Source: Tricholoma matsutake
Taxonomy: Eukaryota; Basidiomycota; Agaricomycetes; Agaricales; Tricholomataceae
Reading direction: 5' to 3'
Length of the DNA stretch: 64,000 bases
Assembly: GCA_026075535.2 (NCBI GenBank)
Contig: AP026540.1
Span: 3,472,001 to 3,536,000 of the forward strand
The notes beneath the pieces were generated by a model. The model saw only the letters and a list, made by a program, of their open reading frames with translations. It did no database searches and was not told the DNA's origin. Position numbers and translations under genes: made by a program. Positions 1 to 64,000 of this stretch are shown here, piece by piece (position 1 is the first letter of the stretch; every line of letters starts with the position of its first letter).

Positions 1-386
1 GTTGGGTAATAAAGGTATTAGATGTATGTAGATGAATAATTACTTGGTAGCTCAGTGGTTAAGCATGCTGTTATGTGTGCAGACCCAAGGTTGAGTGTTC
101 AATTCTTGTTGTACGTCAAAATTTTATTTGGGCAAGCACATGCATTCTGGTTATTCTGGTTATGCTAGTTGCCATGCATCCGGTTGATCTGACTGTTCCA
201 GGTAAAAATGAGTCTGGGTAGATTCCAGGGATTCCAGAGGTAAAATTGACCCTCCAGTCCAATCAGAATTATGAACTGTGAGAAAAATATATGTAAATGG
301 AATTCCCTGGAATTCCAGAAATTTGGATCGGAATGGGCATTCCGACCGGAATCCAACTGGAATAGGTGGAGGAGTGTAATGTACTC
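1..386 (+). mobile_element. Right end of a TBE element (tRNA-box terminal element), truncated by window edge
   Basis: A tRNA-like module (box A at 48-58, box B at 97-105) is followed by a body built of repeated, partly self-complementary GGAATTCC / TTCCAG words. It closes with the terminal signature GGAGTGTAATGTACTC ending at 386. The same order and the same end (GAGTGTAAAGTACTC) occur at 46950-47301. The other end lies outside the window, so no target duplication can be checked. TBE is only a label used here; I do not recognise the family. Confidence 0.6.
41..115 (+). promoter_or_regulatory. tRNA-like pol III module (box A + box B)
   Basis: TAGCTCAGTGG at 48-58 fits the internal box A of tRNA genes and GTTCAATTC at 97-105 fits box B, with tRNA-like spacing. 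It is probably not a working tRNA gene, because the acceptor stem halves do not pair convincingly and the module is repeated inside a mobile element. Transcription would run toward the element end at 386. The same module is at 46996-47066. Confidence 0.5.
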
Positions 387-789
387 ACACCCCACCCCAT
401 TTGTTAACAATGCTGCTTCCTTGCACACCCCCATCTTCACAACCTATCTTGCAAACCAACCACTCATACTCCTCTGACTACCTGCAGTAAAGCTCATGTA
501 GCCTTGCTGTCCATGCCCCCTAGCCCACTCACCACACTGCCAAGCTCCCGAGTTCCTGCCCAGACACCCCCCACCCCAGTAGCTTCCGATCCTGCCCCAT
601 TACCACCAGTACTTGTCCCCTTGTATAACTCATCCTCAGACTCATCTGACTCTGAACCCAACACCAGCTATCAAATGGATATTCCATATGCATCAGCCAT
701 GGTCAGCAGTGGTAAAGGCAACCTTATGGCCAGGACAAATTACAATTAAATCTGTGCTGCTGTTTCTTTCAGAACAAGAAAGTACCCAA

Positions 790-1440
790 AGATGAGTGTG
801 TTGTAAACATCATCTATAATTTTGAGGGCTCATCGGTACAATCCTGGGTGAACACTCATCACAACTGCCTCCTCCTTCTCACTTTCTTTGTGTTTATGCT
901 TGAATTCAAGGAGAAGTTCTTGCTGACAAACTGGCAAGATGACTTAGTGGCTATACAGATTTCCATACAGAGCTCTCAAGCATTCCTCTTGTGGATGGAG
1001 GCCATATGAGAGGCCAACTTGGAATTAGGGATCATGGGCTCTGACTATCACATCAAGGAAGAGAAATTAAGAGCTCACCTTGTCCCATGGCTATCAATGA
1101 CCCTCAAAGGTTCCTATGACATGAACAATACCTATGGTATGCTTGACAAGATAGCAGACCTCAAAGATTGGATCCAGCGTGTCCATCTTCTCAATGTTGA
1201 GAATCAGAACAAGCGTGATGAGTGGGTGAAGATTGCTCAGTAGTGGGCTGCTTGAATGCAAAGGCGGGTTGCACTGCTGCTGGGACCACCAACATGACTG
1301 TACCTCCAGCATCCTCCAGTGATCCAGGTGTGCTCGCAAATGTGATCAACACCATCAAACCCTTCATGGCTAAGCTCAGAACATGATCTTCTTAAGGCTC
1401 ACCATGGTTGTTTCCATTGCAAATACTTCTATGCCAGCCA
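790..1440 (+). pseudogene. gag remnant of G0
   Basis: The frame reads through a capsid-like alpha-helical stretch typical of Ty3/Gypsy gag. In the open segment 1019-1243 it includes a GSDYHIKEEKLRAHLVPWL-like stretch. It ends near 1405 in the zinc knuckle-like residues HHGCFHCKYFYASHFMTEC. At least two stops interrupt it (near 1008 and 1243). A proline- and serine-rich segment at 504-749 may be its N-terminal part. Capsid function is inferred from position before the protease and the cysteine pattern, not from strong sequence similarity. Confidence 0.5.
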
Positions 1441-1444
1441 TTTC

Positions 1445-2456
1445 ATGACAGAGTGCCCCCTCAGAGTGAAGGGCAGACCAATGCCTGAAGCTTGTAAAAA
1501 TGTCACAATCTCAGAAGCACTCAAAGCAAAGGCCGCATTCAAAGCAGATGGAACAACAGTTGTAGCAGGAGTTTTTGAAATGGAGAGTGATGATAGTTTC
1601 AAGATGTTGGAGGGAGAAGCTTCAGAGTACATGCCCAAGCCATTCTCACTGCCATCATACTTGTGGTGGGACTGTTGTCTTGATGCTCATTTAACCTGCA
1701 CTCCTGCTCTAATCTGAGCCCTTATTGACCATGGCTCCCCCCCTAGTGCTGATTTTAGTGTTGCCATGGCTCAAGCTGCATTTTTTGTTATCTTGGGAAA
1801 TAAATTATGTAAAATCACTAAAATATTTGAGGAGCTAGATTCCATCAAAAGCCGAGGGGTCTCCTGCCAACTCTAAGTGATTGAAGAAGCAGTTCCTGAG
1901 ATATTCAGGTGGCTTTGAAATGGCTCTAGCCAAGAGCCATTTCAAAGCCACCTGAATATCTCAGGAACTGCTTCTTCAATCACTTAGAGTTGGCAGGAGA
2001 CCCCTCGGCTTTTGATGGAATCTAGCTCCTCAAATATTTTAGTGATTTTACATAATTTATTTCCCAAGATAACAAAAAATGCAGCTTGAGCCATGGCAAC
2101 ACTAGCTGATTTCATCTGAGCTCATAGATGTTATGGGACTTGTTCGCCGCAAATTATTCAAGCCTTTTCCAATCACTGGTGCCTTTGTAAATGGACAGGG
2201 AACTTCAGACTCTGGCTTAACAGAATACTGTAAATTACACCTGCAATCCCCAGACACATCATGGATATTGAAAGTTGTAAATGCAATCATTTGTCTGAAT
2301 CTCCACACAGATATCATATTAGGACTGGATTTCTTCACAAAGAACAAGATCATTGTCGATGCAGAGCTCAGGACAGTGATTGCTAAGGAATCTCAGTACA
2401 ACCTGTTGAACCCTAAACCAGTGACACCCACAGTGCCACAGCTCTCACCTCAAGAA
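1445..2456 (+). pseudogene. Retropepsin region of G0, split by foldback MITE
   Basis: An aspartic protease motif IDHGSP is readable near 1728-1745. The sequence resumes after the MITE at 2133 with MGLVRRKLFKPFPITGAF and the second conserved block ILGLDFFTKNKIIVDA (about 2320-2365). Removing the 349-bp MITE plus one copy of its 8-bp duplication restores collinearity apart from one base in a run of seven C at about 1736-1742. The same protease type, with IDHGSPAVLIEEDLV, is in element A at about 25568. It is broken and not expressible as it stands. Confidence 0.7.
1756..2104. mobile_element. hAT-type foldback MITE, perfect 172-bp inverted arms
   Basis: Arms 1756-1927 and 1933-2104 are exact reverse complements as far as I can read, with a 5-nt loop AGCCA. 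The termini TAGTGTTGCC fit the hAT terminal consensus YARNGNNG. An 8-bp duplication GCTGATTT flanks it (1748-1755 and 2105-2112), which is the hAT target length. It lies in the protease of G0 and carries no coding sequence of its own. The perfect arms suggest a young copy or template-driven repair of the arms. Confidence 0.92.
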
Positions 2457-3977
2457 CAGTGTTTGAGGGTCCAGTCCATAAGACCAGAAAAAGACTGGAC
2501 CCTTAACCAAACTTAACTGCAAGAGGCCGAACTGTCAGTCTTTGTCCACCCAAAATGGCCTGCAGTCCAGTTAGCAGTTGATACTTATTTAAAAGTCACA
2601 GAAACTGATCAAAGACCAGTCTTTCGTACCCAAAAATAACTATGTATTCAGGTACCTAGATACTAAAACTACTTATACATATATAACAACAAGAGGGGAG
2701 ATGCCCCAAGAATAAGTGGGGGTCTGGCCCAGACAAAAATAAAAGTATATAAAAGAATAAAATGTAAATGCGTATTTATACTATTATTACTCTATTTATG
2801 ACACTGGGACAAGCCCAAGGTGGAAAGGAGTCATTTGGTGAGGGTTTATATACACTGTGACTATGCATGGACCATGTGGTCATGTTTGTGCTTGAAAAAT
2901 CAAAAGTGGTGCCACTTGCCAGATGACTTCCCATGACTATGGACACCACATCAACCATGCCATGTCACCCATCTGCAACCATGACCATAGAAACCAATGA
3001 ATGCAAAGTGGGGGGCCCAAACAACAAACTAGCATTGTTTGGGCCACCTAGGGTATGTTTTTTTATGGTTTATTTCCTCTTTCTTTTACTAACAACATGT
3101 TTTACTTCATTTTTAGGTTGCTGCATTTTGATAACATCACCCACATCAAACAATGCATGCAAGCCCTGCACTGCCACTGCAAGCCTCTGCTCACAGGGTG
3201 GCAACAGGCCTGTTTCTGGACCACAACAACCACAGCTGATGCCAGCACCCTATGCCGTCACTGCAAGCCTCTGCTTGCAGGATGGCAATGGGTCCTTTCC
3301 TGGACAACAACCATGACCACCAATGCCACATCACACAGCACCACCACCCTGCCTGTGAGCCACTGCTCGTAGGGGGAGATGGAGGTGCTGACAACAACAA
3401 ATGGGGGACAACAAAAGACAACATGAATGAATGCCAAACATGAGGGACAACAAATGTGGAAGATGACAAACATGGGAGATGACAAACATGGGAGATGACA
3501 AACATGGGAGATGACAAACATGGGAGATGACAAACATGGGAGATGACAAACACAGGAGATGACAAACACAGGGGATGACAAATGTGGGGGGGGGGGCAAA
3601 TGTGGAGGATGCCAAACATGGGGGACAACGAACAGTGGGAACAACAAATAGGGGGGATGATGAATGCTGGGGACAACAAATAGTGGGGAAGAGGACAATG
3701 GCAAGCACAAACTGCAGGGACAAGACAATGACCCCCCACCCTCACTACAAAAGTGAGACGGTGGGGCTGTTTTTTTTCTCTCATTTTTTCAGTCTCTTAG
3801 CAACACCCCACCACTGCAAGCAACTGCTCACAGGGTGTATGTGTAATTATTTCTATTTACTATATAATATAATTTAGTTAGACTCAAAAAAACAGCAGAA
3901 AGACTGGTTAAAACCAGTCTTTTGAGGTCCATCTAATCTGAGCATTGATGTGGACTGAACCAGACCCTTAAACACTA
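2457..3977. mobile_element. Non-autonomous hAT transposon, 1.5 kb
   Basis: The left end CAGTGTTTGAGGG and right end (reverse complement) TAGTGTTTAAGGG are imperfect terminal inverted repeats. An identical 8-bp duplication CTCAAGAA lies at 2449-2456 and 3978-3985. Sub-terminal GGTCCAGTCC and GACTGG words repeat on both strands, as in other hAT ends in this window (5456, 51349, 57323, 61700). The interior is non-coding and carries a 16-bp minisatellite plus CTGCAAGC...TGCTCACAGG repeats related to TBE interiors. It splits the pol region of G0. Confidence 0.9.
3433..3640 (+). repeat. 16-bp minisatellite inside the 1.5-kb hAT
   Basis: The unit GACAAACATGGGAGAT runs in exact 16-bp register from 3465 to 3576 (seven units, the last two with CACAGG variants). 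Degenerate units lie on both sides, and there is a G run at about 3587-3596. The long minus-strand frames across it (repeated CHLPCLSSPMFVIS) are translation shadows of the repeat, not genes. Confidence 0.9.
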
Positions 3978-3985
3978 CTCAAGAA

Positions 3986-5455
3986 CAACAGAAGGCAGAG
4001 GCAAGAGATATTAAGGCAGGCCTTGCACAAGCACATGAGGAATAAAGGAGTGTACATGAAGAGCTACATTGCCTGTTTGCTGAAAACCCTGAGCACTTTG
4101 ACCTTAGCGCACATACAACCACAAAACCTTGTGTAGTTGCAGCTGTCAGAAAGTGCATTGAACAGCTGGTGGTGCAGAACATCTTGGATAGGTTGGACAC
4201 AACTTACAAAACCCACTTTGTTGATTGTTTTCCGATGGACATCCCACACGCGAAAGACTTGCCAACAGATGTTTACCACCACATTGAAGGGTAACATTGG
4301 CCCTTTCTAACCTGATCAGGAGGGTATGCCATGTGTATCTAGATGATATTATCATCTGGTCATCATCCCTGGCAGAACACAAGGTGAATGTATCTGTGGT
4401 CCTCAAGGCACTTTGAGCAGCACAGCTGTACTGCTCAACCAAGAAATCATCGCTGTTTGCCACAAAGATTGATTTCCTGGGACACCACATCTCTGCAGAG
4501 GGAATTGAAGCTGATGGTTCCAAGGTGGAGTGGGTCCTGAACTGGCAGGCACCAACCTCAGCAAAGCAGGTCCACCAATTCCTGGGGCTTGTCTGTTATA
4601 TCAGTGCCTTCTTGCCAGCACTTGCAGAACATACCACTGTGCTCACCCTGTTGACTAAGAAAGAGTGCAACACATTGTTCCCTGCATGGACCACAGTTCA
4701 CCAGCACACTTTTGAGGCTATCAAAGGTTTAGTGCTCAGTCGAGATTGCTTGACAACAATCAACCACCATGAACCTAAGGATAATAAAATCTTTGTCACT
4801 TGCAATGCAAGCAAATGTTGAACAGGAGCTGTACTCTCTTTTGGACAGACTTGGGAGAGTGTGAGGCCAGTGGCCTTCAAGAGCAGACAGCTCAAAGGGG
4901 CAGAACTGCATTATCCAGTACATGAACAGGAAATGCTAAGCATCATGCAAGCATTGACAAAATGGAGAGTGGATTTGCTGGGTACACACATCAATATCTA
5001 CACTGACCACAAGGCTATAGAAAACTTTGATGGACAATGAGATTGATCCCTAAGGCAGGTTAGATGGATGGAATACCTGTCACAGTATGAGTATTCCAAA
5101 TTTCCATCACATATATCAAAGGTGAAGACAACACTGTTGTGGATGCCCTGTGAAGACTCCCTGAGCCAAAGATTATACCCAACATCAATGTTTTCAAAAT
5201 CGAGTTGAACCCCAAGCTCTTCGCACATATACATAAAGGGTACTACAAAGACATGTGGTGTGCTGCAATCTTAGACAACATCAAATGTGACGTGGTAGAT
5301 GCAAAACTAGACTTCACATTGAAGAATGGCTTACTATTCATAGGAAGTCATTTAATCATTCCCAAATACAAGGATGTTCGAGAGCAATTATTTAGGCTCA
5401 CACACAATCAACTAGGCCATTTCGGCAGAGAAAAGTCATACACCTTACTTAGGGA
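3986..5455 (+). pseudogene. RT-RNase H-integrase remnant of G0
   Basis: After the hAT insertion the frame resumes (QEQQKAEARDIKAG) and reads toward RT. It then jumps to VCHVYLDDIIIW at about 4324-4360, so most of the RT fingers and palm are deleted. The connection domain FLGHHISAEGIEADGSKVEW (about 4467-4530), RNase H-like segments (TGAVLSFGQTWESVRPVAF; IYTDHKAIENFDG) and the H2C2 finger of integrase follow. Several stops are present (about 4304, 4414, 4819, 5040). No integrase catalytic core is found because the element is truncated at 5455. Confidence 0.75.
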
Positions 5456-5561
5456 TAGTGTTTAAAAGTCTGGTCCAGTCCAGTTTCTTGGACCTCTGAG
5501 GGGGCAACCACAGACCAGACCGGACCATACATTTCTTGAATTTGGGGCAACCAGCAACCAG

Positions 5562-6821
5562 TGATAGGTCCACCTTGTTGTTCAAGCTCAGAAAACACAT
5601 CTACAATCATTGTTGAAGCTCTACAAACCCATACGAACCCCTCTGAAGCTCTACAAAGCTCTACAAAGCTGTACAAAGTCACAAAAATGCTTCAAAATTC
5701 TTTGTATGCCTTTGGCCACCATAATACAATTTCCCCAACCTTCAGAGAGCTCAGGATATACACTTGGGACATCGTCAATGAGTTCCAAACCAGTTTCGAG
5801 CAATATCAGCCTTCGAATGAGTCCAATATTTCCTTGACTGACTTCAAAAATCATCGAACATCAAAAATTGACATTGGACACTATATCACTATCTGAATGG
5901 TCATTGCACACATGCCAGACATATCCCCTACCATTGTCAAACAATATCGCACCGATTCCGGGCCACGAACAAAGTCCAAAGAAACTTCAAAAATCATTGA
6001 AAAACCTCAAACCTCAAAAAACATCTTCAGACACAGTATTTCCTATTCGAATGATCTTCGGACACATGCTGGACACATGGGACACTATCCCAAGTATATT
6101 GAACACATTTCGACTGCATGTGCACACATACAATCCACTTGAAGCAGTTTCTGATGCTTTATGATAAGGACAGTCCACTTTTAGCTATTCTTTCTTATTA
6201 TTTCTTCATCATGTGTTATATTCACCCTTTCTAGTCTTGCTTTATTGTTCTGATATACTTCTATTGTCTTTTGCCTCGAGTTTTCCACATGTTTGCCTCA
6301 TGTTCTCTATCCTTTTTAGGTAGTTTCTTCATTTTATATAAAATGATGTACTAGATACAAAGAAAAAGAAGAAAGTTGTTGTCTTCCTCCCAGATCACAG
6401 TGATTTGGGAGTTCAGTTTAATCTTATTCAGTCTGAAGTTTGGTGTTTTATGCTAAACTTCCTTGAAATTCCTTGAAATTCCTCGCATTACACTATTTTT
6501 GCTCTCATTTCCCTCGATTCACCTTTGCTTCACTTCTACTACTTGTGTAGTCCCCCGATCTTGCATCCAAACATATTTGTGCACTCAAAATTCCTCGAAA
6601 CTTCTTTAAAAAAACCTCGAAAAATATTGCAACTCCTCGAAAATCCTCAAAACACATTCTTTTAGCTTCAAACTGCTTTGACAAGCAGTTGTTTTATGAC
6701 TATTTGATGGTCAGTCTGACAGGTGACATCTAGAGGGCCTTGCATCCTTCCTCTGACTTGTGTTATACCATCCAAAGCCATTCAGTAGGTTTTGTTTGGG
6801 TTTCTGGGTTGAGCATCATCA
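5562..6821 (-). repeat. Repeat family R, copy R1
   Basis: A 1.26-kb non-coding repeat with ends TGATAGGTCCACC and GGGTTGAGCATCATCA. It is homologous to R2 (45521-46880, opposite orientation), R3 (58576-59587) and the more diverged R0. Inside are many short CTCGAAA / CTACAAAG repeats, a TATTTTATATAAAA-like stretch near 6336 and pyrimidine-rich segments. No long coding frame is supported. Class undetermined: it might be a non-autonomous LTR-type or other element. Confidence 0.7.
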
Positions 6822-6909
6822 CTGGACTGACTAGGACCAGTCCTGATTGGTTCAGTTGCCCACAAAAGACCAGTTGCAACCGGTTGCACCTACTTTTTTT
6901 TAACTGGTC

Positions 6910-7024
6910 TGTAATTGTGTGACATTCACTCAAAGTCACAAATTGCTCACAGGTTGAAGGTGCTCAACTCATGAGGGTGAAATGAAAGTGCCATAATTGT
7001 GTGACATTCACTCAAAGTCACACA
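6910..7024 (+). repeat. Local direct duplication in hAT interior
   Basis: The phrase AATTGTGTGACATTCACTC and its continuation AAAGTCACA occur twice about 80 bp apart (from about 6913 and 6994), each followed by a related GGT(T/C)AAAGGT(G/A)CTCAAC segment. It is a short tandem duplication of transposon-interior sequence with no coding role visible. Confidence 0.7.
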
Positions 7025-7425
7025 GGTCAAAGGTACTCAACCTGTGAGGCATTTCTTGAGCGCAGTTCAACAAATTACGACTCATGTAAGAGATGAAACT
7101 TGTAGCCTGGAAGGAGATGTACACCTTTTGCCTCTAGCAAAAAACGATCCAATGCCATCCTGTACTGTTACATGGAATGGAACACAGGTCAAACACTTTT
7201 GACTTGTGTTCACATTAAGCATTAGGGATAGACTGATGGTCCAGTTCTAGACCGGTTTAGACTGGTCTTTTGCAGTTCAACTGCTAATCTACAATTGAGA
7301 TGAACTGACAACTGGACTGCTTTTGAACTGACATGGACTGCAACTGCAGTCCATGTAGGACTGGTTGCAGTCCAGTTTGGTTGCCAGTCTTTTTGCGGTC
7401 CTATGGACTGGACTTTCAAACACTA

Positions 7426-8229
7426 CATGAGTAGAACAGGGCTCACTTTAGGTCAGATTCATCATAGGGGTGGGCACCACTCCCCATGATTGACAGGCAT
7501 CATTTTGAATGCAGGAGAAGGGGGATCTTGTATTGCAACAGGTTTGTGAGGCAGGCAAATCTTCCAATGGCGAGGCACAGGCACGATGCAGCAATCGAGG
7601 GAATGATGTCATGCTGGAGTAGGTGAAACAGGCATGATTGAGGGTACACACCTTGCTCAATTGTGGTTCCCCCAATCAACACCTTCAATCCCCTCATTTG
7701 GCACCCCCAATCTCCACAAGCAGTCAATCAAGTGTGACCATCCTCGTCAACCCCTTATGTGAGCACCATCGCTGCAAGCACATCTGTTTCATCCAGCACC
7801 ATTTCCCCCTCATCCAAGCATGTCATCCCAGAGCAGATCCAAGTGGTTTCCATTGAGGAAAGGAGGAGGGAGGGAGAGAGGAAGTGAGTGAGCAGAGGAA
7901 GAGGGGTGTGACAGGGAGCTGATCACCATGATTGAGCAGATTGCAGAGGGTACAGGGGAATGAGGAACCCACCATTGAGCCTCATGTTGCAGTGAATACA
8001 CAGCATGAACCATCGAGGTCACCACAGTGTGATGGTCAGCACTGGCTGCCCACCAAAATTCATTCATGTGAGGCCACCTCAGTGGCGGTGCAGTCACCAT
8101 GGGAGACTGGGCAATGCAAGCTGTTGTGATACATGTACATACTATTTCTTAACACTTTTCTCCATATAAAGTTCTTGCTAAAATGTGTGGTTCCTGCTGC
8201 ACTATTTGTTGCCATAATGCACATCTTTT
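7426..8229. other. No gene recognised; degenerate repeat-like sequence
   Basis: The stretch is CpG-poor, unlike the host island that follows, and has no frame that resembles a known protein. A purine-rich run (GAGGAAAGGAGGAGG, about 7855-7875) is the only distinctive feature. It probably consists of decayed transposon sequence and may contain the breakpoint that removed the 5' part of the HAUS1-like gene. Confidence 0.4.
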
Positions 8230-9123
8230 GTAGGTGGGAACTCCGACGTCGGAGTTTAAATTTGCGTATTTAGTGACTATTTTTGGTGGTGGTGATTCCA
8301 TGCCCGTGATGGTGTCATGTGACGCGACCGTCATGGATCTAGTATCGCCACTTATCAAACAGCGTTTAGACGTCTTGACGCAAGCTGCCATCCTGTTACG
8401 CATCGATGATTTGTCATTCTCAAGGTTGATAACGTTTGTTCTAGCACTTCTTATCTCTGATTGCAAAATCGCATTAGCTACTCTGCTTCCATAAATCGAC
8501 TTTCAGATGAGGCACTGTCTACGAAGCTCTCTTTGAACCGCCTCCTGGGTGCAGAAGATGAATTGGAATGCCATCTTGCTTCAATAAGACATGAACAACT
8601 GCTCGCTGAAAAGTAAGTAGGATTGTTTTGCTTGACGCGTCTTGAACAAGTTTGTCATAGGTGGAAAACAACCATGGAACGCGAGGAAGAAATAGGGGAG
8701 AGTATTACCACTCTTGAACGACGACGCCAAGTATTACTGAAGAAAGCGAAGGAATACCACAAAGAACTGGATGCTCTCTTAGTACACCCACCTATTACCC
8801 GATGCTGTACTCTTGCTGATCGCATTCATATAGGCAAACATGCCAGATGCACCTCCTGTTACTGTCACACAGCTCATGAAGCAACAGGAATCAAACAAGT
8901 TGAAGGAGCAACAACTTCAAGCGAAGCGAGCAAAAATAAAGGCGTTCCAAGGGTTGCCGCCGGTATATCTTGAAATTTTATCTCCGCTTGCTATAAAACT
9001 CAATGTTGAATGCAGAATCTTCATTTAGCACGACAGGAATTGCGCAGTGCTCGTGATGAGCATATGAAGTTGATTCAGCTTCGCGAGAGGCTTCTTCGTC
9101 GGATGGCGGAGAGCGTTATGTAA
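8230..9123 (+). CDS. HAUS augmin-like complex subunit 1-like protein, 5' end not found
   Basis: Augmin promotes branching microtubule nucleation on spindles; HAUS1 is one of its coiled-coil subunits. The last exons join cleanly through four short GT-AG introns (8425-8477, 8613-8660, 8782-8833, 8963-9015). They give a charged coiled coil (LNRLLGAEDELECHLASIRH, then EREEEIGESITTLERRRQVL) and a tail with KIKAFQGLPPNLHLARQELR. That tail resembles the LPP-x-L-x-LA-x-x-x-L block I know from HAUS1 C-termini. The stop is TAA at 9121-9123. Upstream, the frame opens at an apparent acceptor (TTTTGTAG, about 8226-8233) and I find no start exon. The CpG-rich composition begins about 8230, so the 5' part was probably lost to repeat insertion. 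Identity rests on this tail and is moderate. Confidence 0.5.
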
Positions 9124-9833
9124 CTTCATTACGTGACCAGGCCTTAGACGCCGAGGATGACGACTTGGTTACACTCGCATCTCTACTGTGTCATAATCCA
9201 CAACATCGCCCTTCGTATTTACGCTGCATAGGTTTCGACGGATGTTCTTTTCGGCTAGGAACCTACGAATCATGAAGGCCTGCATACACTAGTGAAAAGT
9301 CTATCCTTCACATTGGAGCATCTTCAATTGCTTTTTCAATTTTGGCTCCAGTGCAGACTTCAGCGAAGTGCTGAAGCTTATTCAATGAATTTGTTTCACG
9401 GCTGCGTGTGGTGTGTTCAACGTTGTCGGATATCTCGTTTGCGGGGAACCTTCCTACTGAGCCAGTGGCTCGGTATTCAAGTTCATGCCATCACTGAATA
9501 GAGATGTCTGTCCAGACCCATTATAATGACCAACGTCCAAACACGGTCAATTGAATATTGTTTTAGATAATTCTTGTTGTCTTTTTTCTCCGGGATATCT
9601 AATACGGAAAGCATAACCAGAGCGTATGAAGAATGTAAGGCAGGTAAGTAAGGTAAGTAATACATGATGTCAATTTTTCTTCGAAAGGGAGTTAATGACA
9701 GCGCCTTGTGTTGGACGAATTTTCACGCTTCAAGTTGGAAGTGTCGGGCCAGACGACATATGCTTACAACTGATTGACAAGATCTGTAACAGATACAGGA
9801 AGCCGAATCCGGCGTGCAAGATACCCTTGATAA
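9124..9833. other. Intergenic host-like sequence between two genes
   Basis: CpG content is high compared with the surrounding transposons. One frame (9123-9275) reads VTSLRDQALDAEDDDLVTLA and ends at TGA. It could be an alternative last exon of the preceding gene or chance. Nothing else is supported. The two genes converge on this stretch, so it probably contains both 3' ends. Confidence 0.4.
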
Positions 9834-10727
9834 TCAAATGTCGACGGCAATGGCATGATTTCTCTTTTCGTCCCTGAACCCTCCTACTGCGGCAGCATTA
9901 ACAAGCACAGTAGCGGGCCTCTCTAAGCCCCGCCACAACCGACGAATGAACAACAAGCAAATGACAACAAGATCCGTCCAACTCCGGTGTCCAGCAGAAA
10001 TTCTCTCGTACGCCAAGTCCCCGGCTGTCCAGGCGACGGCTTGCACACCTCGTGCAGCATGTATGTGACCAAAAACATGTAGTTTCGGGCGTAATTTCCA
10101 GAGGAGGTCACCTAGGGCATTGCAACCACTTCTGTCGTCGAGGTGATGAGCCGGGGGTCCATGTGTGACGAGGACATCTGTGTCCATAGGCACGGATGAC
10201 CAAATTGTGGATGAAGATACTTGGGAAGCGGGAATACGGGGGTATTGGAACGCCCAAGAACCGTGGCGAGGCGTCATCGGACTTCCATAGAGCTTGATAG
10301 TACGCCCTTTGATGTCGAAAGATACGGACGAGTTTTGGAGATAGACGATGTCCGGATAGAGCGATTTGATGGTAGACTGATAAGAGGGATCTTCCAGACA
10401 TCGGTCATGATTGCCAGCGATGAAAATCTTATGTGGATGGGGCTGGAGTTTCATCCAATCCAACGCAGCATTGACCTCTTCTGGTGAACCTGATTGTGAG
10501 AGATCACCTGCATGAACGAGGATGTCGCCTAAGGGGAGAGAAGGAAGGGCGAAATGAACATTGTGAGTGTCAGAAATGCAGATTATGCGGATTGAGTTGT
10601 TTGACAAGGGCTGAGATGAGTAAGTAGTTGACATATATACTAGTCGAGCTAGAAACAATAGAGGTGAAGCGTAGAATTGGTCCCAAGTACTCAGTTCCCG
10701 TCGCTGTATGAGACTGTCCAAGCTCAT
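9834..10727 (-). CDS. Calcineurin-like metallophosphoesterase (MPPED1/2-like), 297 aa
   Basis: A complete single-exon frame carries all signature blocks of the metallophosphatase fold in order: ISDTHN (residues 51-56; Asp53 and His55), HAGDLS (72-77; Asp75), GNHD (105-108; Asn106, His107, Asp108), THGPP (188-192; His189) and FGHIH (219-223; His221 and His223). These bind the two-metal centre that hydrolyses phosphomonoesters or diesters. Spacing and length fit the small MPPED-type proteins common in fungi; the substrate is unknown. Start choice: the first ATG of the open frame. An internal Met at residue 32 is an alternative that keeps the whole domain. Codons contain many CpG, unlike the surrounding repeats, and no inactivating change is seen, so this is probably a live host gene. 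Confidence 0.88.
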   Translation of the reverse strand: MSLDSLIQRRELSTWDQFYASPLLFLARLVYMSTTYSSQPLSNNSIRIICISDTHNVHFALPSLPLGDILVHAGDLSQSGSPEEVNAALDWMKLQPHPHKIFIAGNHDRCLEDPSYQSTIKSLYPDIVYLQNSSVSFDIKGRTIKLYGSPMTPRHGSWAFQYPRIPASQVSSSTIWSSVPMDTDVLVTHGPPAHHLDDRSGCNALGDLLWKLRPKLHVFGHIHAARGVQAVAWTAGDLAYERISAGHRSWTDLVVICLLFIRRLWRGLERPATVLVNAAAVGGFRDEKRNHAIAVDI

Positions 10728-11185
10728 TATTCTTCACTGGAATCTGGTACCTGAGGATCAAGGTGATGCCCCATTACGTAACTCACGGAGTTTAAAGTTC
10801 GTTTACCCAAGTCAAATGGCAAGAGGTCTGATTGTGGCGACGCTCTGGCCCGCTTCCTGTAGCACCGCGTGCGACCCTCTCTAGCACTGCATGCTTGCTC
10901 TTACGACTTTGCACCGTGTGCACGCACCAGTCACCGTTACACTGGCTGCACAGCAAGATACATCTGGGGAGGTATCATGTCAGTATTGTAGAAGTATTCT
11001 TAATACTGTCATCATACTCACCAAGAGATATTTTGCCAGTATTCATACCAATCTAAGATACTACTTGAGTACCTTCAGTACTGTCAAAATACTTCTGGCA
11101 AAGTCTGTTGACAATATTAATATTAGGAATACTGTCAGGGTACTTCCACAGTACTTCTCCAGCAGTATTGTGCCTTGCACCCAGT
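10728..11185. other. Upstream region of the phosphatase and an AGTACTGTCA-rich repeat patch
   Basis: The first 100-150 bp probably hold the promoter of the minus-strand phosphatase; no clear TATA box is seen. From about 10975 to 11170 short words AGTA(C/T)TGTCA and AATACTTCT recur on both strands at least eight times. This suggests a small degenerate MITE or an internally repeated element. CpG density drops from here to the right, marking the edge of the host island. Confidence 0.4.
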
Positions 11186-11671
11186 GTTAGATCTACTTAC
11201 ACACAACAATGTTTCACACTGAACCTTAGTCTGGGCCACGTCATGTGCTGCAACCCCCTATTCCTAGTGAGATGTGTGAGCCACAGAGACATTGTTTCAG
11301 TGTCTTCCTTCTCACTCTCTCCTAGGTAAGGGGTTCTCTTTAGCATTTCTCTCTGCTTCTCACTCTCTCCTACTAGCATCGTCACTCTGTGTATCTGATT
11401 TATATTTTTGTACTTAAAATCTACACATTGTTCCTCACATGACGAGTGATGTGCATGCAGCCTACTTTGGACAAACAGTTGTACCAGAAGAGGATGGATC
11501 CACCCAAACTGATCCTGCAAGATTGTCTCAGGGATGTGGTACAGGTAACTGATCATCACAAAAGGCCCTTACTACTGGAACAGTTGAGCATGGACCTAAC
11601 ACCCCTGCTGGTAACTGAGATGGGGGGAGATCACCTCCAACTGCACCTGGACAAGGCCCAACTACTGATGA
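11186..11671 (+). mobile_element. Retroelement-like leader and 5' part of a small ORF
   Basis: The sequence starts with TGTTAGATCTACTTACACAC, which has the TG start of an LTR, and contains TTTATATTTTTG near 11399. An ATG at 11439 opens a frame (MTSDVHAAYFGQTVVPEEDG) with two TGA stops. Across R0, one copy of the 8-bp duplication restores the frame PTTDEDLFRASLVSKMDDLV, so 20377-20607 is its continuation. Low certainty on class: a retrotransposon ORF1/gag-like product is the best guess. Confidence 0.4.
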
Positions 11672-12221
11672 TGATGCTCAACCTGTAAACTTAACCAAAA
11701 CACCCAACAAGTGTCTTAGGAGATATAACTTGAGTCAGAGGAAGGGTGCACTGAATATCACCACACTAAGCCAGGAGGTGTATATGAGGTGTGAAGATCT
11801 GTGAAGATGTTCGAAGTGCTATGAAGCACTACAAAGTGGTGTGAAGGAGTCTGGGGGGACACAAAGTGAGTTTGAGAGAGGTAGACAATGTGGACGATGT
11901 TGAAGGGTGATAGGATACAATAATGATGATGTGCAATAATGATGATAGATGATGTAGACAATGTGTGATAGCTTTGAGGAGCTAGTACGATGTTTGAAGA
12001 AGTTTGTGATGATTCGCAGAACTTAGCGCTAAGACAAAAAGCTGTGACCCAAAAGTAGAACCCTTGAATCAGATGATATACGAGAGGTGAAGACAATTTT
12101 TTTCTTGGAAAGGGTAGATAATACAAGGTTATATAAGTTTTGAAGAGATAGTACCAAAAAGGAAAAGTGACCATGAGGCCAACATGCAGTAATTTACACT
12201 CCCCCATATGTTCTGCATGGA

Positions 12222-12415
12222 CTACATGGAGTCACACAGACTATGCGGAGTCCATACTAGTCCACACAGACTATGCAGAGTCCATACTAGTCCACACGGA
12301 CTATGCAGAGTCCATACTAGTCCACACGGACTATGCAGAGTCCATACTAGTCCACACAGACTATGTGGAATCTGTGCTAGTCCATGCAGACTGTGCAGAA
12401 TCCATGCTATCAAGT
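12222..12415 (+). repeat. 30-bp tandem array in the left arm of TBE copy 2
   Basis: About six units of a 30-bp sequence built on CACACAGACTATGCAGAGTC + CATACTAGTC are arranged head to tail, the last more diverged (CATGCAGACTGTGCAGAATC). The unit is partly self-complementary. Related words (TCCATGCAGATCCATGTGG) fill the right arm at 19790-19940 without strict periodicity. The long ORFs here are shadows of the 30-bp period, which is a multiple of three. Confidence 0.9.
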
Positions 12416-12484
12416 TAACATCTTATGAGTTCCAAGCTTTTCAGACTGTATGAAAGTCATGAAGTGCCTACAAAATAAGATTGT

Positions 12485-12570
12485 GCAGAGCAAGGATTGA
12501 ACTTAAGACCTCAGGTTACCATCACATAACAAACAAGCATGCTCAGCCAGTTGAGCCACAGGAGAATTAT
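12485..12570 (-). promoter_or_regulatory. tRNA-like pol III module, left arm of TBE copy 2
   Basis: On the minus strand, box A TGGCTCAACTGG is at 12547-12558 and box B GTTCAATCC at 12494-12502. The longer gap between boxes would fit a tRNA with an extra arm or intron. It points outward, toward the element end at 12187. It is similar to the module at 43890-43975, and both differ in isotype from the right-arm modules. Confidence 0.55.
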
Positions 12571-12719
12571 TTGTTACTAATATAAAGTTTATTTATGACA
12601 CTCAAAACTCAAACTCAAACTCAATTACTTATTTAAACCCTCTCGAAGGAGGTGCATTGTTATATATTTAAAATCAAATAAATTTTATTAGCTAAAGAGG
12701 GTACTATAATTATATTAAA

Positions 12720-12850
12720 AACCCCTCGCATTCAGCGTGAGAGTCAAAAAAAACAAAAATCCCTCCCCACACAAAACATGGGGGAGGGGCAATGCAATAT
12801 TTACATAACACAACTAAACCCCTGTGTTGAATGCGAGGGGAGGGCAACAA
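12720..12850. repeat. Hairpin ladder of TBE copy 2
   Basis: Three short GC-rich inverted repeats follow one another in AT-rich linkers: CCCCTCGCATT...GTGAGAG, CCCTCCCCACAC...GGGGGAGGGG and CCCCTGTGTTGAATGCGAGGGG. The same arrangement with similar words is at 44050-44320 in the other TBE. No coding potential. The stems retain CpG although flanks are CpG-poor. Confidence 0.7.
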
Positions 12851-14273
12851 TTATAAATAAAAAACAAAATCCCCTCACCACCCCATGAGCAGTGGCTTGC
12901 AGCGGTGGGATGGGGCGCTCAGGTTGTCCTGGGTGGGTGGTGTGTCATCTGTCACTGTGGTTCCCGGTCGTTCTCCTTTTCATTGTGCCCATGCTATTGC
13001 ACCCCGTATTCACCCCATGAGTAGTTGCTCATGGTGGTAGTTGGGGGTGCTGCTGCTCCTTATCACCCTCGCCTCTCGCACCATCTCCACCCCATAAGCA
13101 GTTGCTTGCAGCAGTGGGAGGGGGTGCTGGTTGTCCTGGGTGTTGTTTCCTGGCCTCACCATCATCATCTATCCTTGTTGTTGTTGTCTGTCATGGTTGG
13201 CAGCTGTGCTTCACATTCTGGGGGTTCTGGTGCTGGTAGGTGGTGGTGGTGGTTGTTGTTGACTGCACACACTCACGATCCACCCTATGAGCAGGCTCGC
13301 AGGTGTGGGGTGGGTGTGTTGTCCATTTCAGGGGTCTCCTAGTTCAGAGGGGTCAGTGACATAGCATGTGAGGGAGGTAGGTGGGTGCTTACCAGGTGGA
13401 TATCCTGCTTTGCAGGTCTCCCAGTACCCCTCTGCCATCTCCTACCCCTGATTGAAAGCCTCACATCCTGTTTGGATGGGGAGGAGGGGTTGGCACAGGT
13501 GTTGTTGGGTCTGTGTTGTCTTGCATCAGTCCATCGTTACCAGTAGATTAGAACCTAGAGAACAAAAGAAACAAGTCAGTTAGTTTATAAAAACAAAAAG
13601 CAAATGAAAAAAAACTTATGTGGGCCCACATTCTGTCCAGTTGGCTCATTTGCAGGTTGTAGGTGGGTTGTCAGCATGATGTGGCTGGTGTACAAGGGGG
13701 TGGGGTGCTTACATGGTGTATCCATCCCCCTCATCCATCGTCGTTGTGCCCTGGCACTCTCTTTATGGGCCATTGTCAAGACTGATTTTCTCGACTGGAT
13801 TTCTGATCATTTTCCCTTCCTGGCTGCCTTGCATCACAGCCCACCTGCTATCAGTAGCACTGTCTAGAGTTGAAATTCTCTCATTTCCAATTCAAGGAAA
13901 TGGTTTCAGGATATTTGCCTCGGAGGCCATTTTCCAAATTATCACAGCCTCAGAAACTCCAATCGCCTCCAGACTTTAGTATATAAGCTAGCTACTTTTG
14001 TCTTGTATTAGCCAGTTTGTAAATTCAACCAAGTCACCCACCTAATTCCAACCCAATTATGCTCCAAATATTCTCTGAAGTTTATCTCGAACTTTAGCTC
14101 ATCCTCTCTGGGAATTCCCTGGACCTCTGATCTTCCTCTTTACCTTTGTCTTGAAATTAGGACACTTGACGAGGAGAAGGGCACAACTTCTTATAAGCTG
14201 AAGCCAAGTCCTTTCTGTCCCCACACTTGGTATGGCACTTCAAGTAAACCTTGCCCCGGAATCCTGTTGGGTT

Positions 14274-14712
14274 TATAAGGGCAACCTCAGCCTCTAGCAA
14301 AGGGAAATCTGAAGTTAAAATTATACTACATATTACAGGGATTGGGGGCGCACCTAGCAAAGGGAAATCTGAAGAGAAAACTCTAAGGATCCCTTTGCCA
14401 ATGCCCAGTATATGTGAAGACTGCAACAATCAAATAATAATCTAGAAATAGAAAAGGTGGAGATAGGCAGATCAAGGCCACCAAATGACATCATACCAAG
14501 GGGTAGATGTTGGAAGGGGTGCTCTGCCTCTAAATATAAAACTGTCAACATGCACAAATGTGATAGAAGAAAGGGAAATTAGTAATAAAATCTGGAAAAA
14601 TCATAGAAAATGAAGAATAGAAGGAAATGAAGTGAGGAAAAATATAGGACAAATGTAAAAAATAGAAGAAACATACAGGGCACCCCCCCGAGTCCCCCCT
14701 AGTTCCCTTACA
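14274..14712 (-). repeat. 3' LTR of chromovirus X (439 bp)
   Basis: Read on the minus strand it runs from TGTAAGGG to CCCTTATA. It contains two copies of AGCAAAGGGAAATC on the plus strand (near 14300 and 14360). The 61 bp from one to the next are absent from the partner LTR, so slippage or recombination between the direct repeats accounts for the length difference. GAAAACTCT at 14376-14384 is the segment matched by the primer-binding site. Confidence 0.93.
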
Positions 14713-14807
14713 CTACCCCCTCTCTAAGATGCATTGCCCTGATGCATTCAAAATCGCATATGACCAAAGTCAGTGACTTGAATGCGATGTGGTGCAGCAG
14801 TGTGCCA

Positions 14808-15677
14808 TCAGTGGAATTCCTTGACTAACTGAGAGGCATTCACATTGGACTCTTCGACCCATGAGTTCTCCTCATACCCATAACCCTTCCAATGCACCAA
14901 GTACTGGAGTTTCCCTCGACGCAACTGGCTGTCCAAGATTGACTCGACTTCAAACTGGGGTTCTCCCTCGATCACTGTAGGTGGTGGTGGTGGATGTGAA
15001 TGGCATCCCAGGAATGGATCTGGGGGAGCTGGAAGGAGTTTGATGACATGGAAGACTGGGTGGAGTCTGGACATGGAGGCTGGGAGACATAGACAATAGG
15101 CATGTGTTCCAACACACTTGACAATGGGGAAAGGTCCCAGGAAGTGATGAGCAAGTTTCTTGGACAGACACACAGTGGAGATGTCACTGGAGTCAAGATA
15201 AACTTGATCACCAACCTTGTACTGAGGGGTCAGAGAATGGCATTGGTTGTAAAAGCACGCCATGTCGTCCTTTGCCTTTGCCTCCTCCAAGCTATCCCGC
15301 ATGTGTTTTGTGAACTCATTCACTGTCTCAATGTGTGAGGGAGTTTGGCAAGGTTCAAATCCCATGCGTGGATGTTGTCCAGTGTCTAAGAGGAAAGGGG
15401 TCTGTTGAGTGGAAGCATGGACATGGTTGTTGTATCCAAACTTGGCCAAGGGGAGAAGATCATCCCAATTGTCCTGGTGCTCATTGACAAAGATGCAGAT
15501 GTACTGCTCCAGTTCCTGGTTGACTTGCTCAGTCTGGCCATCACTTTGTGGGTGATAGGTGGTCAAAACAAGGAGTTTAATCCCCAGAAGTTGGTACAGC
15601 TCACAAGTGAACTCTGCAATGAACTGAGGGCCATGGTCAGAGAGGAAGGCACCAGGAAGTCCATGTAATTTCCACAC
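14808..15677 (-). pseudogene. Integrase C-terminal half and chromodomain of X
   Basis: The frame begins WKLHGLPGAFLSDHGPQF, which holds the second catalytic Asp of the integrase core. QSDGQTEQVNQELEQYI follows, with the catalytic Glu. The C-terminal domain (YKVGDQVYLDSSDI) and a chromodomain (FEVESILDSQLRRGKLQYLV, HWKGYGYEENSWVEESNV) end the protein near 14808. The chromodomain would tether integration to modified chromatin. This segment has no stop, but the upstream part carries lesions. Confidence 0.85.
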
Positions 15678-15692
15678 ATGGTGGAGATAGAG

Positions 15693-16815
15693 TCAGGCAG
15701 CACCCAGAGTGCTGATAGTGGTGTGAGTGGGAATGAAGTGAGCGCATTTTCCCACTGAATCAACTGTGCACATCACCGCATCAAACCCATTCGACTCTGG
15801 CAACTCCACCACAAAGTTGACACTGACAACATCCCAATGACTCTCTGGAACAGGAAGAGGGTGTAGCTTGCCAATGGGTTTGCGATGAGGAATCTTGGTG
15901 CATAAGCAAAGGTCACAAGTATGACAATACTGACCAATGAGTCGTGACATTTGTGGCCACCAATAATTCTGTGAGGTGAGCTCCAAGGTCTTCCAGCATC
16001 CAGGATGACCAGCAATCTGTGAGTCATGGTGTTGGGATATGATGTGCTGGTGAAGGTCTGGGTCATTGGGGACATAGATGCAATCCCTGAAATACAACAA
16101 GTCCTCCTTTTCAGCCCACTCTGCCGCACGCAAGGAAAGGGTGGATCCCTTCCTCAGCTCTTTAACGGCTCGGGCAACAACATCCTCATATAAACTGCTA
16201 TGGTTTGCACAACAAATGTCACATAGGATGTCCCACTCCTTGCCCTGGGGTGCGATGCCTTCCAGTGCCTGAATGGTGAACAGGTCTGGCTGCAACAACA
16301 CAGTGTTTTGATTGTCATCGCTGCCATCCCCATGGTCTGCACATTGTGAGAGGGCATTGGTCTTCCCCATGCTGCGACCCAGACAGTGGTGCAAGGAGAA
16401 GTCGAATCTGGATAGATACAGGGACCAATGAGCTTGACAACAGTTCAATTTCTTGGCCATCATAAAGTACTTGAGATTCTTGTGATCCATCTGGAGACTG
16501 CTGAGACAATATGGCGCCCATCGCAAAGTCAGAACTGTTGGCTTCTACACAAAAGGGGCATGAATCATCAGCAAAGGTAAGAATGGGAGCAGAAGTGACC
16601 ATCTCCTTAAGCTTTTCAAATGCCTCCTGTTGTGCATTATCCCACCTCCATGCCTCCTTTCCGGTGAGGCATTGGGATATGTTTGATGTAGCACACACCT
16701 TGTGTGATAGATGAATCGCAGTGTAGAAGATCCGATCACCTTCCTCCACTTCCTCTGGCTCCTCCTCATCATCATCTGAGTCCGGCATCAGATCAGGAAC
16801 CCCTTCTAACTCCAC
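15693..16815 (-). pseudogene. RNase H remnant and integrase N-terminal part of X
   Basis: An acidic linker (DSDDDEEEPEEVEEGDRIFY) leads directly into WRWDNAQQEAFEKLKEMVTS, which normally follows RT, so the RT core is deleted. A second gap joins GAILSQQSPDG to DHKNLKYFMMAKKLN, removing the middle of RNase H and shifting frame. The integrase finger (HHDSQIAGHPGCWKT, then CHTCDLCL) is intact. The first catalytic residue of integrase reads VSVNFVVELP, Asn instead of the expected Asp (codon at 15816-15818). Confidence 0.85.
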
Positions 16816-16857
16816 TTTAGGTATAGGCAGGGGTCCAGCATGACACTTCTGAGTACA

Positions 16858-18098
16858 TCATATTGAGGCCCTTTGTCCATGACGTTCTTGTCTGGCTTCC
16901 ATGAAACAAGTGTGACAGTGGGATGGACACCGGCTCATTGTAACCTCCCCAGTACACCAGTTGACCTCTGGGTTATGGTCTCGAAGCCACACATAGCCCA
17001 AAATCACCTTCTGCTTTCCCAATTGAGTGACAGCAAAAAGGGCACACTCATTATGATCTTTGTAATGGAGGACCAGGTCTACAACCTCTCGAATGGCACC
17101 AGCTTCATTTGGGGACCCATCCACATTATAAACAGGTATTGGACATGAGTGTTCAGGAGCTATTGTTGTGCAAGATGGGCATCAATGAAGAGACCAGTTG
17201 CACCAGAGTCCAGGAGTGCAGAGACACTGAGTATCTGTCCAGTGTCAGTAGTCTGTAGTTCAATTGCTAGGTTCAAGGAATGTGTAGAGGGAGTGGATGC
17301 AACAATATATTTGTGTGGTAGTTTGCGCTCCCATGATTTAATTTTGGGGTGTGGAGCAGAGGGAGAGATGGGAAGAGCAGGTATGTCTTCAGCCAACTTC
17401 AAAGGGTCAGAGAGGGGAACAGTCATGGAAATAGATTCATTCTCTGGGGATTCAACTGACAAAACTTCAAAGTGGTTATGGACAGGCAGTGAGGGTGTAC
17501 AATCTTCTGACTTGATCTCCTCTGCACCCTGATCCTTCGCTTCCTTGACATCTACAAGTGCCAACAGGTCTTGGAGGAGTTCATCTTGCCCCTCAGGGTT
17601 GAGCATGCAGATATCCTGACAATGGGGACACACTCCAGCCCTGTGCTCAGTTTCTCCACATTGGTAGCAGGGATCCAACCTATGCGCACAGCTGTGGGCC
17701 ACATCAACATCCATTGGTACCGGGACATTGATGGCTGGTGTGGGAGTCTGATGGACAGGAATGGGGTTATGGCAGGGAAGGGTTTGATTGAAGGTGTAGG
17801 GCACATGAGTGGTAGTTGGAGCACAGAGTGCAGCATTAAACACCACATTCGTGAGTTGGTTCTCATCACAGAGTGAAGCAGCTTCATACCAAGCATAGAT
17901 ATCATCGTCTGCCGGGTGCCCTTCCAACATCTGTGCAATCTGGTCCTGAATTTCTTGATTGAGGCCCCATCTGAACTTCACCACCACTGGTAGCCCACTC
18001 CCATATCCTGCCATGTCCACCAAATCCTTAAACTCATCAATATAATTGTCCACAGATCGACATGCCTGATGGTAAGAGGATGACTCGAGCTGTGTCAC
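16858..18098 (-). pseudogene. gag C-terminus, zinc knuckle and protease of X
   Basis: The frame contains the gag helices (YIDEFKDLVDMAGYGSG), a zinc knuckle CYQCGETEHRAGVC and the retropepsin active site LLDSGATGLFIDAHLAQQ near 17160-17215. A frame change at about 17150 leads to the second protease block VILGYVWLRDHNPEVNW (about 16980). Protease type and order match element E at 35520-35800. Confidence 0.85.
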
Positions 18099-18211
18099 TG
18101 CTCAGTGGCGCTTGTTGAGGGGACAAAAGTGGTGTACAAACTCTGCCCGAAAGTCACCCCAAGTGGAGAAAGGTAGAGAATCAAGCTCTTTAGTTTGGCG
18201 CAGAATATGGT

Positions 18212-18679
18212 CTAGGCACATTCAGATTTAATGTATGTGAAGGCCCAATAAATTTTTGCACCCTCATTGACAAATTGATGCAACTGGAGACTGATGTACA
18301 ACTCACAGAAATTAAGGAATGCACCCCCCTGTGCACATGCACCATTAAATTTGGCGGGGGGAGACGGTTTGATCTGGGCACACTCCTTAGTGGGCACATT
18401 TGGCTGCACATCATTGTTGGGCTCACTTGGAGTCGCAACGGGGGGAATATTGGTCATAGAGTTAGTCTGGAGGGTCCTGATGAAGTTTTCAATTGTAGAT
18501 TTAAGTGAATCAATTTGTGTGCATATTCTGGTAACGTTGCTTTCAAGCACATCGAGGCGCTCTGATGTGTCCATCATCCATGTCGCTAGGGGGCACGTTT
18601 GGTGAAAATGGTGGTGCACTAAAGGCGGGACTGTTGGGAATGGTGTGTAGGGAGTCTGTGGAGCTTTGGGAAGTGTCAT
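18212..18679 (-). pseudogene. gag N-terminus of X
   Basis: It starts at a Met (18679) followed by a proline-rich stretch (PQTPYTPFPTVPPLVHHHF), a coiled coil (LDVLESNVTRICTQIDSLKS) and a region with IKPSPPAKFNGACAQGG typical of the start of capsid (KFDG). It breaks off near 18212 and the frame resumes at 18098. The lesions between these are indels plus a stop. Confidence 0.75.
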
Positions 18680-18734
18680 CCACTCTGTACCTGCCTATCT
18701 TGGGCAGCACATTCACGATTTTGGGCCTTAGGAG

Positions 18735-18743
18735 AGAGTTTTC
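18735..18743 (-). promoter_or_regulatory. Self-complementary primer-binding site of X
   Basis: Immediately inside the 5' LTR the minus strand reads GTC then GAAAACTCT. The LTR carries the complement, AGAGTTTTC, at minus-strand 18797-18789, about 30 nt after a TATATACTG-like box, where the transcript should start. This is the layout of Tf1-type self-priming. Here 9 nt match. Confidence 0.6.
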
Positions 18744-18746
18744 GAC

Positions 18747-19124
18747 TATAAGGGCAACCTCAGCCTCTAGCAAAGGGAAATCCAAAGAGAAAACTCTAAG
18801 GATCCCTTTGCCAATGCCCAGTATATGTGAAGACTGCAAAAATCAAATAATAATCTAAAAATAGAAAAGATGGAGATAGGCAGATCAAGGCTGCCAAATG
18901 ACATCATACCAAGGGGTAGATGTCAGAAGGGGTGCTCCACCTCTAAATATAAAACTGTCAACATGCACAAATGTGATAGAAAGGGAAATTAGTAATAAAA
19001 TCTGGAAAAATCATAGAAAATGAAGAATAGAAGGAAATGAAGTGAGGAAAAATATAGGACAAATGTAAAAAATAGAAGAAACATACAGGGCACCCCCCCC
19101 CAAGTCCCCCCTAGTCCCCTTACA
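18747..19124 (-). repeat. 5' LTR of chromovirus X (378 bp)
   Basis: Same ends as the partner at 14274-14712 but 61 bp shorter, lacking one of two AGCAAAGGGAAATC repeats. Transcription would run right to left. The plus-strand segment GAAAACTCT at 18789-18797 marks the presumed start of the transcript. Confidence 0.92.
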
Positions 19125-19613
19125 GGGTTCCCTTCCCTGCTTGATCCATCCTTATCAACTCCTACCATCCAGGTACGACCAGAAATCTGATGACTTCCTT
19201 CCTCCAGCTCAGAACTTAACAGCTATTGTCAGTGGTGGGTGTGCAGATGGGTGTGGCATGCTTGTTTCTGGGGTTTCATGCTGCTGCTAACAAAGAAAAC
19301 AAAGAAAACAAAGAAATTAGTTAAATTGAATATGAAAGAATGAAAGAAAAAACTTACTGCACATGGTGGCTCATTTGTGGCCATGGGTGGTGTTGCTGGC
19401 CCTGTGTTTGTCATTGTGGGAGTCTGTGATGATGGGGTGTTGGAGTGGGTTGGTGGGTGATGGAGTGGTGGTGGTAATAAGGGAGGGAGGGAGCTGCTGG
19501 CATCGATGGTGGTGGTGGTGAGTGATGAGCTGGCAACATCGATGATGCAGCTGTGTGCTTTGTCATACAAAGCCAAACAGCGGTATGTAGTTGCATTGAT
19601 AGCAACACCATAT

Positions 19614-19700
19614 CACTGGCTGCATAGTGTAATGGTAATATGTCCCTGTACTTTATTAGTTAATAATGAGGCTACAAGTTCAAATATCTTTCATGTCATT
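19614..19700 (+). promoter_or_regulatory. tRNA-like pol III module, right arm of TBE copy 2
   Basis: A tRNA-like start with TGCATAGTGTAATGG (19621-19635, box A-like) is followed by GTTCAAATA (19678-19686, box B). The box A type with TAATGG differs from the modules in the other arms, suggesting derivation from a different tRNA. It points to the element end at 19964. Confidence 0.5.
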
Positions 19701-20376
19701 ATTTTGCTAAGCCCAAATGGTCTGTTTGAATGCATGCAGACTGTCCTTGCTGGTCCAACCTGGTTGATCATGGATGCAGATGGTCAAAATCCATGGAATC
19801 TGAGTAAAATCCACAGAATCCATGTTAGTCTGCATGGATCCATGTGGACTGTCACACCCTGTTGCACAGCTAAAATGGTTCATTGCATGGATTGCAAATC
19901 TGTGCATAGTCCATGCAGATCCATGTGGATCCACACAGAATATATGGGGGAGTGTAAAGACCTCCCAACATGAGGCAGTAGAAAAGGTGTCCAAATCACA
20001 AAATAAATGAGAAATGATGTGAAAGAAAATGTGCAAAGTCATAATATCAAAGTCCTTTGTCCTGTTATTCCACTAAATCATGGATATGTCAAAAAACACC
20101 ACAATGCATCCTAAAATGCAAGCTGCCTTGTCTGCACATGTCCAGTGTGCTCAACATGTGTCATGTCAATGTGTAGGAGGTGTGCTGGGTGTGTCTGAAG
20201 GGTGGTGCAACTGGAGTACAGTGGCTGGAGGCATTCAAAGTGTTGCAAAGTGTTTTGAAGGCATTTCATGGGTTCTAAGATGTCTGTACATGTTTGCAGG
20301 GATATGTGGTGCCAATGGGGAGGTGTCAGATTATGTGGAAACCTTCCCAGAGCTTGAAGTGCAAGGTGGACTTATC

Positions 20377-20607
20377 ACTGATGAAGACCTCTTCAGGGCC
20401 AGTCTTGTCTCAAAGATGGATGACCTTGTTGAGGACTTCAGGAGAGAAAAAACTTCAAGAATGGAGACCCTATATCAGATCTTAGAAATCTTGCACAAGG
20501 CAAAACTTGATGAACCAGCCAGAAAAGCCACCCTTGAGGACCTGAACACTGAGGACTGCAGGCTTGAGTCAATCAGGACCAAGAAACTTCACAAGGCATG
20601 GGAGTGA
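20377..20607 (+). pseudogene. 3' part of the ORF interrupted by R0
   Basis: The frame DEDLFRASLVSKMDDLVEDF continues through an acidic/basic helix (ETLYQILEILHKAKLDEPAR) to a stop at 20605-20607. It resembles the short helical N-terminal ORFs of basidiomycete retroelements, but I cannot name the family. Joined to 11439-11671 it would form a protein of about 150 residues that still has two stops. Confidence 0.4.
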
Positions 20608-21256
20608 TGGTGGAGAACAGTATGGGTGAGACCAATTGAACCAACCAAACATGGGTGAAGCTGAGTACCAAGTACCCACTCATCTTGCTCCTCAGATGGC
20701 TCAGACACCTAGGGAATGCACAGTGCTTTGGCGATACAACAGCTACAACAAAAGACAAGGCTCAGCACTGCAAGGATTGAGCCTGAATTGAGTGACTGAT
20801 GACTGAGTCATGTGGTTCAGGACAAAGCTAACCAAACAAGGATTTTTGCAGTGATCACTCTGAACTGTTTATTATGCAACGCACTGTAATAATAAAGTAG
20901 TATATTACCTCAGGATGGAATTAGACAGGTGGTGACTCAACATCAGGCCCTGTGAGCTTGCAAGCCAGGCCAAAAACATTGTGTCTGGGCTTTGTAAGCA
21001 CAATGTGATATTGTCGCTTCAACGTCATCTCAACACATCTCTGTCATTTACCAATGATCTTAGTTGCATCCTGATGTCAATTAATTAGTGGTCTGAGTGT
21101 TTTTGACTCTTAAGGAGCATCAGACAGCAAATCATGTTCTAGTTCCTTTTTCTCCCTGTTTTCACTCAGCACTCAACACCTGCCTGAAGTTAACACCTGC
21201 CTGAAGTTTTTCATCCTTCACTTTCAACATCCCTCACTCCTTCTCAATTGCTCGTC
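20608..21256. other. No gene recognised; possible 5' region of the tyrosine-recombinase element
   Basis: No supported frame. A small tandem duplication (AACACCTGCCTGAAGTT twice, 21174-21207) lies just before the first ORF of the tyrosine-recombinase retrotransposon. The 5' terminal repeat of that element probably lies in this stretch, but I could not define it. Confidence 0.4.
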
Positions 21257-22300
21257 ATGACTTCTGGTTCTGTTCCCCCTCCCACAGCCACCAGCAAAGA
21301 TACTTCTGCAATAACTACTGGTCCTGTTCTGATGGTGCCTTTATTACCATCTGCTGTCATCATTATGTCTTCCACTGACAGCGCCTCTTCTAACTTAGTT
21401 ACTGGCAGTGCTGAAAATACCTCTTCTGCTATTACCTCCCATTGTGCCCCTGACAATAATCTTGTACAATTTGCTTCCACTTTTGCACTTTTCTCCCCAA
21501 ATACTCAATCCCAAGCCCTAAATCTCATCAACAATCCCTCATTGTCTTCCTTCCCTCGAAAATCATCTTTTCTACATCACATGAACTTCCTACTCTTTCT
21601 TCCTCTACCAACTTTAGCTTTGGTGTCCACCCATTCATTATTACTCTTGCCAAAAATAAAGTCCACATTCCTCTTACCCTTTTCACTTTGCACTCTACCA
21701 AAAATTACATACAGAAACCACATCACTCAAACAGAACACAGTATATAATTCCACAGGCACAAAATGTCATATTCTTGACCTCTCACAATTCCCCAAAGAA
21801 TCCAAGATGGACTCAATTGACTGGCACGAGTCTTGGCAACATTACATGGCTTTCCAAGATTCTCACTGCGATCCCAAAGTTGCATCCAGGTGGAAAGAAC
21901 ATCATCTATTCCTCAGTGCTCACAATGACTTCTGATTGCATTTCCCAGCCATTCTCTTGTTTGATGTAGCTGAGTGAACTCACTATTCCATAAACCCCCA
22001 TGCCTTTAACAAAGAAAATTACTTGTGTCACCTTGAGTCCATCAAGCTTGAGGTCATGTCCACCACTATCCACAATGCAACTCGCAATCTAGGACAAGAC
22101 TCTCAGCCATCCAGCTCCAAAGTATGGTTCTTCCCATACAGCCAGGAATCACGCAAACTTTGCCCTGCCCCCTCAGATCACAAACCTTCCTTTCAAGAAT
22201 GCAAGCCCAGAAATGACACTCCCCACTCTGCCCCTCTCTGCCTCTGTTGCAAGCACACAGGACATAAACTCAGTGATTACACTGAAGACACAACACTGGT
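21257..22300 (+). pseudogene. gag-like ORF with zinc knuckle of the YR element
   Basis: An ATG at 21257 opens MTSGSVPPPTATSKDTSAIT. After frameshifts the frame reads GVHPFIITLAKNKVHIPLT and, near 22240, a knuckle-like PLCLCCKHTGHKLSDYTED in which the last Cys is replaced by Tyr. Multiple stops are present (21748, 21969, and in the region 21970-22020). It would be the nucleocapsid-like protein of the element. Confidence 0.6.
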
Positions 22301-22639
22301 GGGCACACTGACATACTTGCATTACCTCAACAGCAAACTCTCTCTCCACACCAACCCTACTGTCACCTTCTGCTCCAGCTCAATTCCACCAAATGACACT
22401 GCAAGACCCCTCACCCCTCCCAGCATGTATATTTGTGGTGTGGCTCCTCCGAGCATGGAGCCTGCACACAGAAGTGCCTGTGAGGCGTCCATGACATTCT
22501 CACCTTTTTTGGAACTGCCTCTCACAATGGCTCCATGTTACAGGGACTGGCAACCCCCTGCTTTGACTCCCAATCTCTCCAGCTCTGCTCCCCATGTTTA
22601 CTTTGACAACCTCCATATTGAACCCTTGCCTTACAATAA

Positions 22640-23496
22640 TGACAGCTGCTATTCTAAGATCATCATGCCATACTCTGCTCTGCAATTCAAAAAAATTTTG
22701 AACGCTTGCACTTGCTCTCCTGTTATCCTGAACTTCCTTTTAAACTCACATATGGCTTTCCAATCGGCCCTCTCAAGCCTCTCAGACACACCTTCACTCC
22801 CTCCAATCTTCCAGGGGCTCACTTACATGCCAATGTCATATGTGCCAGCATCGCCAAAGAAATTCACCTCAGCTGCTATTCTGGTCCTTTCACATGAAAG
22901 CAACTGGAACAGAAGATAGGTCCATTTCACTCCTCCCCTCTCCAAGTTGTTGTCAAAGAGGGTGCACCTGGTGAGCCCACCAAATTCCATGTATGCCAAC
23001 ATCTTTCCTACAAAGGCACATCACAATCCTCCATCAATGACGAGATCAACTCGGGTGACTTCGCCACACATTGGGGGAAGGCATCTGATGTTGCCAAAAT
23101 TGTATGTTCTCTCACTCCTCCTTGTCTCCACTCCCAAGTTCTCTTGTCTACCCTCACATACCTCATGAAAAAAAAAAAATTGCTCCCCCCCTCTCATGTG
23201 CACACCTTCTCTCCTCATCTCAGAATGCTTCATGCACATACTCCAAGCTCTCATCTCCCTACTCTCTCTCTCTCCCCTCTCTCATCTTATCTCCATAATA
23301 ACTGGATTTTCATCCATTCTCTCGCAACAGTAGTTATTTGCTTTTGGGGTTTCTTGCCCTGAACAGTTTGAAGGACATTGTTGTTGAGACTAGGGACTCT
23401 CACCCTCTCCCTTTCTCTCTGGTTGCTCAACCTTTTCATACTCTTTTCTCACAAAAGCTTCTCTCAGGTGACAGCTCCCCCATCTGGTGCTCAAGC
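22640..23496 (+). pseudogene. Reverse transcriptase N-terminal part of the YR element
   Basis: The frame includes CYPELPFKLTYGFPIGPLKP, NLPGAHLHANVICASIAKEI and, after a TGA at 22895-22897, VVVKEGAPGEPTKFHVCQHL and SYKGTSQSSINDEINSGDF, the fingers and palm start of this RT type. It then meets an intron-like interval (23102-23467). After that the frame VTAPPSGAQA runs into the X LTR insertion at 23497. It continues at 51079 with AMLDMEGTYCTIPVKPDHKR. Confidence 0.75.
23102..23467 (+). other. Probable spliceosomal intron in the RT of the YR element
   Basis: The interval starts GTATGTTCTC and ends TTCTCTCAG after a long pyrimidine tract. Removing these 366 bp joins VAKI to VTAPPSGAQA in frame, whereas reading through gives frameshifts, an A run (23168-23179) and low-complexity CT sequence. 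It could instead be a small decayed insertion, but no target duplication is visible. Confidence 0.5.
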
Positions 23497-23753
23497 TATA
23501 AGGGCAACCTTAGAGGCCACTTAATTAATGGACTAGCAAAGGGAAATCCAAAGAGAAAACTCTAAGGACCCCTTTGCCAATGCCCAGTATATGTGAAGAC
23601 TGCAAAAATCAAATAATAACCTAAAAATAGAAAAGGCAGAGATAGGCAGATCAAGGCCACCGAATGACATCATACCAAGAAGTAGATGTTGGAAAGGGTA
23701 CTCTGCCTCTAAATATAAACTGTCAACATGCACAAATGTGATAGAAAGGAAAG

Positions 23754-24017
23754 TGTAAGCCTGGCTTACATAATATCATTGACACCTGTTTGTACATGTG
23801 GATCCTGGACCTTATTATCCTACTACGTATGAGGATTTTCCATTCTTTCTTTTTTCCCCTTCTCTCACTTCCCATATACTCTGCTTTATATTGTCTCTCA
23901 CTTCTAATAACATGTCATTGTCTTGTTATCTTGCATGATTAGTAGTGAGTTCCTCCATCCTCTCTGTTTCCATCTCTTTCCCAGTGTTTCCTATCCCAAA
24001 TAAGGGCTAGGCTTCTA
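23754..24017 (+). repeat. 5' LTR of chromovirus A
   Basis: 264 bp, nearly identical to the partner at 50693-50956; visible differences include CATGTGG versus CACGTGG and ACTACGTATG versus ACTATGTATG, both CpG transitions. A CTTTATATTG box near 23883 may drive transcription. The pyrimidine-rich centre (TTCTTTTTTCCCC) is shared by both copies. Confidence 0.9.
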
Positions 24018-24433
24018 CTTTTTTTTAATTAAACAATGATGCATTATTTTTGTACATTCTGATCATCTTCTGTGATAACGACAGCATAAACACTGTCTTG
24101 GCAACCTTCAGTTTCAATCCCCCTTACTACTTGTAGTAGGGCACGGTGCGCCTTTGCACCTGACACTGCCGACTCCATGTTTTCTCCATCGGACATGCCC
24201 AGATTGACAACCACCTCACACTCATCTAACAACACTGGATTCCCATGTTTGACACCATTACCTGCCTCTGTCATAGCAAACAATGCACATACACCCACCC
24301 CTGCTCCTCCTGCCTCTGTCATGACAAACAATGCGCATGCAGCTTCCCCACCTAATCTCCTCCCTCCATCTAAACACAGATGCTCCTCATCTTCCTCTTC
24401 TGATGACTACTGAATAATTCCCTTGATATTTAA

Positions 24434-25198
24434 AATGTCTGTCATGTCAACTGTTGCTGTGCTGGGCTTGAACAATGGCAAACAACCTATGATCTCCACA
24501 GGTGCTATGACGCCGAGTTGCTTCACCAATTCAAGCACCACACATGTGGTTACCTTCATAACAAGGATGGACTCGATGTGAAGACCTTTGTCGATCACAT
24601 CGTCTATTCTTTTGAAGACCTGATTTTCTCTGACTGGTATCAATTGCAACAGGAACTCTTATTGGTGCTCTCATTCACTGACTTCATGGTGAAAGTCCAT
24701 GCCCATTGGTTACCCAAATGTTGGCAACAAGAATTAGCTCAAAAAGTTTGCTCAATGAAACAAAACAAAACTCCCTTCTCCAACTTCATTGACTCCCTAT
24801 GCTGGGATAACCTCCTGTTCAAAGGGTCTAATTTCCACCTCTCTCCTGCACAGCTTTGTATGCAGATCAAATCGAACATCTCCCTGGAACTCACGGCAGC
24901 ATTCGATCAATGGAAAGACAACTACAAATCCTCTGGTGATGAAGCTGAGGAAAACGTTGAGGCGATCGCTGATCCTGATGCTGCTGCTGCTGCTGTATTG
25001 GCAAAGGTGGCATCGGATGCAGTGAAATCTGAGGAGAGGTTGCAGTCTTTCATCAACATGCTTACCAAACTTGACCAAAAGCTTGTTGAGGACAGGAATG
25101 CCTGCAAGCGTGATGCTGAGGAGGCTGCGAGAAGCCTGAAATGCTCCAGTTCTACTGTGGGCCTGGCAGATAGCTTGAGGCGAGCTCCTTTCACCTGA
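24434..25198 (+). pseudogene. gag of chromovirus A
   Basis: The frame starts MSVMSTVAVLGLNNGKQPMI, shifts by one base near 24518, and reads CGYLHNKDGLDVKTFVDHIV, the capsid helices (DWYQLQQELLLVLSFTDFMV, HWLPKCWQQELAQKVCSMKQ) and a long Ala/Glu-rich coiled coil (DPDAAAAAVLAKVASDAVKS). A stop at 25196-25198 ends it. The single frameshift inactivates it. Confidence 0.75.
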
Positions 25199-25368
25199 AA
25201 CCAAACCATGACTTCTTCATGCATCCAAACATTGTTGTCAAATTTGCGTCTACCAAAATTAGTGGATTGTGAAAGAAAATATCTCGAAACTTAAGTGGCA
25301 TTTATGCACCTGCTCCCCCTCAACCCACTGCTGCTCCACCTGCTCTTCCCATTGCAAGTGTTTTAGGC

Positions 25369-26729
25369 ATGTCTACTTACCTGATCGCTGCCATATACCC
25401 GCCGAACAAGAGTTTGATCCTCGGTGGGGGTGACAGCGACCTCTCTCAGGATTCAAATGATTCGGTGAGCACGAGGATTCTGTTCTTCAAACCCCACCTA
25501 GTGTGGGAGTGTTCTGTGGACAGCCTTGATAGCTCCACCTTATCTTGTATTGACCTTGCTGCTTTAATTGACCATGGATCTCCTGCAGTTTTAATTGAAG
25601 AAGATCTGGTTACTCATCTCCACCTGCCTGCTCACTTGCTCCCTCACCCTTTTCCAGTCTCTGGTGCATTCTTCGATAAAACTTCTGGCCCTCCTGTTGT
25701 CTTGCTCACCCACTGGGTGAAACTCAAACTACATGATAGAAATAACTGGTATTCCACTCATACTGTCCACACCCTGATCACACCAAAACTCTGTCACCCT
25801 GTAATTCTAGGACTGCCTTTCCTAGATTGTTGTTGATGCCCATAATGGTACAGCAATAGATCATGGTTGTAATTTCGACTTACTACATCCTACTGCACCT
25901 GTGATTCCTAGACCAAAAATAAAGTTACATGATATGCTTGTGAATGTGAAAGCCAAACGCAAGCTGCTAATTGAAGAGCTGAATACATTGTGCAAGGTGC
26001 ATTTGCCTTGGGTCAATGCACGATGTGAGTGCATTGTCAGAATAGACATTGTGGCTGAAATCTGAGGATGCATCGAGCAACTCGTGGCTGTAGAGCAACT
26101 TGAGAAGCTTGGTGCAAAGGTGAAAGAAGATTATGCAGATGTCTTTAAACCTATTCCCCACGTGGATAAAATGCCAGACTCAGTGCACTATAAAATCAGC
26201 TTGAAAGATGCCAGGAAGACAATTACTACAAGGAGCTACTCCTGCCTGCGTAAATTCCGGGAGGCTTGGGGTATTTTAGTACAGCAACACTTGGACGCAG
26301 GCCACATCCATCCCTCCTGCTCCGCACATGCTTCTCCTGCATTTCTCGTTCCAAAAGCAGACCATGCAGACTGTCACGGACTCACATCCACTGCCACATA
26401 TAGATGACATCTTAGCAGATGCTGGACGTGGCAAAATCTGGAGCAAGTTGGACATGACAGACAGCTTCTTTCACACAAAAATGGATCCAGATAGCATTGC
26501 TTTGACCGCAGTGACCACTCCACTTGGTCTTTATGAATGGACGGTGATGCCACAAGGACTGCAAAATGCACCTTCAGTACATCAATGGCAGGTGACGGCT
26601 GCCTTGCAATGCTTCCTAGGAGTGTTCATGCACATCTACCTCGACAATATTATTATCTGGTTGAACTCTCTGGAAGAGCATACAGAACACATCAAAAAGA
26701 TTATGGCAGCACTACGAGAAGCTCGTCTG
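25369..26729 (+). pseudogene. Protease and reverse transcriptase (first part) of chromovirus A
   Basis: Protease: ALIDHGSPAVLIEEDLVTHL near 25560 and HPVILGLPFLDC near 25798. After a frameshift, the pre-RT linker leads to PDSVHYKISLKDARKTITTR, AGHIHPSCSAHASPAFLVPK (26300-26355), then after another shift HPLPHIDDILADAGRGKIWS, KLDMTDSFFHTKMDPDS and GLYEWTVMPQGLQNAPSVHQ. The catalytic box reads YLDNIIIW (26637-26660): the second Asp is Asn (codon 26646-26648). The frame stops where element B is inserted. Confidence 0.85.
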
Positions 26730-27286
26730 TGTTAAGTTCTGAGTTGGGAAAGGGACATCAGATTTCCGGTTGTACCCAGATGGTAGGAGTTGAAAGGGAA
26801 GAGTCAGATAGGAGTGGGATTCCAATGGAAATCTGAGGTGAGGTTGGAACAGAAAGGACTTGGCTTCAGCTTGTAAGAAGCTGTGCCCTTCTCCTCATCA
26901 AGTGTCCTAATTTCAGATATGGTGGGAAGGGAGGATTGGAAGATTGAAGGATTTCCAGAGAGGATGAGTAAAAGTCTTGAGGAAGACTTAAGAGAGACAA
27001 ATGGGAGCAAAGATAGAGTTGGATTAATTGGGTGACTTTGTTGATTTACAAACTGGCAATACAGAACAAAAGTAGCTAGCTTAAATACTAAGGTCGGAGT
27101 TTCCAAGGCTGTGGTAATATGAAAACCAGCTTCTGAGGCAAATCCTGAAACCGTTTCACCTAATTGGAAATGAGGGAATTTTGCCTCTAGGCAGTGCTGC
27201 TGATAGGAGGTAGGCTGTGATGCAAGGCAGCTGGGAAGGGGGGCAGAAAATGATTGGAAATCTGGTCGAGAGAATCAGTCTTGACA
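26730..27286 (-). repeat. 3' LTR of chromovirus B
   Basis: Minus-strand reading TGTCAAGACTG ... CTTAACA. A promoter-like TATTTAAGC (minus strand, near 27085) is followed 33 nt later by AGTTTGTAAAT (27054-27044), the expected transcript start that is complementary to the primer-binding site. Many differences from the partner LTR are CG versus TG/CA. Confidence 0.92.
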
Positions 27287-27420
27287 GTATTTCCCCCTTA
27301 GTGCTGAGCCTACGAGGCATGTGAAGGTTTGAATCCAAATCAGGTATGTTGATTTTGATGTTGATGGGTTCCCAGGTTTTTCTTCAACCACCACCACACT
27401 CCTTCACTCCCTTCGACAAA

Positions 27421-28669
27421 GATGTCCATTGTCCCCTTGTACATGGAAAAGATAGCGGCCATCAAGGCCCAGCAGGAGCAATTGATGGAGGAGCTCCAGT
27501 TGGAAGAAGAGGCCAGGGAAGCTGAGGAGCGCCAAGCAGCAGAGGAGGCTGCCAAAGTGGAGGCGGCTAGGGTGGAGGCCAAGAAAAAGGCTGCGGAGGA
27601 GGAACGGAAGAAAACTGCTGCTGCTAAGAGGGCAGAAAAGAAGCAGAAAGCCGGAGAAGTGGAGCTGAAGGGAGCTCCCCCCCAAGAAGAAGGTGAAAGG
27701 AAAGGTGAGGGCGGAGGTGCCCAAAACTGAAGTCCCTGTGTGGCTACAAGCTGCTATTTCTGTAAGGGGACTAGGGGGGTGCCCTGTGTGTTTTTCCTAT
27801 TTTTTATGTTCGTCCCATATTTTTCCCCACCTCATTTCCTTCTATTCTTCATTTTCTATGATTTTTCCGGATTTTATTACTAATTTTCCCTTGCTATCAT
27901 GTTTGTATATGTTGACACTTTTATATTTAGAGGCGGAGTACCCCTTCCAACACATACCCCTTGGTATGATGTCATTCGGCGGCCTTGATCCGCCTATCTC
28001 CGCCTTTTTCTATTTTTAGGTTATATTTGATTTTTGTCGTCTTCACATATACTGGGCATCAGCAAGGGGATCCTTAGAGTTTTCTCTTCGGATTTCCCTT
28101 TGCTAGGTGTGTCCCCAATGCCTGTATTATGTAGTATAATTTTAACTTCGGATTTCCCTTTGCTAGAGGCTCAGGTTGCCCTTATAATTTCGTGCAAAAG
28201 GTGAGTTGCATTTTATTCTTGTTGCCCTTGTATGCTGACTCCTAGTAGATGTTCAAGTCAAAAGTTGTTGTGTTTCCAGACAGAAACCTGGGGTCAGGCC
28301 TGCAAGCCCTGCACAAAGGCGAAGCACAAGTGTGAAGAGGTGGTGTGGGAGGGCCAGGTGTTGCAGGCAGGACCCAGGCTAGGGGAGAACGAGGGAGTGA
28401 TGGAGTTGCTTAAGGAGTTGGTGGGGGTGGTAAAGGGGGTGAAGAAAGAAATGTGGGAGCTCTGGGAGCTCCAGGTCATAAGTGAGGGTGTGATGGTCAT
28501 CCAAGAAATGATGTTGGACATTCTAGTGGCATTGGATCCGGAGTGGAACCAGGAGTCTGAGGAGGAAGAGGATGAAGAAGAGGGCGAAGGGGAGGATGAG
28601 TTAGAGGTACAAGGGGAGCTGCCAGGACTCGCCGATGAAGCAGGGGGTGAGGGAGTGGGGGAGGAGTAG
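27421..28669 (+). CDS. Antisense accessory ORF of chromovirus B (Cys-motif protein), split by an X solo LTR
   Basis: Transcribed opposite to the element, between its chromodomain and its 3' LTR. N-terminal part (27421-27730): MSIVPLYMEKIAAIKAQQEQ and then a highly charged Lys/Glu/Ala coiled coil. C-terminal part (28232-28669): a cysteine cluster WGQACKPCTKAKHKCEE (C-x2-C-x6-C, reminiscent of one half of a Zn2-Cys6 finger), then KELVGVVKGVKKEMWELWEL and a very acidic tail. Between them sits an X LTR (27761-28186) and a GT-AG interval (28199-28276) whose removal leaves a one-base frame discrepancy. I recall similar antisense ORFs in other mushroom genomes but cannot name a function. Start: first ATG of the open frame. 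Confidence 0.55.
27761..28186 (+). mobile_element. Solo LTR of family X
   Basis: A complete 426-bp LTR, TGTAAGGGGAC ... GCCCTTATA in plus orientation, with the duplication ATTTC at 27756-27760 and 28187-28191. It splits the antisense ORF of element B, so it is younger than B. It keeps both AGCAAAGGGAAATC-type repeats, like the LTR at 63490. Confidence 0.93.
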
Positions 28670-28756
28670 GGATTGGGCGGGGAATCCGGAGTTCTTTTAA
28701 AATTCCTAATAATAATTTTTTGAATGGATGAGGATCTTGTTTTGAAATGAAGGGCA

Positions 28757-29017
28757 TTAAGTGGAAAGAGGTCTGGGTTTCCCTGGGTAACAAGTGTGAA
28801 AGTCCATAACAAGTTCCTGGGCGTGATCAAGTTCCATAGCTGGAAGCCAGGAGGTTTCTTTGTTGGTTCCTTGGTAAGATTCCCACCATACAAAATAGAG
28901 TAGCTTGCATTGACAGCGGTTGTCAATCTTTGAATCAAGGATTTCTGCAATCTCATACTCCAGTTCATTGTCTATAATGACTGGAGGAGGTGGAGGTTGA
29001 GTACAATTGGGAATCAT
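28757..29017 (-). pseudogene. Chromodomain of chromovirus B
   Basis: The frame reads a proline-rich linker (IPNCTQPPPPPVIIDNELEY) and a chromodomain with EYEIAEILDSKIDNRCQCKL, LYFVWWESYQGTNKETSWLP and an AMELDHAQELVMDFH helix. In the family the aromatic residues form the cage for methylated histone tails. Separated from the integrase by a frameshift around 29030-29090. Confidence 0.8.
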
Positions 29018-29086
29018 GTTGGGAGTGTCTTCTTCTAGTTGGGAGAGATGGAATACCGGGTGGACACCCCAGAGGTGATCCAGAAG

Positions 29087-29950
29087 TCAAAGGGTAACCG
29101 AGTGGGTACCCAGATGGGCAATGATCTTGAAAGGGCCATAGAACTTTTCTGAAAGCTTCTTGGAGGGTTGTGTAGTGTGTAAGTGCTCGCCTTTGACGAA
29201 AGTGTAATCACCAATTTTGAAGTCAGGAGTGGGTGCCCGGCATTTGTCTGCAGGACCTTGATAATGCTTCTGTGCTTCCGTGAGTTGCTTCTGGAGTTCC
29301 TGGTGGAGATCATCAAGGTCGACCACAAAATGGCATGCACATTGCGAGGCTAGTTCACACTCTGGGAAAACCGTGATGTTTGGGTGGTAACCCTTGTTGG
29401 CAAAGAAGGGCGAAACTCCGGTGGAAGCTGAGGGAGCATTGTTGTACACAAATTCCCCCAAGGGTAAAAGCTGGGACCAGTTGTCCCATTGGTAGTTGCA
29501 GAAGATCTGCAAGTACTGTTTGAGGGTCTGGTTGAGGTGTTCAGTTTGTCCATCGCCTTCTGGATGGTAACCTGAAGTGAAGTGGATTTTCATGTCCAGG
29601 GCTTGCCCAAGAGAGCAGAAGAAATGGGAAATGAACGTGGAACCCCAGTCACAGGTGACATGGGATGGAACACTGTGTTTGGAGAAGACATGCATGATGA
29701 AGAGATTAGCAAGTTCTTGTGCCGTGATTTCATTTACTGTGGGGATGAAGATACCCTGTTTGGAGAGTTGGTCTACAATGACGAGGATGGCAGTGTGACC
29801 ATTGGAGTCCAGCAACTGTTCGATGAAGTCCATGGAAATTGAGTTCCAAGGCCTTTCCATGACTGGAAGTTGCTTTAGAAATCTGTAGGTTTTGTGTTGG
29901 GGTGATTTGGAGCATTTGCAGGTAGTGCAAGACTTGCAAAAGTCCTGCAC
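29087..29950 (-). pseudogene. Integrase of chromovirus B
   Basis: The open frame starts at the end of the zinc finger (FCKSCTTCKCSKSPQHKTYR) and contains all three core acidic residues: WNSISMDFIEQLLDS, VTCDWGSTFISHFF and DGQTEHLNQTLKQYL. The C-terminal part includes FKIGDYTFVKGEHLHTTQPS and KKLSEKFYGPFKIIAHLGTH. The upstream finger lies at 29984-30010, across a stop. This is the best preserved enzyme of B. Confidence 0.85.
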
Positions 29951-29983
29951 AAAGGTGCGGAGGTTGGGCCAAACATATTCCCA

Positions 29984-30856
29984 TCAGATAAGCTGAAGAG
30001 TCTTGTTTTGCCCATAGTGACCTGAGAGGATGTGGTCATGCTTGTATTGTAAGACTTTAAGATGGAGGTCCACAACATCTGGAACGTAAATCTGGTCAAA
30101 GTGGCGGAGAAGTCCGCTGTCATCTAGAGACCAATTTGGGGTGGATGGTGAAGGAAGGTGTGATGAGGAGATGGGATCAAGAGGGAGTGAAGATCGGATA
30201 TTATTGTGGAGTTTTTCACCATCCATGAGAATGGCTTGACGGATGATAGGAGTAGCAAGGAAAGTGGCTCGGAGAGAGGATGTGAGTTGTTCTTGAGTAA
30301 AGACTGGATGGAAGTTGCTCGGATTTACTGAGGCAAAGTATTTTTTAGCCATAAGTCCTTCCAGGGAGAATGTCATCTGAAAGGCAACAGCCCCAGGAAG
30401 TTTGCTTGTGCACATGTAAGTGGCAGCATTGATGAAAGATGTCTCAGGAGGTACAAGTTTCAAGGGTTTAGTGATTACAGGGGTTTCGCAGGTTTCCACT
30501 GGAAGGTTCGGAGGTGAAGGTGACTCACACAAGATAGGAGAGTCGGAGGACATCGAGGGGGCAGGACCTCTTTTAGCTGCAGAATGGAAATTCATTTGGC
30601 CTGAAGACCAGTCAATCAATGGATTGTATTGCTTCAGCCAGTTATGACCAAGTACTGCAGAACAGGAAGAGTCCAGCGAGGTTACATAAAATGTCAGATT
30701 GAACACTTCACCAGATGGAAAAGTGACTGGGAGTTCCACAACTTGAGTTATGGTGGAGTTACAAGTTCCATCAAACAGTTGGAGTCCGATCGGAGGAATA
30801 GTTTTGGTACTAAGTTGGTTGTCCCACATGAATGATGAATTGAGGAAACAATGCAA
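29984..30856 (-). pseudogene. Protease of chromovirus B fused by deletion to the pre-integrase linker
   Basis: It begins within the retropepsin (CFLNSSFMWDNQLSTKTIPP) and holds SSCSAVLGHNWLKQYNPLID, the second protease block. The frame then runs past KLPGAVAFQMTFSLEGLMAK directly into NPSNFHPVFTQEQLTSSLRA, which normally follows RNase H, and to the integrase finger start YKHDHILSGHYGQNKTLQLI. The whole RT and RNase H are missing, yet the frame stays open for 290 codons. Confidence 0.85.
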
Positions 30857-31029
30857 GGAACCAGAGTTGATAAGAGTTCAGATTTTTTGGGAATGTTTGG
30901 AAAGGGATAGTAGAATGGTAAGGGATTCAGGATCAGAAAGAGTGGACACATTGAGATGGATGTAAGCAGCCAGTTGGGAAAGGTCAATGCAACCCTCAGC
31001 CCCAATGGCATGTTCTCGAGGGTTGTGGA

Positions 31030-32058
31030 CTATTTTTTTGGGTCTGCAGAGTCTGGCTTGGACTCAGTGACTGCTGCAGCACAGGCTTTGGCTGCTTTGG
31101 ACTTTGGACAATTCCTGGCTCCATGTCCTTTCTCGCCACAGTAGAGGCAAAGTCTGTCTTTCATGCGGTATTCATGCTCATCTCCGGTTAGTTTACCGTC
31201 TTTCCCCAATTTGTTGGAAACAGAGTTTTTTGGCTTGTCCCTCTGGAAGTTGTTCTTTGACCCAGAGGAACTGCCAGATGAAGATTGGTTTGTGTGGTTA
31301 GTGCTGGATGAGGACTGAGGCTTGGACTGAGTGTTAGAGTTGGAGTTGGAGCTAGGAGAACCTTTAGAATCCTTTTTCCTGGTGTGTGCAGAATTTCTGG
31401 GGGTCTTTGCTTCTAAGTGGGTTTCTTCTTCCTGCATCCAATAGATGTTGTCAGCATCCTGGGCTTTAAGATGTAGGGATGCTAGAGTATTGGGTTGTCC
31501 CCCCCATAAGACATCTATGTGGAGACAGAGCAGAAGACTGCAGAAATACCGGTCGCGAAGAGTGGCCTCATTCCAATTGACCTGGGAAGCCAGTTCCCAG
31601 AAGTCCACATTATACTTCACTATTCTTCCACCTTTCTTCATTGTGAGTTCTGAAAGAGCCTTTTCCACATCCCCGACAGGGTCGTGAGGACCAAAATTAC
31701 TTTCCAACTCACTAAGGAATACCTCGTAGTTCCATATCCAATGGGCAGAATTTGTTGGGTTGTTGAGTCCAGGTTCAAACCAGCTAAGGGCTGACCCTTT
31801 GAGATAGGAAAGAATAGGATTTTCTTTTCATCAGAGGCGAAGACCTGAGGATGATCGCAGAAGTGAAGGTTGCACAAGACTAGGAAGTCCCAAAGTTTTC
31901 AGGGGTTGGCCCCATCGAAAGTGTCAGGATCACAAACTTTGATCTTCTTGGTCTTGGGTGCTTGGTTCTGCCAGAGGGTTTGGAGAATATCCGACTCGCC
32001 AAATCTGAGAGCTCAAAGAGAGCATTGAGGAACCTATCTCCTGGATCAGGATTTCTGC
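31030..32058 (-). pseudogene. gag of chromovirus B (capsid and nucleocapsid)
   Basis: Frames read KVCDPDTFDGANP, FLSYLKGSALSWFEPGLN, WNYEVFLSELESNFGPHDP, a matrix of capsid helices (LTMKKGGRIVKYNVDFWELA), a Ser/Asn-rich linker and a zinc knuckle CLYCGEKGHGARNC near 31120-31160. Stops and a frameshift near 31700-31900 break it. Its N-terminus is at 47311-47623, separated by the TBE insertion. Confidence 0.85.
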
Positions 32059-32105
32059 CATCGGGAGCTGTAATTTACCCTCCCCCACCTATTCCAGTCA
32101 GAGTC

Positions 32106-32425
32106 TGCTAAAGTCTGAGGTTGCCTTTAGTGCAGTTTAACCTAGCAACTGTGAAGGGAGACTCAGATAGACTGAACAGCTGGAATCCAGAGTGAGCAAC
32201 TAGTTATTATATGAGACAATAAGGAGTACAGTACCTGGAGTCCAGAGTGAGCAACTGAAGAGTGCAAAACTCCAGACTCTGCAGTCTACATACTGTGAAA
32301 CAAACAGTGATAAACACAAGGTGGAAACTACTCTAAGTGCCCATGAGTGTAACTACAAGTGATAGGACATGGAATAGAAGTAGGATAGAAGTAAAATAGA
32401 GAGATGGTGAATCATACATTTAACA
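32106..32425 (-). repeat. 3' LTR of Copia D
   Basis: Minus-strand reading TGTTAAATG ... CTTTAGCA. It contains no CpG dinucleotide that I can find. It contains internal short repeats (GTCCAGAGTGAGCAACT twice, with variation). Confidence 0.93.
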
Positions 32426-32630
32426 CCCCCCCTTGATAAAGCAACTCTCAAAATCACTGAAATCACACCTTTAAACCAAGAAGAGTCCAGAATTTTTCCA
32501 CCGTTACACGAGGTAGTGCCTTGGTAAGAATGTTGGCAAGTTGGTCAGTGGTGGGGATATAGACAGGGGAAATGGTGCCAGCTTCAACTTCATCGCGTAG
32601 CCAGTAGTACTTGAGATCAAGGTGCTTCAT

Positions 32631-33310
32631 TCATCCATGGTGCTCCAGGTTTTTGGAAACAGTCAGAGCGGACTGGTTATCAATGGAGAGAGTGGACGAA
32701 CGATCAACAGGATATCCAAATTCCTGTAAAATGCTGCGAGTCCACTTGATTTCCTTTCCAGCCTCTACTGCAGCAACAAACTCAGCCTCTGTGGTGGAAA
32801 GCATCACAAAAGGTTGTAACCAACTCTGCCAGTCAACTGCATCTCCACTGACACAAGTCAAATAGCCACTAGTTGAGCGACCATTATCCTTGTTACCACC
32901 ATGGTCAGCATCAGTGTAAGTTGTGAATAACTCACTACCATCCTCATCAGGTCCATAGACTAGTTTGTAGTCCATAGTACCCTTGAGATAGCGAAGTAGA
33001 TGCTTGACTGCAAGCCAATGATGAGGACCAGGGTTGTGGTTGAAATGACCAAGTACACCAACTGTATAAGCAATGTCCAGACGGGTGGTGGTGGCAAGGT
33101 ACATCAAAGACCCAACAGCAACCAAATAAGGAACATTGCACATTTCTGCAACATCTTCCTCTGTTTTGGGGCACATGTCAGAAGTCAATGAAAGGGAGGG
33201 ATCCATGGGAGTCAAGACGGGTTTGCAATCTGACATACCAAAACGTTCAAGCACATCAATGATGTACTGATGTTGGGAGAGGGAGATGGTGTGATTTGTG
33301 AGGTCACAAG
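32631..33310 (-). pseudogene. C-terminal RT/RNase H part of Copia D
   Basis: The frame continues the RT after E: LTNHTISLSQHQYIIDVLER, DPSLSLTSDMCPKTEEDVAE, YLVAVGSLMYLATTTRLDIA, HWLAVKHLLRYLKGTMDYKL. It then enters RNase H (YTDADHGGNKDNGRSTSGYL, TEAEFVAAVEAGKEIKWTRS). It ends near 32631 in SKNLEHHG, with the closing HIDIRYH-type tail in another frame. The sequence is well preserved, consistent with low background divergence. Confidence 0.9.
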
Positions 33311-33712
33311 TGTTAGGAAACCACCCCATTACCTAATAAAATTTCATTTTTATTTTATTATGTTGAATTACACTACATGATGCCAAATTATGCTACACTT
33401 TGATAGCGTGAGAATTTTATTTCGCACGCATCAAAATATATGCGCATGTATGAGTGCATTGGCAACAACAATGTACAATATGTATAACATAGTATATAAA
33501 CCCTAAATATATGCCTAGGGGACCCCAGTTGTGTTCTCTTAGGTATTCCACCTACGCTTTTGGTGTGAAAGGCCTTTGTCAACAAACTTACCTATTAATA
33601 ACCCCTCGCATCAAAACCATCAATTTCCCCATCACGAGCGCGGATCCCGCCCCCTTCTTGTAGAGAGAACCTGCATGGTCTTAGCTAGCAGATAGTGGGT
33701 GTCGCCCTAACA
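33311..33712 (+). repeat. 5' LTR of chromovirus E
   Basis: It carries TATATAAA (33493-33500) and, 27 nt after it, AGTTGTGTTCT (33527-33537), the expected transcript start that pairs with the primer-binding site. About 14 differences from the 3' LTR are visible, all transitions, about 11 of them CG versus TG or CA. Confidence 0.94.
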
Positions 33713-33714
33713 GA

Positions 33715-33725
33715 AGAACACAACT
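33715..33725 (+). promoter_or_regulatory. Self-complementary primer-binding site of chromovirus E
   Basis: AGAACACAACT begins two bases after the 5' LTR and is the exact 11-nt reverse complement of AGTTGTGTTCT in the LTR (33527-33537), placed where transcription should begin after TATATAAA. This reproduces the Tf1 arrangement, in which the first 11 nt of the mRNA fold back to prime reverse transcription. Confidence 0.8.
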
Positions 33726-34291
33726 TCCCATATCAGTGTGCCTTCTCTTACTTGCGCATACATCATTGTTTCACTGCACCACATCCGATTACTCACCCTT
33801 TCAGCATGAGCTGGAAGTACTTGTATATATGTAATCTACCTTTTCTTTCATAAGCCAACGCCAGGCCTCACCTTACATTGTGACTGCCAGTGATCGAGAG
33901 GCAGCACTCATCATTAGGACAGCTGCAACCAGACAACCAATCGGATCTGGTTTAGTTATGATTTACATTACTCTATTCGGACGACTACTTTAGTTACAAG
34001 CTGAATTCAGCAATATCTCTGAGATCAGGCACTGTTGGAAGGGTTATTGATCCAAAGTGTCAAAATAGGCGCCTGACGAACGACGAACAATTGACGAACC
34101 TCGATGAGCCTTATCACATGACACATAAACATTTGGCATTTGGAGAGGTCTCAAAGAAAAAATTTTGAATTTGTCGAAGAAGTGATTCATCACAGATTCT
34201 ACAATTATGTCTGAACCTTCAACTTCTAATCCCGGTCCTAATCCTGTTCCCATACCAAATTGATGCGCTCACAGCACAAATGTCGTAATTA

Positions 34292-35275
34292 GTGTCAGTA
34301 CTGGCAGCATCACAGCCCAGACAAGCAGAAGTACAGCCAGAGAAAATAGGAGAAAGAGATGATGAGATGGAGGAGATGGTGGAGTGGATATCACAGGAGG
34401 ATGAGACAGTGGAGAAATCCGGAAATGGAAAAGTGTGCTTACCTAAGTACGCACCCCCGCAAATCTTTGACGGTACCATGGAAAATACAAAATCCTTCAT
34501 CAGCTCTATAGTATTGTACATCCATGGGAGGAAGCCCAAGTTTTGTACAGCCGAGTCTAGGATTATGTTTGCTCTCTCATACATTCAGGGGGGGAAAGCA
34601 CAGTTCTGGAGAAACGAGGCTATTAATCAAATTGCCACAGGAATTAAACCATTTGCAACCTTCAAGGAATTTCTGGAGAGATTGGAGGCACAGTTTGGAG
34701 ACCCTAATCCAAAGGCGACAGCCAATGCTAAATTAAAGACCATGTGCCAAGGTTCCTTAATGGTGGATGAATTTATTTTGCAGTTCAAAGCAGAAGCTTC
34801 GCAAATGGACATGGGAGAAGCCACATTGGTAGAGTTTTTGAAAGCAGGATTAAATCCATCCTTATTCAAGTCTATCTACTGACTACCTTCTATGCCAGAG
34901 AAATTGGATGAGTGGTATAATTGGGCAATGCGCCTTGACCGGCAATATTGGCAGGAACAGGCGGAGTCAAAGTTGATGTACAGAAGTAGCATCAGGAGGA
35001 AAGTCTGAGAAAGGAAAGGCGCCTCAGGCACAAGCTCCGAGGGCACAGCCACTGGCCATGGCAGTGACACCTATAGTTATGGAGTCAGCAGCACCAGCAG
35101 AGGCAATGGAGGTTGATCAAGCAGGGAGATGAGCCCCACTTAAATGTTTTAACTGTGGGCAGTTAGGACACATTTCTAGGAATTGTAGGCAGAAAAGAAA
35201 GATTAGGGAAGCTACAATCGAGGAAGTGAAGCCGGAGGAAGGCAAGCAGAAGAATTTTGTGGAAGAGTCCCAGTG
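34292..35275 (+). pseudogene. gag of chromovirus E
   Basis: The open frame 34292-34882 has an acidic N-terminal part, PPQIFDGTMENTKSFISSIV (capsid start), KAQFWRNEAINQIATGIKPF and FKEFLERLEAQFGDPNPKAT. A TGA at 34880-34882 stands where Arg is expected (CGA). After frameshifts, a zinc knuckle CFNCGQLGHISRNC lies near 35146-35188. It would form the particle shell. Confidence 0.85.
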
Positions 35276-35836
35276 AAGGTTTCCCCATTGGTGACCCAGA
35301 ATCGTTACAATGTATTAGTATCCGAGGAAACCCAGAGTAAATCAGAAAAGGAAATCGAGGAGGAGTACAACTGTTATGAATCACATGACCAAGAAAATTG
35401 CCGAGCACTATTTCCAAAAACCCCTAAATTCTTTATTTGCTCTGTGCGAATAGAACCAGAAATCACCTTGACTGTGGGATTGAAGACAGTGGACACGCAT
35501 GCAGCTATTGATGTGGAAGTGTTGCTTGATAGTGGTGCTACAGGATTATTTATTGATCAATCCTTAATTACCAGAAATGGTATTAACACACGCAAGCTGG
35601 CACAACCTATAATGGTGTACAATATTGATGGAACAGTCAATCATGGAGGAACTATCAAGGAGGAGGTGACTATGGTACTAAAGTATCAGGAGCATCAGGG
35701 AGCGAGCCATATTTGAAGTGTGCAATCTTGGGAAAACCAATCTAATAATAGGATGTCCATGGTTATGGAAGCATAATCCCGAAATTGATTGGAAAACTGG
35801 GAAAGTACAAATGACTCGTTGTCCTAAGGAATGTAA
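35276..35836 (+). pseudogene. Protease of chromovirus E
   Basis: The frame contains VLLDSGATGLFIDQSLITRN near 35518-35578, the retropepsin catalytic Asp, and after a frameshift near 35705 the block LIIGCPWLWKHNPEIDW (about 35742-35795). Closely similar to the protease of X (LLDSGATGLFIDAHLAQQ), so E and X belong to one clade. Confidence 0.85.
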
Positions 35837-37572
35837 TGTGTAGGAGGAAGATGAAGAAGGAAAAATGGAAAAAGAAAGAGAAAGAATGTCCGAGAAAGTA
35901 TTCTGTTACAATGGAGGAAGTGGAGGATGAGGAAATGCCAAATGGGGAAGTTCCGATCATGATTGAGAAAGAAGAGCAGAAGCAAACCTTTAGAACAATT
36001 TGTGGAGGACAGTCATGGGACAAGAATATCGTGAAGGTGGAGAAGCCAGTGGAGGAATGGGTGCCAAAAGTGTATCATGAACATCTGTCAGTGTTCCAGA
36101 AGAAGGAGTCTGAGCGAATGCTGGTGCGGAAGCCATGGGATCATGCAATTGAGATGAAGCCAGGGTTTGTGCCGAAGAAGTCGAAGGTATATCCATTATC
36201 TCCGATGGAACAAGAAGAAGTGGATGCATTCCTGAAGGAGCAATTGCGCAAAGGATACATACAACCTTCGAAATCACCGCAGACGTCACCAATATTCTTT
36301 GTGCCAAAGAAAGACCAAAGGAAGAGGATGTGTACAGATTATAGGTATCTGAATGAGTGGACAGTAAAGAATGCGTACCCCCTGCTGTTGATCTCAGAAA
36401 TAATTGACAAGGTGGGAAAAGCCAAGGTCTTTACAAAATTGGATTTATGATGGGGATACAACAATGTACAAATAAAGAAGGGAGATGAGTGGAAGGCAGC
36501 ATTTGCCACACGTCGAGGATCCTTCAAGCTGCTTGTCATGTTTTTTGGGATGACTAATAGTCCCCCAACCTTTCAAAATATGATGAACGACATTTTCAAG
36601 GATGTAATAGACAAAGGCATGGTAATAATATTTATTGACGACATTCTGATATTCATGGAGGATGAAGAAAATCATGAGGCGATAGTACAGGAGGTGCTAC
36701 AGAGGTTGGCAGAGAATGATCTATTTTTGAAACCAGAGAAGTGTGTGTTTGGGGCAAGCGAGATTGAGTTCCTAGGATTATTGATCGGCCCTGACGGGAT
36801 CAAAATGGATCCAATCAAGGTACAGGCAATCACAGATTGGCCTGTGCCCACCCATGTCAAGGAGGTTCAAGCTTTCTTGGGACTCACAAATTATTATCGT
36901 CACTTTGTGCACAATTTTTCTAAAATTGCCACACCCTTACATAACCTTATGCGAAAGGGAGTAGTATGGAGGTGGGGAGAGCAGCAGCAGACAGCATTTG
37001 AGGAGTTGAAGAGGAAGTTTGTGGAGGGACCAATATTAGCCCCAGTAGATTTCACATGCCCTTTGCGAGTGGAATCCGATGCATCCAATTTTGCTACTGG
37101 AGCGGTATTATCAATGCTGTGCAAAGATGACAAATGGCATCCTTGTGCATACTTGTCAAAAGGGTTGAATGATGTGGAGAGGAATTATGATGTGCATGAC
37201 AAAGAGATGTTGGGGATAATACGAGCATTGGAGACGTGGAGGCATTATTTGGAGGGATGTATGCATGAGATTGAGATCTGGACAGATCATCAAAATCTGC
37301 AATACTTTATGTCCGCTAAAAAGCTTAATCGCAGGCAAGTGCATTGGGCACTATTCCTATCATGTTTCAATTTTCACTTGGTCCACAAAGCGGGAAGCTT
37401 AATGAGGAAAGCAGATGCATTATCCAGATGTATCAATCATAAAAGGGGGGTGGAGGAGGACAATAAAAATGTTACCTTACTCAAACCCGAATACTTTCAC
37501 ATTTGCGCTATGCGTCAAGGGCATCTATTAATAGATAGCTCGGAAATGGAAATGTTGTCTAAAATTACATAA
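35836..37572 (+). pseudogene. Reverse transcriptase and RNase H of chromovirus E
   Basis: RT blocks in order: YPLSPMEQEEVDAFLKEQLR, RKGYIQPSKSPQTSPIFFVP, MCTDYRYLNEWTVKNAYPLL, then a TGA (36448-36450) within TKLDL-x-WGYNNV. FFGMTNSPPTFQNMMNDIF and the intact catalytic box IIFIDDILIF (about 36627-36656) follow. Connection and RNase H: FLGLLIGPDGIKMDPIKVQA, VESDASNFATGAVLSMLCKD, DKEMLGIIRALETWRHYLEG, EIWTDHQNLQYFMSAKKLNR. Ends at TAA 37570-37572. Apart from stops, all catalytic residues of RT appear present. Confidence 0.9.
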
Positions 37573-37581
37573 TGTTCAGAA

Positions 37582-39095
37582 ATGGACGATGAAGTAGTGG
37601 AAGCCGTGAAAGCTCTGAAGGGAGAGAAGAAAGGTAATATCAAAGGAGATGAATGGGCTGAGGAACAAGGGTTGGTGTTGTTTCGAGGAAAAGTGTATGT
37701 ACTGAAGGATCAGGATTTGCAAAGGGAGATCGTCCAGTTACATCACAATACACTGATTGCCGAACACCCAGGAAGATGGAAGACGTTGGAATTAGTAATG
37801 AGAAATTATTGGTGGCCCAGAATTTTGAAGTATGTGTTGGGGTATGTGGATGGATGTGATACATGCATGAGGGGAAGAAATTTCCAGAGAAACCTGCAGG
37901 AAAATTAATGCCAAAGCCTATACCTAAAGCGCTGTGGCGAGATATATCTGTGGATTTTATTACCAGATTACCCGAGGCTCAAGGGTACGATGCAATATTC
38001 ATAGTATGCGACCGCTTTACAAAGGAGGTCCATATTATTCCTACTACTACAGAAACCTCATCATTGGGCTTGGCGCGCCTCTATCTAAATCAGGTATGGT
38101 GGTTACATGGGTTACCTGATACCATTATCTCTGATCGTGGACCACAATTTGCTTCCGTGTTTATGTGAGAACTAAACAACATATTGGGAATTCAAACTAA
38201 ATTATCTATGGCATATCACCCACAGACTGATGGGCAGACAGAGAGAATGAATCAGGAGTTGGAGCAGTACCTACATATGTTTGTCAACTACCAACAAACC
38301 GACTGGCCCGAATGGTTGGCAATTGCCAAATTTTCCCACAATAACAAATTCCATTTGGCTACTCATATGTCACCCTTTTTCATGAATTATGGATATCATC
38401 CTTGCATGGGAGTAGAACCCAGAAGGGAAGTCAAAGTACAGTTGGTAGAAGATTTTGTATCTAAGATGCAAAAGGTACAAGAGGAAGCAGAGGCGGCATT
38501 GAAGAAAGCACGTGATGACATGATGCGACACGTGGATCGTACTCAAGCACGCACTCCAGAGTACAAAGTTGGTGACTTGGTATGGCTAAGTACCAAGGAC
38601 CTGAATATTCCATGACCTTCAAGGAAACTTATGGAGAAACAAGTTGGCCCATATGCGATCTCTAAAGTGATCTCACCTAATGCAGTAGTGCTAAAATTAC
38701 CCCAATCATTCAAGATTGATCCCAAGATTAATGTATCCCGCCTACGCCCTTACCGCCTGCCCACTATTCCTGGCCAACAAACTACTCCACAACCTCCGAT
38801 AATAGTAGAAGGTGCTCCAGAATACATAGTTGAAGAAATTCTAGACTCATGTCTTCGATGGAACAAATTGGAGTTCTTAATAAAGTGGAAAAACTATACC
38901 GATGAAAATAATTCGTGGGAAACCAAAGAGAATTGTAAGCGAGCACGTAACGCAATCGCCCAATTCTTTAAATGTAATCCGAATGCTCCACATTGCATTG
39001 CAAGAATGGTGTATGAGGGGATGAAATTCCGGCCTTATCAAAATTTCACAGAGGGGACAAACGTAATATCTTCTTGCCTGGAAGTTGAGGCATAA
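37582..39095 (+). pseudogene. Integrase and chromodomain of chromovirus E
   Basis: H2C2 finger: HHNTLIAEHPGRWKTLELVM and GYVDGCDTCMRGR (to about 37885), with a frameshift near 37880. Core: DISVDFITRLPEAQGYDAIF, TIISDRGPQFASVF, then TGA 38166-38168, then DGQTERMNQELEQYLHMFVN, so the catalytic Asp, Asp and Glu are all kept. C-terminal: YKVGDLVWLSTKDLNIP, TGA 38613-38615, and a chromodomain (EYIVEEILDSCLRWNKLEFL, IKWKNYTDENNSWETKEN). A stretch to 39095 follows the chromodomain. Confidence 0.9.
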
Positions 39096-39106
39096 AAGGG
39101 GGGTAA

Positions 39107-39508
39107 TGTTAGGAAACCACCCCATTACCTAATAAAATTTCATTTTTATTTTATTATGTCGAATTACGCTACATGATGCCAAATTACGCTACACTTTGAT
39201 AGCATGAGAATTTTATTTCGCACACATCAAAATGTATGCGCATGTACGAGTGCATCAGTAACAACAATGTACAATATGTGTAACATAGTATATAAACCCT
39301 AAATATATGCCTAGGGGACCCCAGTTGTGTTCTCTTAGGTATTCCACCTACACTTTTGGTGTGAAAGGCCTTTGTCAACAAACTTACCTATTAATAACCC
39401 CTCGCATCAAAACCATCAATTTCCCCATCACGAGCGCGGATCCCGCCCCCTTCTTGTAGAGAGAACCCGCACGGTCTTAGCTAGCAGATAGTGGGTGTTG
39501 CCCTAACA
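39107..39508 (+). repeat. 3' LTR of chromovirus E
   Basis: 402 bp, the same length as the 5' LTR, preceded by AAAAGGGGGGTAA. It keeps CpG at several places where the 5' LTR has TpG or CpA (for example ATGTCGAATTACGC), and the reverse at others (AGCATG against AGCGTG). Both LTRs have therefore lost CpG independently. Confidence 0.94.
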
Positions 39509-42500
39509 ATGAGTAATGTGGATGCCAAGTAGGAATTGAGTAGGACCAAGATCATGAAGTTTGAAATGGGATTTGAGATCTTCAACTACCTTGTCAATGG
39601 CAGAAGTAGAAGTCCCAGCAAGAGTAATGTCATTGATAAAGATTGGAACAATTACCCTGACTTCACCTCATGTGTAAATATAAACAGCACGGTCCACTTC
39701 ACAGCATGTAAATCCCATAGCTGTCAATACCTCATGGAGGCGAGCATTCCAGTTGCGAGCAGACTGTTTCAACCCATAGAGAGGTTTATGCAGCAGACAA
39801 ACTGTGTTTGGGTTACCTTGATGGAAACCCTCAGGTTGGCACATGTAGATGACTTCCTCAAGTTCTTTCCCAAGTAAGAAAGCATGGGAGATGTCAAGAG
39901 AGCAAAGGTGGAGGTCTTTCCTTGCAGCCAATGCAAGAATTAGCCAAAGTGAAGCAGGATGATAAACTGGGGAGAACGTAGTGTCTTCTGCATATTCAAA
40001 ACCAGGGTGTTGGGTGAAACCCTTAGCCACAACCCAACCTTTGTAATGCTCAATGGAGCCATCAGCATTATGCTTGAGGTTAAAAACCCATTTGCATCCA
40101 ACTACCTTTGCACCAGGAGGTAACTCTACATAATCCCAAGTCCCGTTCTCAAAATGATTGTTCATCTCTGCATTTGCTGCCTCCTGCCATTTTCGTGCAT
40201 CTGAGCACTTCATAGCCTCCTTGAATGACTGTGGGTCCACATAACGAGTAGATAATGCAAGATCAATACTAGAATCTGAACCATCACCAACAACTGGACC
40301 AGACTCATCATCAGATGAAGGTTGATCGAATTGTGGAGCTGGGATTGGAGCAAGGGGCTCATTCCAAGCCCGTGGTGGCAATCCAGCATTCTTGTGTGGA
40401 TTAGCAGCTCGACGCTCTAAAAGTGGAGGAAGTGATGGAGGAGGAGATGAAATTGGGGTCTGAGGTGGAGATACAGCAGGTGTCTGAGTAGGAGGAGTGG
40501 GAGTGTGAGGGGTAGTATTAGCAGGAGGAGAAGAAGCAGGAGGAGTAGGAGCATGAGCAGGAGATTGAGATGGAACAGGATCATCATCAAGATCAGTTAC
40601 ACCAGAAGGAAGAATTGCCTGTACAGGTTCAGGATCAATGTCACTAAGATCAGGAACCGTCAAAGGTGTAAGATACTCGGACATGATGAGAGGGGAAGAG
40701 GGATCAACAGGTGGCTTGTTCCAAGTGTGTTTGAGACCAGGAAAATAGTGCTCATCAAATTCAGCGCGTTCACAGATCACAGTATGCTTGGTCACAGGAT
40801 TGTAGAATTTCCAGGCTTTGTAACCCTCAGGGTAGCCAATGAAAACACACTTCTCCATGTGAGAGCCAATCCCAGTACGCTTATCCTTCTGGATGTGAAC
40901 ATATGCAGCACAACCCCAAACTCGGAGATTTGAGACATCTGGTTTACGCTTATGCCAGAGTTCAAAGGGGGTTTTCTCCGAGAGAGAATGAGTGGAACAC
41001 TTGTTCTGGACTGTGATGTATGCATTGACAGCCTCACCCAAGAAAGAAGGAGGTAAACCAGCTTCATAAAGCATGGCAGTAGCATGTTCCTCAATACTGC
41101 AGTTTGCTCGTTCAGCAATGCCATTTTGTTGAGGTCGATTGCAAACAGTATGCAAACGTTCAATCCCACACTGATCTGTGAATGCAAGGAATTCATTAGA
41201 CATGTACTCGCCTCCCTTGTCATCAATCATAGCCTTGATTTTGCAATTCCAGTGATTCTCAGCTTTCGCTTTGAATAACTTGAATGCATTAAATGCCTGA
41301 TCTTTGGTATGAAGGAAGTATTTGGAGCGGAAACGAGTATTGTCATCAATGAAAGTGATCCAGAAATGATACGCAGAGTGAGTACGTGTTTTGAAGGGAC
41401 CATGCAAATTGGAGTGGATGAGATCAAGGGGATTGGCAGCACGACTAGAGGAAGTGGGGAATGGATGTGCATTCATCTTGCCAGCTAAACAAGGTTCGCA
41501 TATAGGGTCTGGTTTGGCATGCATATTAATATGCATACCAGTCACCAGCTCATCCTTCACAATCTTATTGACAACATCGTAGCCATGATGAGCAAAACGA
41601 CAATGCCAGAGATTGCGGTCTGCAGGAAGAGTGGATATGGAGCGGTGAGCATGCTTGGTGAACACCTCAGTAGTCCCAGCAAGAAATGCAGAATTGTTCT
41701 CATCAATGGGAGCCATGAAAAGGCATTCACCATCAAGTAAGAATATCATCGCAAGTTCATTGGCAGAGATATAAATGTCAATACCACGTTGACGGGGTAA
41801 ATACAAGACTGAGAGGAGATTGTTCTGGAGATCGGGGACATGCAAAACACGAGTAAACTTGACAGCCCTCAATTCTTTTCCTGCAATAATCGGTTTAAAC
41901 ACCACACTTCCTACACCTTCAGAATAGACAATAGTATTGTCCACAAGACGAATTGGGACACGAAAAGGGGTATAATCGCGAAGCCAGTTGCGATGAGGCG
42001 TCATATGAGACATGGCGCCTGTGTCTGCATTCCAAAGGTAAGTTGTGGTTGAAGTAGGAGTGGGTTGAGAGGAACAATAACTTGCATTCCCAGCAAACTC
42101 AGCGACTGAAATGGCAGTAGCAACAGCTGCACTTTCAGGAGAGGAAGGTGATGTGGAGGATGTGGTTGTAGAGGTGTTAGCAATGTGAGACCACTTGGGT
42201 TTATGTGCCTCCATCTTTGCAGCAAGGAGTTTCCTGCACTGAGGTAGGGTATGACCTTTAAATCCACAAAAGTCGCAGAGTAAACCGATAACTGAAGAGG
42301 TGGCTAGAGCAGCACCGGATGTGGAGTCACTGGAGAACCCAGAACGACGTTCATGGTTTAATTGCTCATTCCTGAATGCTTCATGAATAGTAGAGTGATC
42401 AAGATTGTCGATGAGCATGAGGGAAGAGACGAATGAGGAATATTCATTGGGAAGGGCACAGATGAGAGCCATGGAGTGAAGTTCATTGTCAAGGTCATCG

Positions 42501-42952
42501 AGGGTGAAGCCAGAGGGATGGAGATCCTTGATAGCATGGACCTTCTCAGAAACACGAGCTATGAGACCTTCCAGACCCTCACTCTCTTGTTTCCTAACAG
42601 AGAATAAGTCATCATAGGTATTGAAGCACGTACCAGGCTTCTTTGATTGATTCCCTCTCTCCAACAGCTCCCACATCTTCTTTGGATCGTCAAAAACCCC
42701 ACCCAGGTGATGCTTCTGGTCATCCTCAATATGCAAATAAATGTCCCCAGCCCCCTTATCCACTAGTTGAAACCACAAACAACGTGCCTCTGCATCCCCA
42801 GGGCTAGGCTCCTGTATATCACCAGTCACAACCCTCCACCACCCCTGTTTACGTCCCCAGGCAGCCATCTGATCTTTCCAGGAGGCATAATTACGATTGT
42901 TGAGCTTTGGGAAATTAGGTGATGAGTTAGACATGTTTGCGGAACGATGCAC
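39509..42952 (-). pseudogene. Copia D polyprotein: gag, protease, integrase, RT (main part)
   Basis: An open frame of 1094 codons from Met at 42952. In order: gag (FPKLNNRNYASWKDQMAAWG), zinc knuckle CDFCGFKGHTLPQC, protease LWNADTGAMSHMTPH, integrase finger (NLWHCRFAHHGYDVV, PICEPCLAGKM), integrase core with LDLIHSNLHGPFKTRTHSAY, a proline-rich linker and RT (GAKVVGCKWVFNLKHNADGS). The first integrase Asp reads Asn (codon 41408-41410). A TGA (39668-39670) interrupts RT. The catalytic box reads FINDIT with Asn (39632-39634). All three fit CpG deamination. Otherwise unusually intact. Confidence 0.92.
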
Positions 42953-43417
42953 TGAGAAGCGAGCGTGGGCGCGATTGGGGTAAGCGTAGGCGCGTTCAAG
43001 GGAAGGGAAGGTGCCGAATCTGCCTGTTGAATCCGTTCGACGATAGCGTTTAAATTGGGTGTGCGCGAGACGATTTGAGCAAAGGGTGTAATTTGAGCAT
43101 TTGGTGTTTCAGATTCATGATGAGCGCTGAGTGGGAACCGTGGGCGCGTTCAACTATCGGTGTTAACTGGAGGTGGGGGGTATGTCCCCAAGTGTCCTAG
43201 AAAAAGGACTAAGCGATCCGACCAGTGGGCGACGAGGAACGTCGAATTTGGTGGGAAAAGTCTGATAACTCCAACAAGGGCTTGTTGACCAACAACCAAG
43301 GCACACAGAATGGAAATTGTAGGTGCTGGGGGGTTATTGAGGTCAGGGAATTCACTGAGAGTGGTTTCAGAGTGATTGGAGTTGATTTGAAGTCGCTAGG
43401 GCACAGGGCCCATAACC

Positions 43418-43737
43418 TGCTAAAGTCTGAGGTTGCCTTTAGTGCAGTTTAACCTAGCAACTGTGAAGGGAGACTCAGATAGACTGAACAGCTGGAATCC
43501 AGAGTGAGCAACTCGTTATTATATGAGACAATAAGGAGTACAGTACCTGGAGTCCAGAGTGAGCAACTGAAGAGTGCAAAACTCCAGACTCTGCAGTCTA
43601 CATACTGTGAAACAAACAGTGATAAACACAAGGTGGAAACTACTCTAAGTGCCCATGAGTGTAACTACAAGTGATAGGACATGGAATAGAAGTAGGATAG
43701 AAGTAAAATAGAGAGATGGTGAATCATACATTTAACA
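43418..43737 (-). repeat. 5' LTR of Copia D
   Basis: 320 bp with one visible difference from the partner LTR. On the minus strand it is followed by GGTTATGGGCCC, the probable primer-binding region; I could not assign the primer tRNA. Confidence 0.93.
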
Positions 43738-43889
43738 GAGTCCAGTTATTCCAATTGGAGTCCAGTTATTCCAGTTATTCCAACCAGATTCTGGTTACTC
43801 CAGATGCTCAACTTAGAGTATATACCCTAATGGATAGTCAAATTTCAAGTCTTAAGTTGTCAAAGTGCCTACAAAATATATTTGTGCAG

Positions 43890-43975
43890 AGTAAGGATTG
43901 AACTCAAGACATCATGATTAGAGTGATCACATGACAAAGCAAACATGTGTGCTTAACCAGTTGAGCCACAGGATA
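43890..43975 (-). promoter_or_regulatory. tRNA-like pol III module, left arm of TBE copy 1
   Basis: On the minus strand, box A TGGCTCAACTGG is at 43958-43969 and box B GTTCAATCC at 43895-43903. It is very similar to the module at 12485-12570 and also points outward, toward the left end at 32068. The Copia insertion now separates it from that end. Confidence 0.55.
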
Positions 43976-44049
43976 ATTATTAGATAGTAATATAATGTTT
44001 ATTCATGACACTCTAATTTTTTTCGAAGTAGTTAAGATCAAATTTTTTT

Positions 44050-44320
44050 AATTAACCACATCCCTCACATTGAATGCGAGGGAGTGGGGATGATTGTGAT
44101 TATATACATAAACAAAAAATCCTCCCTCTCACAAGATGCGAGAGGGAGTTTTATTTATATACATAAAAAGCTAACCCCTTGTGCCGAACGCAAGGGGGGA
44201 GGTAAAAACATGAAGAAAAAAATCCCTCCCCCATGCAAAACAGGGGAGGGGCACAATACTAATAAATAATTAAAAGTACAAAAAAAATCCCTCCCCACAC
44301 AAAGTGTGGGGGAGGGGGAG
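44050..44320. repeat. Hairpin ladder of TBE copy 1
   Basis: Five short GC-rich inverted repeats stand in AT-rich linkers of about 40 bp: CCCTCACATTGAATGCGAGGG, CCTCTCACAAGATGCGAGAGG, CCCCTTGTGCCGAACGCAAGG, CCCTCCCCC...GGGGAGGG and CCCTCCCCACAC...GTGGGGGAGGG. The linkers share TATATACATAAACAAAAAAT words. The order and words parallel 12720-12850. Confidence 0.75.
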
Positions 44321-44349
44321 GGGATGTGACCCCACTGTTGTCTGTCCTT

Positions 44350-44665
44350 CCACCCATGATCCACCCCACGAGCAGTTGCTTGTGAGGCTGGGGGTGGGTG
44401 GTGCATTGTTGTCTCCTATCCCTGCACCTGGGTGTCGTTCCACCCATGTTCCACCCCACGAGCAGTTGCTCATGAGGCTGGGGGTGGGTGTCTTGTTGTC
44501 GTTGTTGTTCCACCTGCAATCCACCCCATGAGCAGTTGCTCGTGAGGCTGGGGGCGGGTGGTGTGTCATTGTTGTCTCCTGTCCCTGTGCCTGGGCATCA
44601 TTCCACCCACGATCCCCCCCATGAGCAGTTGCTTGTGAGGCTGGGGGTGGGTGGCTTGTTGTCAT
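44350..44665 (+). repeat. Four imperfect tandem copies around the palindrome GAGCAGTTGCTC
   Basis: Each unit has CCACCC(A/C)(C/T)GATCCACCCCA, CGAGCAGTTGCTCGTGAGGC and TGGGGGTGGGTGG. Unit spacing is about 80-110 bp. The palindromic core could form a stem. Related cores occur at 12885-13110 and in the hAT interior near 3360 and 3820. Proline-rich frames on the minus strand here are shadows. Confidence 0.8.
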
Positions 44666-44899
44666 TTGTCGCTGTCATCCCCTGTTTGGATTTCTGTTTT
44701 TTTCTTTTTTTTTGGGGGGGGGGGGGGGTTTGGGCGCATCAGTGCAACATGGCACAAGTACAGAGGTGGGTGGGTGCTTACTAGGCAGGTACCCCCCTTC
44801 TGGGGTCCTGGCATCCCTCTGCACCCTCCTAGCCCATGTCGACAGCCTCACATCCCATTTGAATGGGGAGGAGGGGATCGGGTGGGTGTGGGTGTGGGT

Positions 44900-45385
44900 T
44901 GCATGTTTTTCATCGTGGCAGGTCATCCCCAGTAGTATACAACCTAAAAAGCAATGAATTACAATTAGTTGATTGATAAAAAGAAAAAGGAAAAAGAAAA
45001 AAACTTATCTATGGCCCAAATGACATTGCCATCATTTGGGCCCGCATTCCATCCAGTCGGCTCGCATTTTTCATTGTGGCAGGTCATCCCCAGTAGTATA
45101 CAGCCTAAAAAGCAATAAATTACAATTAGTTGATTGATAAAAACAAAAAGAAAAAAGAAAACAACTTATCTATGGCCCAAACAATGTTGCTGTCGTTTGG
45201 GCCTGCATTCCATCCAGTCGGCTCGCATTTTTTGTCGTGGCAGGTCATCCCCAGTAGTATACAACCTAAAAAGCAATAAATTACAATTAGTTGATTGATA
45301 AAAACAAAAAGAAAAAAGAAAAAAAACTTATCTATGGCCCAAATGACATTGCCGTTGTTTGGGCCTGCATTCCATCCAGTCAGCT
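44900..45385 (+). repeat. 161-bp tandem repeat, three copies
   Basis: TGGCAGGTCATCCCCAGTAG recurs at 44916, 45077 and 45238, a strict 161-bp period. Each unit contains an A-rich stretch and CTTATCTATGGCCCAAA followed by GTTTGGGCC(C/T)GCATTCC, the latter two capable of pairing. Single similar units occur near 13540-13660 in TBE copy 2. Confidence 0.9.
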
Positions 45386-45520
45386 CATTTGAAGATGGTG
45401 GTGATGGTGGGAGTGGGTGTGGGAGTGCTGGTGGTGGGTGCACATGCAGTGGTAGTGGTAGAGTGGAGAGGAGGAGGCAGCATTGATGATGGTGTGGTAG
45501 TTGTGAGCTGGCAGTCACAT

Positions 45521-46880
45521 TGATGATGCTCAACCCGGAAACCCAAACAAAACCCACAAAAAGGCTTCAGATGGTATAACACGAGTCAGAGGAAGGATGC
45601 GAGGCCCTCTAGATGTCACCTGTCAGATTGACCATCAAATAGCCATAAAAGGACTGCTTGTCAAAGCAGTTTGAAGCTAAAAGAATGTGTTTCGAGGACT
45701 TGCAATGATTTTCGAGACGTTGTGATGATTCTTGAGATGTCGCAATGATTTTCGAGATGTTGCGATGTTTTTTGAAGAAGTTTCGAGGAATTTTGAGTGC
45801 TCAAATATGTTCAGATGCAAGATCGGGGGACTAGACAAGTAGTAGAAGCAAAGCAAAGGTGAATTGAAGGAATCGAGAGCAAGAATAGCATAATGCGAGG
45901 AATTTCGAGGAGTTTCGAGGAAAGTTAGCATAAAACACCAAACTTCGGACTGAATAAGACTAAACCGAACTCTCAAATCACTGTGATCTGGGAGGAAGAC
46001 GATGACTTTCTTGTTTTTCTTTGTATCTAGTACATCTTTTTATATAAAATAAAGAAAGTACCTAAAAAAGGCTAGAGAACATGAGGAAAACATGTGGAAA
46101 ACTCGAGGCAAAAGACAATATAAGTATGTCAGAACAATAAAGCAAGCCTAGAAGGGGTGAATATAACACATGATGAAGAAATAATAAGAAAGAATAGCTA
46201 AAACTGGACTGTCCTTGTTATAAATTGAATAAAAGATCGGAAACTGCTTCAAGTGGATTGTATGCGTGCACATGTGGTCAAAATGTGTTTGATATACTCG
46301 ATATAGTGTCCCATGTGTCCAGCATGCATCTGAAGATTGTTTGAACAGGAAATACTGTGTCCAATGATGTTTTTTTGAGGTTCAATGTTTTTCGAAGATT
46401 TTCGAAGATTCTTCGGACTTCGTTCATGGCCCGATATCAGTCCAATATTGTTCGACAATGGTAGGGGATACGTCTGGCATGTGTGCGATGATTATTTGGA
46501 TAGCGATATAGCATCCGATGTCAATTTTTGATGTTCGATGATTTTCGAAGTCAGTCGAGGAATATTGGACTTGCTTGAAGGCCAATATCGCTGCAATATT
46601 GCTCGAAACTGGTTTGGAACTCGTCAACAATGTTCCTAGTGTATATCCTGAGCTGTCCAAAGGTCGGGGGAATTGTATTATGGCAGCCGAAGGCATACAA
46701 AGAATTTCGAGGTGTTGCAAAGAGTTTCAAAGTGTTGCAAAGAATTTTGAAGCATTCTTGTGACTTTGTAGAGGTTTGTAGAGGTTTGTAGAGCTTTGGA
46801 GAGGTCTGTAGAACTTTATAGAGCTTTGACAACAATCGTAGATGTGCTTTCCAAGCTTGAACAATGAGGTGGACCTATCA
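45521..46880 (+). repeat. Repeat family R, copy R2
   Basis: TGATGATGCTCAACCCGG at the left end and GGTGGACCTATCA at the right, 1,360 bp, the reverse orientation of R1. It lies within TBE copy 1. TBE copy 2 shows the unoccupied site (GGCAACATCGATGATGCAGC), so R2 inserted at a GATGATG site. No coding frame is supported. Confidence 0.75.
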
Positions 46881-46995
46881 ATGTGTCACGTGTCATGCAT
46901 GTATGTGTACTTATTATTTATTCCGTTAATTGGCTGCGGTTAACTACGCACCTTGGTTTGGTCATAAAGGTATTAAATGTATATAGAGGAATGAT

Positions 46996-47066
46996 TGCCT
47001 GGTAGCTCAGTGGTTAAGCACGCTGTGATATGCAGACCCAAGGTTGAGGGTTCAATTCTTGTTGTA
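46996..47066 (+). promoter_or_regulatory. tRNA-like pol III module, right arm of TBE copy 1
   Basis: Box A TAGCTCAGTGG at 47003-47013 and box B GTTCAATTC at 47050-47058, almost the same as 41-115. The module points right, to the element end at 47301. It is preceded by GGTATTAAATGTATATAGAGG, matching the start of the window. Confidence 0.55.
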
Positions 47067-47310
47067 TGTCAAACTTTTATTTGGGGCACGTGCATTCCGG
47101 TTATTCCAGTTATTCTGGTTATGATGAGTCCAGTCAGATTCCGGGGATTCCAGGTGTAAATTGGATCCTTATTCCGACTGGAATTGTGCTGCATAGGGAA
47201 AACTACATACAAAAAAAATTCCACTGGATTCCAGAAATTCCAGAAATTCCAGCTGGACAAACTGGAATCCAACCAGAATAGGTTGGGGAGTGTAAAGTAC
47301 TCATCGGGAG

Positions 47311-47623
47311 GTAGAGGGTCATCAGGGTCATCAGGATTGGGGCCATCAGGACCACTAGGGTTGTCAGGTCCACCAGGAAGTCCATCCTCTTTACCTGGAC
47401 CTTCCTCATTGAAGGGGTTAGGTTGCCCAACATTCTCTACGTACTCAAGTGGAGTCGTATTCCAAGGGGTCTCTGGAGGTTGAGACATGACGTTAGCACT
47501 GATGGAGGGTCCAGAACTGATTTGCCTGAAGATGTTGGATGGTCTGGTGGATGCACCAAAAGTCGAAGTGTGCCTAGGGGAAGGAAGTATAGATCGGCAG
47601 ATTGCTGATAATCCTGGTACCAT
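47311..47623 (-). pseudogene. gag N-terminus of chromovirus B
   Basis: The frame contains MSQPPETPWNTTPLEYVENV and a Gly/Pro/Asp-rich segment (GGPDNPSGPDGPNPDDPDDP) typical of the N-terminal gag of this chromovirus group. It ends at the TBE insertion, with the rest at 32058-31030. A Met at 47623 or at the internal MSQPP could start it. Confidence 0.75.
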
Positions 47624-47716
47624 GCCAGCACAGCAGGAGTTTCTTGTAGTTCATTGGGTTTGTGACTCAGTAGGAGTCATAGGAAAAGATGGGATGGATT
47701 TGACGAGAGAAGTGAG

Positions 47717-47727
47717 AGTTTGTAAAT
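47717..47727 (-). promoter_or_regulatory. Self-complementary primer-binding site of chromovirus B
   Basis: On the minus strand ATTTACAAACT begins two bases after the 5' LTR. Its exact complement AGTTTGTAAAT is in the 3' LTR (27054-27044), and with one mismatch in the 5' LTR, 33 nt after TATTTAAG. This is the same geometry as in E. Confidence 0.75.
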
Positions 47728-47729
47728 AC

Positions 47730-48286
47730 TGTTAAGTTCTGAGTCGGGAAAGGGACATCGGATTTCCAGTCATACCCGCACAGTAGGAGTTGAAAGGGAA
47801 GAGTCAGATAGGAGCGGGATTCCAATGGAGATCCAAGGCAAGGTTGGAACAGAAAGGACTTGGCTTCAGCTTGTAAGAAGCTGCACCCTTCTCCTCATCA
47901 AGTGTCCTAATTTCAGATAAGGTGAGAAGGGAGGATTGGAGGATTGGAGGATTTCCGGAGAGGACAAGTAAAAGTCTTGAGGAAGACTTAAGAGAGACAA
48001 ATGGGAGCAAAGATAGAGTTGGATTAATTGGGTGACTTTGTTGATCTACAAACTGGCAATACAGAACAAAAGTAGCTAGCTTAAATACTAAGGTCAGAGT
48101 TTCCAAGGCTGCGGTAATATGAAAACCAGCTTCTGAGGCAAATCCTGAAACCATTTCACCTAATTGGAAATGAGGGAATTTTGCCTCTAGGCAGTGCTGC
48201 TGATAGGAGGTAGGCTGTGATGCAAGGCAGCCGGGAAGGGGGGCGGAAAACAATTGGAAATCCAGTCGAGAGAATTGCTCTTGACA
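47730..48286 (-). repeat. 5' LTR of chromovirus B
   Basis: 557 bp with the duplication GTCTG at 48287-48291. Compared with the 3' LTR most differences near the plus-strand start are CG against TG/CA (GAGTCGGG/GAGTTGGG, CATCGGAT/CATCAGAT). Confidence 0.92.
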
Positions 48287-50597
48287 GTCTGTATTGCAAC
48301 CCAAAAAAATCGAAATTTTATTTGAGTGAATTGGTCTTCCTGGGTCACTGCATCTCTCAGGAAGGGATCGAAGACTGCTCTGTTAAGGTGGACAAAATAT
48401 TGAATTGGCCCATACTGAAATCGACAAATGATGTATGCAGTTTCTTGGGACTAGTACAATACATTGCTGCTTTCCTCCCCCACCTTGCAGATCACACTGC
48501 AGTGCTCACTCCTTTGACAACAAAGGAAAGTGAGAAAAACTTCCCAACCTGGTGTGCTTTGCACCAAGCTGCCTTCAAGGCTATCAAAGAGCCAAGAATG
48601 CTTGACAGTAATTGACCATACTACACCTGGCAACAATAAAATATTCATGACTTGTGATGCTAGTGACTGGAGAACTGGCGCTGTCCTAAGCTGGGGCCCA
48701 ACTTGGGAAACTGCCTGCCCTGTGGCATTTGATTCAATGCAACTGAAAAACGCACAGAAAAATTATCCAGTGCATGAAAAAGAGATGCTTGTGATTGTCC
48801 AGGCACTAAAAAAATGGTGATCTGACCTGCTAGGGTCTCAGTTCATCATATATACAGACCATCAAACCCTTGAGAACTTTGATTCCCAAAAAGACCTGTC
48901 ATGATGACAAGTGCGGTGGATGGAGCATCTCTTGCAGTTTGACATGTCCATATTCTACATATGTGGAGAAGACAACACTGCTGCAGATGCCCTATCCTGG
49001 CTTCCTGCAGAAACCCCCGATGATGCATCTAAAGACATTGATGTCACCGATTCCCCCTTGCAGTGGGATTGTTGGCTGAGCCAACCAAACTCCTGCAATG
49101 CTGTCCTGACAATCAGTGCAGATGAATCTTTCCTCAATGATGTCCGTGAAGGGTACAAACATGATGAATTCTGCCAAAAGCTGGTCAATGTCACTGGTAG
49201 CATGCCAGACATCTGCATGATAAATAAACTGTGGTATTTAGGTGATCACCTGGTGATCCCTCAATACAGTCAACTATGCAAGGACCTATTCTGCCTTGCA
49301 CATGACTCACTGGGACACTTCGGTGCAGATAAATCATATGCGAGTATCAAGCACTGTTACTATTGGCCTAATATGCAGAGAGATCTTGAATCCACAGATG
49401 TCCCTGCATGCTCGGACTGCCAGCATAATAAGAGTGGCACATCACAGGCAAAAGGGCCACTGCACCTGCTGCCTGTCCCTGAAAAAAGGGGAGATTCAGT
49501 ATGCCTGGACTTCGTGGGGCCACTCCCTGAAGATGAGAATTTTGATTGCATCCTGACGATAACAGATAGACTGGGCTCTGACATCTGCCTCATCCCAATG
49601 CGGACTGACATCTCTGCACCCAAGCTTGCACTGATTTTCTTCAATGAATGGTACTGTGAAAATGGGCTGCCTCTTGAGCTAATTTCTGACTGCAATAAAT
49701 TATTCATGTCCAAGTTCTGGAAAGCACTACACATTGATGGGTGTACACCTGAAGATGTCCACTGCATACCACCCTCAGACTGATGGTGTGAGTGAGTGCA
49801 CAAACAAGACTCTGAATCAATGTATTTGGTTCCATGTCAAACATAACCAGAAAGGCTGGGTACGAGCATTGCCAATTATCTGCTTCCACATGATGAACTC
49901 GGTGAATGGATCAACGGGATTCTCAGGGTTCCAGATCCAGATGGGCCAAAGCCCATGGGTTATTCCTCCCTTGATACTGGGTACAATGTCTAATGACACC
50001 CCAGATGACACTGCTGCATGCATAATCATCAGCCAAATTGAGTCTGATGTAAAAGAGGCAAAGGATGCCTTGATTGGCACTAAAATCATGCAGGCATTTT
50101 TTGTGAACAAATCTTGTGGTCATGAAGACTCATACCTGGTAGGCAATAGGGTAATGCTAGCAACCCTTTACTGCCGTCGAGAGTTTAAAGCAGGAGACAA
50201 GTCTAGAGTGGCGAAATTTTTTCCATGCTTTGATGGACCATATACCATTGTAAAAGCTTTCCCAGAGACGTCATAATACACTCTTCAGCTGCCAAACTCT
50301 CCAAATGTGTTTCCCACTTTCCACACCTCTCTACTCAAAAGACACAATGAGAATGATGCTGAGCTTTTCCCTTCCCACAAGCTGGAGCAACCCGGGCTGG
50401 TGGTGACTGAGGATGGACTGGAAGAGTACAATATCGAGAAGATTGTCAACAAGCGAAGGCAGGGACGCAGGTATCAGTACCTGGTGAGATGGTCAGGATA
50501 CTCTAAAAGTGATGACCTTTGGCTTCCTGGGCATGAACTTGAAAACTGTGAGGCGCTAGATTGCTGGAAGGCTAGTATGGCAGAGGGAACACAGTAG
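48287..50597 (+). pseudogene. RT end, RNase H, integrase and chromodomain of chromovirus A
   Basis: The frame resumes exactly after the GTCTG duplication: YCNPKKSKFYLSELVFLGHC. RNase H: IFMTCDASDWRTGAVLSWGP, DNTAADALSWLPAETPDD. Integrase: finger HDSLGHFGADKSYASIKHCY with CSDCQHNKSG, core VCLDFVGPLPEDENFDCILT, LISDCNKLFMSKFWKALH and QTDGVSECTNKTLNQ. The C-terminal end has FPTFHTSLLKRHNENDAELF and a chromodomain (EEYNIEKIVNKRRQGRRYQY, LVRWSGYSKSDDLWLPGHEL) ending at 50597. Stops at about 48612, 48819, 48904 and 50276 and a frameshift near 49730 break it. Confidence 0.9.
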
Positions 50598-50692
50598 CTT
50601 TTTCCCACTGGGTTTTTTAATGCACCTGCTGTTGCTGGTTGATGTTGGGTTTGAAGATTACTACCACAGACACTTTTCTAACAGTGGGAGGG

Positions 50693-50956
50693 TGTAAGCC
50701 TGGCTTACATAATATCATTGACACCTGTTTGTACACGTGGATCCTGGACCTTATTATCCTACTATGTATGAGGATTTTCCATTCTTCCTTTTTTCCCCTT
50801 CTCTGGCTTCCCATATACTCCACTTTATATTGTCTCTCGCTTCTAATAACACATTGTTGTCTTGTTATCTTGCATGATTAGTAGTGAGTTCCTCCATCCT
50901 CTCTGTTTCCATCTCTTTCCCAGTGTTTCCTATCCCAAATAAGGGCTAGGCTTCCA
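50693..50956 (+). repeat. 3' LTR of chromovirus A
   Basis: 264 bp, preceded by AGTGGGAGGG. It ends CTTCCA, followed by GAAAA, the partner of GAAAG at 23749-23753. The sequence then continues the X solo LTR. Confidence 0.9.
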
Positions 50957-51078
50957 GAAAATTAGTGATAAAAAAGGAAAAATCATAGAAAATGAAGAAT
51001 AGAAGGAAATGAAGTGAGGAAAAATATAGGACAAATGTAAAAAATAGGAGAAACACACCACCCCCTAGTCCCCTTACA

Positions 51079-51340
51079 CAAGCTGCCATGTTGGACATGG
51101 AAGGCACATATTGCACCATCCCTGTAAAACCTGATCATAAACGATACCTCATTGTTCAATTTGAGGGCCTTTTTTATATTGATCATGACATTCCATTTGG
51201 CCTCACTTCTGCCTCTGGCCTCCAAGGTGAAGTTGCCAATGCCACCATCGACATCTGGCATCATGTTGAAGTCTCCCCAGCAGTCAAATGGGTTGACGAC
51301 CTCAACGACTTCCATTTTCCCAGATGGGGTGGCCTTTTTC
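51079..51340 (+). pseudogene. Reverse transcriptase catalytic region of the YR element
   Basis: Frame AMLDMEGTYCTIPVKPDHKR, LIVQFEGLFYIDHDIPFGLT, GEVANATIDIWHHVEVSPAV and the catalytic box KWVDDLNDFHFP (about 51286-51321). It ends in RWGGLFPGI at the hAT insertion. The same frame continues after the hAT (SDGVEYSYGYDLSSIKLMIA), using one copy of CTGGCATC. Confidence 0.88.
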
Positions 51341-51599
51341 CTGGCATCTAGTGTTTGAAGGTCCGGTTTGGTCCGGTTTTTGGACCTCAATCAGGTGCAA
51401 CTGCAACCGCAACCGGTTGCAACTGCTGACACTTTTCAGGGCAACTGGACTGAACCGCATACAACTGGTTCATAACAGTCCAGTTGCTGTACCTCAACCA
51501 ATTTAAACCAGTCTTACAGGTAACCGGTTGAAACCAGTTGAGATCTATTTTAGTACCAGTCTCAACCAGTCTTTCAGTGCTCAAGTCGGTAAAATTATT

Positions 51600-52939
51600 C
51601 TACGAAATGTGTAATTATGGTATAGTAAAGTAGCGCCAAATTGACAGGATAGACAAAGATCTTCAATGGGAGCAGCTAGAGTCCAGGCAGTAGATGACAA
51701 GCAGGGGAAGTGGTGTGTAAGGTACTAAGTCTGTAATAAGGGTATAGTAGGATGGATGGCTCGAGACGTGTGTAGCTGTAGTTGAGGCAAAAACTACCTA
51801 CTCCGATTGCAATTCAAAGACCCAGCTGGTCAGAACAGTACATGAATGGGGGTTGGTCTGGTAAGGAGTGAAGAGGGGACAAAGAGTGGGAAAGGAAGTA
51901 GATGGAAGGTAGTCCAGAGAGTAGACGAAGGGTAGTCCAGGGAGTAGACAAGGGTAGTCCAGGGCATTGAGACACATCTAAGAACAGCAAAATAATAGTT
52001 AGAACCCATTTTTGCAGTAGAAAGGGAATATAACATACCATACTGTTGCTCCAGGATTGTGCGAGAGAGCAGCTGTGTGTGGCTGTGGGGAGCCCGATAT
52101 CAAATGAATGTTCTGACTGGCTAGCACAGAGAGCAGAGGAAACTTTGCTTGCTTCTCCTATTAGAACGTCAGAAGCAACACAGTAAATCTACAAATGAAA
52201 TACCTACCTTCCACCATGCCAGCGCAGCCAGGTCAAGTACTTCAGAAGCAGGAAAAGTCAAAGAGAAATCCTCAACAATGGAGGTGGCACACTGAGAGGT
52301 AGAGTTCATTGCAAAAGCACTAAAGAACAGCCAGGACAAGGCAAAACAACAAACAAGACAAGATAAATGAGTGACGAGGTAATGAGGGAAAAGAACGATG
52401 CTTGAAAATGCCAGCTGGCAGGTCATGGGCATGTGAAGCTCCGCTTGAAGTAATATCTCATCTTATCCAATTGGAATCCAACCAACAAGAAGCCTGAGCT
52501 AATTGGCATTGCAGAGGGTGACGATCAGGTAGTAAAAAAGGAGGTTGAAGCTAGTACTCATACTGATTCACTTGATCTTTGAGCCAACAATATGTGATAC
52601 TTGAAAATGCAGATGGTTGAGAATTTAACTTGAGATAATGAATATAGCCAAAAGTTGCAACCAGTGAATTTCAATTTGGCATATTGTTAGTAACAACTCA
52701 GACACAAAATGGAACAACACAGAACTTGAGTTAGAGCTTTGACTTGGGCAAATCTGAAGATGCGGCTTGTACATCTGTTTGGACAAAAGGTATTAGCGTG
52801 TGGTGCAGTGCATGAACATGAAGCTGCCAAGGCTGCGCTCGCAAGTTGTTCAAATGGCACTATTGATAGAGACAAACAATGTGTACTATTAAAGCAATGT
52901 AATGTAATCTAGTACGGGCTGAGAAAGAAACTAGTAAGT
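51600..52939. other. Non-coding 3' region of the hAT transposon
   Basis: No frame resembles a protein. The stretch contains short direct repeats GGGTAGTCCAGGGAGTAGAC (51928-51965, imperfect). It lies between the transposase stop and the left terminal repeat and is unusually long (about 1.3 kb), so a further decayed insertion is possible. Confidence 0.4.
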
Positions 52940-55900
52940 CTATTCAATGTGGAACTCGTCTCCCATTTTATCCCACTCATTGAGATCCTGGTCTGCCAGT
53001 AACATATCTTTGTACTGTCTAATTTCATCCTCAATCTCCTCTATATGTGATGAGTTCCAGGCTGCAAGGTCGCCAATGTTGTTCCTCCAAGCAAACTTCA
53101 TCATTTGTAACTCTTCAAACCGCACTGCCCCAAGTCGAGCTTGTCGCTTTGTTGTGACTTCACCTCCAGCTGAAAAAAGGTGTTCACATGGTACCGATGA
53201 AGCTTGACAGGCAAGGTAATCAAGCACAATACGTCGGAGAGTGGGATATGTCGCCCCATTGTTCTATAAGAAATCAAAAATTGGACCGTCATTCAACAGC
53301 ACTCACACATACCTGCCACCATTTCACAATGTCAGTATCCTTCATAACGTCAGCGGGTAAATCCTTTAGATATCAGCACATCTCAGATTGCCATCCTTCA
53401 TCTTCGTCTTGGCTGGAGAGCAGAGCTAAGCGATGGCGATCAAATTTGGATAGGAGGGACTTGGGACTTGGTTGCGCTAGATCATTGGGGTCTTCTGTTG
53501 GCTCTATGGGAGGTGTGGTTGAGTGGGCCTTCCAGTATTGTTCCATCTAGCACCACAGAATCAGCAAAGCAAGGAGATAGCAGTCCAGGGAGTACAGGAC
53601 ATACCATTTTCTCAAGAATCTGTTGTGCCTCATCCTGCCAGTTCTTCGCCTCTCTATTTCCTATTCGACGCTCTTCTTCCTGTTCCTCTGCACCTCCCCA
53701 CGCCAATTTGATGTAAGCCAACTTGAAGTATGGATGTAGTACTATTTTATCAATGTCAGAACGCTACCTAGTCATTTGAAAGTAAAGACTTACCAAGTGC
53801 TAAAATATATGACAGCTTCTCGTCGAATCATGAGTAATACTTGTTCAGCTTTGCGAGTCCATCATTGATCGTGGTTTGGTATGTTGCATATTTTGGATTG
53901 TCATGTTTGGCTTCCCAAGCAGTTTGAAGTTCTTCAATTGCAGGTAAGACTCACCACAGTGTTGGCCACTTTTTGGCTGAGAACGTTTGCTGAATTCTGT
54001 TGGAGTCCTGAATAGAAGAGTGAGTAATTCTCGTTGCTATAGCTACATGCAGTACATACAGCCAAAATATCTTGCACTTCGTTCACCTGTTCCCAGTCAG
54101 TCTCGGAGAATGTGAATGCTGACCATGTTATATTTTTTGAGACACGGCCATTGGATCGAATTGTTGTTATAGGACCATATCGATGGTCAGCACTGGCAAC
54201 AAATAAGTTGATTGGCTACAGCTTGATCAGATAAAGAATAATGAGAATACGGTAACAGATAACCTACCTGGCAGACTTTGTACGATACATTGAGCATGCG
54301 ATGGGCTGTGCCCCACTGAACATTGCTGTGAAGAGGAATCTTGAGTGGGTCTCAAACGCCACATTCAAGCTGAAGCTTCTCAAATGCTTCAATATGCTGG
54401 CCTGATGATTGAATCTGTTGTGGGTAAGAGAACAGAAGCTAGATTCCAATGGTAATTGGAACAAACCTTGATTGCAAGAGTGCGGATAGCCGCAATTACG
54501 TCCAAGGAACCGTTCAACACACGGTTGTTGGGCAGGGATGGGTGTTACAATTTTCCTTGTAACTCATGGAACCCGATGCACCCAACGATCCCCTCCAGAC
54601 AGGAGGCACCCCTTGATTCATGCCTAGGGCATGTCCTTGACATCAGACACACACACGATGCATGCCGACTGCATGCATTCGATCCCCTTCCCGTGGAAGG
54701 CACCCTTGATGCATGGTGACTCCATGCACCCAAACCCACTCCCACTCATGCTGTGATATGACAGCCTCCTGACATGAGGTCCATGACGTCGGACTCTCAC
54801 AATCGACATGCTGCGCCACAGCACTCCATGACATCGGATGCCTCATGCAAGGCATGAGGCCTATTGTTTCTATTATTACTTGATACACATCTACCTTTCC
54901 GATTGGACAATAAGGACCTCCCTTCTGGTATAAGTACTGCAACTTGTAGTAGGGATGTCCTTAGTTTAGATCTAGGCAATTAACAGCCTTAACTTGCAAC
55001 TCACAAACTTACTTGAAACCACTAAGGAAGCCCCTTAGTGCGTGAACCTGAACGACTCTACGCAGAAGCCCTGCTAGAGTGCACTACCTATCTTACGTCG
55101 GATGCTCTGAGTAAGACTAGTGCCGAACGACTTGTCGAGGAAGCACCTCGTTGAACAACATCGACTAGATCGAGTGGTTGAGGCTTCACCCTTAACAATG
55201 GGTCATACTCCCAGATAGCTGTCGTCATTTCCACGGCTGCTATCTTAGTGATATGGGTCATCACGTCAACTTCTGCTAGGTTGACAACATGACCTAAACA
55301 ACTGTATTCGAAATCAGATCAGAGTCAAGAACTTAGCAAGAAAACTTATGGAAGTTGGTTCTCCTCTGCTGACCACGGGCTGAGACCAGAATATCATTGT
55401 TCATGGATAGTTTGGATAGTCTCGCATTTTGTATTATTGCTCGACGCGTTATTGAGGGTGAGGGTGAGGAGCTATGAAGCCCATCAGATTTCCATCACAA
55501 TCATGAGTCATGATGTCGTGCTTACTTTAGATCGATCTGTATTTGTTATCCCAATTCGATTGCAGATGCCCATGAAGTATCGCCCCAAGTTCTTCCCACT
55601 ATGGTCCCCTGACACGGATCGAAACCCGATAACCTCCGAGCGCATAGTCCATATCTCTCGAGGCTCCATTTTCACCTCGATCCAATGCGCAGTAACACCA
55701 AGAAAGGCCACCTTTGTGGTATCAACTGTCCACATGTCGGCCATTGTGGAGATCTTACCAGGACATGTCTGAATGAAAAAAAGGTAAGTCTCAAGTTAGC
55801 TTATTTGAACATAAACACTTACCTCGATGTTGTTTTTAAGCTGTGCGAGCCACTTAACAAATTCATTGTGAAGATGGCTGGCGACATCGTGTGTTGTCGG

Positions 55901-56953
55901 CAGATCTTGTGAGTTCGACTTCAGACGCATCGCAACCAAGCAGTTGCAAAATGTTGTTTTGGCTGCAACAGAAAGGGACTATTGGCAAATGTTAAGGAAT
56001 TCAGTATTACTTCATCTGTGAGTATTTACCTGGTCATCAACTGCAACGAACTGAGTCACTGAATGTAGCACATTGTCCTGTGTAAAGACCAGCGGTACAT
56101 TTGGTTTTCTGAGCAACTTGTCCAACGTACCCTGCCTGTCTCCCTTCACTCCACTTTTTGCTTCTTGCATCTTCTTCCAAATCGGGCAGGGAATTGCCCA
56201 GTGATGTTCAGGTACATTTTCCTCTTTGCATCATTGTTGGTATAAATCATAATGCTGACGGATGTGCTGTCAACAGGACAAGTTGCCACCAGTGTGAAAC
56301 ACTTTGCACTTCCGGTGCTTCTTTACAAATCTGTCATCATTCCTATCAAACCCCTGGTAAGAATTTATGCATACATTTGTGAATCTTCGCTTACTTGCAA
56401 ATGTTACACCAGTGTCCATGTGGTGTTTCAGTGGAGTTATCCTTGATAAATGTGACCTGTACTTTATCAGTAAAGATTAATCGAAGGTCCTTTGCTTTGT
56501 CCTTCTGGGTGAGGACCTCCGATGAGGTGGATATCCTATGTTGTCTGTGGAGCCCATCCTCCTCCATCTGTTCGCCATTAACTTTATTCATAGTTACTTG
56601 AAAATTCATACCTCACTATCACTTTGCAACCCAGGCTCTCCTTCCTTGTTGACCTGCATTGCCTCGTCATCAGGTTCATCACCATCCTCACCATCCTCGT
56701 CACTTATTTCTTTCTGCTTTCCATGTTGTTTCTTTCATGGCCTAGGATCTGGTTCTTCATCAGAAGAATCTCCTGAAGATGCATCATCTGAATCATCAGC
56801 TACTCTCTTCTGACTTCCCTTGCTCTTGCTGTTCTGTTGTGGAGCTGGGGCTTTCTTCGGTGCTGTGTTCTTTGATGGGCCTGCTTTTTTTGGTGGAGCC
56901 TTCACGCGTGCTTTGACATTGCCTTTTGTGGTTGCCGCCTTCCCTTTTGCCAT
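52940..56953 (-). pseudogene. hAT transposase with BED zinc finger, multi-exon, interrupted
   Basis: N-terminus (56953-56735): basic MAKGKAATTKGNVKARVKAP then an acidic Ser/Asp-rich tract. BED-type finger: HGHWCNICK (near 56400), an intron, then KVFHTGGNLSC and QHIRQHYDLYQQ, with a TGA in place of Arg at 56270-56272. Catalytic core start: MADMWTVDTTKVAFLGVTAH (55744 on), HVVNLAEVDVMTHITKIAAV (about 55290-55230). C-terminus (53227-52940): the dimerisation domain CQASSVPCEHLFSAGGEVTT, KRQARLGAVRFEELQMMKFA. The two-part finger, DxW core and C-terminal CEHLFS block define the hAT family. Several GT-AG introns are needed. At least two in-frame TGA and a 655-bp LTR insertion inactivate this copy. 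Confidence 0.85.
54543..55197 (+). mobile_element. CpG-rich solo LTR (655 bp) inside the hAT transposase
   Basis: It begins TGTTACAATTTTCC and ends CCCTTAACA, with the 5-bp duplication ATGGG at 54538-54542 and 55198-55202. It contains GGTATAAGTACTGC near 54940 (promoter-like) and many CpG (GACGTCGG, CGAACGACTTGTCGAGG). The transposase frame NLAEVDVMTHITKIAAVEMT ... WEYD continues on its far side as SLPNNRVLNGSLDVIAAIRT. Family unknown; no matching internal region is in the window. Confidence 0.85.
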
Positions 56954-57331
56954 GCGGTATTGTCGTGCACGTGTGCATATTCACTGTTGAACACCCAGCT
57001 TTGTTTGGTACTGTGTTGTCTTTGCCTGTAACTTCAGAACCTCGTCATTATATTGTTAGTTAGCCATAGACTTTCCCTTGTTTTGTAGACTATGTAGTTA
57101 TATTTTATGCACTGTGTACCCTCCTATAAAGGGACAAAAGACCGGTTGAAACTGGTGTCAACCAGTCTTTGTTGGTTTTTTTGTATTTTGTCAAACCTTG
57201 AGACCAGCAACCAAAAACTCTCAGGACTGATGCAACCGCAACCGGCGGTCCAGTTGCATTTGGTTGTGTTCAGTCCAGTTTTGGTCTTTTTTTCAGTTGC
57301 ATCAACTGGACCTTCAAACACTACTGGCATC

Positions 57332-58260
57332 AGTGATGGTGTCGAATATTCGTATGGTTACGATCTTTCTTCCATCAAGCTTATGATAGCCTCATTAGGC
57401 ATTCCCTGGCACTGGAGTAAAGGTCAAGAATTTGCCGACATGTTCTCTTACCTCAGCTTCCACTGGGATCTCCCCAACAAAACTGTCTCCCTCCTTGACC
57501 ACAAGTGTAAAAAATATCTGCGTAAGGTGTCCTCCCTCATCTCTGCATGTGAATTCATGCAGATTCTCAAGCCTCAAGCTGAAAGTGGTGCCCTCTCTCA
57601 TGTCACCTTTGTTCACCATCAAGGCTGCTCTTACATGTCCAATTTATATAGGTGGCTTACCACTTTCCCCAATGACTATGTGCCTCACTGGATTCCTTCC
57701 TCCACTCTCTCAGACATCTGGTGGTGGTCTTCTCTTCTTTCCCAGACTCATCTGCCTCATTCTCTCTCCCCTACCAGTCCTACTCAGGATTACAACATCT
57801 TGGTCGATGCTTCCACTGAATGGGGCATCGGATTACTCTGGGGCACTCATTGGGCTGCCTGGAAGCTTTGCAATGGATGGAAAGGTCCATGTAGGGACAT
57901 AGGATGGCTAGAAGGGGTTGCAGTTGAGCCTGCCATCCTCACATCAAGGGCTATGGGTGTCCGCAATGCAGATATTCTCATTCATAGTGACAATGAGGGC
58001 ATTATTGGTGCCTTTTCTAAAGGATGATGCTCCAATTTCATGACCAACCCCTTCATCTGATGCTCCAATGAGGTCTGCAGGGTAACTGGCATCTCCATCT
58101 CTCTTACTTATGTAATCTCCATTGACAACCTTGCAGATCCCATCTCTCACGGTCTTCTCCCTCCCATCTCTGATGTTTTCCCCTCCCTCATTCACATCCC
58201 CTCCCTGCTTGCCCCTTTCACCTCTCATGTCATCCTCGAACCATTGATAGGTTGTCTCCT
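57332..58260 (+). pseudogene. RT thumb and RNase H of the YR element
   Basis: After the hAT the frame reads LASLGIPWHWSKGQEFADMF-type sequence (MIASLGIPWHWSKGQ), then RNase H: YNILVDASTEWGIGLLWGTH, VAVEPAILTSRAMGVRNADI, LIHSDNEGIIGAFSKG. TGA stops at 58025-58027 and 58058-58060 replace Arg (CGA). SIDNLADPISHGLLPP, the last conserved block, follows. It ends near 58260, where a GAGCATC satellite and R3 begin. Confidence 0.85.
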
Positions 58261-58369
58261 CAGCTCAAAGGCCGATTCACCATTTTGACCACATTCTAAT
58301 CACATTGGATAACTTGCACAAGGTCCCAGAAGCAGCGCGACCACTCCCAACCAAGTCTACCGAGCGCGA

Positions 58370-58575
58370 GCATCGTATTGAACGCAATCGAACATCGTCA
58401 AATGTGGTCGAGCATCGTATCAAACATTGTCGAGCATCATATTGAACATCGTTGAGCATTGTATTGAACATTGTTGAGCATCATATCAAACGCGATCAAA
58501 CAGCATGAGCATCATATTGAACGTGATCAAACAGCACGAGCATCATATTGAACACGATCAAACATCATTGAGCAT
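58370..58575 (+). repeat. GAGCATCGTATTGAAC-type satellite next to R3
   Basis: About ten imperfect units of roughly 20-28 bp built on ATTGAACATCGTTGAGCATC and AAACAGCACGAGCATCATAT. It leads directly into R3 and may be an expansion of the R sequence (compare CATCGAACATC near 5853). Confidence 0.75.
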
Positions 58576-59587
58576 CGTCAAACATCAAAAATTGACATCA
58601 GACACTATATTGCTATTCCAATGGTCATCGCACACATGCCAGACGTATCCCCTACCATTGTTGAACAATATCGCACCAATATCGGGCCACAAACGAAGTC
58701 CGAAGAATCTTCGAAAATCTTCGAAAAACATCGTCGGACACAGTATTTCCTGTTCAAATGATCTTCGGATGCATGCTGGACACATGGGACACTATATCGA
58801 GTATATTGAACACATTTCGACCGCATGTGCACACCTACAATCCACTCAAAGCAGTTTCCAATCTTTTATTCGATTTATAACAAGGACAGTCTGGTTTTAG
58901 CTATTCTTTCTTATTATTTCTTCATCATGTGTTATATTCACCCCTTCTAGGCTCGCTTTATTGTTCTGATATACTTATATTGTCTTTTGCCTTGAGTTTT
59001 CCATGTGTTTGCCTCATGTTCTCTAGCCTTTTTAGGTACTTTCTTTATTTTATATAAAAAGATGTACTAGATACAAAGAAGAACAAGAAAGTCATCGTCT
59101 TCCTCCCAGATCACAGTGATTTGAGAGTACAGTTTTAGTCTTATTCAGTCTGAAGTTTGGTGTTTTACGCTAAACTTCCTTGAACTTCCTCAAAATTCCT
59201 CAAAATTCCTCGCATTACACTATTTTCACTCTCACTTCCCTCAATTAGCCTTTTCGTCACTTCTACTACTCGTCTAGTCCCCCGATCTTGCATCCGAACA
59301 TATCTGCGCACTCGAAATTCCTCAAAACCTCTTCGAAAAATACCGTGACATCTTGAAAATCATCACAAAGTCTTGCAAATCATTGCAACCCCTCGAAAAT
59401 CATTGCAAAGTCTCGAAACACATTCTTTTAGCCTCGAACTGCTTCGACAAGCAGTTGTTTTATGACTATTTGATGGTCGGTCTGACAGGTGACATCTAGA
59501 GGGCCTCGCAACCTTCCTCTGACTTGTGTTATACCATCTGAAGCCATTTTGTGGGTTTTGTTTGGGTTTCTGGGTTGAGTATCATCA
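58576..59587 (-). repeat. Repeat family R, copy R3
   Basis: Homologous to R1 from about 5860 onward and ending GGGTTGAGTATCATCA at 59587. The first part of R is missing or replaced by the satellite. It lies between the RNase H and recombinase of the YR element. It keeps more CpG (TCTTCGAAAATCTTCGAAAA) than R1 (same place: TTCAAAAATC), so R copies differ in age or decay. Confidence 0.7.
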
Positions 59588-60930
59588 CCGTCTCTCCTCC
59601 TTTCTTGAGGGTGTGGATATCTCAGCACAGGCTGCCACATTTTACTCTAATGCTCCCCCTCCTGATGTTCACCAGGTGGCTCTACTCCTGACTGATGGTC
59701 ACATTCATCGTCCCCACCTTTCCAAAGATGACATTTCCCCCTCCTCTCTTCAACCCAATGTCCTAGCCAGTGAGCGGGTCCTTTGCTGGACCACACCTCA
59801 TTCCAATTCACCCCAGTCCTCTCTTGACTCCCAGCTCCCATCCTCAGCAATTCTCAAACTCTTCAAAGTGATGCTTTTCTCTCTGGATGAGAATACACAT
59901 AGCAACTATGGCGCTGGTCTTCTTCAGTTTACCCAGTACTGTGATCTTCTTTGCATTCTAGAATCCAATTGCATGCCAGCATCCAAAGTTCTTCTCTCTT
60001 TGTTTTTGGCTTCTGCTGCTGGCTTGGTTCTGAGAGCACTCTTAACAACTGGCTTGCCAGCTTGCAGTTTTGGCATGTCATCAACGGTGCAGGCTGGCAA
60101 GGTTCAGACATGCTCCACCACCTTCGATGTGGTTTCTCAAAACTCATCCCTCCTAGTTCAAAGCAAGCAAAGTGTCCCCCTGTCACCATTGATGCCATAA
60201 TCATCTTGAAGTCAGGCCTTGATCTTTCCAATGCCTTTGATGCATCCATTTGGGCTACTGCCTCTCTGGCTTTCTTGTCCTGTTGTCAGCAAGCCCATTC
60301 TGTCCTTCTTCATTCTCCCTGCTCACATTTTCTCATAGCCTTGGTGAGCTCATCATTCCTAGTCAGAATCTTTTCAACTCCTCAAAGCATGTTTCTCGCA
60401 ATACTCTTCCCATCCAATTCTCTTGTTTCTCCGATGGTATGGAACACACCACCTTTCACATCCCATGGACAAAGACCACTGCTGAACTAGGCACTGATAT
60501 TTCCATCACAGCTCATGATCATCCCACATGCCCTCTTTTGGCCCTCAAACATCACCTGTTGGCCAATGTGCCTAGGTCTGCACCTCTTTTTGCCTTTGAG
60601 ACTGCAGATGAAGGTTGGGCTCCCATGACCAGGTCCTGGTTCATGGACCATTGCAATGTGGTATGGGTTGCAGCTGGTCTCCCTCAGATGCCAGGCCACA
60701 CTTTCCACATTGGTGGCACTACAGAACTTCTTTTGCAGGGCATTGATCCTAGTGTGGTAGTGACACAGGGACACTGGATGTCCCATGCCTTTCTCAAGTA
60801 CTGGTGTTGTACAGAATCCATTCTTCCCCTCTTTATATCTAATGCTACCAATTCACATCATGCTCATGGTCTAGAAGCTTCCATGAATATTTATGCTCAC
60901 CAGAATTGTATTCTGACATCCTCTCATTAG
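59588..60930 (+). pseudogene. Tyrosine recombinase of the YR retrotransposon
   Basis: N-terminal part (59588-60000): a helical domain (LFKVMLFSLDENTHSNYGAG, LLQFTQYCDLLCILESN). After frameshifts: NWLASLQFWHVINGAGWQGS and the catalytic region (60250-60930): IPWTKTTAELGTDISITAHD, then PGHTFHIGGTTELLLQGIDP, VVTQGHWMSHAFLKYWCCTE. The last two hold the H-x-x-R, H/W and Tyr positions of the family. The H-x-x-R Arg reads His (60706-60708). The protein would insert the circular cDNA. Two or more frameshifts and the lost Arg inactivate it. Confidence 0.82.
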
Positions 60931-61695
60931 TCAATAGTCATATATCCTTTTGTTCTCACCCCTACATGTGCATACTGTGATTATTGAACACGATTACATG
61001 TTCCCTTGCTCAGCTCTAGTTTGGGGTGCCTAGTCTGAAAAGACTCATCTGCTGTGAGCTGCACTCTTTCATGGTGTAGTCTCATTTTTCTCCTTCAGAC
61101 TTATTGCCCATTTATGAGACTAACAGGGCATGCTCCAAAGATTCTGGTTGCAACATTTTTCTTTCCTCCCAAAAAATTCTGTGTTTGCTGCGTCGAAAGA
61201 CATGTCCTGTCATGTGATCATCACATGCCATCTCCAACAGGTTTTTTTCAGAATCTTCCCCCAAAGCATGGAAAATCCTATTTGCACTACTACTAGCATA
61301 TAAGATTTTACACTGATCCTCTCATATATAACAAGCACATCCATAAAAAGCCTGAGTCTTTCCCTCCAGCCAAATACACCTTGACACAAGGGGGTGACAG
61401 GCCACAAATTTTAGACATCCACTCATGATTTTTTAAGTGGCCATCCAGGACCCCCCCCCTCCCCATCCTTCTATATATGGTAGTTTCCCATCACGTGTTG
61501 GCCTATTTTGGGCTACTCTCCAGATCAAAATCATCAACCAGCCTGTCACACACATGTCAAACTTGAGTCAATGAGTGGATGAGGTGTTTCGCGACCTGTG
61601 TGATCAACTCCCTCAGTCATCACACCTCCTATACACCTTCAGTGTCTGTGCACTGAAGGCTCTTCTGTAATTTTCCCATTCTTCCTCTCTTATCA
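60931..61695. other. No gene recognised; possible 3' region of the YR element
   Basis: No frame with protein similarity. A C-rich run (GGACCCCCCCCCTCCCC, about 61448-61464) and a TATATATGG stretch (61471) are the only marks. Split direct repeats expected at the end of a Ngaro/DIRS element were not recognised. Confidence 0.4.
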
Positions 61696-61725
61696 GCCAT
61701 AGTGCTTGAAGGTCCAGTCCTTGGT
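61696..61725 (+). repeat. Isolated hAT terminus remnant
   Basis: TAGTGCTTGAAGGTCCAGTCC resembles the hAT terminal repeat TAGTGTTTGAAGGTCC plus its sub-terminal CAGTCC. No partner end is found nearby. The TA-flanked MITE lies immediately to the right, so it may have inserted in this remnant. Confidence 0.5.
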
Positions 61726-61727
61726 TA

Positions 61728-62115
61728 TGTAACAGTCTTTTGGAATTTTGAGATGTAATCTGCTTGTTTATACCTTACAACTTATCCTGGCATTTCAGGA
61801 CTTTTTGTACACAATGTCAAGATATGATTGAACAGGTTTTGTCATTATGCCTCAGTGGTTTTTACAGAATTAAACATATTAAACATAAAACAGTTTTTCC
61901 AGTCTATACATTTTCTGAGGTTTTGAGAAAAGTGTATGACCTGGAAAATTTGATTTGTGTTTAATACATTTAATTCTGTAAAAACCACTGAGGCATAATG
62001 ACAAAACCTTTTTGGTCCTATCTTGGCATTGTGTACAAAAAATCCTGAAATGCCAGGATAAGTTGTAAGGCTTTAACAGGCAGATTACATCTCAAAATTC
62101 CAAAAGACTGTTACA
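61728..62115. mobile_element. Foldback MITE, TA target duplication (Tc1/mariner-type)
   Basis: The outer arms TGTAACAGTCTTTTGGAATT and its complement at 62096-62115 are exact. The pairing continues inward with scattered mismatches for about 150 bp per side, and the centre also pairs (CAGTCTATACATTTTCTGAGG region). TA lies on both sides (61726-61727, 62116-62117). Non-coding, 388 bp. Confidence 0.82.
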
Positions 62116-62410
62116 TAGTAACTATAAGTTAATCCGCAAATTGTGCTGCTCGCATCTAGGTGCATTGTTTATGTTACTAGATCATGTGTCCTCGCATATG
62201 TGTTGTTTACATCTGTTTATCAATGTCACTGAACAATTGGCAACTCACACTATCAAGTCGTCAGTGTCAGCACATGGATCAAGCTGGTACAAATATTAAT
62301 CAGAATACAACCACACCACTAGAACTTTCACATCCACTTACTTGAGTCTTTGGTGTTTTACACTAAAGAACAAGAGAATTGCCACAGAGTTACTGCCTCT
62401 TAATAACATC
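62116..62410. other. No gene recognised
   Basis: Mixed sequence with no supported frame or repeat. It separates the foldback MITE from the 92-bp array. Confidence 0.4.
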
Positions 62411-62688
62411 CACTTGGCGTGTACGCTAAGTGGTTTCTTGTTCTCTCATTTCCATCGCTTGGTGTCACCTGTTTGTTGAATATCTTTAGAACACCATATC
62501 ATCCACTTGGTGTGTATGCTAAGTGGTTTCTTGTTCTCTCATTTCCATCGCTTGGTGTTGCCTGTTTGTTGAATATCTTTAGAACACCATATCATCCACT
62601 TAGCGTGTACACTAAGTGGTTTCTTGTTCTCTCATTTCCATCGCTTGGTGTTGCCTGTTTGTTGAATATCTTTAGAACACCATATCTT
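62411..62688 (+). repeat. 92-bp tandem repeat, three copies, each with a hairpin
   Basis: Units start at 62411, 62503 and 62596. Each begins with a perfect or near-perfect inverted repeat (CCACTTGGCGTGTACGCTAAGTGG-type, split here as CCACTTGGCG / TGTACGCTAAGTGG), followed by TTTCTTGTTCTCTCATTTCC and ATCTTTAGAACACCATATC. Copies differ mainly by C/T and G/A at CpG-like sites. The long frame at 62419-62814 is a shadow of the array. Confidence 0.88.
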
Positions 62689-63059
62689 CACTCATCAGGT
62701 TTCCATGAGCCATGCATGTTTTCTTCCTCTTCCACCCCTCTTCTACATGTTTCTTATGCATGTTCTACATGTTCCTTACACGCATCTTCTATGTGTTCCT
62801 TACACGTTTTCTAGACATTCCTTATGTGTTTTCTACATGTTCCCTACATGTTCCCTGCTCTGCTCTAGTAGGAGTAGGTGGGGCTGGCTTTGGACTCTGC
62901 TGAAACTGTTGGAGTGGGCTGCTGCATTACACTGCTATGCATTCTCTGCTTCACCCTGGTAGAAATAGGCAGGGCCAGCTTTAAACTCTACTGAAACTAT
63001 TGGGGTGGGCTTTTTCTGTCTTACTGTCTATCTCTTTTTACTGTTGAACACTGCCACAA
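62689..63059 (+). repeat. Low-complexity ACATGTTC-rich stretch and a duplicated TGGGCT segment
   Basis: TTCTACATGTTCC-like words recur (62745-62860). Then AGTAGGAGTAGGTGGGGCTG ... GTTGGAGTGGGCT is repeated about 80 bp later as GGTAGAAATAGGCAGGGCCA ... ATTGGGGTGGGCT (from 62868 and 62950). No gene. Confidence 0.6.
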
Positions 63060-63255
63060 ACCAACTAGCCCTTGAAGAGCTGTTCAGGGACCCCAGCATC
63101 AAGAAAATTGCTGGGCATGCATCATCATAGTTTAAAACCTACTTCCCTCGGATGCACACTTATTATCAGGAAACTCTGGAAGCCCTCCTCAAAGCACATC
63201 CCCATCTCCTACCTGCATTTCCCCATGCTGCTCCAGGAGGGGGTCATATTGCTTG
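63060..63255 (+). pseudogene. Fragment resembling a protein family linked to fungal TET/JBP-KDZ elements
   Basis: The frame reads NQLALEELFRDPSIKKIAGH and, after one stop, FKTYFPRMHTYYQETLEALL and KAHPHLLPAFPHA. I recall this pattern (…RIAGF…FK-x-WAP-x-L-x-x-YY…L…P-x-L-x-x-NF) in the region before the HxD dioxygenase motif of the expanded basidiomycete TET/JBP-like proteins associated with KDZ transposons. The catalytic part is absent. Recognition is from memory and weak. Confidence 0.3.
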
Positions 63256-63489
63256 GTGTGCTGCCAGCCCAAATGTTGGTGAATGGTATTGTTTTTAGCT
63301 GTCCTAATTTTTAACAGAAGCTTCTAATTTCAGCAATGTTTTGAGTCAATCTGAAAACTTGAACTTTCTAGTGTGACTGATGATGAAGACTTACCTGAGC
63401 TTATTGATTCCTAGCTGTATATCTAACTCATGTATTGACTTGATTAACATGTAATGGTTTGTTTTCTGGCGTTTTAATACATATCTACA
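63256..63489. other. No gene recognised
   Basis: AT-rich sequence with no supported frame; probably decayed repeat or spacer before the X LTR. Confidence 0.4.
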
Positions 63490-64000
63490 TATAAGGGCAA
63501 CCTAAGCCTCTAGCAAAGGGAAATCCAAAGTTAAAATTATACTACATAATACAGGCATTGGGAACACACCTAGCAAAGGGAAATCCAAAGAGAAAACTCT
63601 AAGGATCCCCTTGCTGATGCCCAGTATATGTGAAGACAACAAAAATCAAATATAACCTAAAAATAGAAAAAGGCAGAGATAGGCAGATCAAGGCCACCAA
63701 ATGACATCATACCAAGGGGTATGTGTCGGAAGGGGTACTCCGCCTCTAAATATAAAGTGTCAACATGTACAAACATGATAGCAAGGGAAAATTAGTAATA
63801 AAATCTGGAAAAATCATAGAAAATGAAGAATAGAAGGAAATGAGGTGGGGAAAAATATAGGACAAACATAAAAAATAGGAAAAACACACAGGGCACCCCC
63901 CTAGTCCCCTTACATCACCCCCTCTCTAAGATGCATCGCCCCGATGCATTCAAAATCGCATACAACCAAAGTCTGTGACTTGAATGCGACATGGTGCAGC
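63490..64000 (-). mobile_element. Chromovirus X, another copy: 3' LTR and end of internal region, truncated by window
   Basis: The LTR 63490-63914 (425 bp, TATAAGGG ... CCCTTACA) is followed by TCACCCCCTCTCTAAGATGC and further sequence matching the internal sequence at 14713-14800 of the full X copy, including the polypurine tract on the minus strand. The rest lies to the right of the window. This LTR keeps the 61-bp segment missing at 18747-19124. Confidence 0.92.

Follow-up and report, generated by a model that had tools for sequence, protein, structure and literature searches.

Apparently non-autonomous DNA transposons with an outward-facing tRNA-derived unit near both ends in Tricholoma matsutake

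The 161 Mb genome of Tricholoma matsutake carries a group of repeats, comprising at least four subfamilies (A to D), that look from their sequence like cut-and-paste DNA transposons, apparently protein-less and non-autonomous. Both arms of each subfamily contain a tRNA-derived, outward-facing unit, composed of a box A, a box B and a TTTT terminator, with box A located about 240-370 bp inside the end. A DNA transposon with such a unit near both ends seems to be a new design relative to the open-access PMC literature, where no description of a DNA transposon with paired pol III units was found. We consider it fairly probable that these elements are moved by a foreign transposase and that their outward pol III units have a use at their ends at the DNA level.

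The elements of the window and their family

The window, a 64,000-nucleotide stretch of T. matsutake contig AP026540.1, contains two elements and the right end of a further copy. Their features are as follows, with the strand in brackets and a dot where none applies.

1-386 (+): right end of another A-type copy, with its terminus at 386; box A 48-59, box B 96-105, TTTT 122-125
12179-12186 (.): target-site duplication CCAACATG, left of element 1, from sequence and empty sites
12187-19964 (+): element 1 of subfamily B, interrupted by nested insertions; native parts 12187-13778 and 19222-19964, ~2.33 kb
12187-12204 (+): left terminal inverted repeat CAGTAATTTACACTCCCC, element 1
12205-12420 (+): left sub-terminal arm with TCC-N-GGA-type words, element 1
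12547-12558 (-): left pol III-like unit, box A TGGCTCAACTGG, element 1
12472-12503 (-): left pol III-like unit, downstream part, element 1; box B 12494-12503, TTTT 12472-12475
13779-19221 (.): nested insertion, element 1; LTR sequence split by a Gypsy-type element with chromodomain
19625-19635 (+): right pol III-like unit, box A TAGTGTAATGG, element 1
19677-19705 (+): right pol III-like unit, element 1; box B 19677-19686, TTTT 19702-19705
19947-19964 (-): right terminal inverted repeat GAGGTCTTTACACTCCCC, element 1
19965-19972 (.): target-site duplication CCAACATG, right of element 1
26730-48288 (.): LTR retrotransposon hosting element 2; LTRs 26730-27288 and 47730-48288, 93.4% identical
32060-32067 (.): target-site duplication ATCGGGAG, left of element 2, from sequence and empty sites
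32068-47302 (+): element 2 of subfamily A, interrupted by nested insertions; native parts 32068-32104, 43738-45520 and 46884-47302, ~2.24 kb
32068-32085 (+): left terminal inverted repeat CTGTAATTTACCCTCCCC, element 2
32105-43737 (.): nested Copia-type LTR element, element 2; LTRs identical at 320/321 positions
43957-43968 (-): left pol III-like unit, box A, element 2
43873-43904 (-): left pol III-like unit, downstream part, element 2; box B 43895-43904, TTTT 43873-43876
45521-46883 (.): inserted repeat of unknown type, element 2; relatives at 5559-6829 and 58574-59588
47003-47014 (+): right pol III-like unit, box A TAGCTCAGTGGT, element 2
47049-47078 (+): right pol III-like unit, element 2; box B 47049-47058, TTTT 47075-47078
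47285-47302 (-): right terminal inverted repeat GAGTACTTTACACTCCCC, element 2
47303-47310 (.): target-site duplication ATCGGGAG, right of element 2

Each of the two elements is one insertion, as seen from its duplications and empty sites. For element 1, 38 of 40 scored genome matches to the rejoined flanks (412 candidates) span the junction, the remaining two being its own flanks; for element 2, all 40 scored matches (495 candidates) do so. A preliminary description of this DNA had proposed one mobile unit per locus, to be abandoned if the two arms proved to have inserted independently, and the spanned junctions bear the proposal out. It had also delimited element 1 correctly at 12187-19964, between perfect 8-bp copies at 12179-12186 and 19965-19972, and had recognised the partial end at 1-386. 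We confirmed this right end at 386; the remainder of its copy is outside the window, on the upstream side, within a tangle of nested copies (L047). The start given for element 2, 32068, holds, while its end is 47302, one base past the 47301 proposed. The duplications, described as 8-9 bp, measure 8 bp at both elements, the ninth base of element 2 being the element's own last C.

The interiors, taken in the preliminary description to be non-coding, proved to be mostly nested LTR retrotransposon with coding frames and Copia- and Gypsy-type Pfam domains; long frames are absent only from the native 2.2-2.3 kb of elements 1 and 2. The Copia-type element in element 2 is flanked by a 5-bp duplication, GAGTC, identified by eye, and has a further Gypsy-type LTR element (33311-39508) nested within it. 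In element 1, the nested LTR sequence (13774-14229 with 19149-19221) resembles 26730-27288, and the LTRs of the Gypsy-type element lie at ~14273-14712 and 18767-19124. A hAT remnant is also present in the window, with no TIR recognised by eye at its ends.

Ends close to CWGTAATTTACMCTCCCC and GAGKWCTTTACACTCCCC are common to all subfamilies. Genome-wide, we retrieved 1,650 left-end matches (803+847; 16-mer with at most one mismatch) and 2,552 right-end matches (1279+1273; 18-mer with at most two mismatches), far above the reversed controls (16+13 and 9+5, respectively). The shared inverted termini, first noticed in the window, recur at thousands of ends, more than the preliminary description had seen. 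The terminal inverted repeats are imperfect and ~18-28 bp long, the target duplications measure 8 bp, and within each subfamily the sub-terminal sequence is alike at the two ends. Intact copies, among those examined, span 1.55-2.29 kb and lack long reading frames. Inverted ends and a fixed-length duplication around one insertion, both seen here, are features of class II TIR transposons, which are moved by a DDE transposase that recognises those ends.

The two arms also occur together elsewhere in the genome. In subfamily A, a left end was found 1.7-2.3 kb away in 14 of 20 sampled right ends, and none was found in the other six stretches. Twelve of these 14 pairs show 7-8 of 8 duplicated bases (8/8 in nine, 7/8 in three), with 5/8 and 2/8 in one pair each; a copy beyond the 20 sampled right ends (L048) also has 8/8. 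For subfamilies B, C and D, paired copies were present in 4 of 11 stretches, each with 7/8 duplicated bases, and seven had no paired right end within ~4 kb. The arms are rich in TCC-N3-6-GGA-type words (2-7 per 182 bp in 16 arms, versus 0.4-0.5 in shuffles). Their earlier characterisation as self-similar and self-complementary is only partly right, because near-palindromes beyond these words do not exceed the shuffle level.

Outward-facing units and their tRNA-like features

An outward box A/box B pair inside each end, as suggested from the window alone, was detected in 27 of 65 arms, versus 3 of 65 in the inward direction and 38 of 1300 in shuffles, in a strict scan in which many arms are related copies and most A/B-type left units are overlooked. 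A run of at least four T follows box B after 15-18 nt in 10 of 11 representative arms (shuffles: mean 1.39, maximum 5, 2000 shuffles); in 27 of 28 distinct tRNA genes of the same genome it lies at 12-22 nt. Box A, box B and terminator thus stand at tRNA-gene spacing, as in a pol III gene. Since TTTT comes so soon after box B, a transcript would stop at least 150 bp before the element end, leaving the arm untranscribed.

Among the A right arms, 19 of 20 have the complete unit and the remaining one is without TTTT. Among the 90 exact A-right box A words listed on C1-C3, 37 have a listed exact A right end no more than 600 bp away, and 36 of these 37 words face outward at a distance of 277-332 bp, with 0.23 expected by chance. 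In the A/B-type left unit the boxes are further apart (63 nt in L019), and in the alignment the inter-box spacer differs in both length and sequence from one subfamily to another. Individual arms depart from the scheme: TTTT is absent from one C-type left arm, the right unit is apparently missing in a D copy (L037), and the left box A is not intact in a B copy (L002). Across 15 A copies, conservation of the boxes did not clearly exceed that of the rest of the element, the share of windows as low being 4% for the right box A, 26% for the right box B, 28% for the left box A and 19% for the left box B.

When compared with T. matsutake tRNA genes, 8 of 10 modules beat at least 299 of 300 shuffles, a similarity that is partly built in, because the modules had been picked for their boxes. 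The A-right module is closest to tRNA-Ile(TAT), and the D-left and D-right modules are not above shuffles (28/300 and 20/300 reach their scores). Left and right modules are related to each other in A and in a D copy (L027), where 0 of 1000 shuffles reach the score, and weakly related in B (40/1000) and C (51/1000). ARAGORN with default settings found no tRNA in either the window or the 16 element sequences submitted to it, relaxed settings gave noise, and the units did not match the Rfam tRNA model at E-values up to 5, 5, 10, 10 and 1. As the units have lost tRNA structure, they are not expected to function as tRNAs.

A separate TRIM-like element with an intact tRNA-Ile(TAT) gene is also present in T. 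matsutake. In T. bakamatsutake, 275 of 277 tRNA-Ile genes are reported to have the TAT anticodon (PMC10627285). The idea that those genes are the transposon units was dropped, because the intact tRNA-Ile(TAT) genes of T. matsutake sit in that separate TRIM-like element. A 'Small RNA' repeat class of 2,342 copies is reported for matsutake (PMC10211490), and it is only a guess that this class is the tRNA-ended transposon family.

Source of the transposase and role of the units

Inside 30 left ends there were 107 frames of 85 aa or more that are not of low complexity, and a Pfam scan of 99 of them revealed no convincing transposase; RVT_1, DUF6570, a weak HTH_Tnp_Tc5 (0.0015) and Phage_P2_GpE were matched in one member each. 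The superfamily and the cut-and-paste mode are accordingly putative, read from the TIRs and the duplications. Distances between listed ends (left on C1-C8, right on C1-C3) and the transposase matches listed on C1-C8 (101 KDZ, 93 hAT and 40 MULE), with approximate random means, gave no convincing association. Among the matches listed, no MULE pair fell within 12 kb of the ends. A KDZ match on C7 that seemed to lie inside an element is in fact beyond a complete 1.9-kb copy, and another, on C1, is separated by 7.5 kb from a left end leading into an ordinary A copy (L013).

The preliminary description had named hAT, MULE or KDZ as fitting the duplications. It is conceivable, if short of probable, that the group is a non-autonomous hAT family, and we give the same tentative standing to a Zisupton- or Dileera-type (KDZ) family. 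The 8-bp duplications agree with both, being usual in hAT elements and documented in both Zisupton and a Dileera family (PMC12730594); the group also has the sub-terminal repeats of the former and the TIRs of the latter. Potential sources abound on either side, with at least 151 hAT-domain matches and at least 165 KDZ matches (150 scored of 831 candidates) in the genome. At distances of up to 12 kb, six hAT pairs involve listed A right ends (2.3 at random), but this excess is small and of mixed orientation (3/6 inside), and near listed left ends there are three pairs versus 1.8. Moreover, the CWGTAA/GAGKWC ends do not match the hAT terminal consensus. KDZ positions are no more telling, with three pairs versus 2.0 at left ends and one versus 2.8 at right ends. 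Kyakuja, also KDZ, is disfavoured, as it is described with 7-bp duplications, CA..TG termini and no TIRs (PMC12730594), unlike this group with its TIRs and 8-bp duplications.

Under the reading that we prefer, a transposase supplied by another source, with a hAT-like or Zisupton/Dileera-like enzyme the likeliest, would bind the ends and the sub-terminal words and move the element by cut and paste. The units would recruit TFIIIC/TFIIIB and pol III, which would then make short, quickly terminated RNAs from them. Their main use would concern the DNA itself: they would keep both ends free of nucleosomes, protect them from silencing and perhaps help them to meet. Barriers formed by tRNA genes shield DNA from silencing. 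The stricter proposal, an inverted-repeat design in which one complete outward pol III unit per end is selected, with TFIIIC and pol III assembly keeping the ends open, blocking silencing and drawing the two ends together for transposition, is one that we advance tentatively.

Alike units in different subfamilies may also reflect descent without function. A tRNA fragment in an ancestral terminal repeat could have been duplicated into both arms and inherited as a functionless passenger by all subfamilies, an account that we hold possible though somewhat doubtful. The unrecognised tRNA folds, the absence within subfamily A of a clear excess of conservation in the boxes, and the left/right relatedness in A and L027, weak in B and C, all favour it, but it sits less easily with the fact that diverged subfamilies have retained box A, box B and the position of TTTT in their two arms (10/11 arms), while the spacer varies. 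A third account, raised in the preliminary description, has two tail-out SINEs becoming the ends of a composite element. The tRNA-like heads do face outward at both ends; however, TTTT follows nearly every module examined at 15-18 nt past box B, well before the terminus, which argues against a pair of SINEs. Empty sites demonstrate a single insertion, TIRs with 8-bp duplications form the ends, and the arms inspected by eye had neither an A-rich tail nor a further pair of duplications. A SINE would have a single pol III head, a transcript running through to its 3' end and no TIR, traits that do not fit these elements, and we regard this origin as very improbable. What does hold of that description is one mobile unit, its ends inverted, its target duplications 8 bp long and a tRNA-like module directed outward at either end.

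Significance and comparison with known systems

If the preferred reading is true, pol III promoters aid mobile DNA whatever its copying mechanism, and their role can be tested in an element that does not depend on an RNA step. Under the stricter proposal, extra TFIIIC-type sites in the matsutake genome would number from many hundreds into the thousands. The family could offer a natural test of tRNA-type insulators spread across a transposon-rich genome. It could account for part of the unclassified repeats in the genome of this commercially important fungus, and could warn annotators not to call such units SINEs or tRNA pseudogenes.

MITE-like and other non-autonomous hAT or Zisupton elements are non-coding, with TIRs and high copy number, and the matsutake group resembles them in these traits and in its 8-bp duplications; such elements are not known to have a pol III unit inside both ends. 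tRNA-derived SINEs, which are copied by LINE machinery, have a box A/box B head but only one, and no TIR; the box region is common to both, while the paired heads and TIRs set the matsutake group apart. The tRNA-gene/TFIIIC barrier or clustering elements of yeast resemble our proposed mode of action, but they are host loci rather than transposon ends. Dada DNA transposons are reported to insert into multicopy RNA genes and have been linked with tRNA genes (PMC3706591, PMC8869645). In the matsutake group, unlike Dada as described there, the tRNA-like units lie inside the element, and both targets in the window are other repeats.

SINEs and some LTR-type TRIMs are known to carry pol III promoters (PMC10886601), and among the latter Helenus, a tRNA-like TRIM, is the nearest precedent. 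Helenus/TRIMp3 elements, found in some Agaricomycetes, are described as short and non-autonomous, retaining a pol III promoter of tRNA origin in their terminal regions, with conserved promoter motifs and predicted folds that do not support tRNA function (Kojima 2024, PMC10886601). The matsutake elements share with them, as there described, the small size, the non-autonomy and the terminal tRNA-derived pol III motifs without a recognised tRNA fold. Helenus is, however, an LTR retrotransposon with direct LTRs, tRNA-like sequence, a PBS and a PPT, and with 5-bp duplications in fungi (PMC10886601), whereas the matsutake group has inverted ends, 8-bp duplications and units that face outward in opposite directions. 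If the units are indeed selected, the group would be the DNA-transposon counterpart of TRIMp3 elements.

Structure and insertion of elements 1 and 2

The inverted ends and direct duplications of element 1 (window 12187-19964, subfamily B) and element 2 (subfamily A) stand much as in the preliminary description, with the terminus of element 2 moved to 47302 and both duplications measuring 8 bp. Its non-coding interiors are found in the native bodies, which carry no long frames; most of the interior sequence belongs to nested LTR retrotransposons with coding frames, and a Gypsy-type element sits within the Copia-type insertion of element 2.

Native and nested parts (window coordinates)
12187-13778 and 19222-19964: native element 1, by alignment to intact relatives
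13779-19221: insertion nested in element 1, 5.4 kb, its frames matching Gypsy-type integrase, RNase H and chromodomain
26730-48288: LTR element hosting element 2, LTRs 93.4% identical
32068-32104, 43738-45520 and 46884-47302: native element 2, by alignment to intact relatives
32105-43737: Copia-type insertion nested in element 2, 11.6 kb, LTRs identical at 320/321
45521-46883: inserted repeat in element 2, 1.4 kb

The flanks of each element were joined again, keeping one duplication copy, and searched against the genome (161,040,721 bases, 13 contigs, the window occupying 3472001-3536000 of contig 3; the available text of PMC10211490 gives this total for the telomere-to-telomere Tricholoma matsutake assembly). 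The junction was spanned in 40/40 scored matches for element 2 (495 candidates) and in 38/40 for element 1 (412 candidates), the other two being the window's own flanks. These junction-spanning matches are empty sites, so separate insertion of the two arms is not borne out and each element is, as had been proposed, one insertion.

Hairpin words of the GAGCAGTTGCTC type are repeated in both interiors (window 12872-13142 and 44336-44670), with matches in left-end loci of several subfamilies. Elsewhere in the window, a long inverted structure at 61727-62114, to which plant-miRNA models of Rfam align with scores under the gathering threshold (60.7 bits at best), is probably a palindromic repeat, and 62403-62689 is a direct tandem repeat with a period of ~93 bp and 94-95% identity.

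Genome-wide family and subfamilies

The left-end 16-mer (at most one mismatch) has 1,650 genome matches against 29 for its reversed control, and the right-end 18-mer (at most two mismatches) 2,552 against 14. Sub-terminal sequence divides 30 exact left ends into at least four subfamilies. Among 20 stretches inward of strong A-type right ends, drawn from 40 scored matches, 14 contain the left end, giving copies of 1,713-2,286 bp whose target duplications agree at 8/8 positions in nine, 7/8 in three, and 5/8 and 2/8 in the remaining two; in the other six, no left end was recognised over some 2.4 kb. An intact copy (stretch L048, 6358-8623) is flanked on both sides by CATGCATT. When 11 B, C and D stretches were traced inward, a paired right end was found in four, each with a 7/8 duplication (B, 2,244 bp; C, 1,554 bp, its diverged right end recognised by eye; D, 1,760 and 1,939 bp), and none within about 4 kb in seven. 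The right-end sequence is GAGTAC in A and GAGGTC in B, C and D (AAGGTC in one B copy). The next ~10 bases are similar between the two ends of one subfamily, as would be expected if one transposase reads both.

The 6.5 kb directly upstream of the window (contig 3, 3465950-3472450) holds four end-like sites in both orientations, a fifth pattern match looking like chance; these nested copies form a knot that includes the right end at window 1-386. A pair of exact A-type right ends on contig 2 (1328860-1329463), 0.6 kb apart with facing termini and a module in each, is perhaps two adjacent copies. A contig 3 pair of A-type right ends (10967740-10970361), 2.6 kb apart with interiors pointing towards each other, is possibly an element with two right arms.

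Outward tRNA-derived units

The outward box A/box B module proposed for both ends was read directly in the left and right arms of all four subfamilies, although a D copy (L037) seems to lack the right unit and a B copy (L002) the left box A. A strict scan (box A with at most one mismatch, box B with at most two, spacing 30-75 nt) retrieved outward pairs in 27/65 arms and inward pairs in 3/65, and pairs in 38 of 1,300 shuffles; it missed most left units of the A/B type, which have AGTTCAATCC as box B. Counted inward from the terminus in ten arms, box A starts at 237-372 bp and the T run ends at 154-285 bp, the left arm of L002, the eleventh, not being measurable. T runs of four or more start 15-18 nt past box B in 10/11 representative arms, the exception being one C-type left arm (counted in a 14-22 nt window, where shuffles gave a mean of 1.39 and a maximum of 5 in 2,000 trials); in tRNA genes fetched from the same genome, such a run lies at 12-22 nt in 27/28 distinct genes.

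Box A, box B and TTTT are all present in 19/20 A right arms sampled. When 90 listed exact A-right box A words were compared with 100 listed exact A right ends on contigs 1-3, 37 lay within 600 bp of an end (0.23 expected by chance), 36 of them facing outward at 277-332 bp. Genome-wide, with up to two mismatches, this word has 571 matches and its control 0.

Against tRNA genes of the same genome, mostly tRNA-Ile variants, 8/10 units, themselves chosen by their boxes, outscore at least 299/300 shuffles; the D-left and D-right units do not exceed shuffles, which reach their scores in 28 and 20 of 300. The best match of the A-right unit is tRNA-Ile(TAT) (score 34, shuffle mean 12). Neither the Rfam tRNA model nor ARAGORN recognises a tRNA in units with this box and T-run geometry, so promoter and terminator motifs are retained and the tRNA fold is not.

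Proposed mobilisation and function, and related elements

The sequence shows elements that each arose by a single insertion, with TIRs and an 8-bp duplication; their bodies lack long frames, and their outward units have terminator geometry. On sequence grounds, the group is a non-autonomous DNA transposon with paired, predicted pol III units. Its transposase would be supplied in trans. The 8-bp duplication is compatible with hAT and Zisupton/Dileera; the available text of PMC12730594 describes Kyakuja with a 7-bp duplication and no TIRs. Genes of the hAT, KDZ (Kyakuja/Dileera/Zisupton) and MULE types all occur in the genome. Among the gene matches and element ends listed, pairs within 12 kb number, for left and right ends in turn, 3 and 6 for hAT (random 1.8 and 2.3), 3 and 1 for KDZ (2.0 and 2.8), and 0 and 0 for MULE (0.8 and 1.1). 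A hAT dimerisation-domain remnant with one internal stop lies at window 53096-53284 (minus strand), with no TIR recognised around it.

Pol III may assemble on the units, which could benefit the element. We favour a role at the DNA level, through open, insulated ends and possibly end pairing, over one through RNA, because transcripts would be short, stop well inside the element and lack the tRNA fold. A serious rival, which we hold to be somewhat the less probable, is that the units are passengers in origin, without function. Across 15 A copies, conservation is not clearly higher in the boxes than in other parts, which counts against recent selection, although post-insertion drift of copies would leave little conservation difference to see.

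A TRIM-like LTR element was observed on contig 1 (7782400-7783500) and in five other stretches (L081-L085), with ~225-bp repeats TGTTGGATTATATAATC...TCTGTTTAACA, each containing an intact tRNA-Ile(TAT) gene; in the contig 1 copy, two repeats lie ~70 bp apart with an AGAAC duplication (by eye). It looks like Helenus, a tRNA-like TRIM element, in Tricholoma. It probably explains the tRNA-Ile(TAT) excess of T. bakamatsutake, for which the available text of PMC10627285 gives a TAT anticodon in 275/277 tRNA-Ile genes.

Among papers listed by searches of the open-access PMC library, no title or abstract opening describes a transposon that combines TIRs with a pol III unit at each end. The nearest system found is Helenus/TRIMp3, likewise reported, in the available text of PMC10886601, to keep the promoter and not the tRNA fold.
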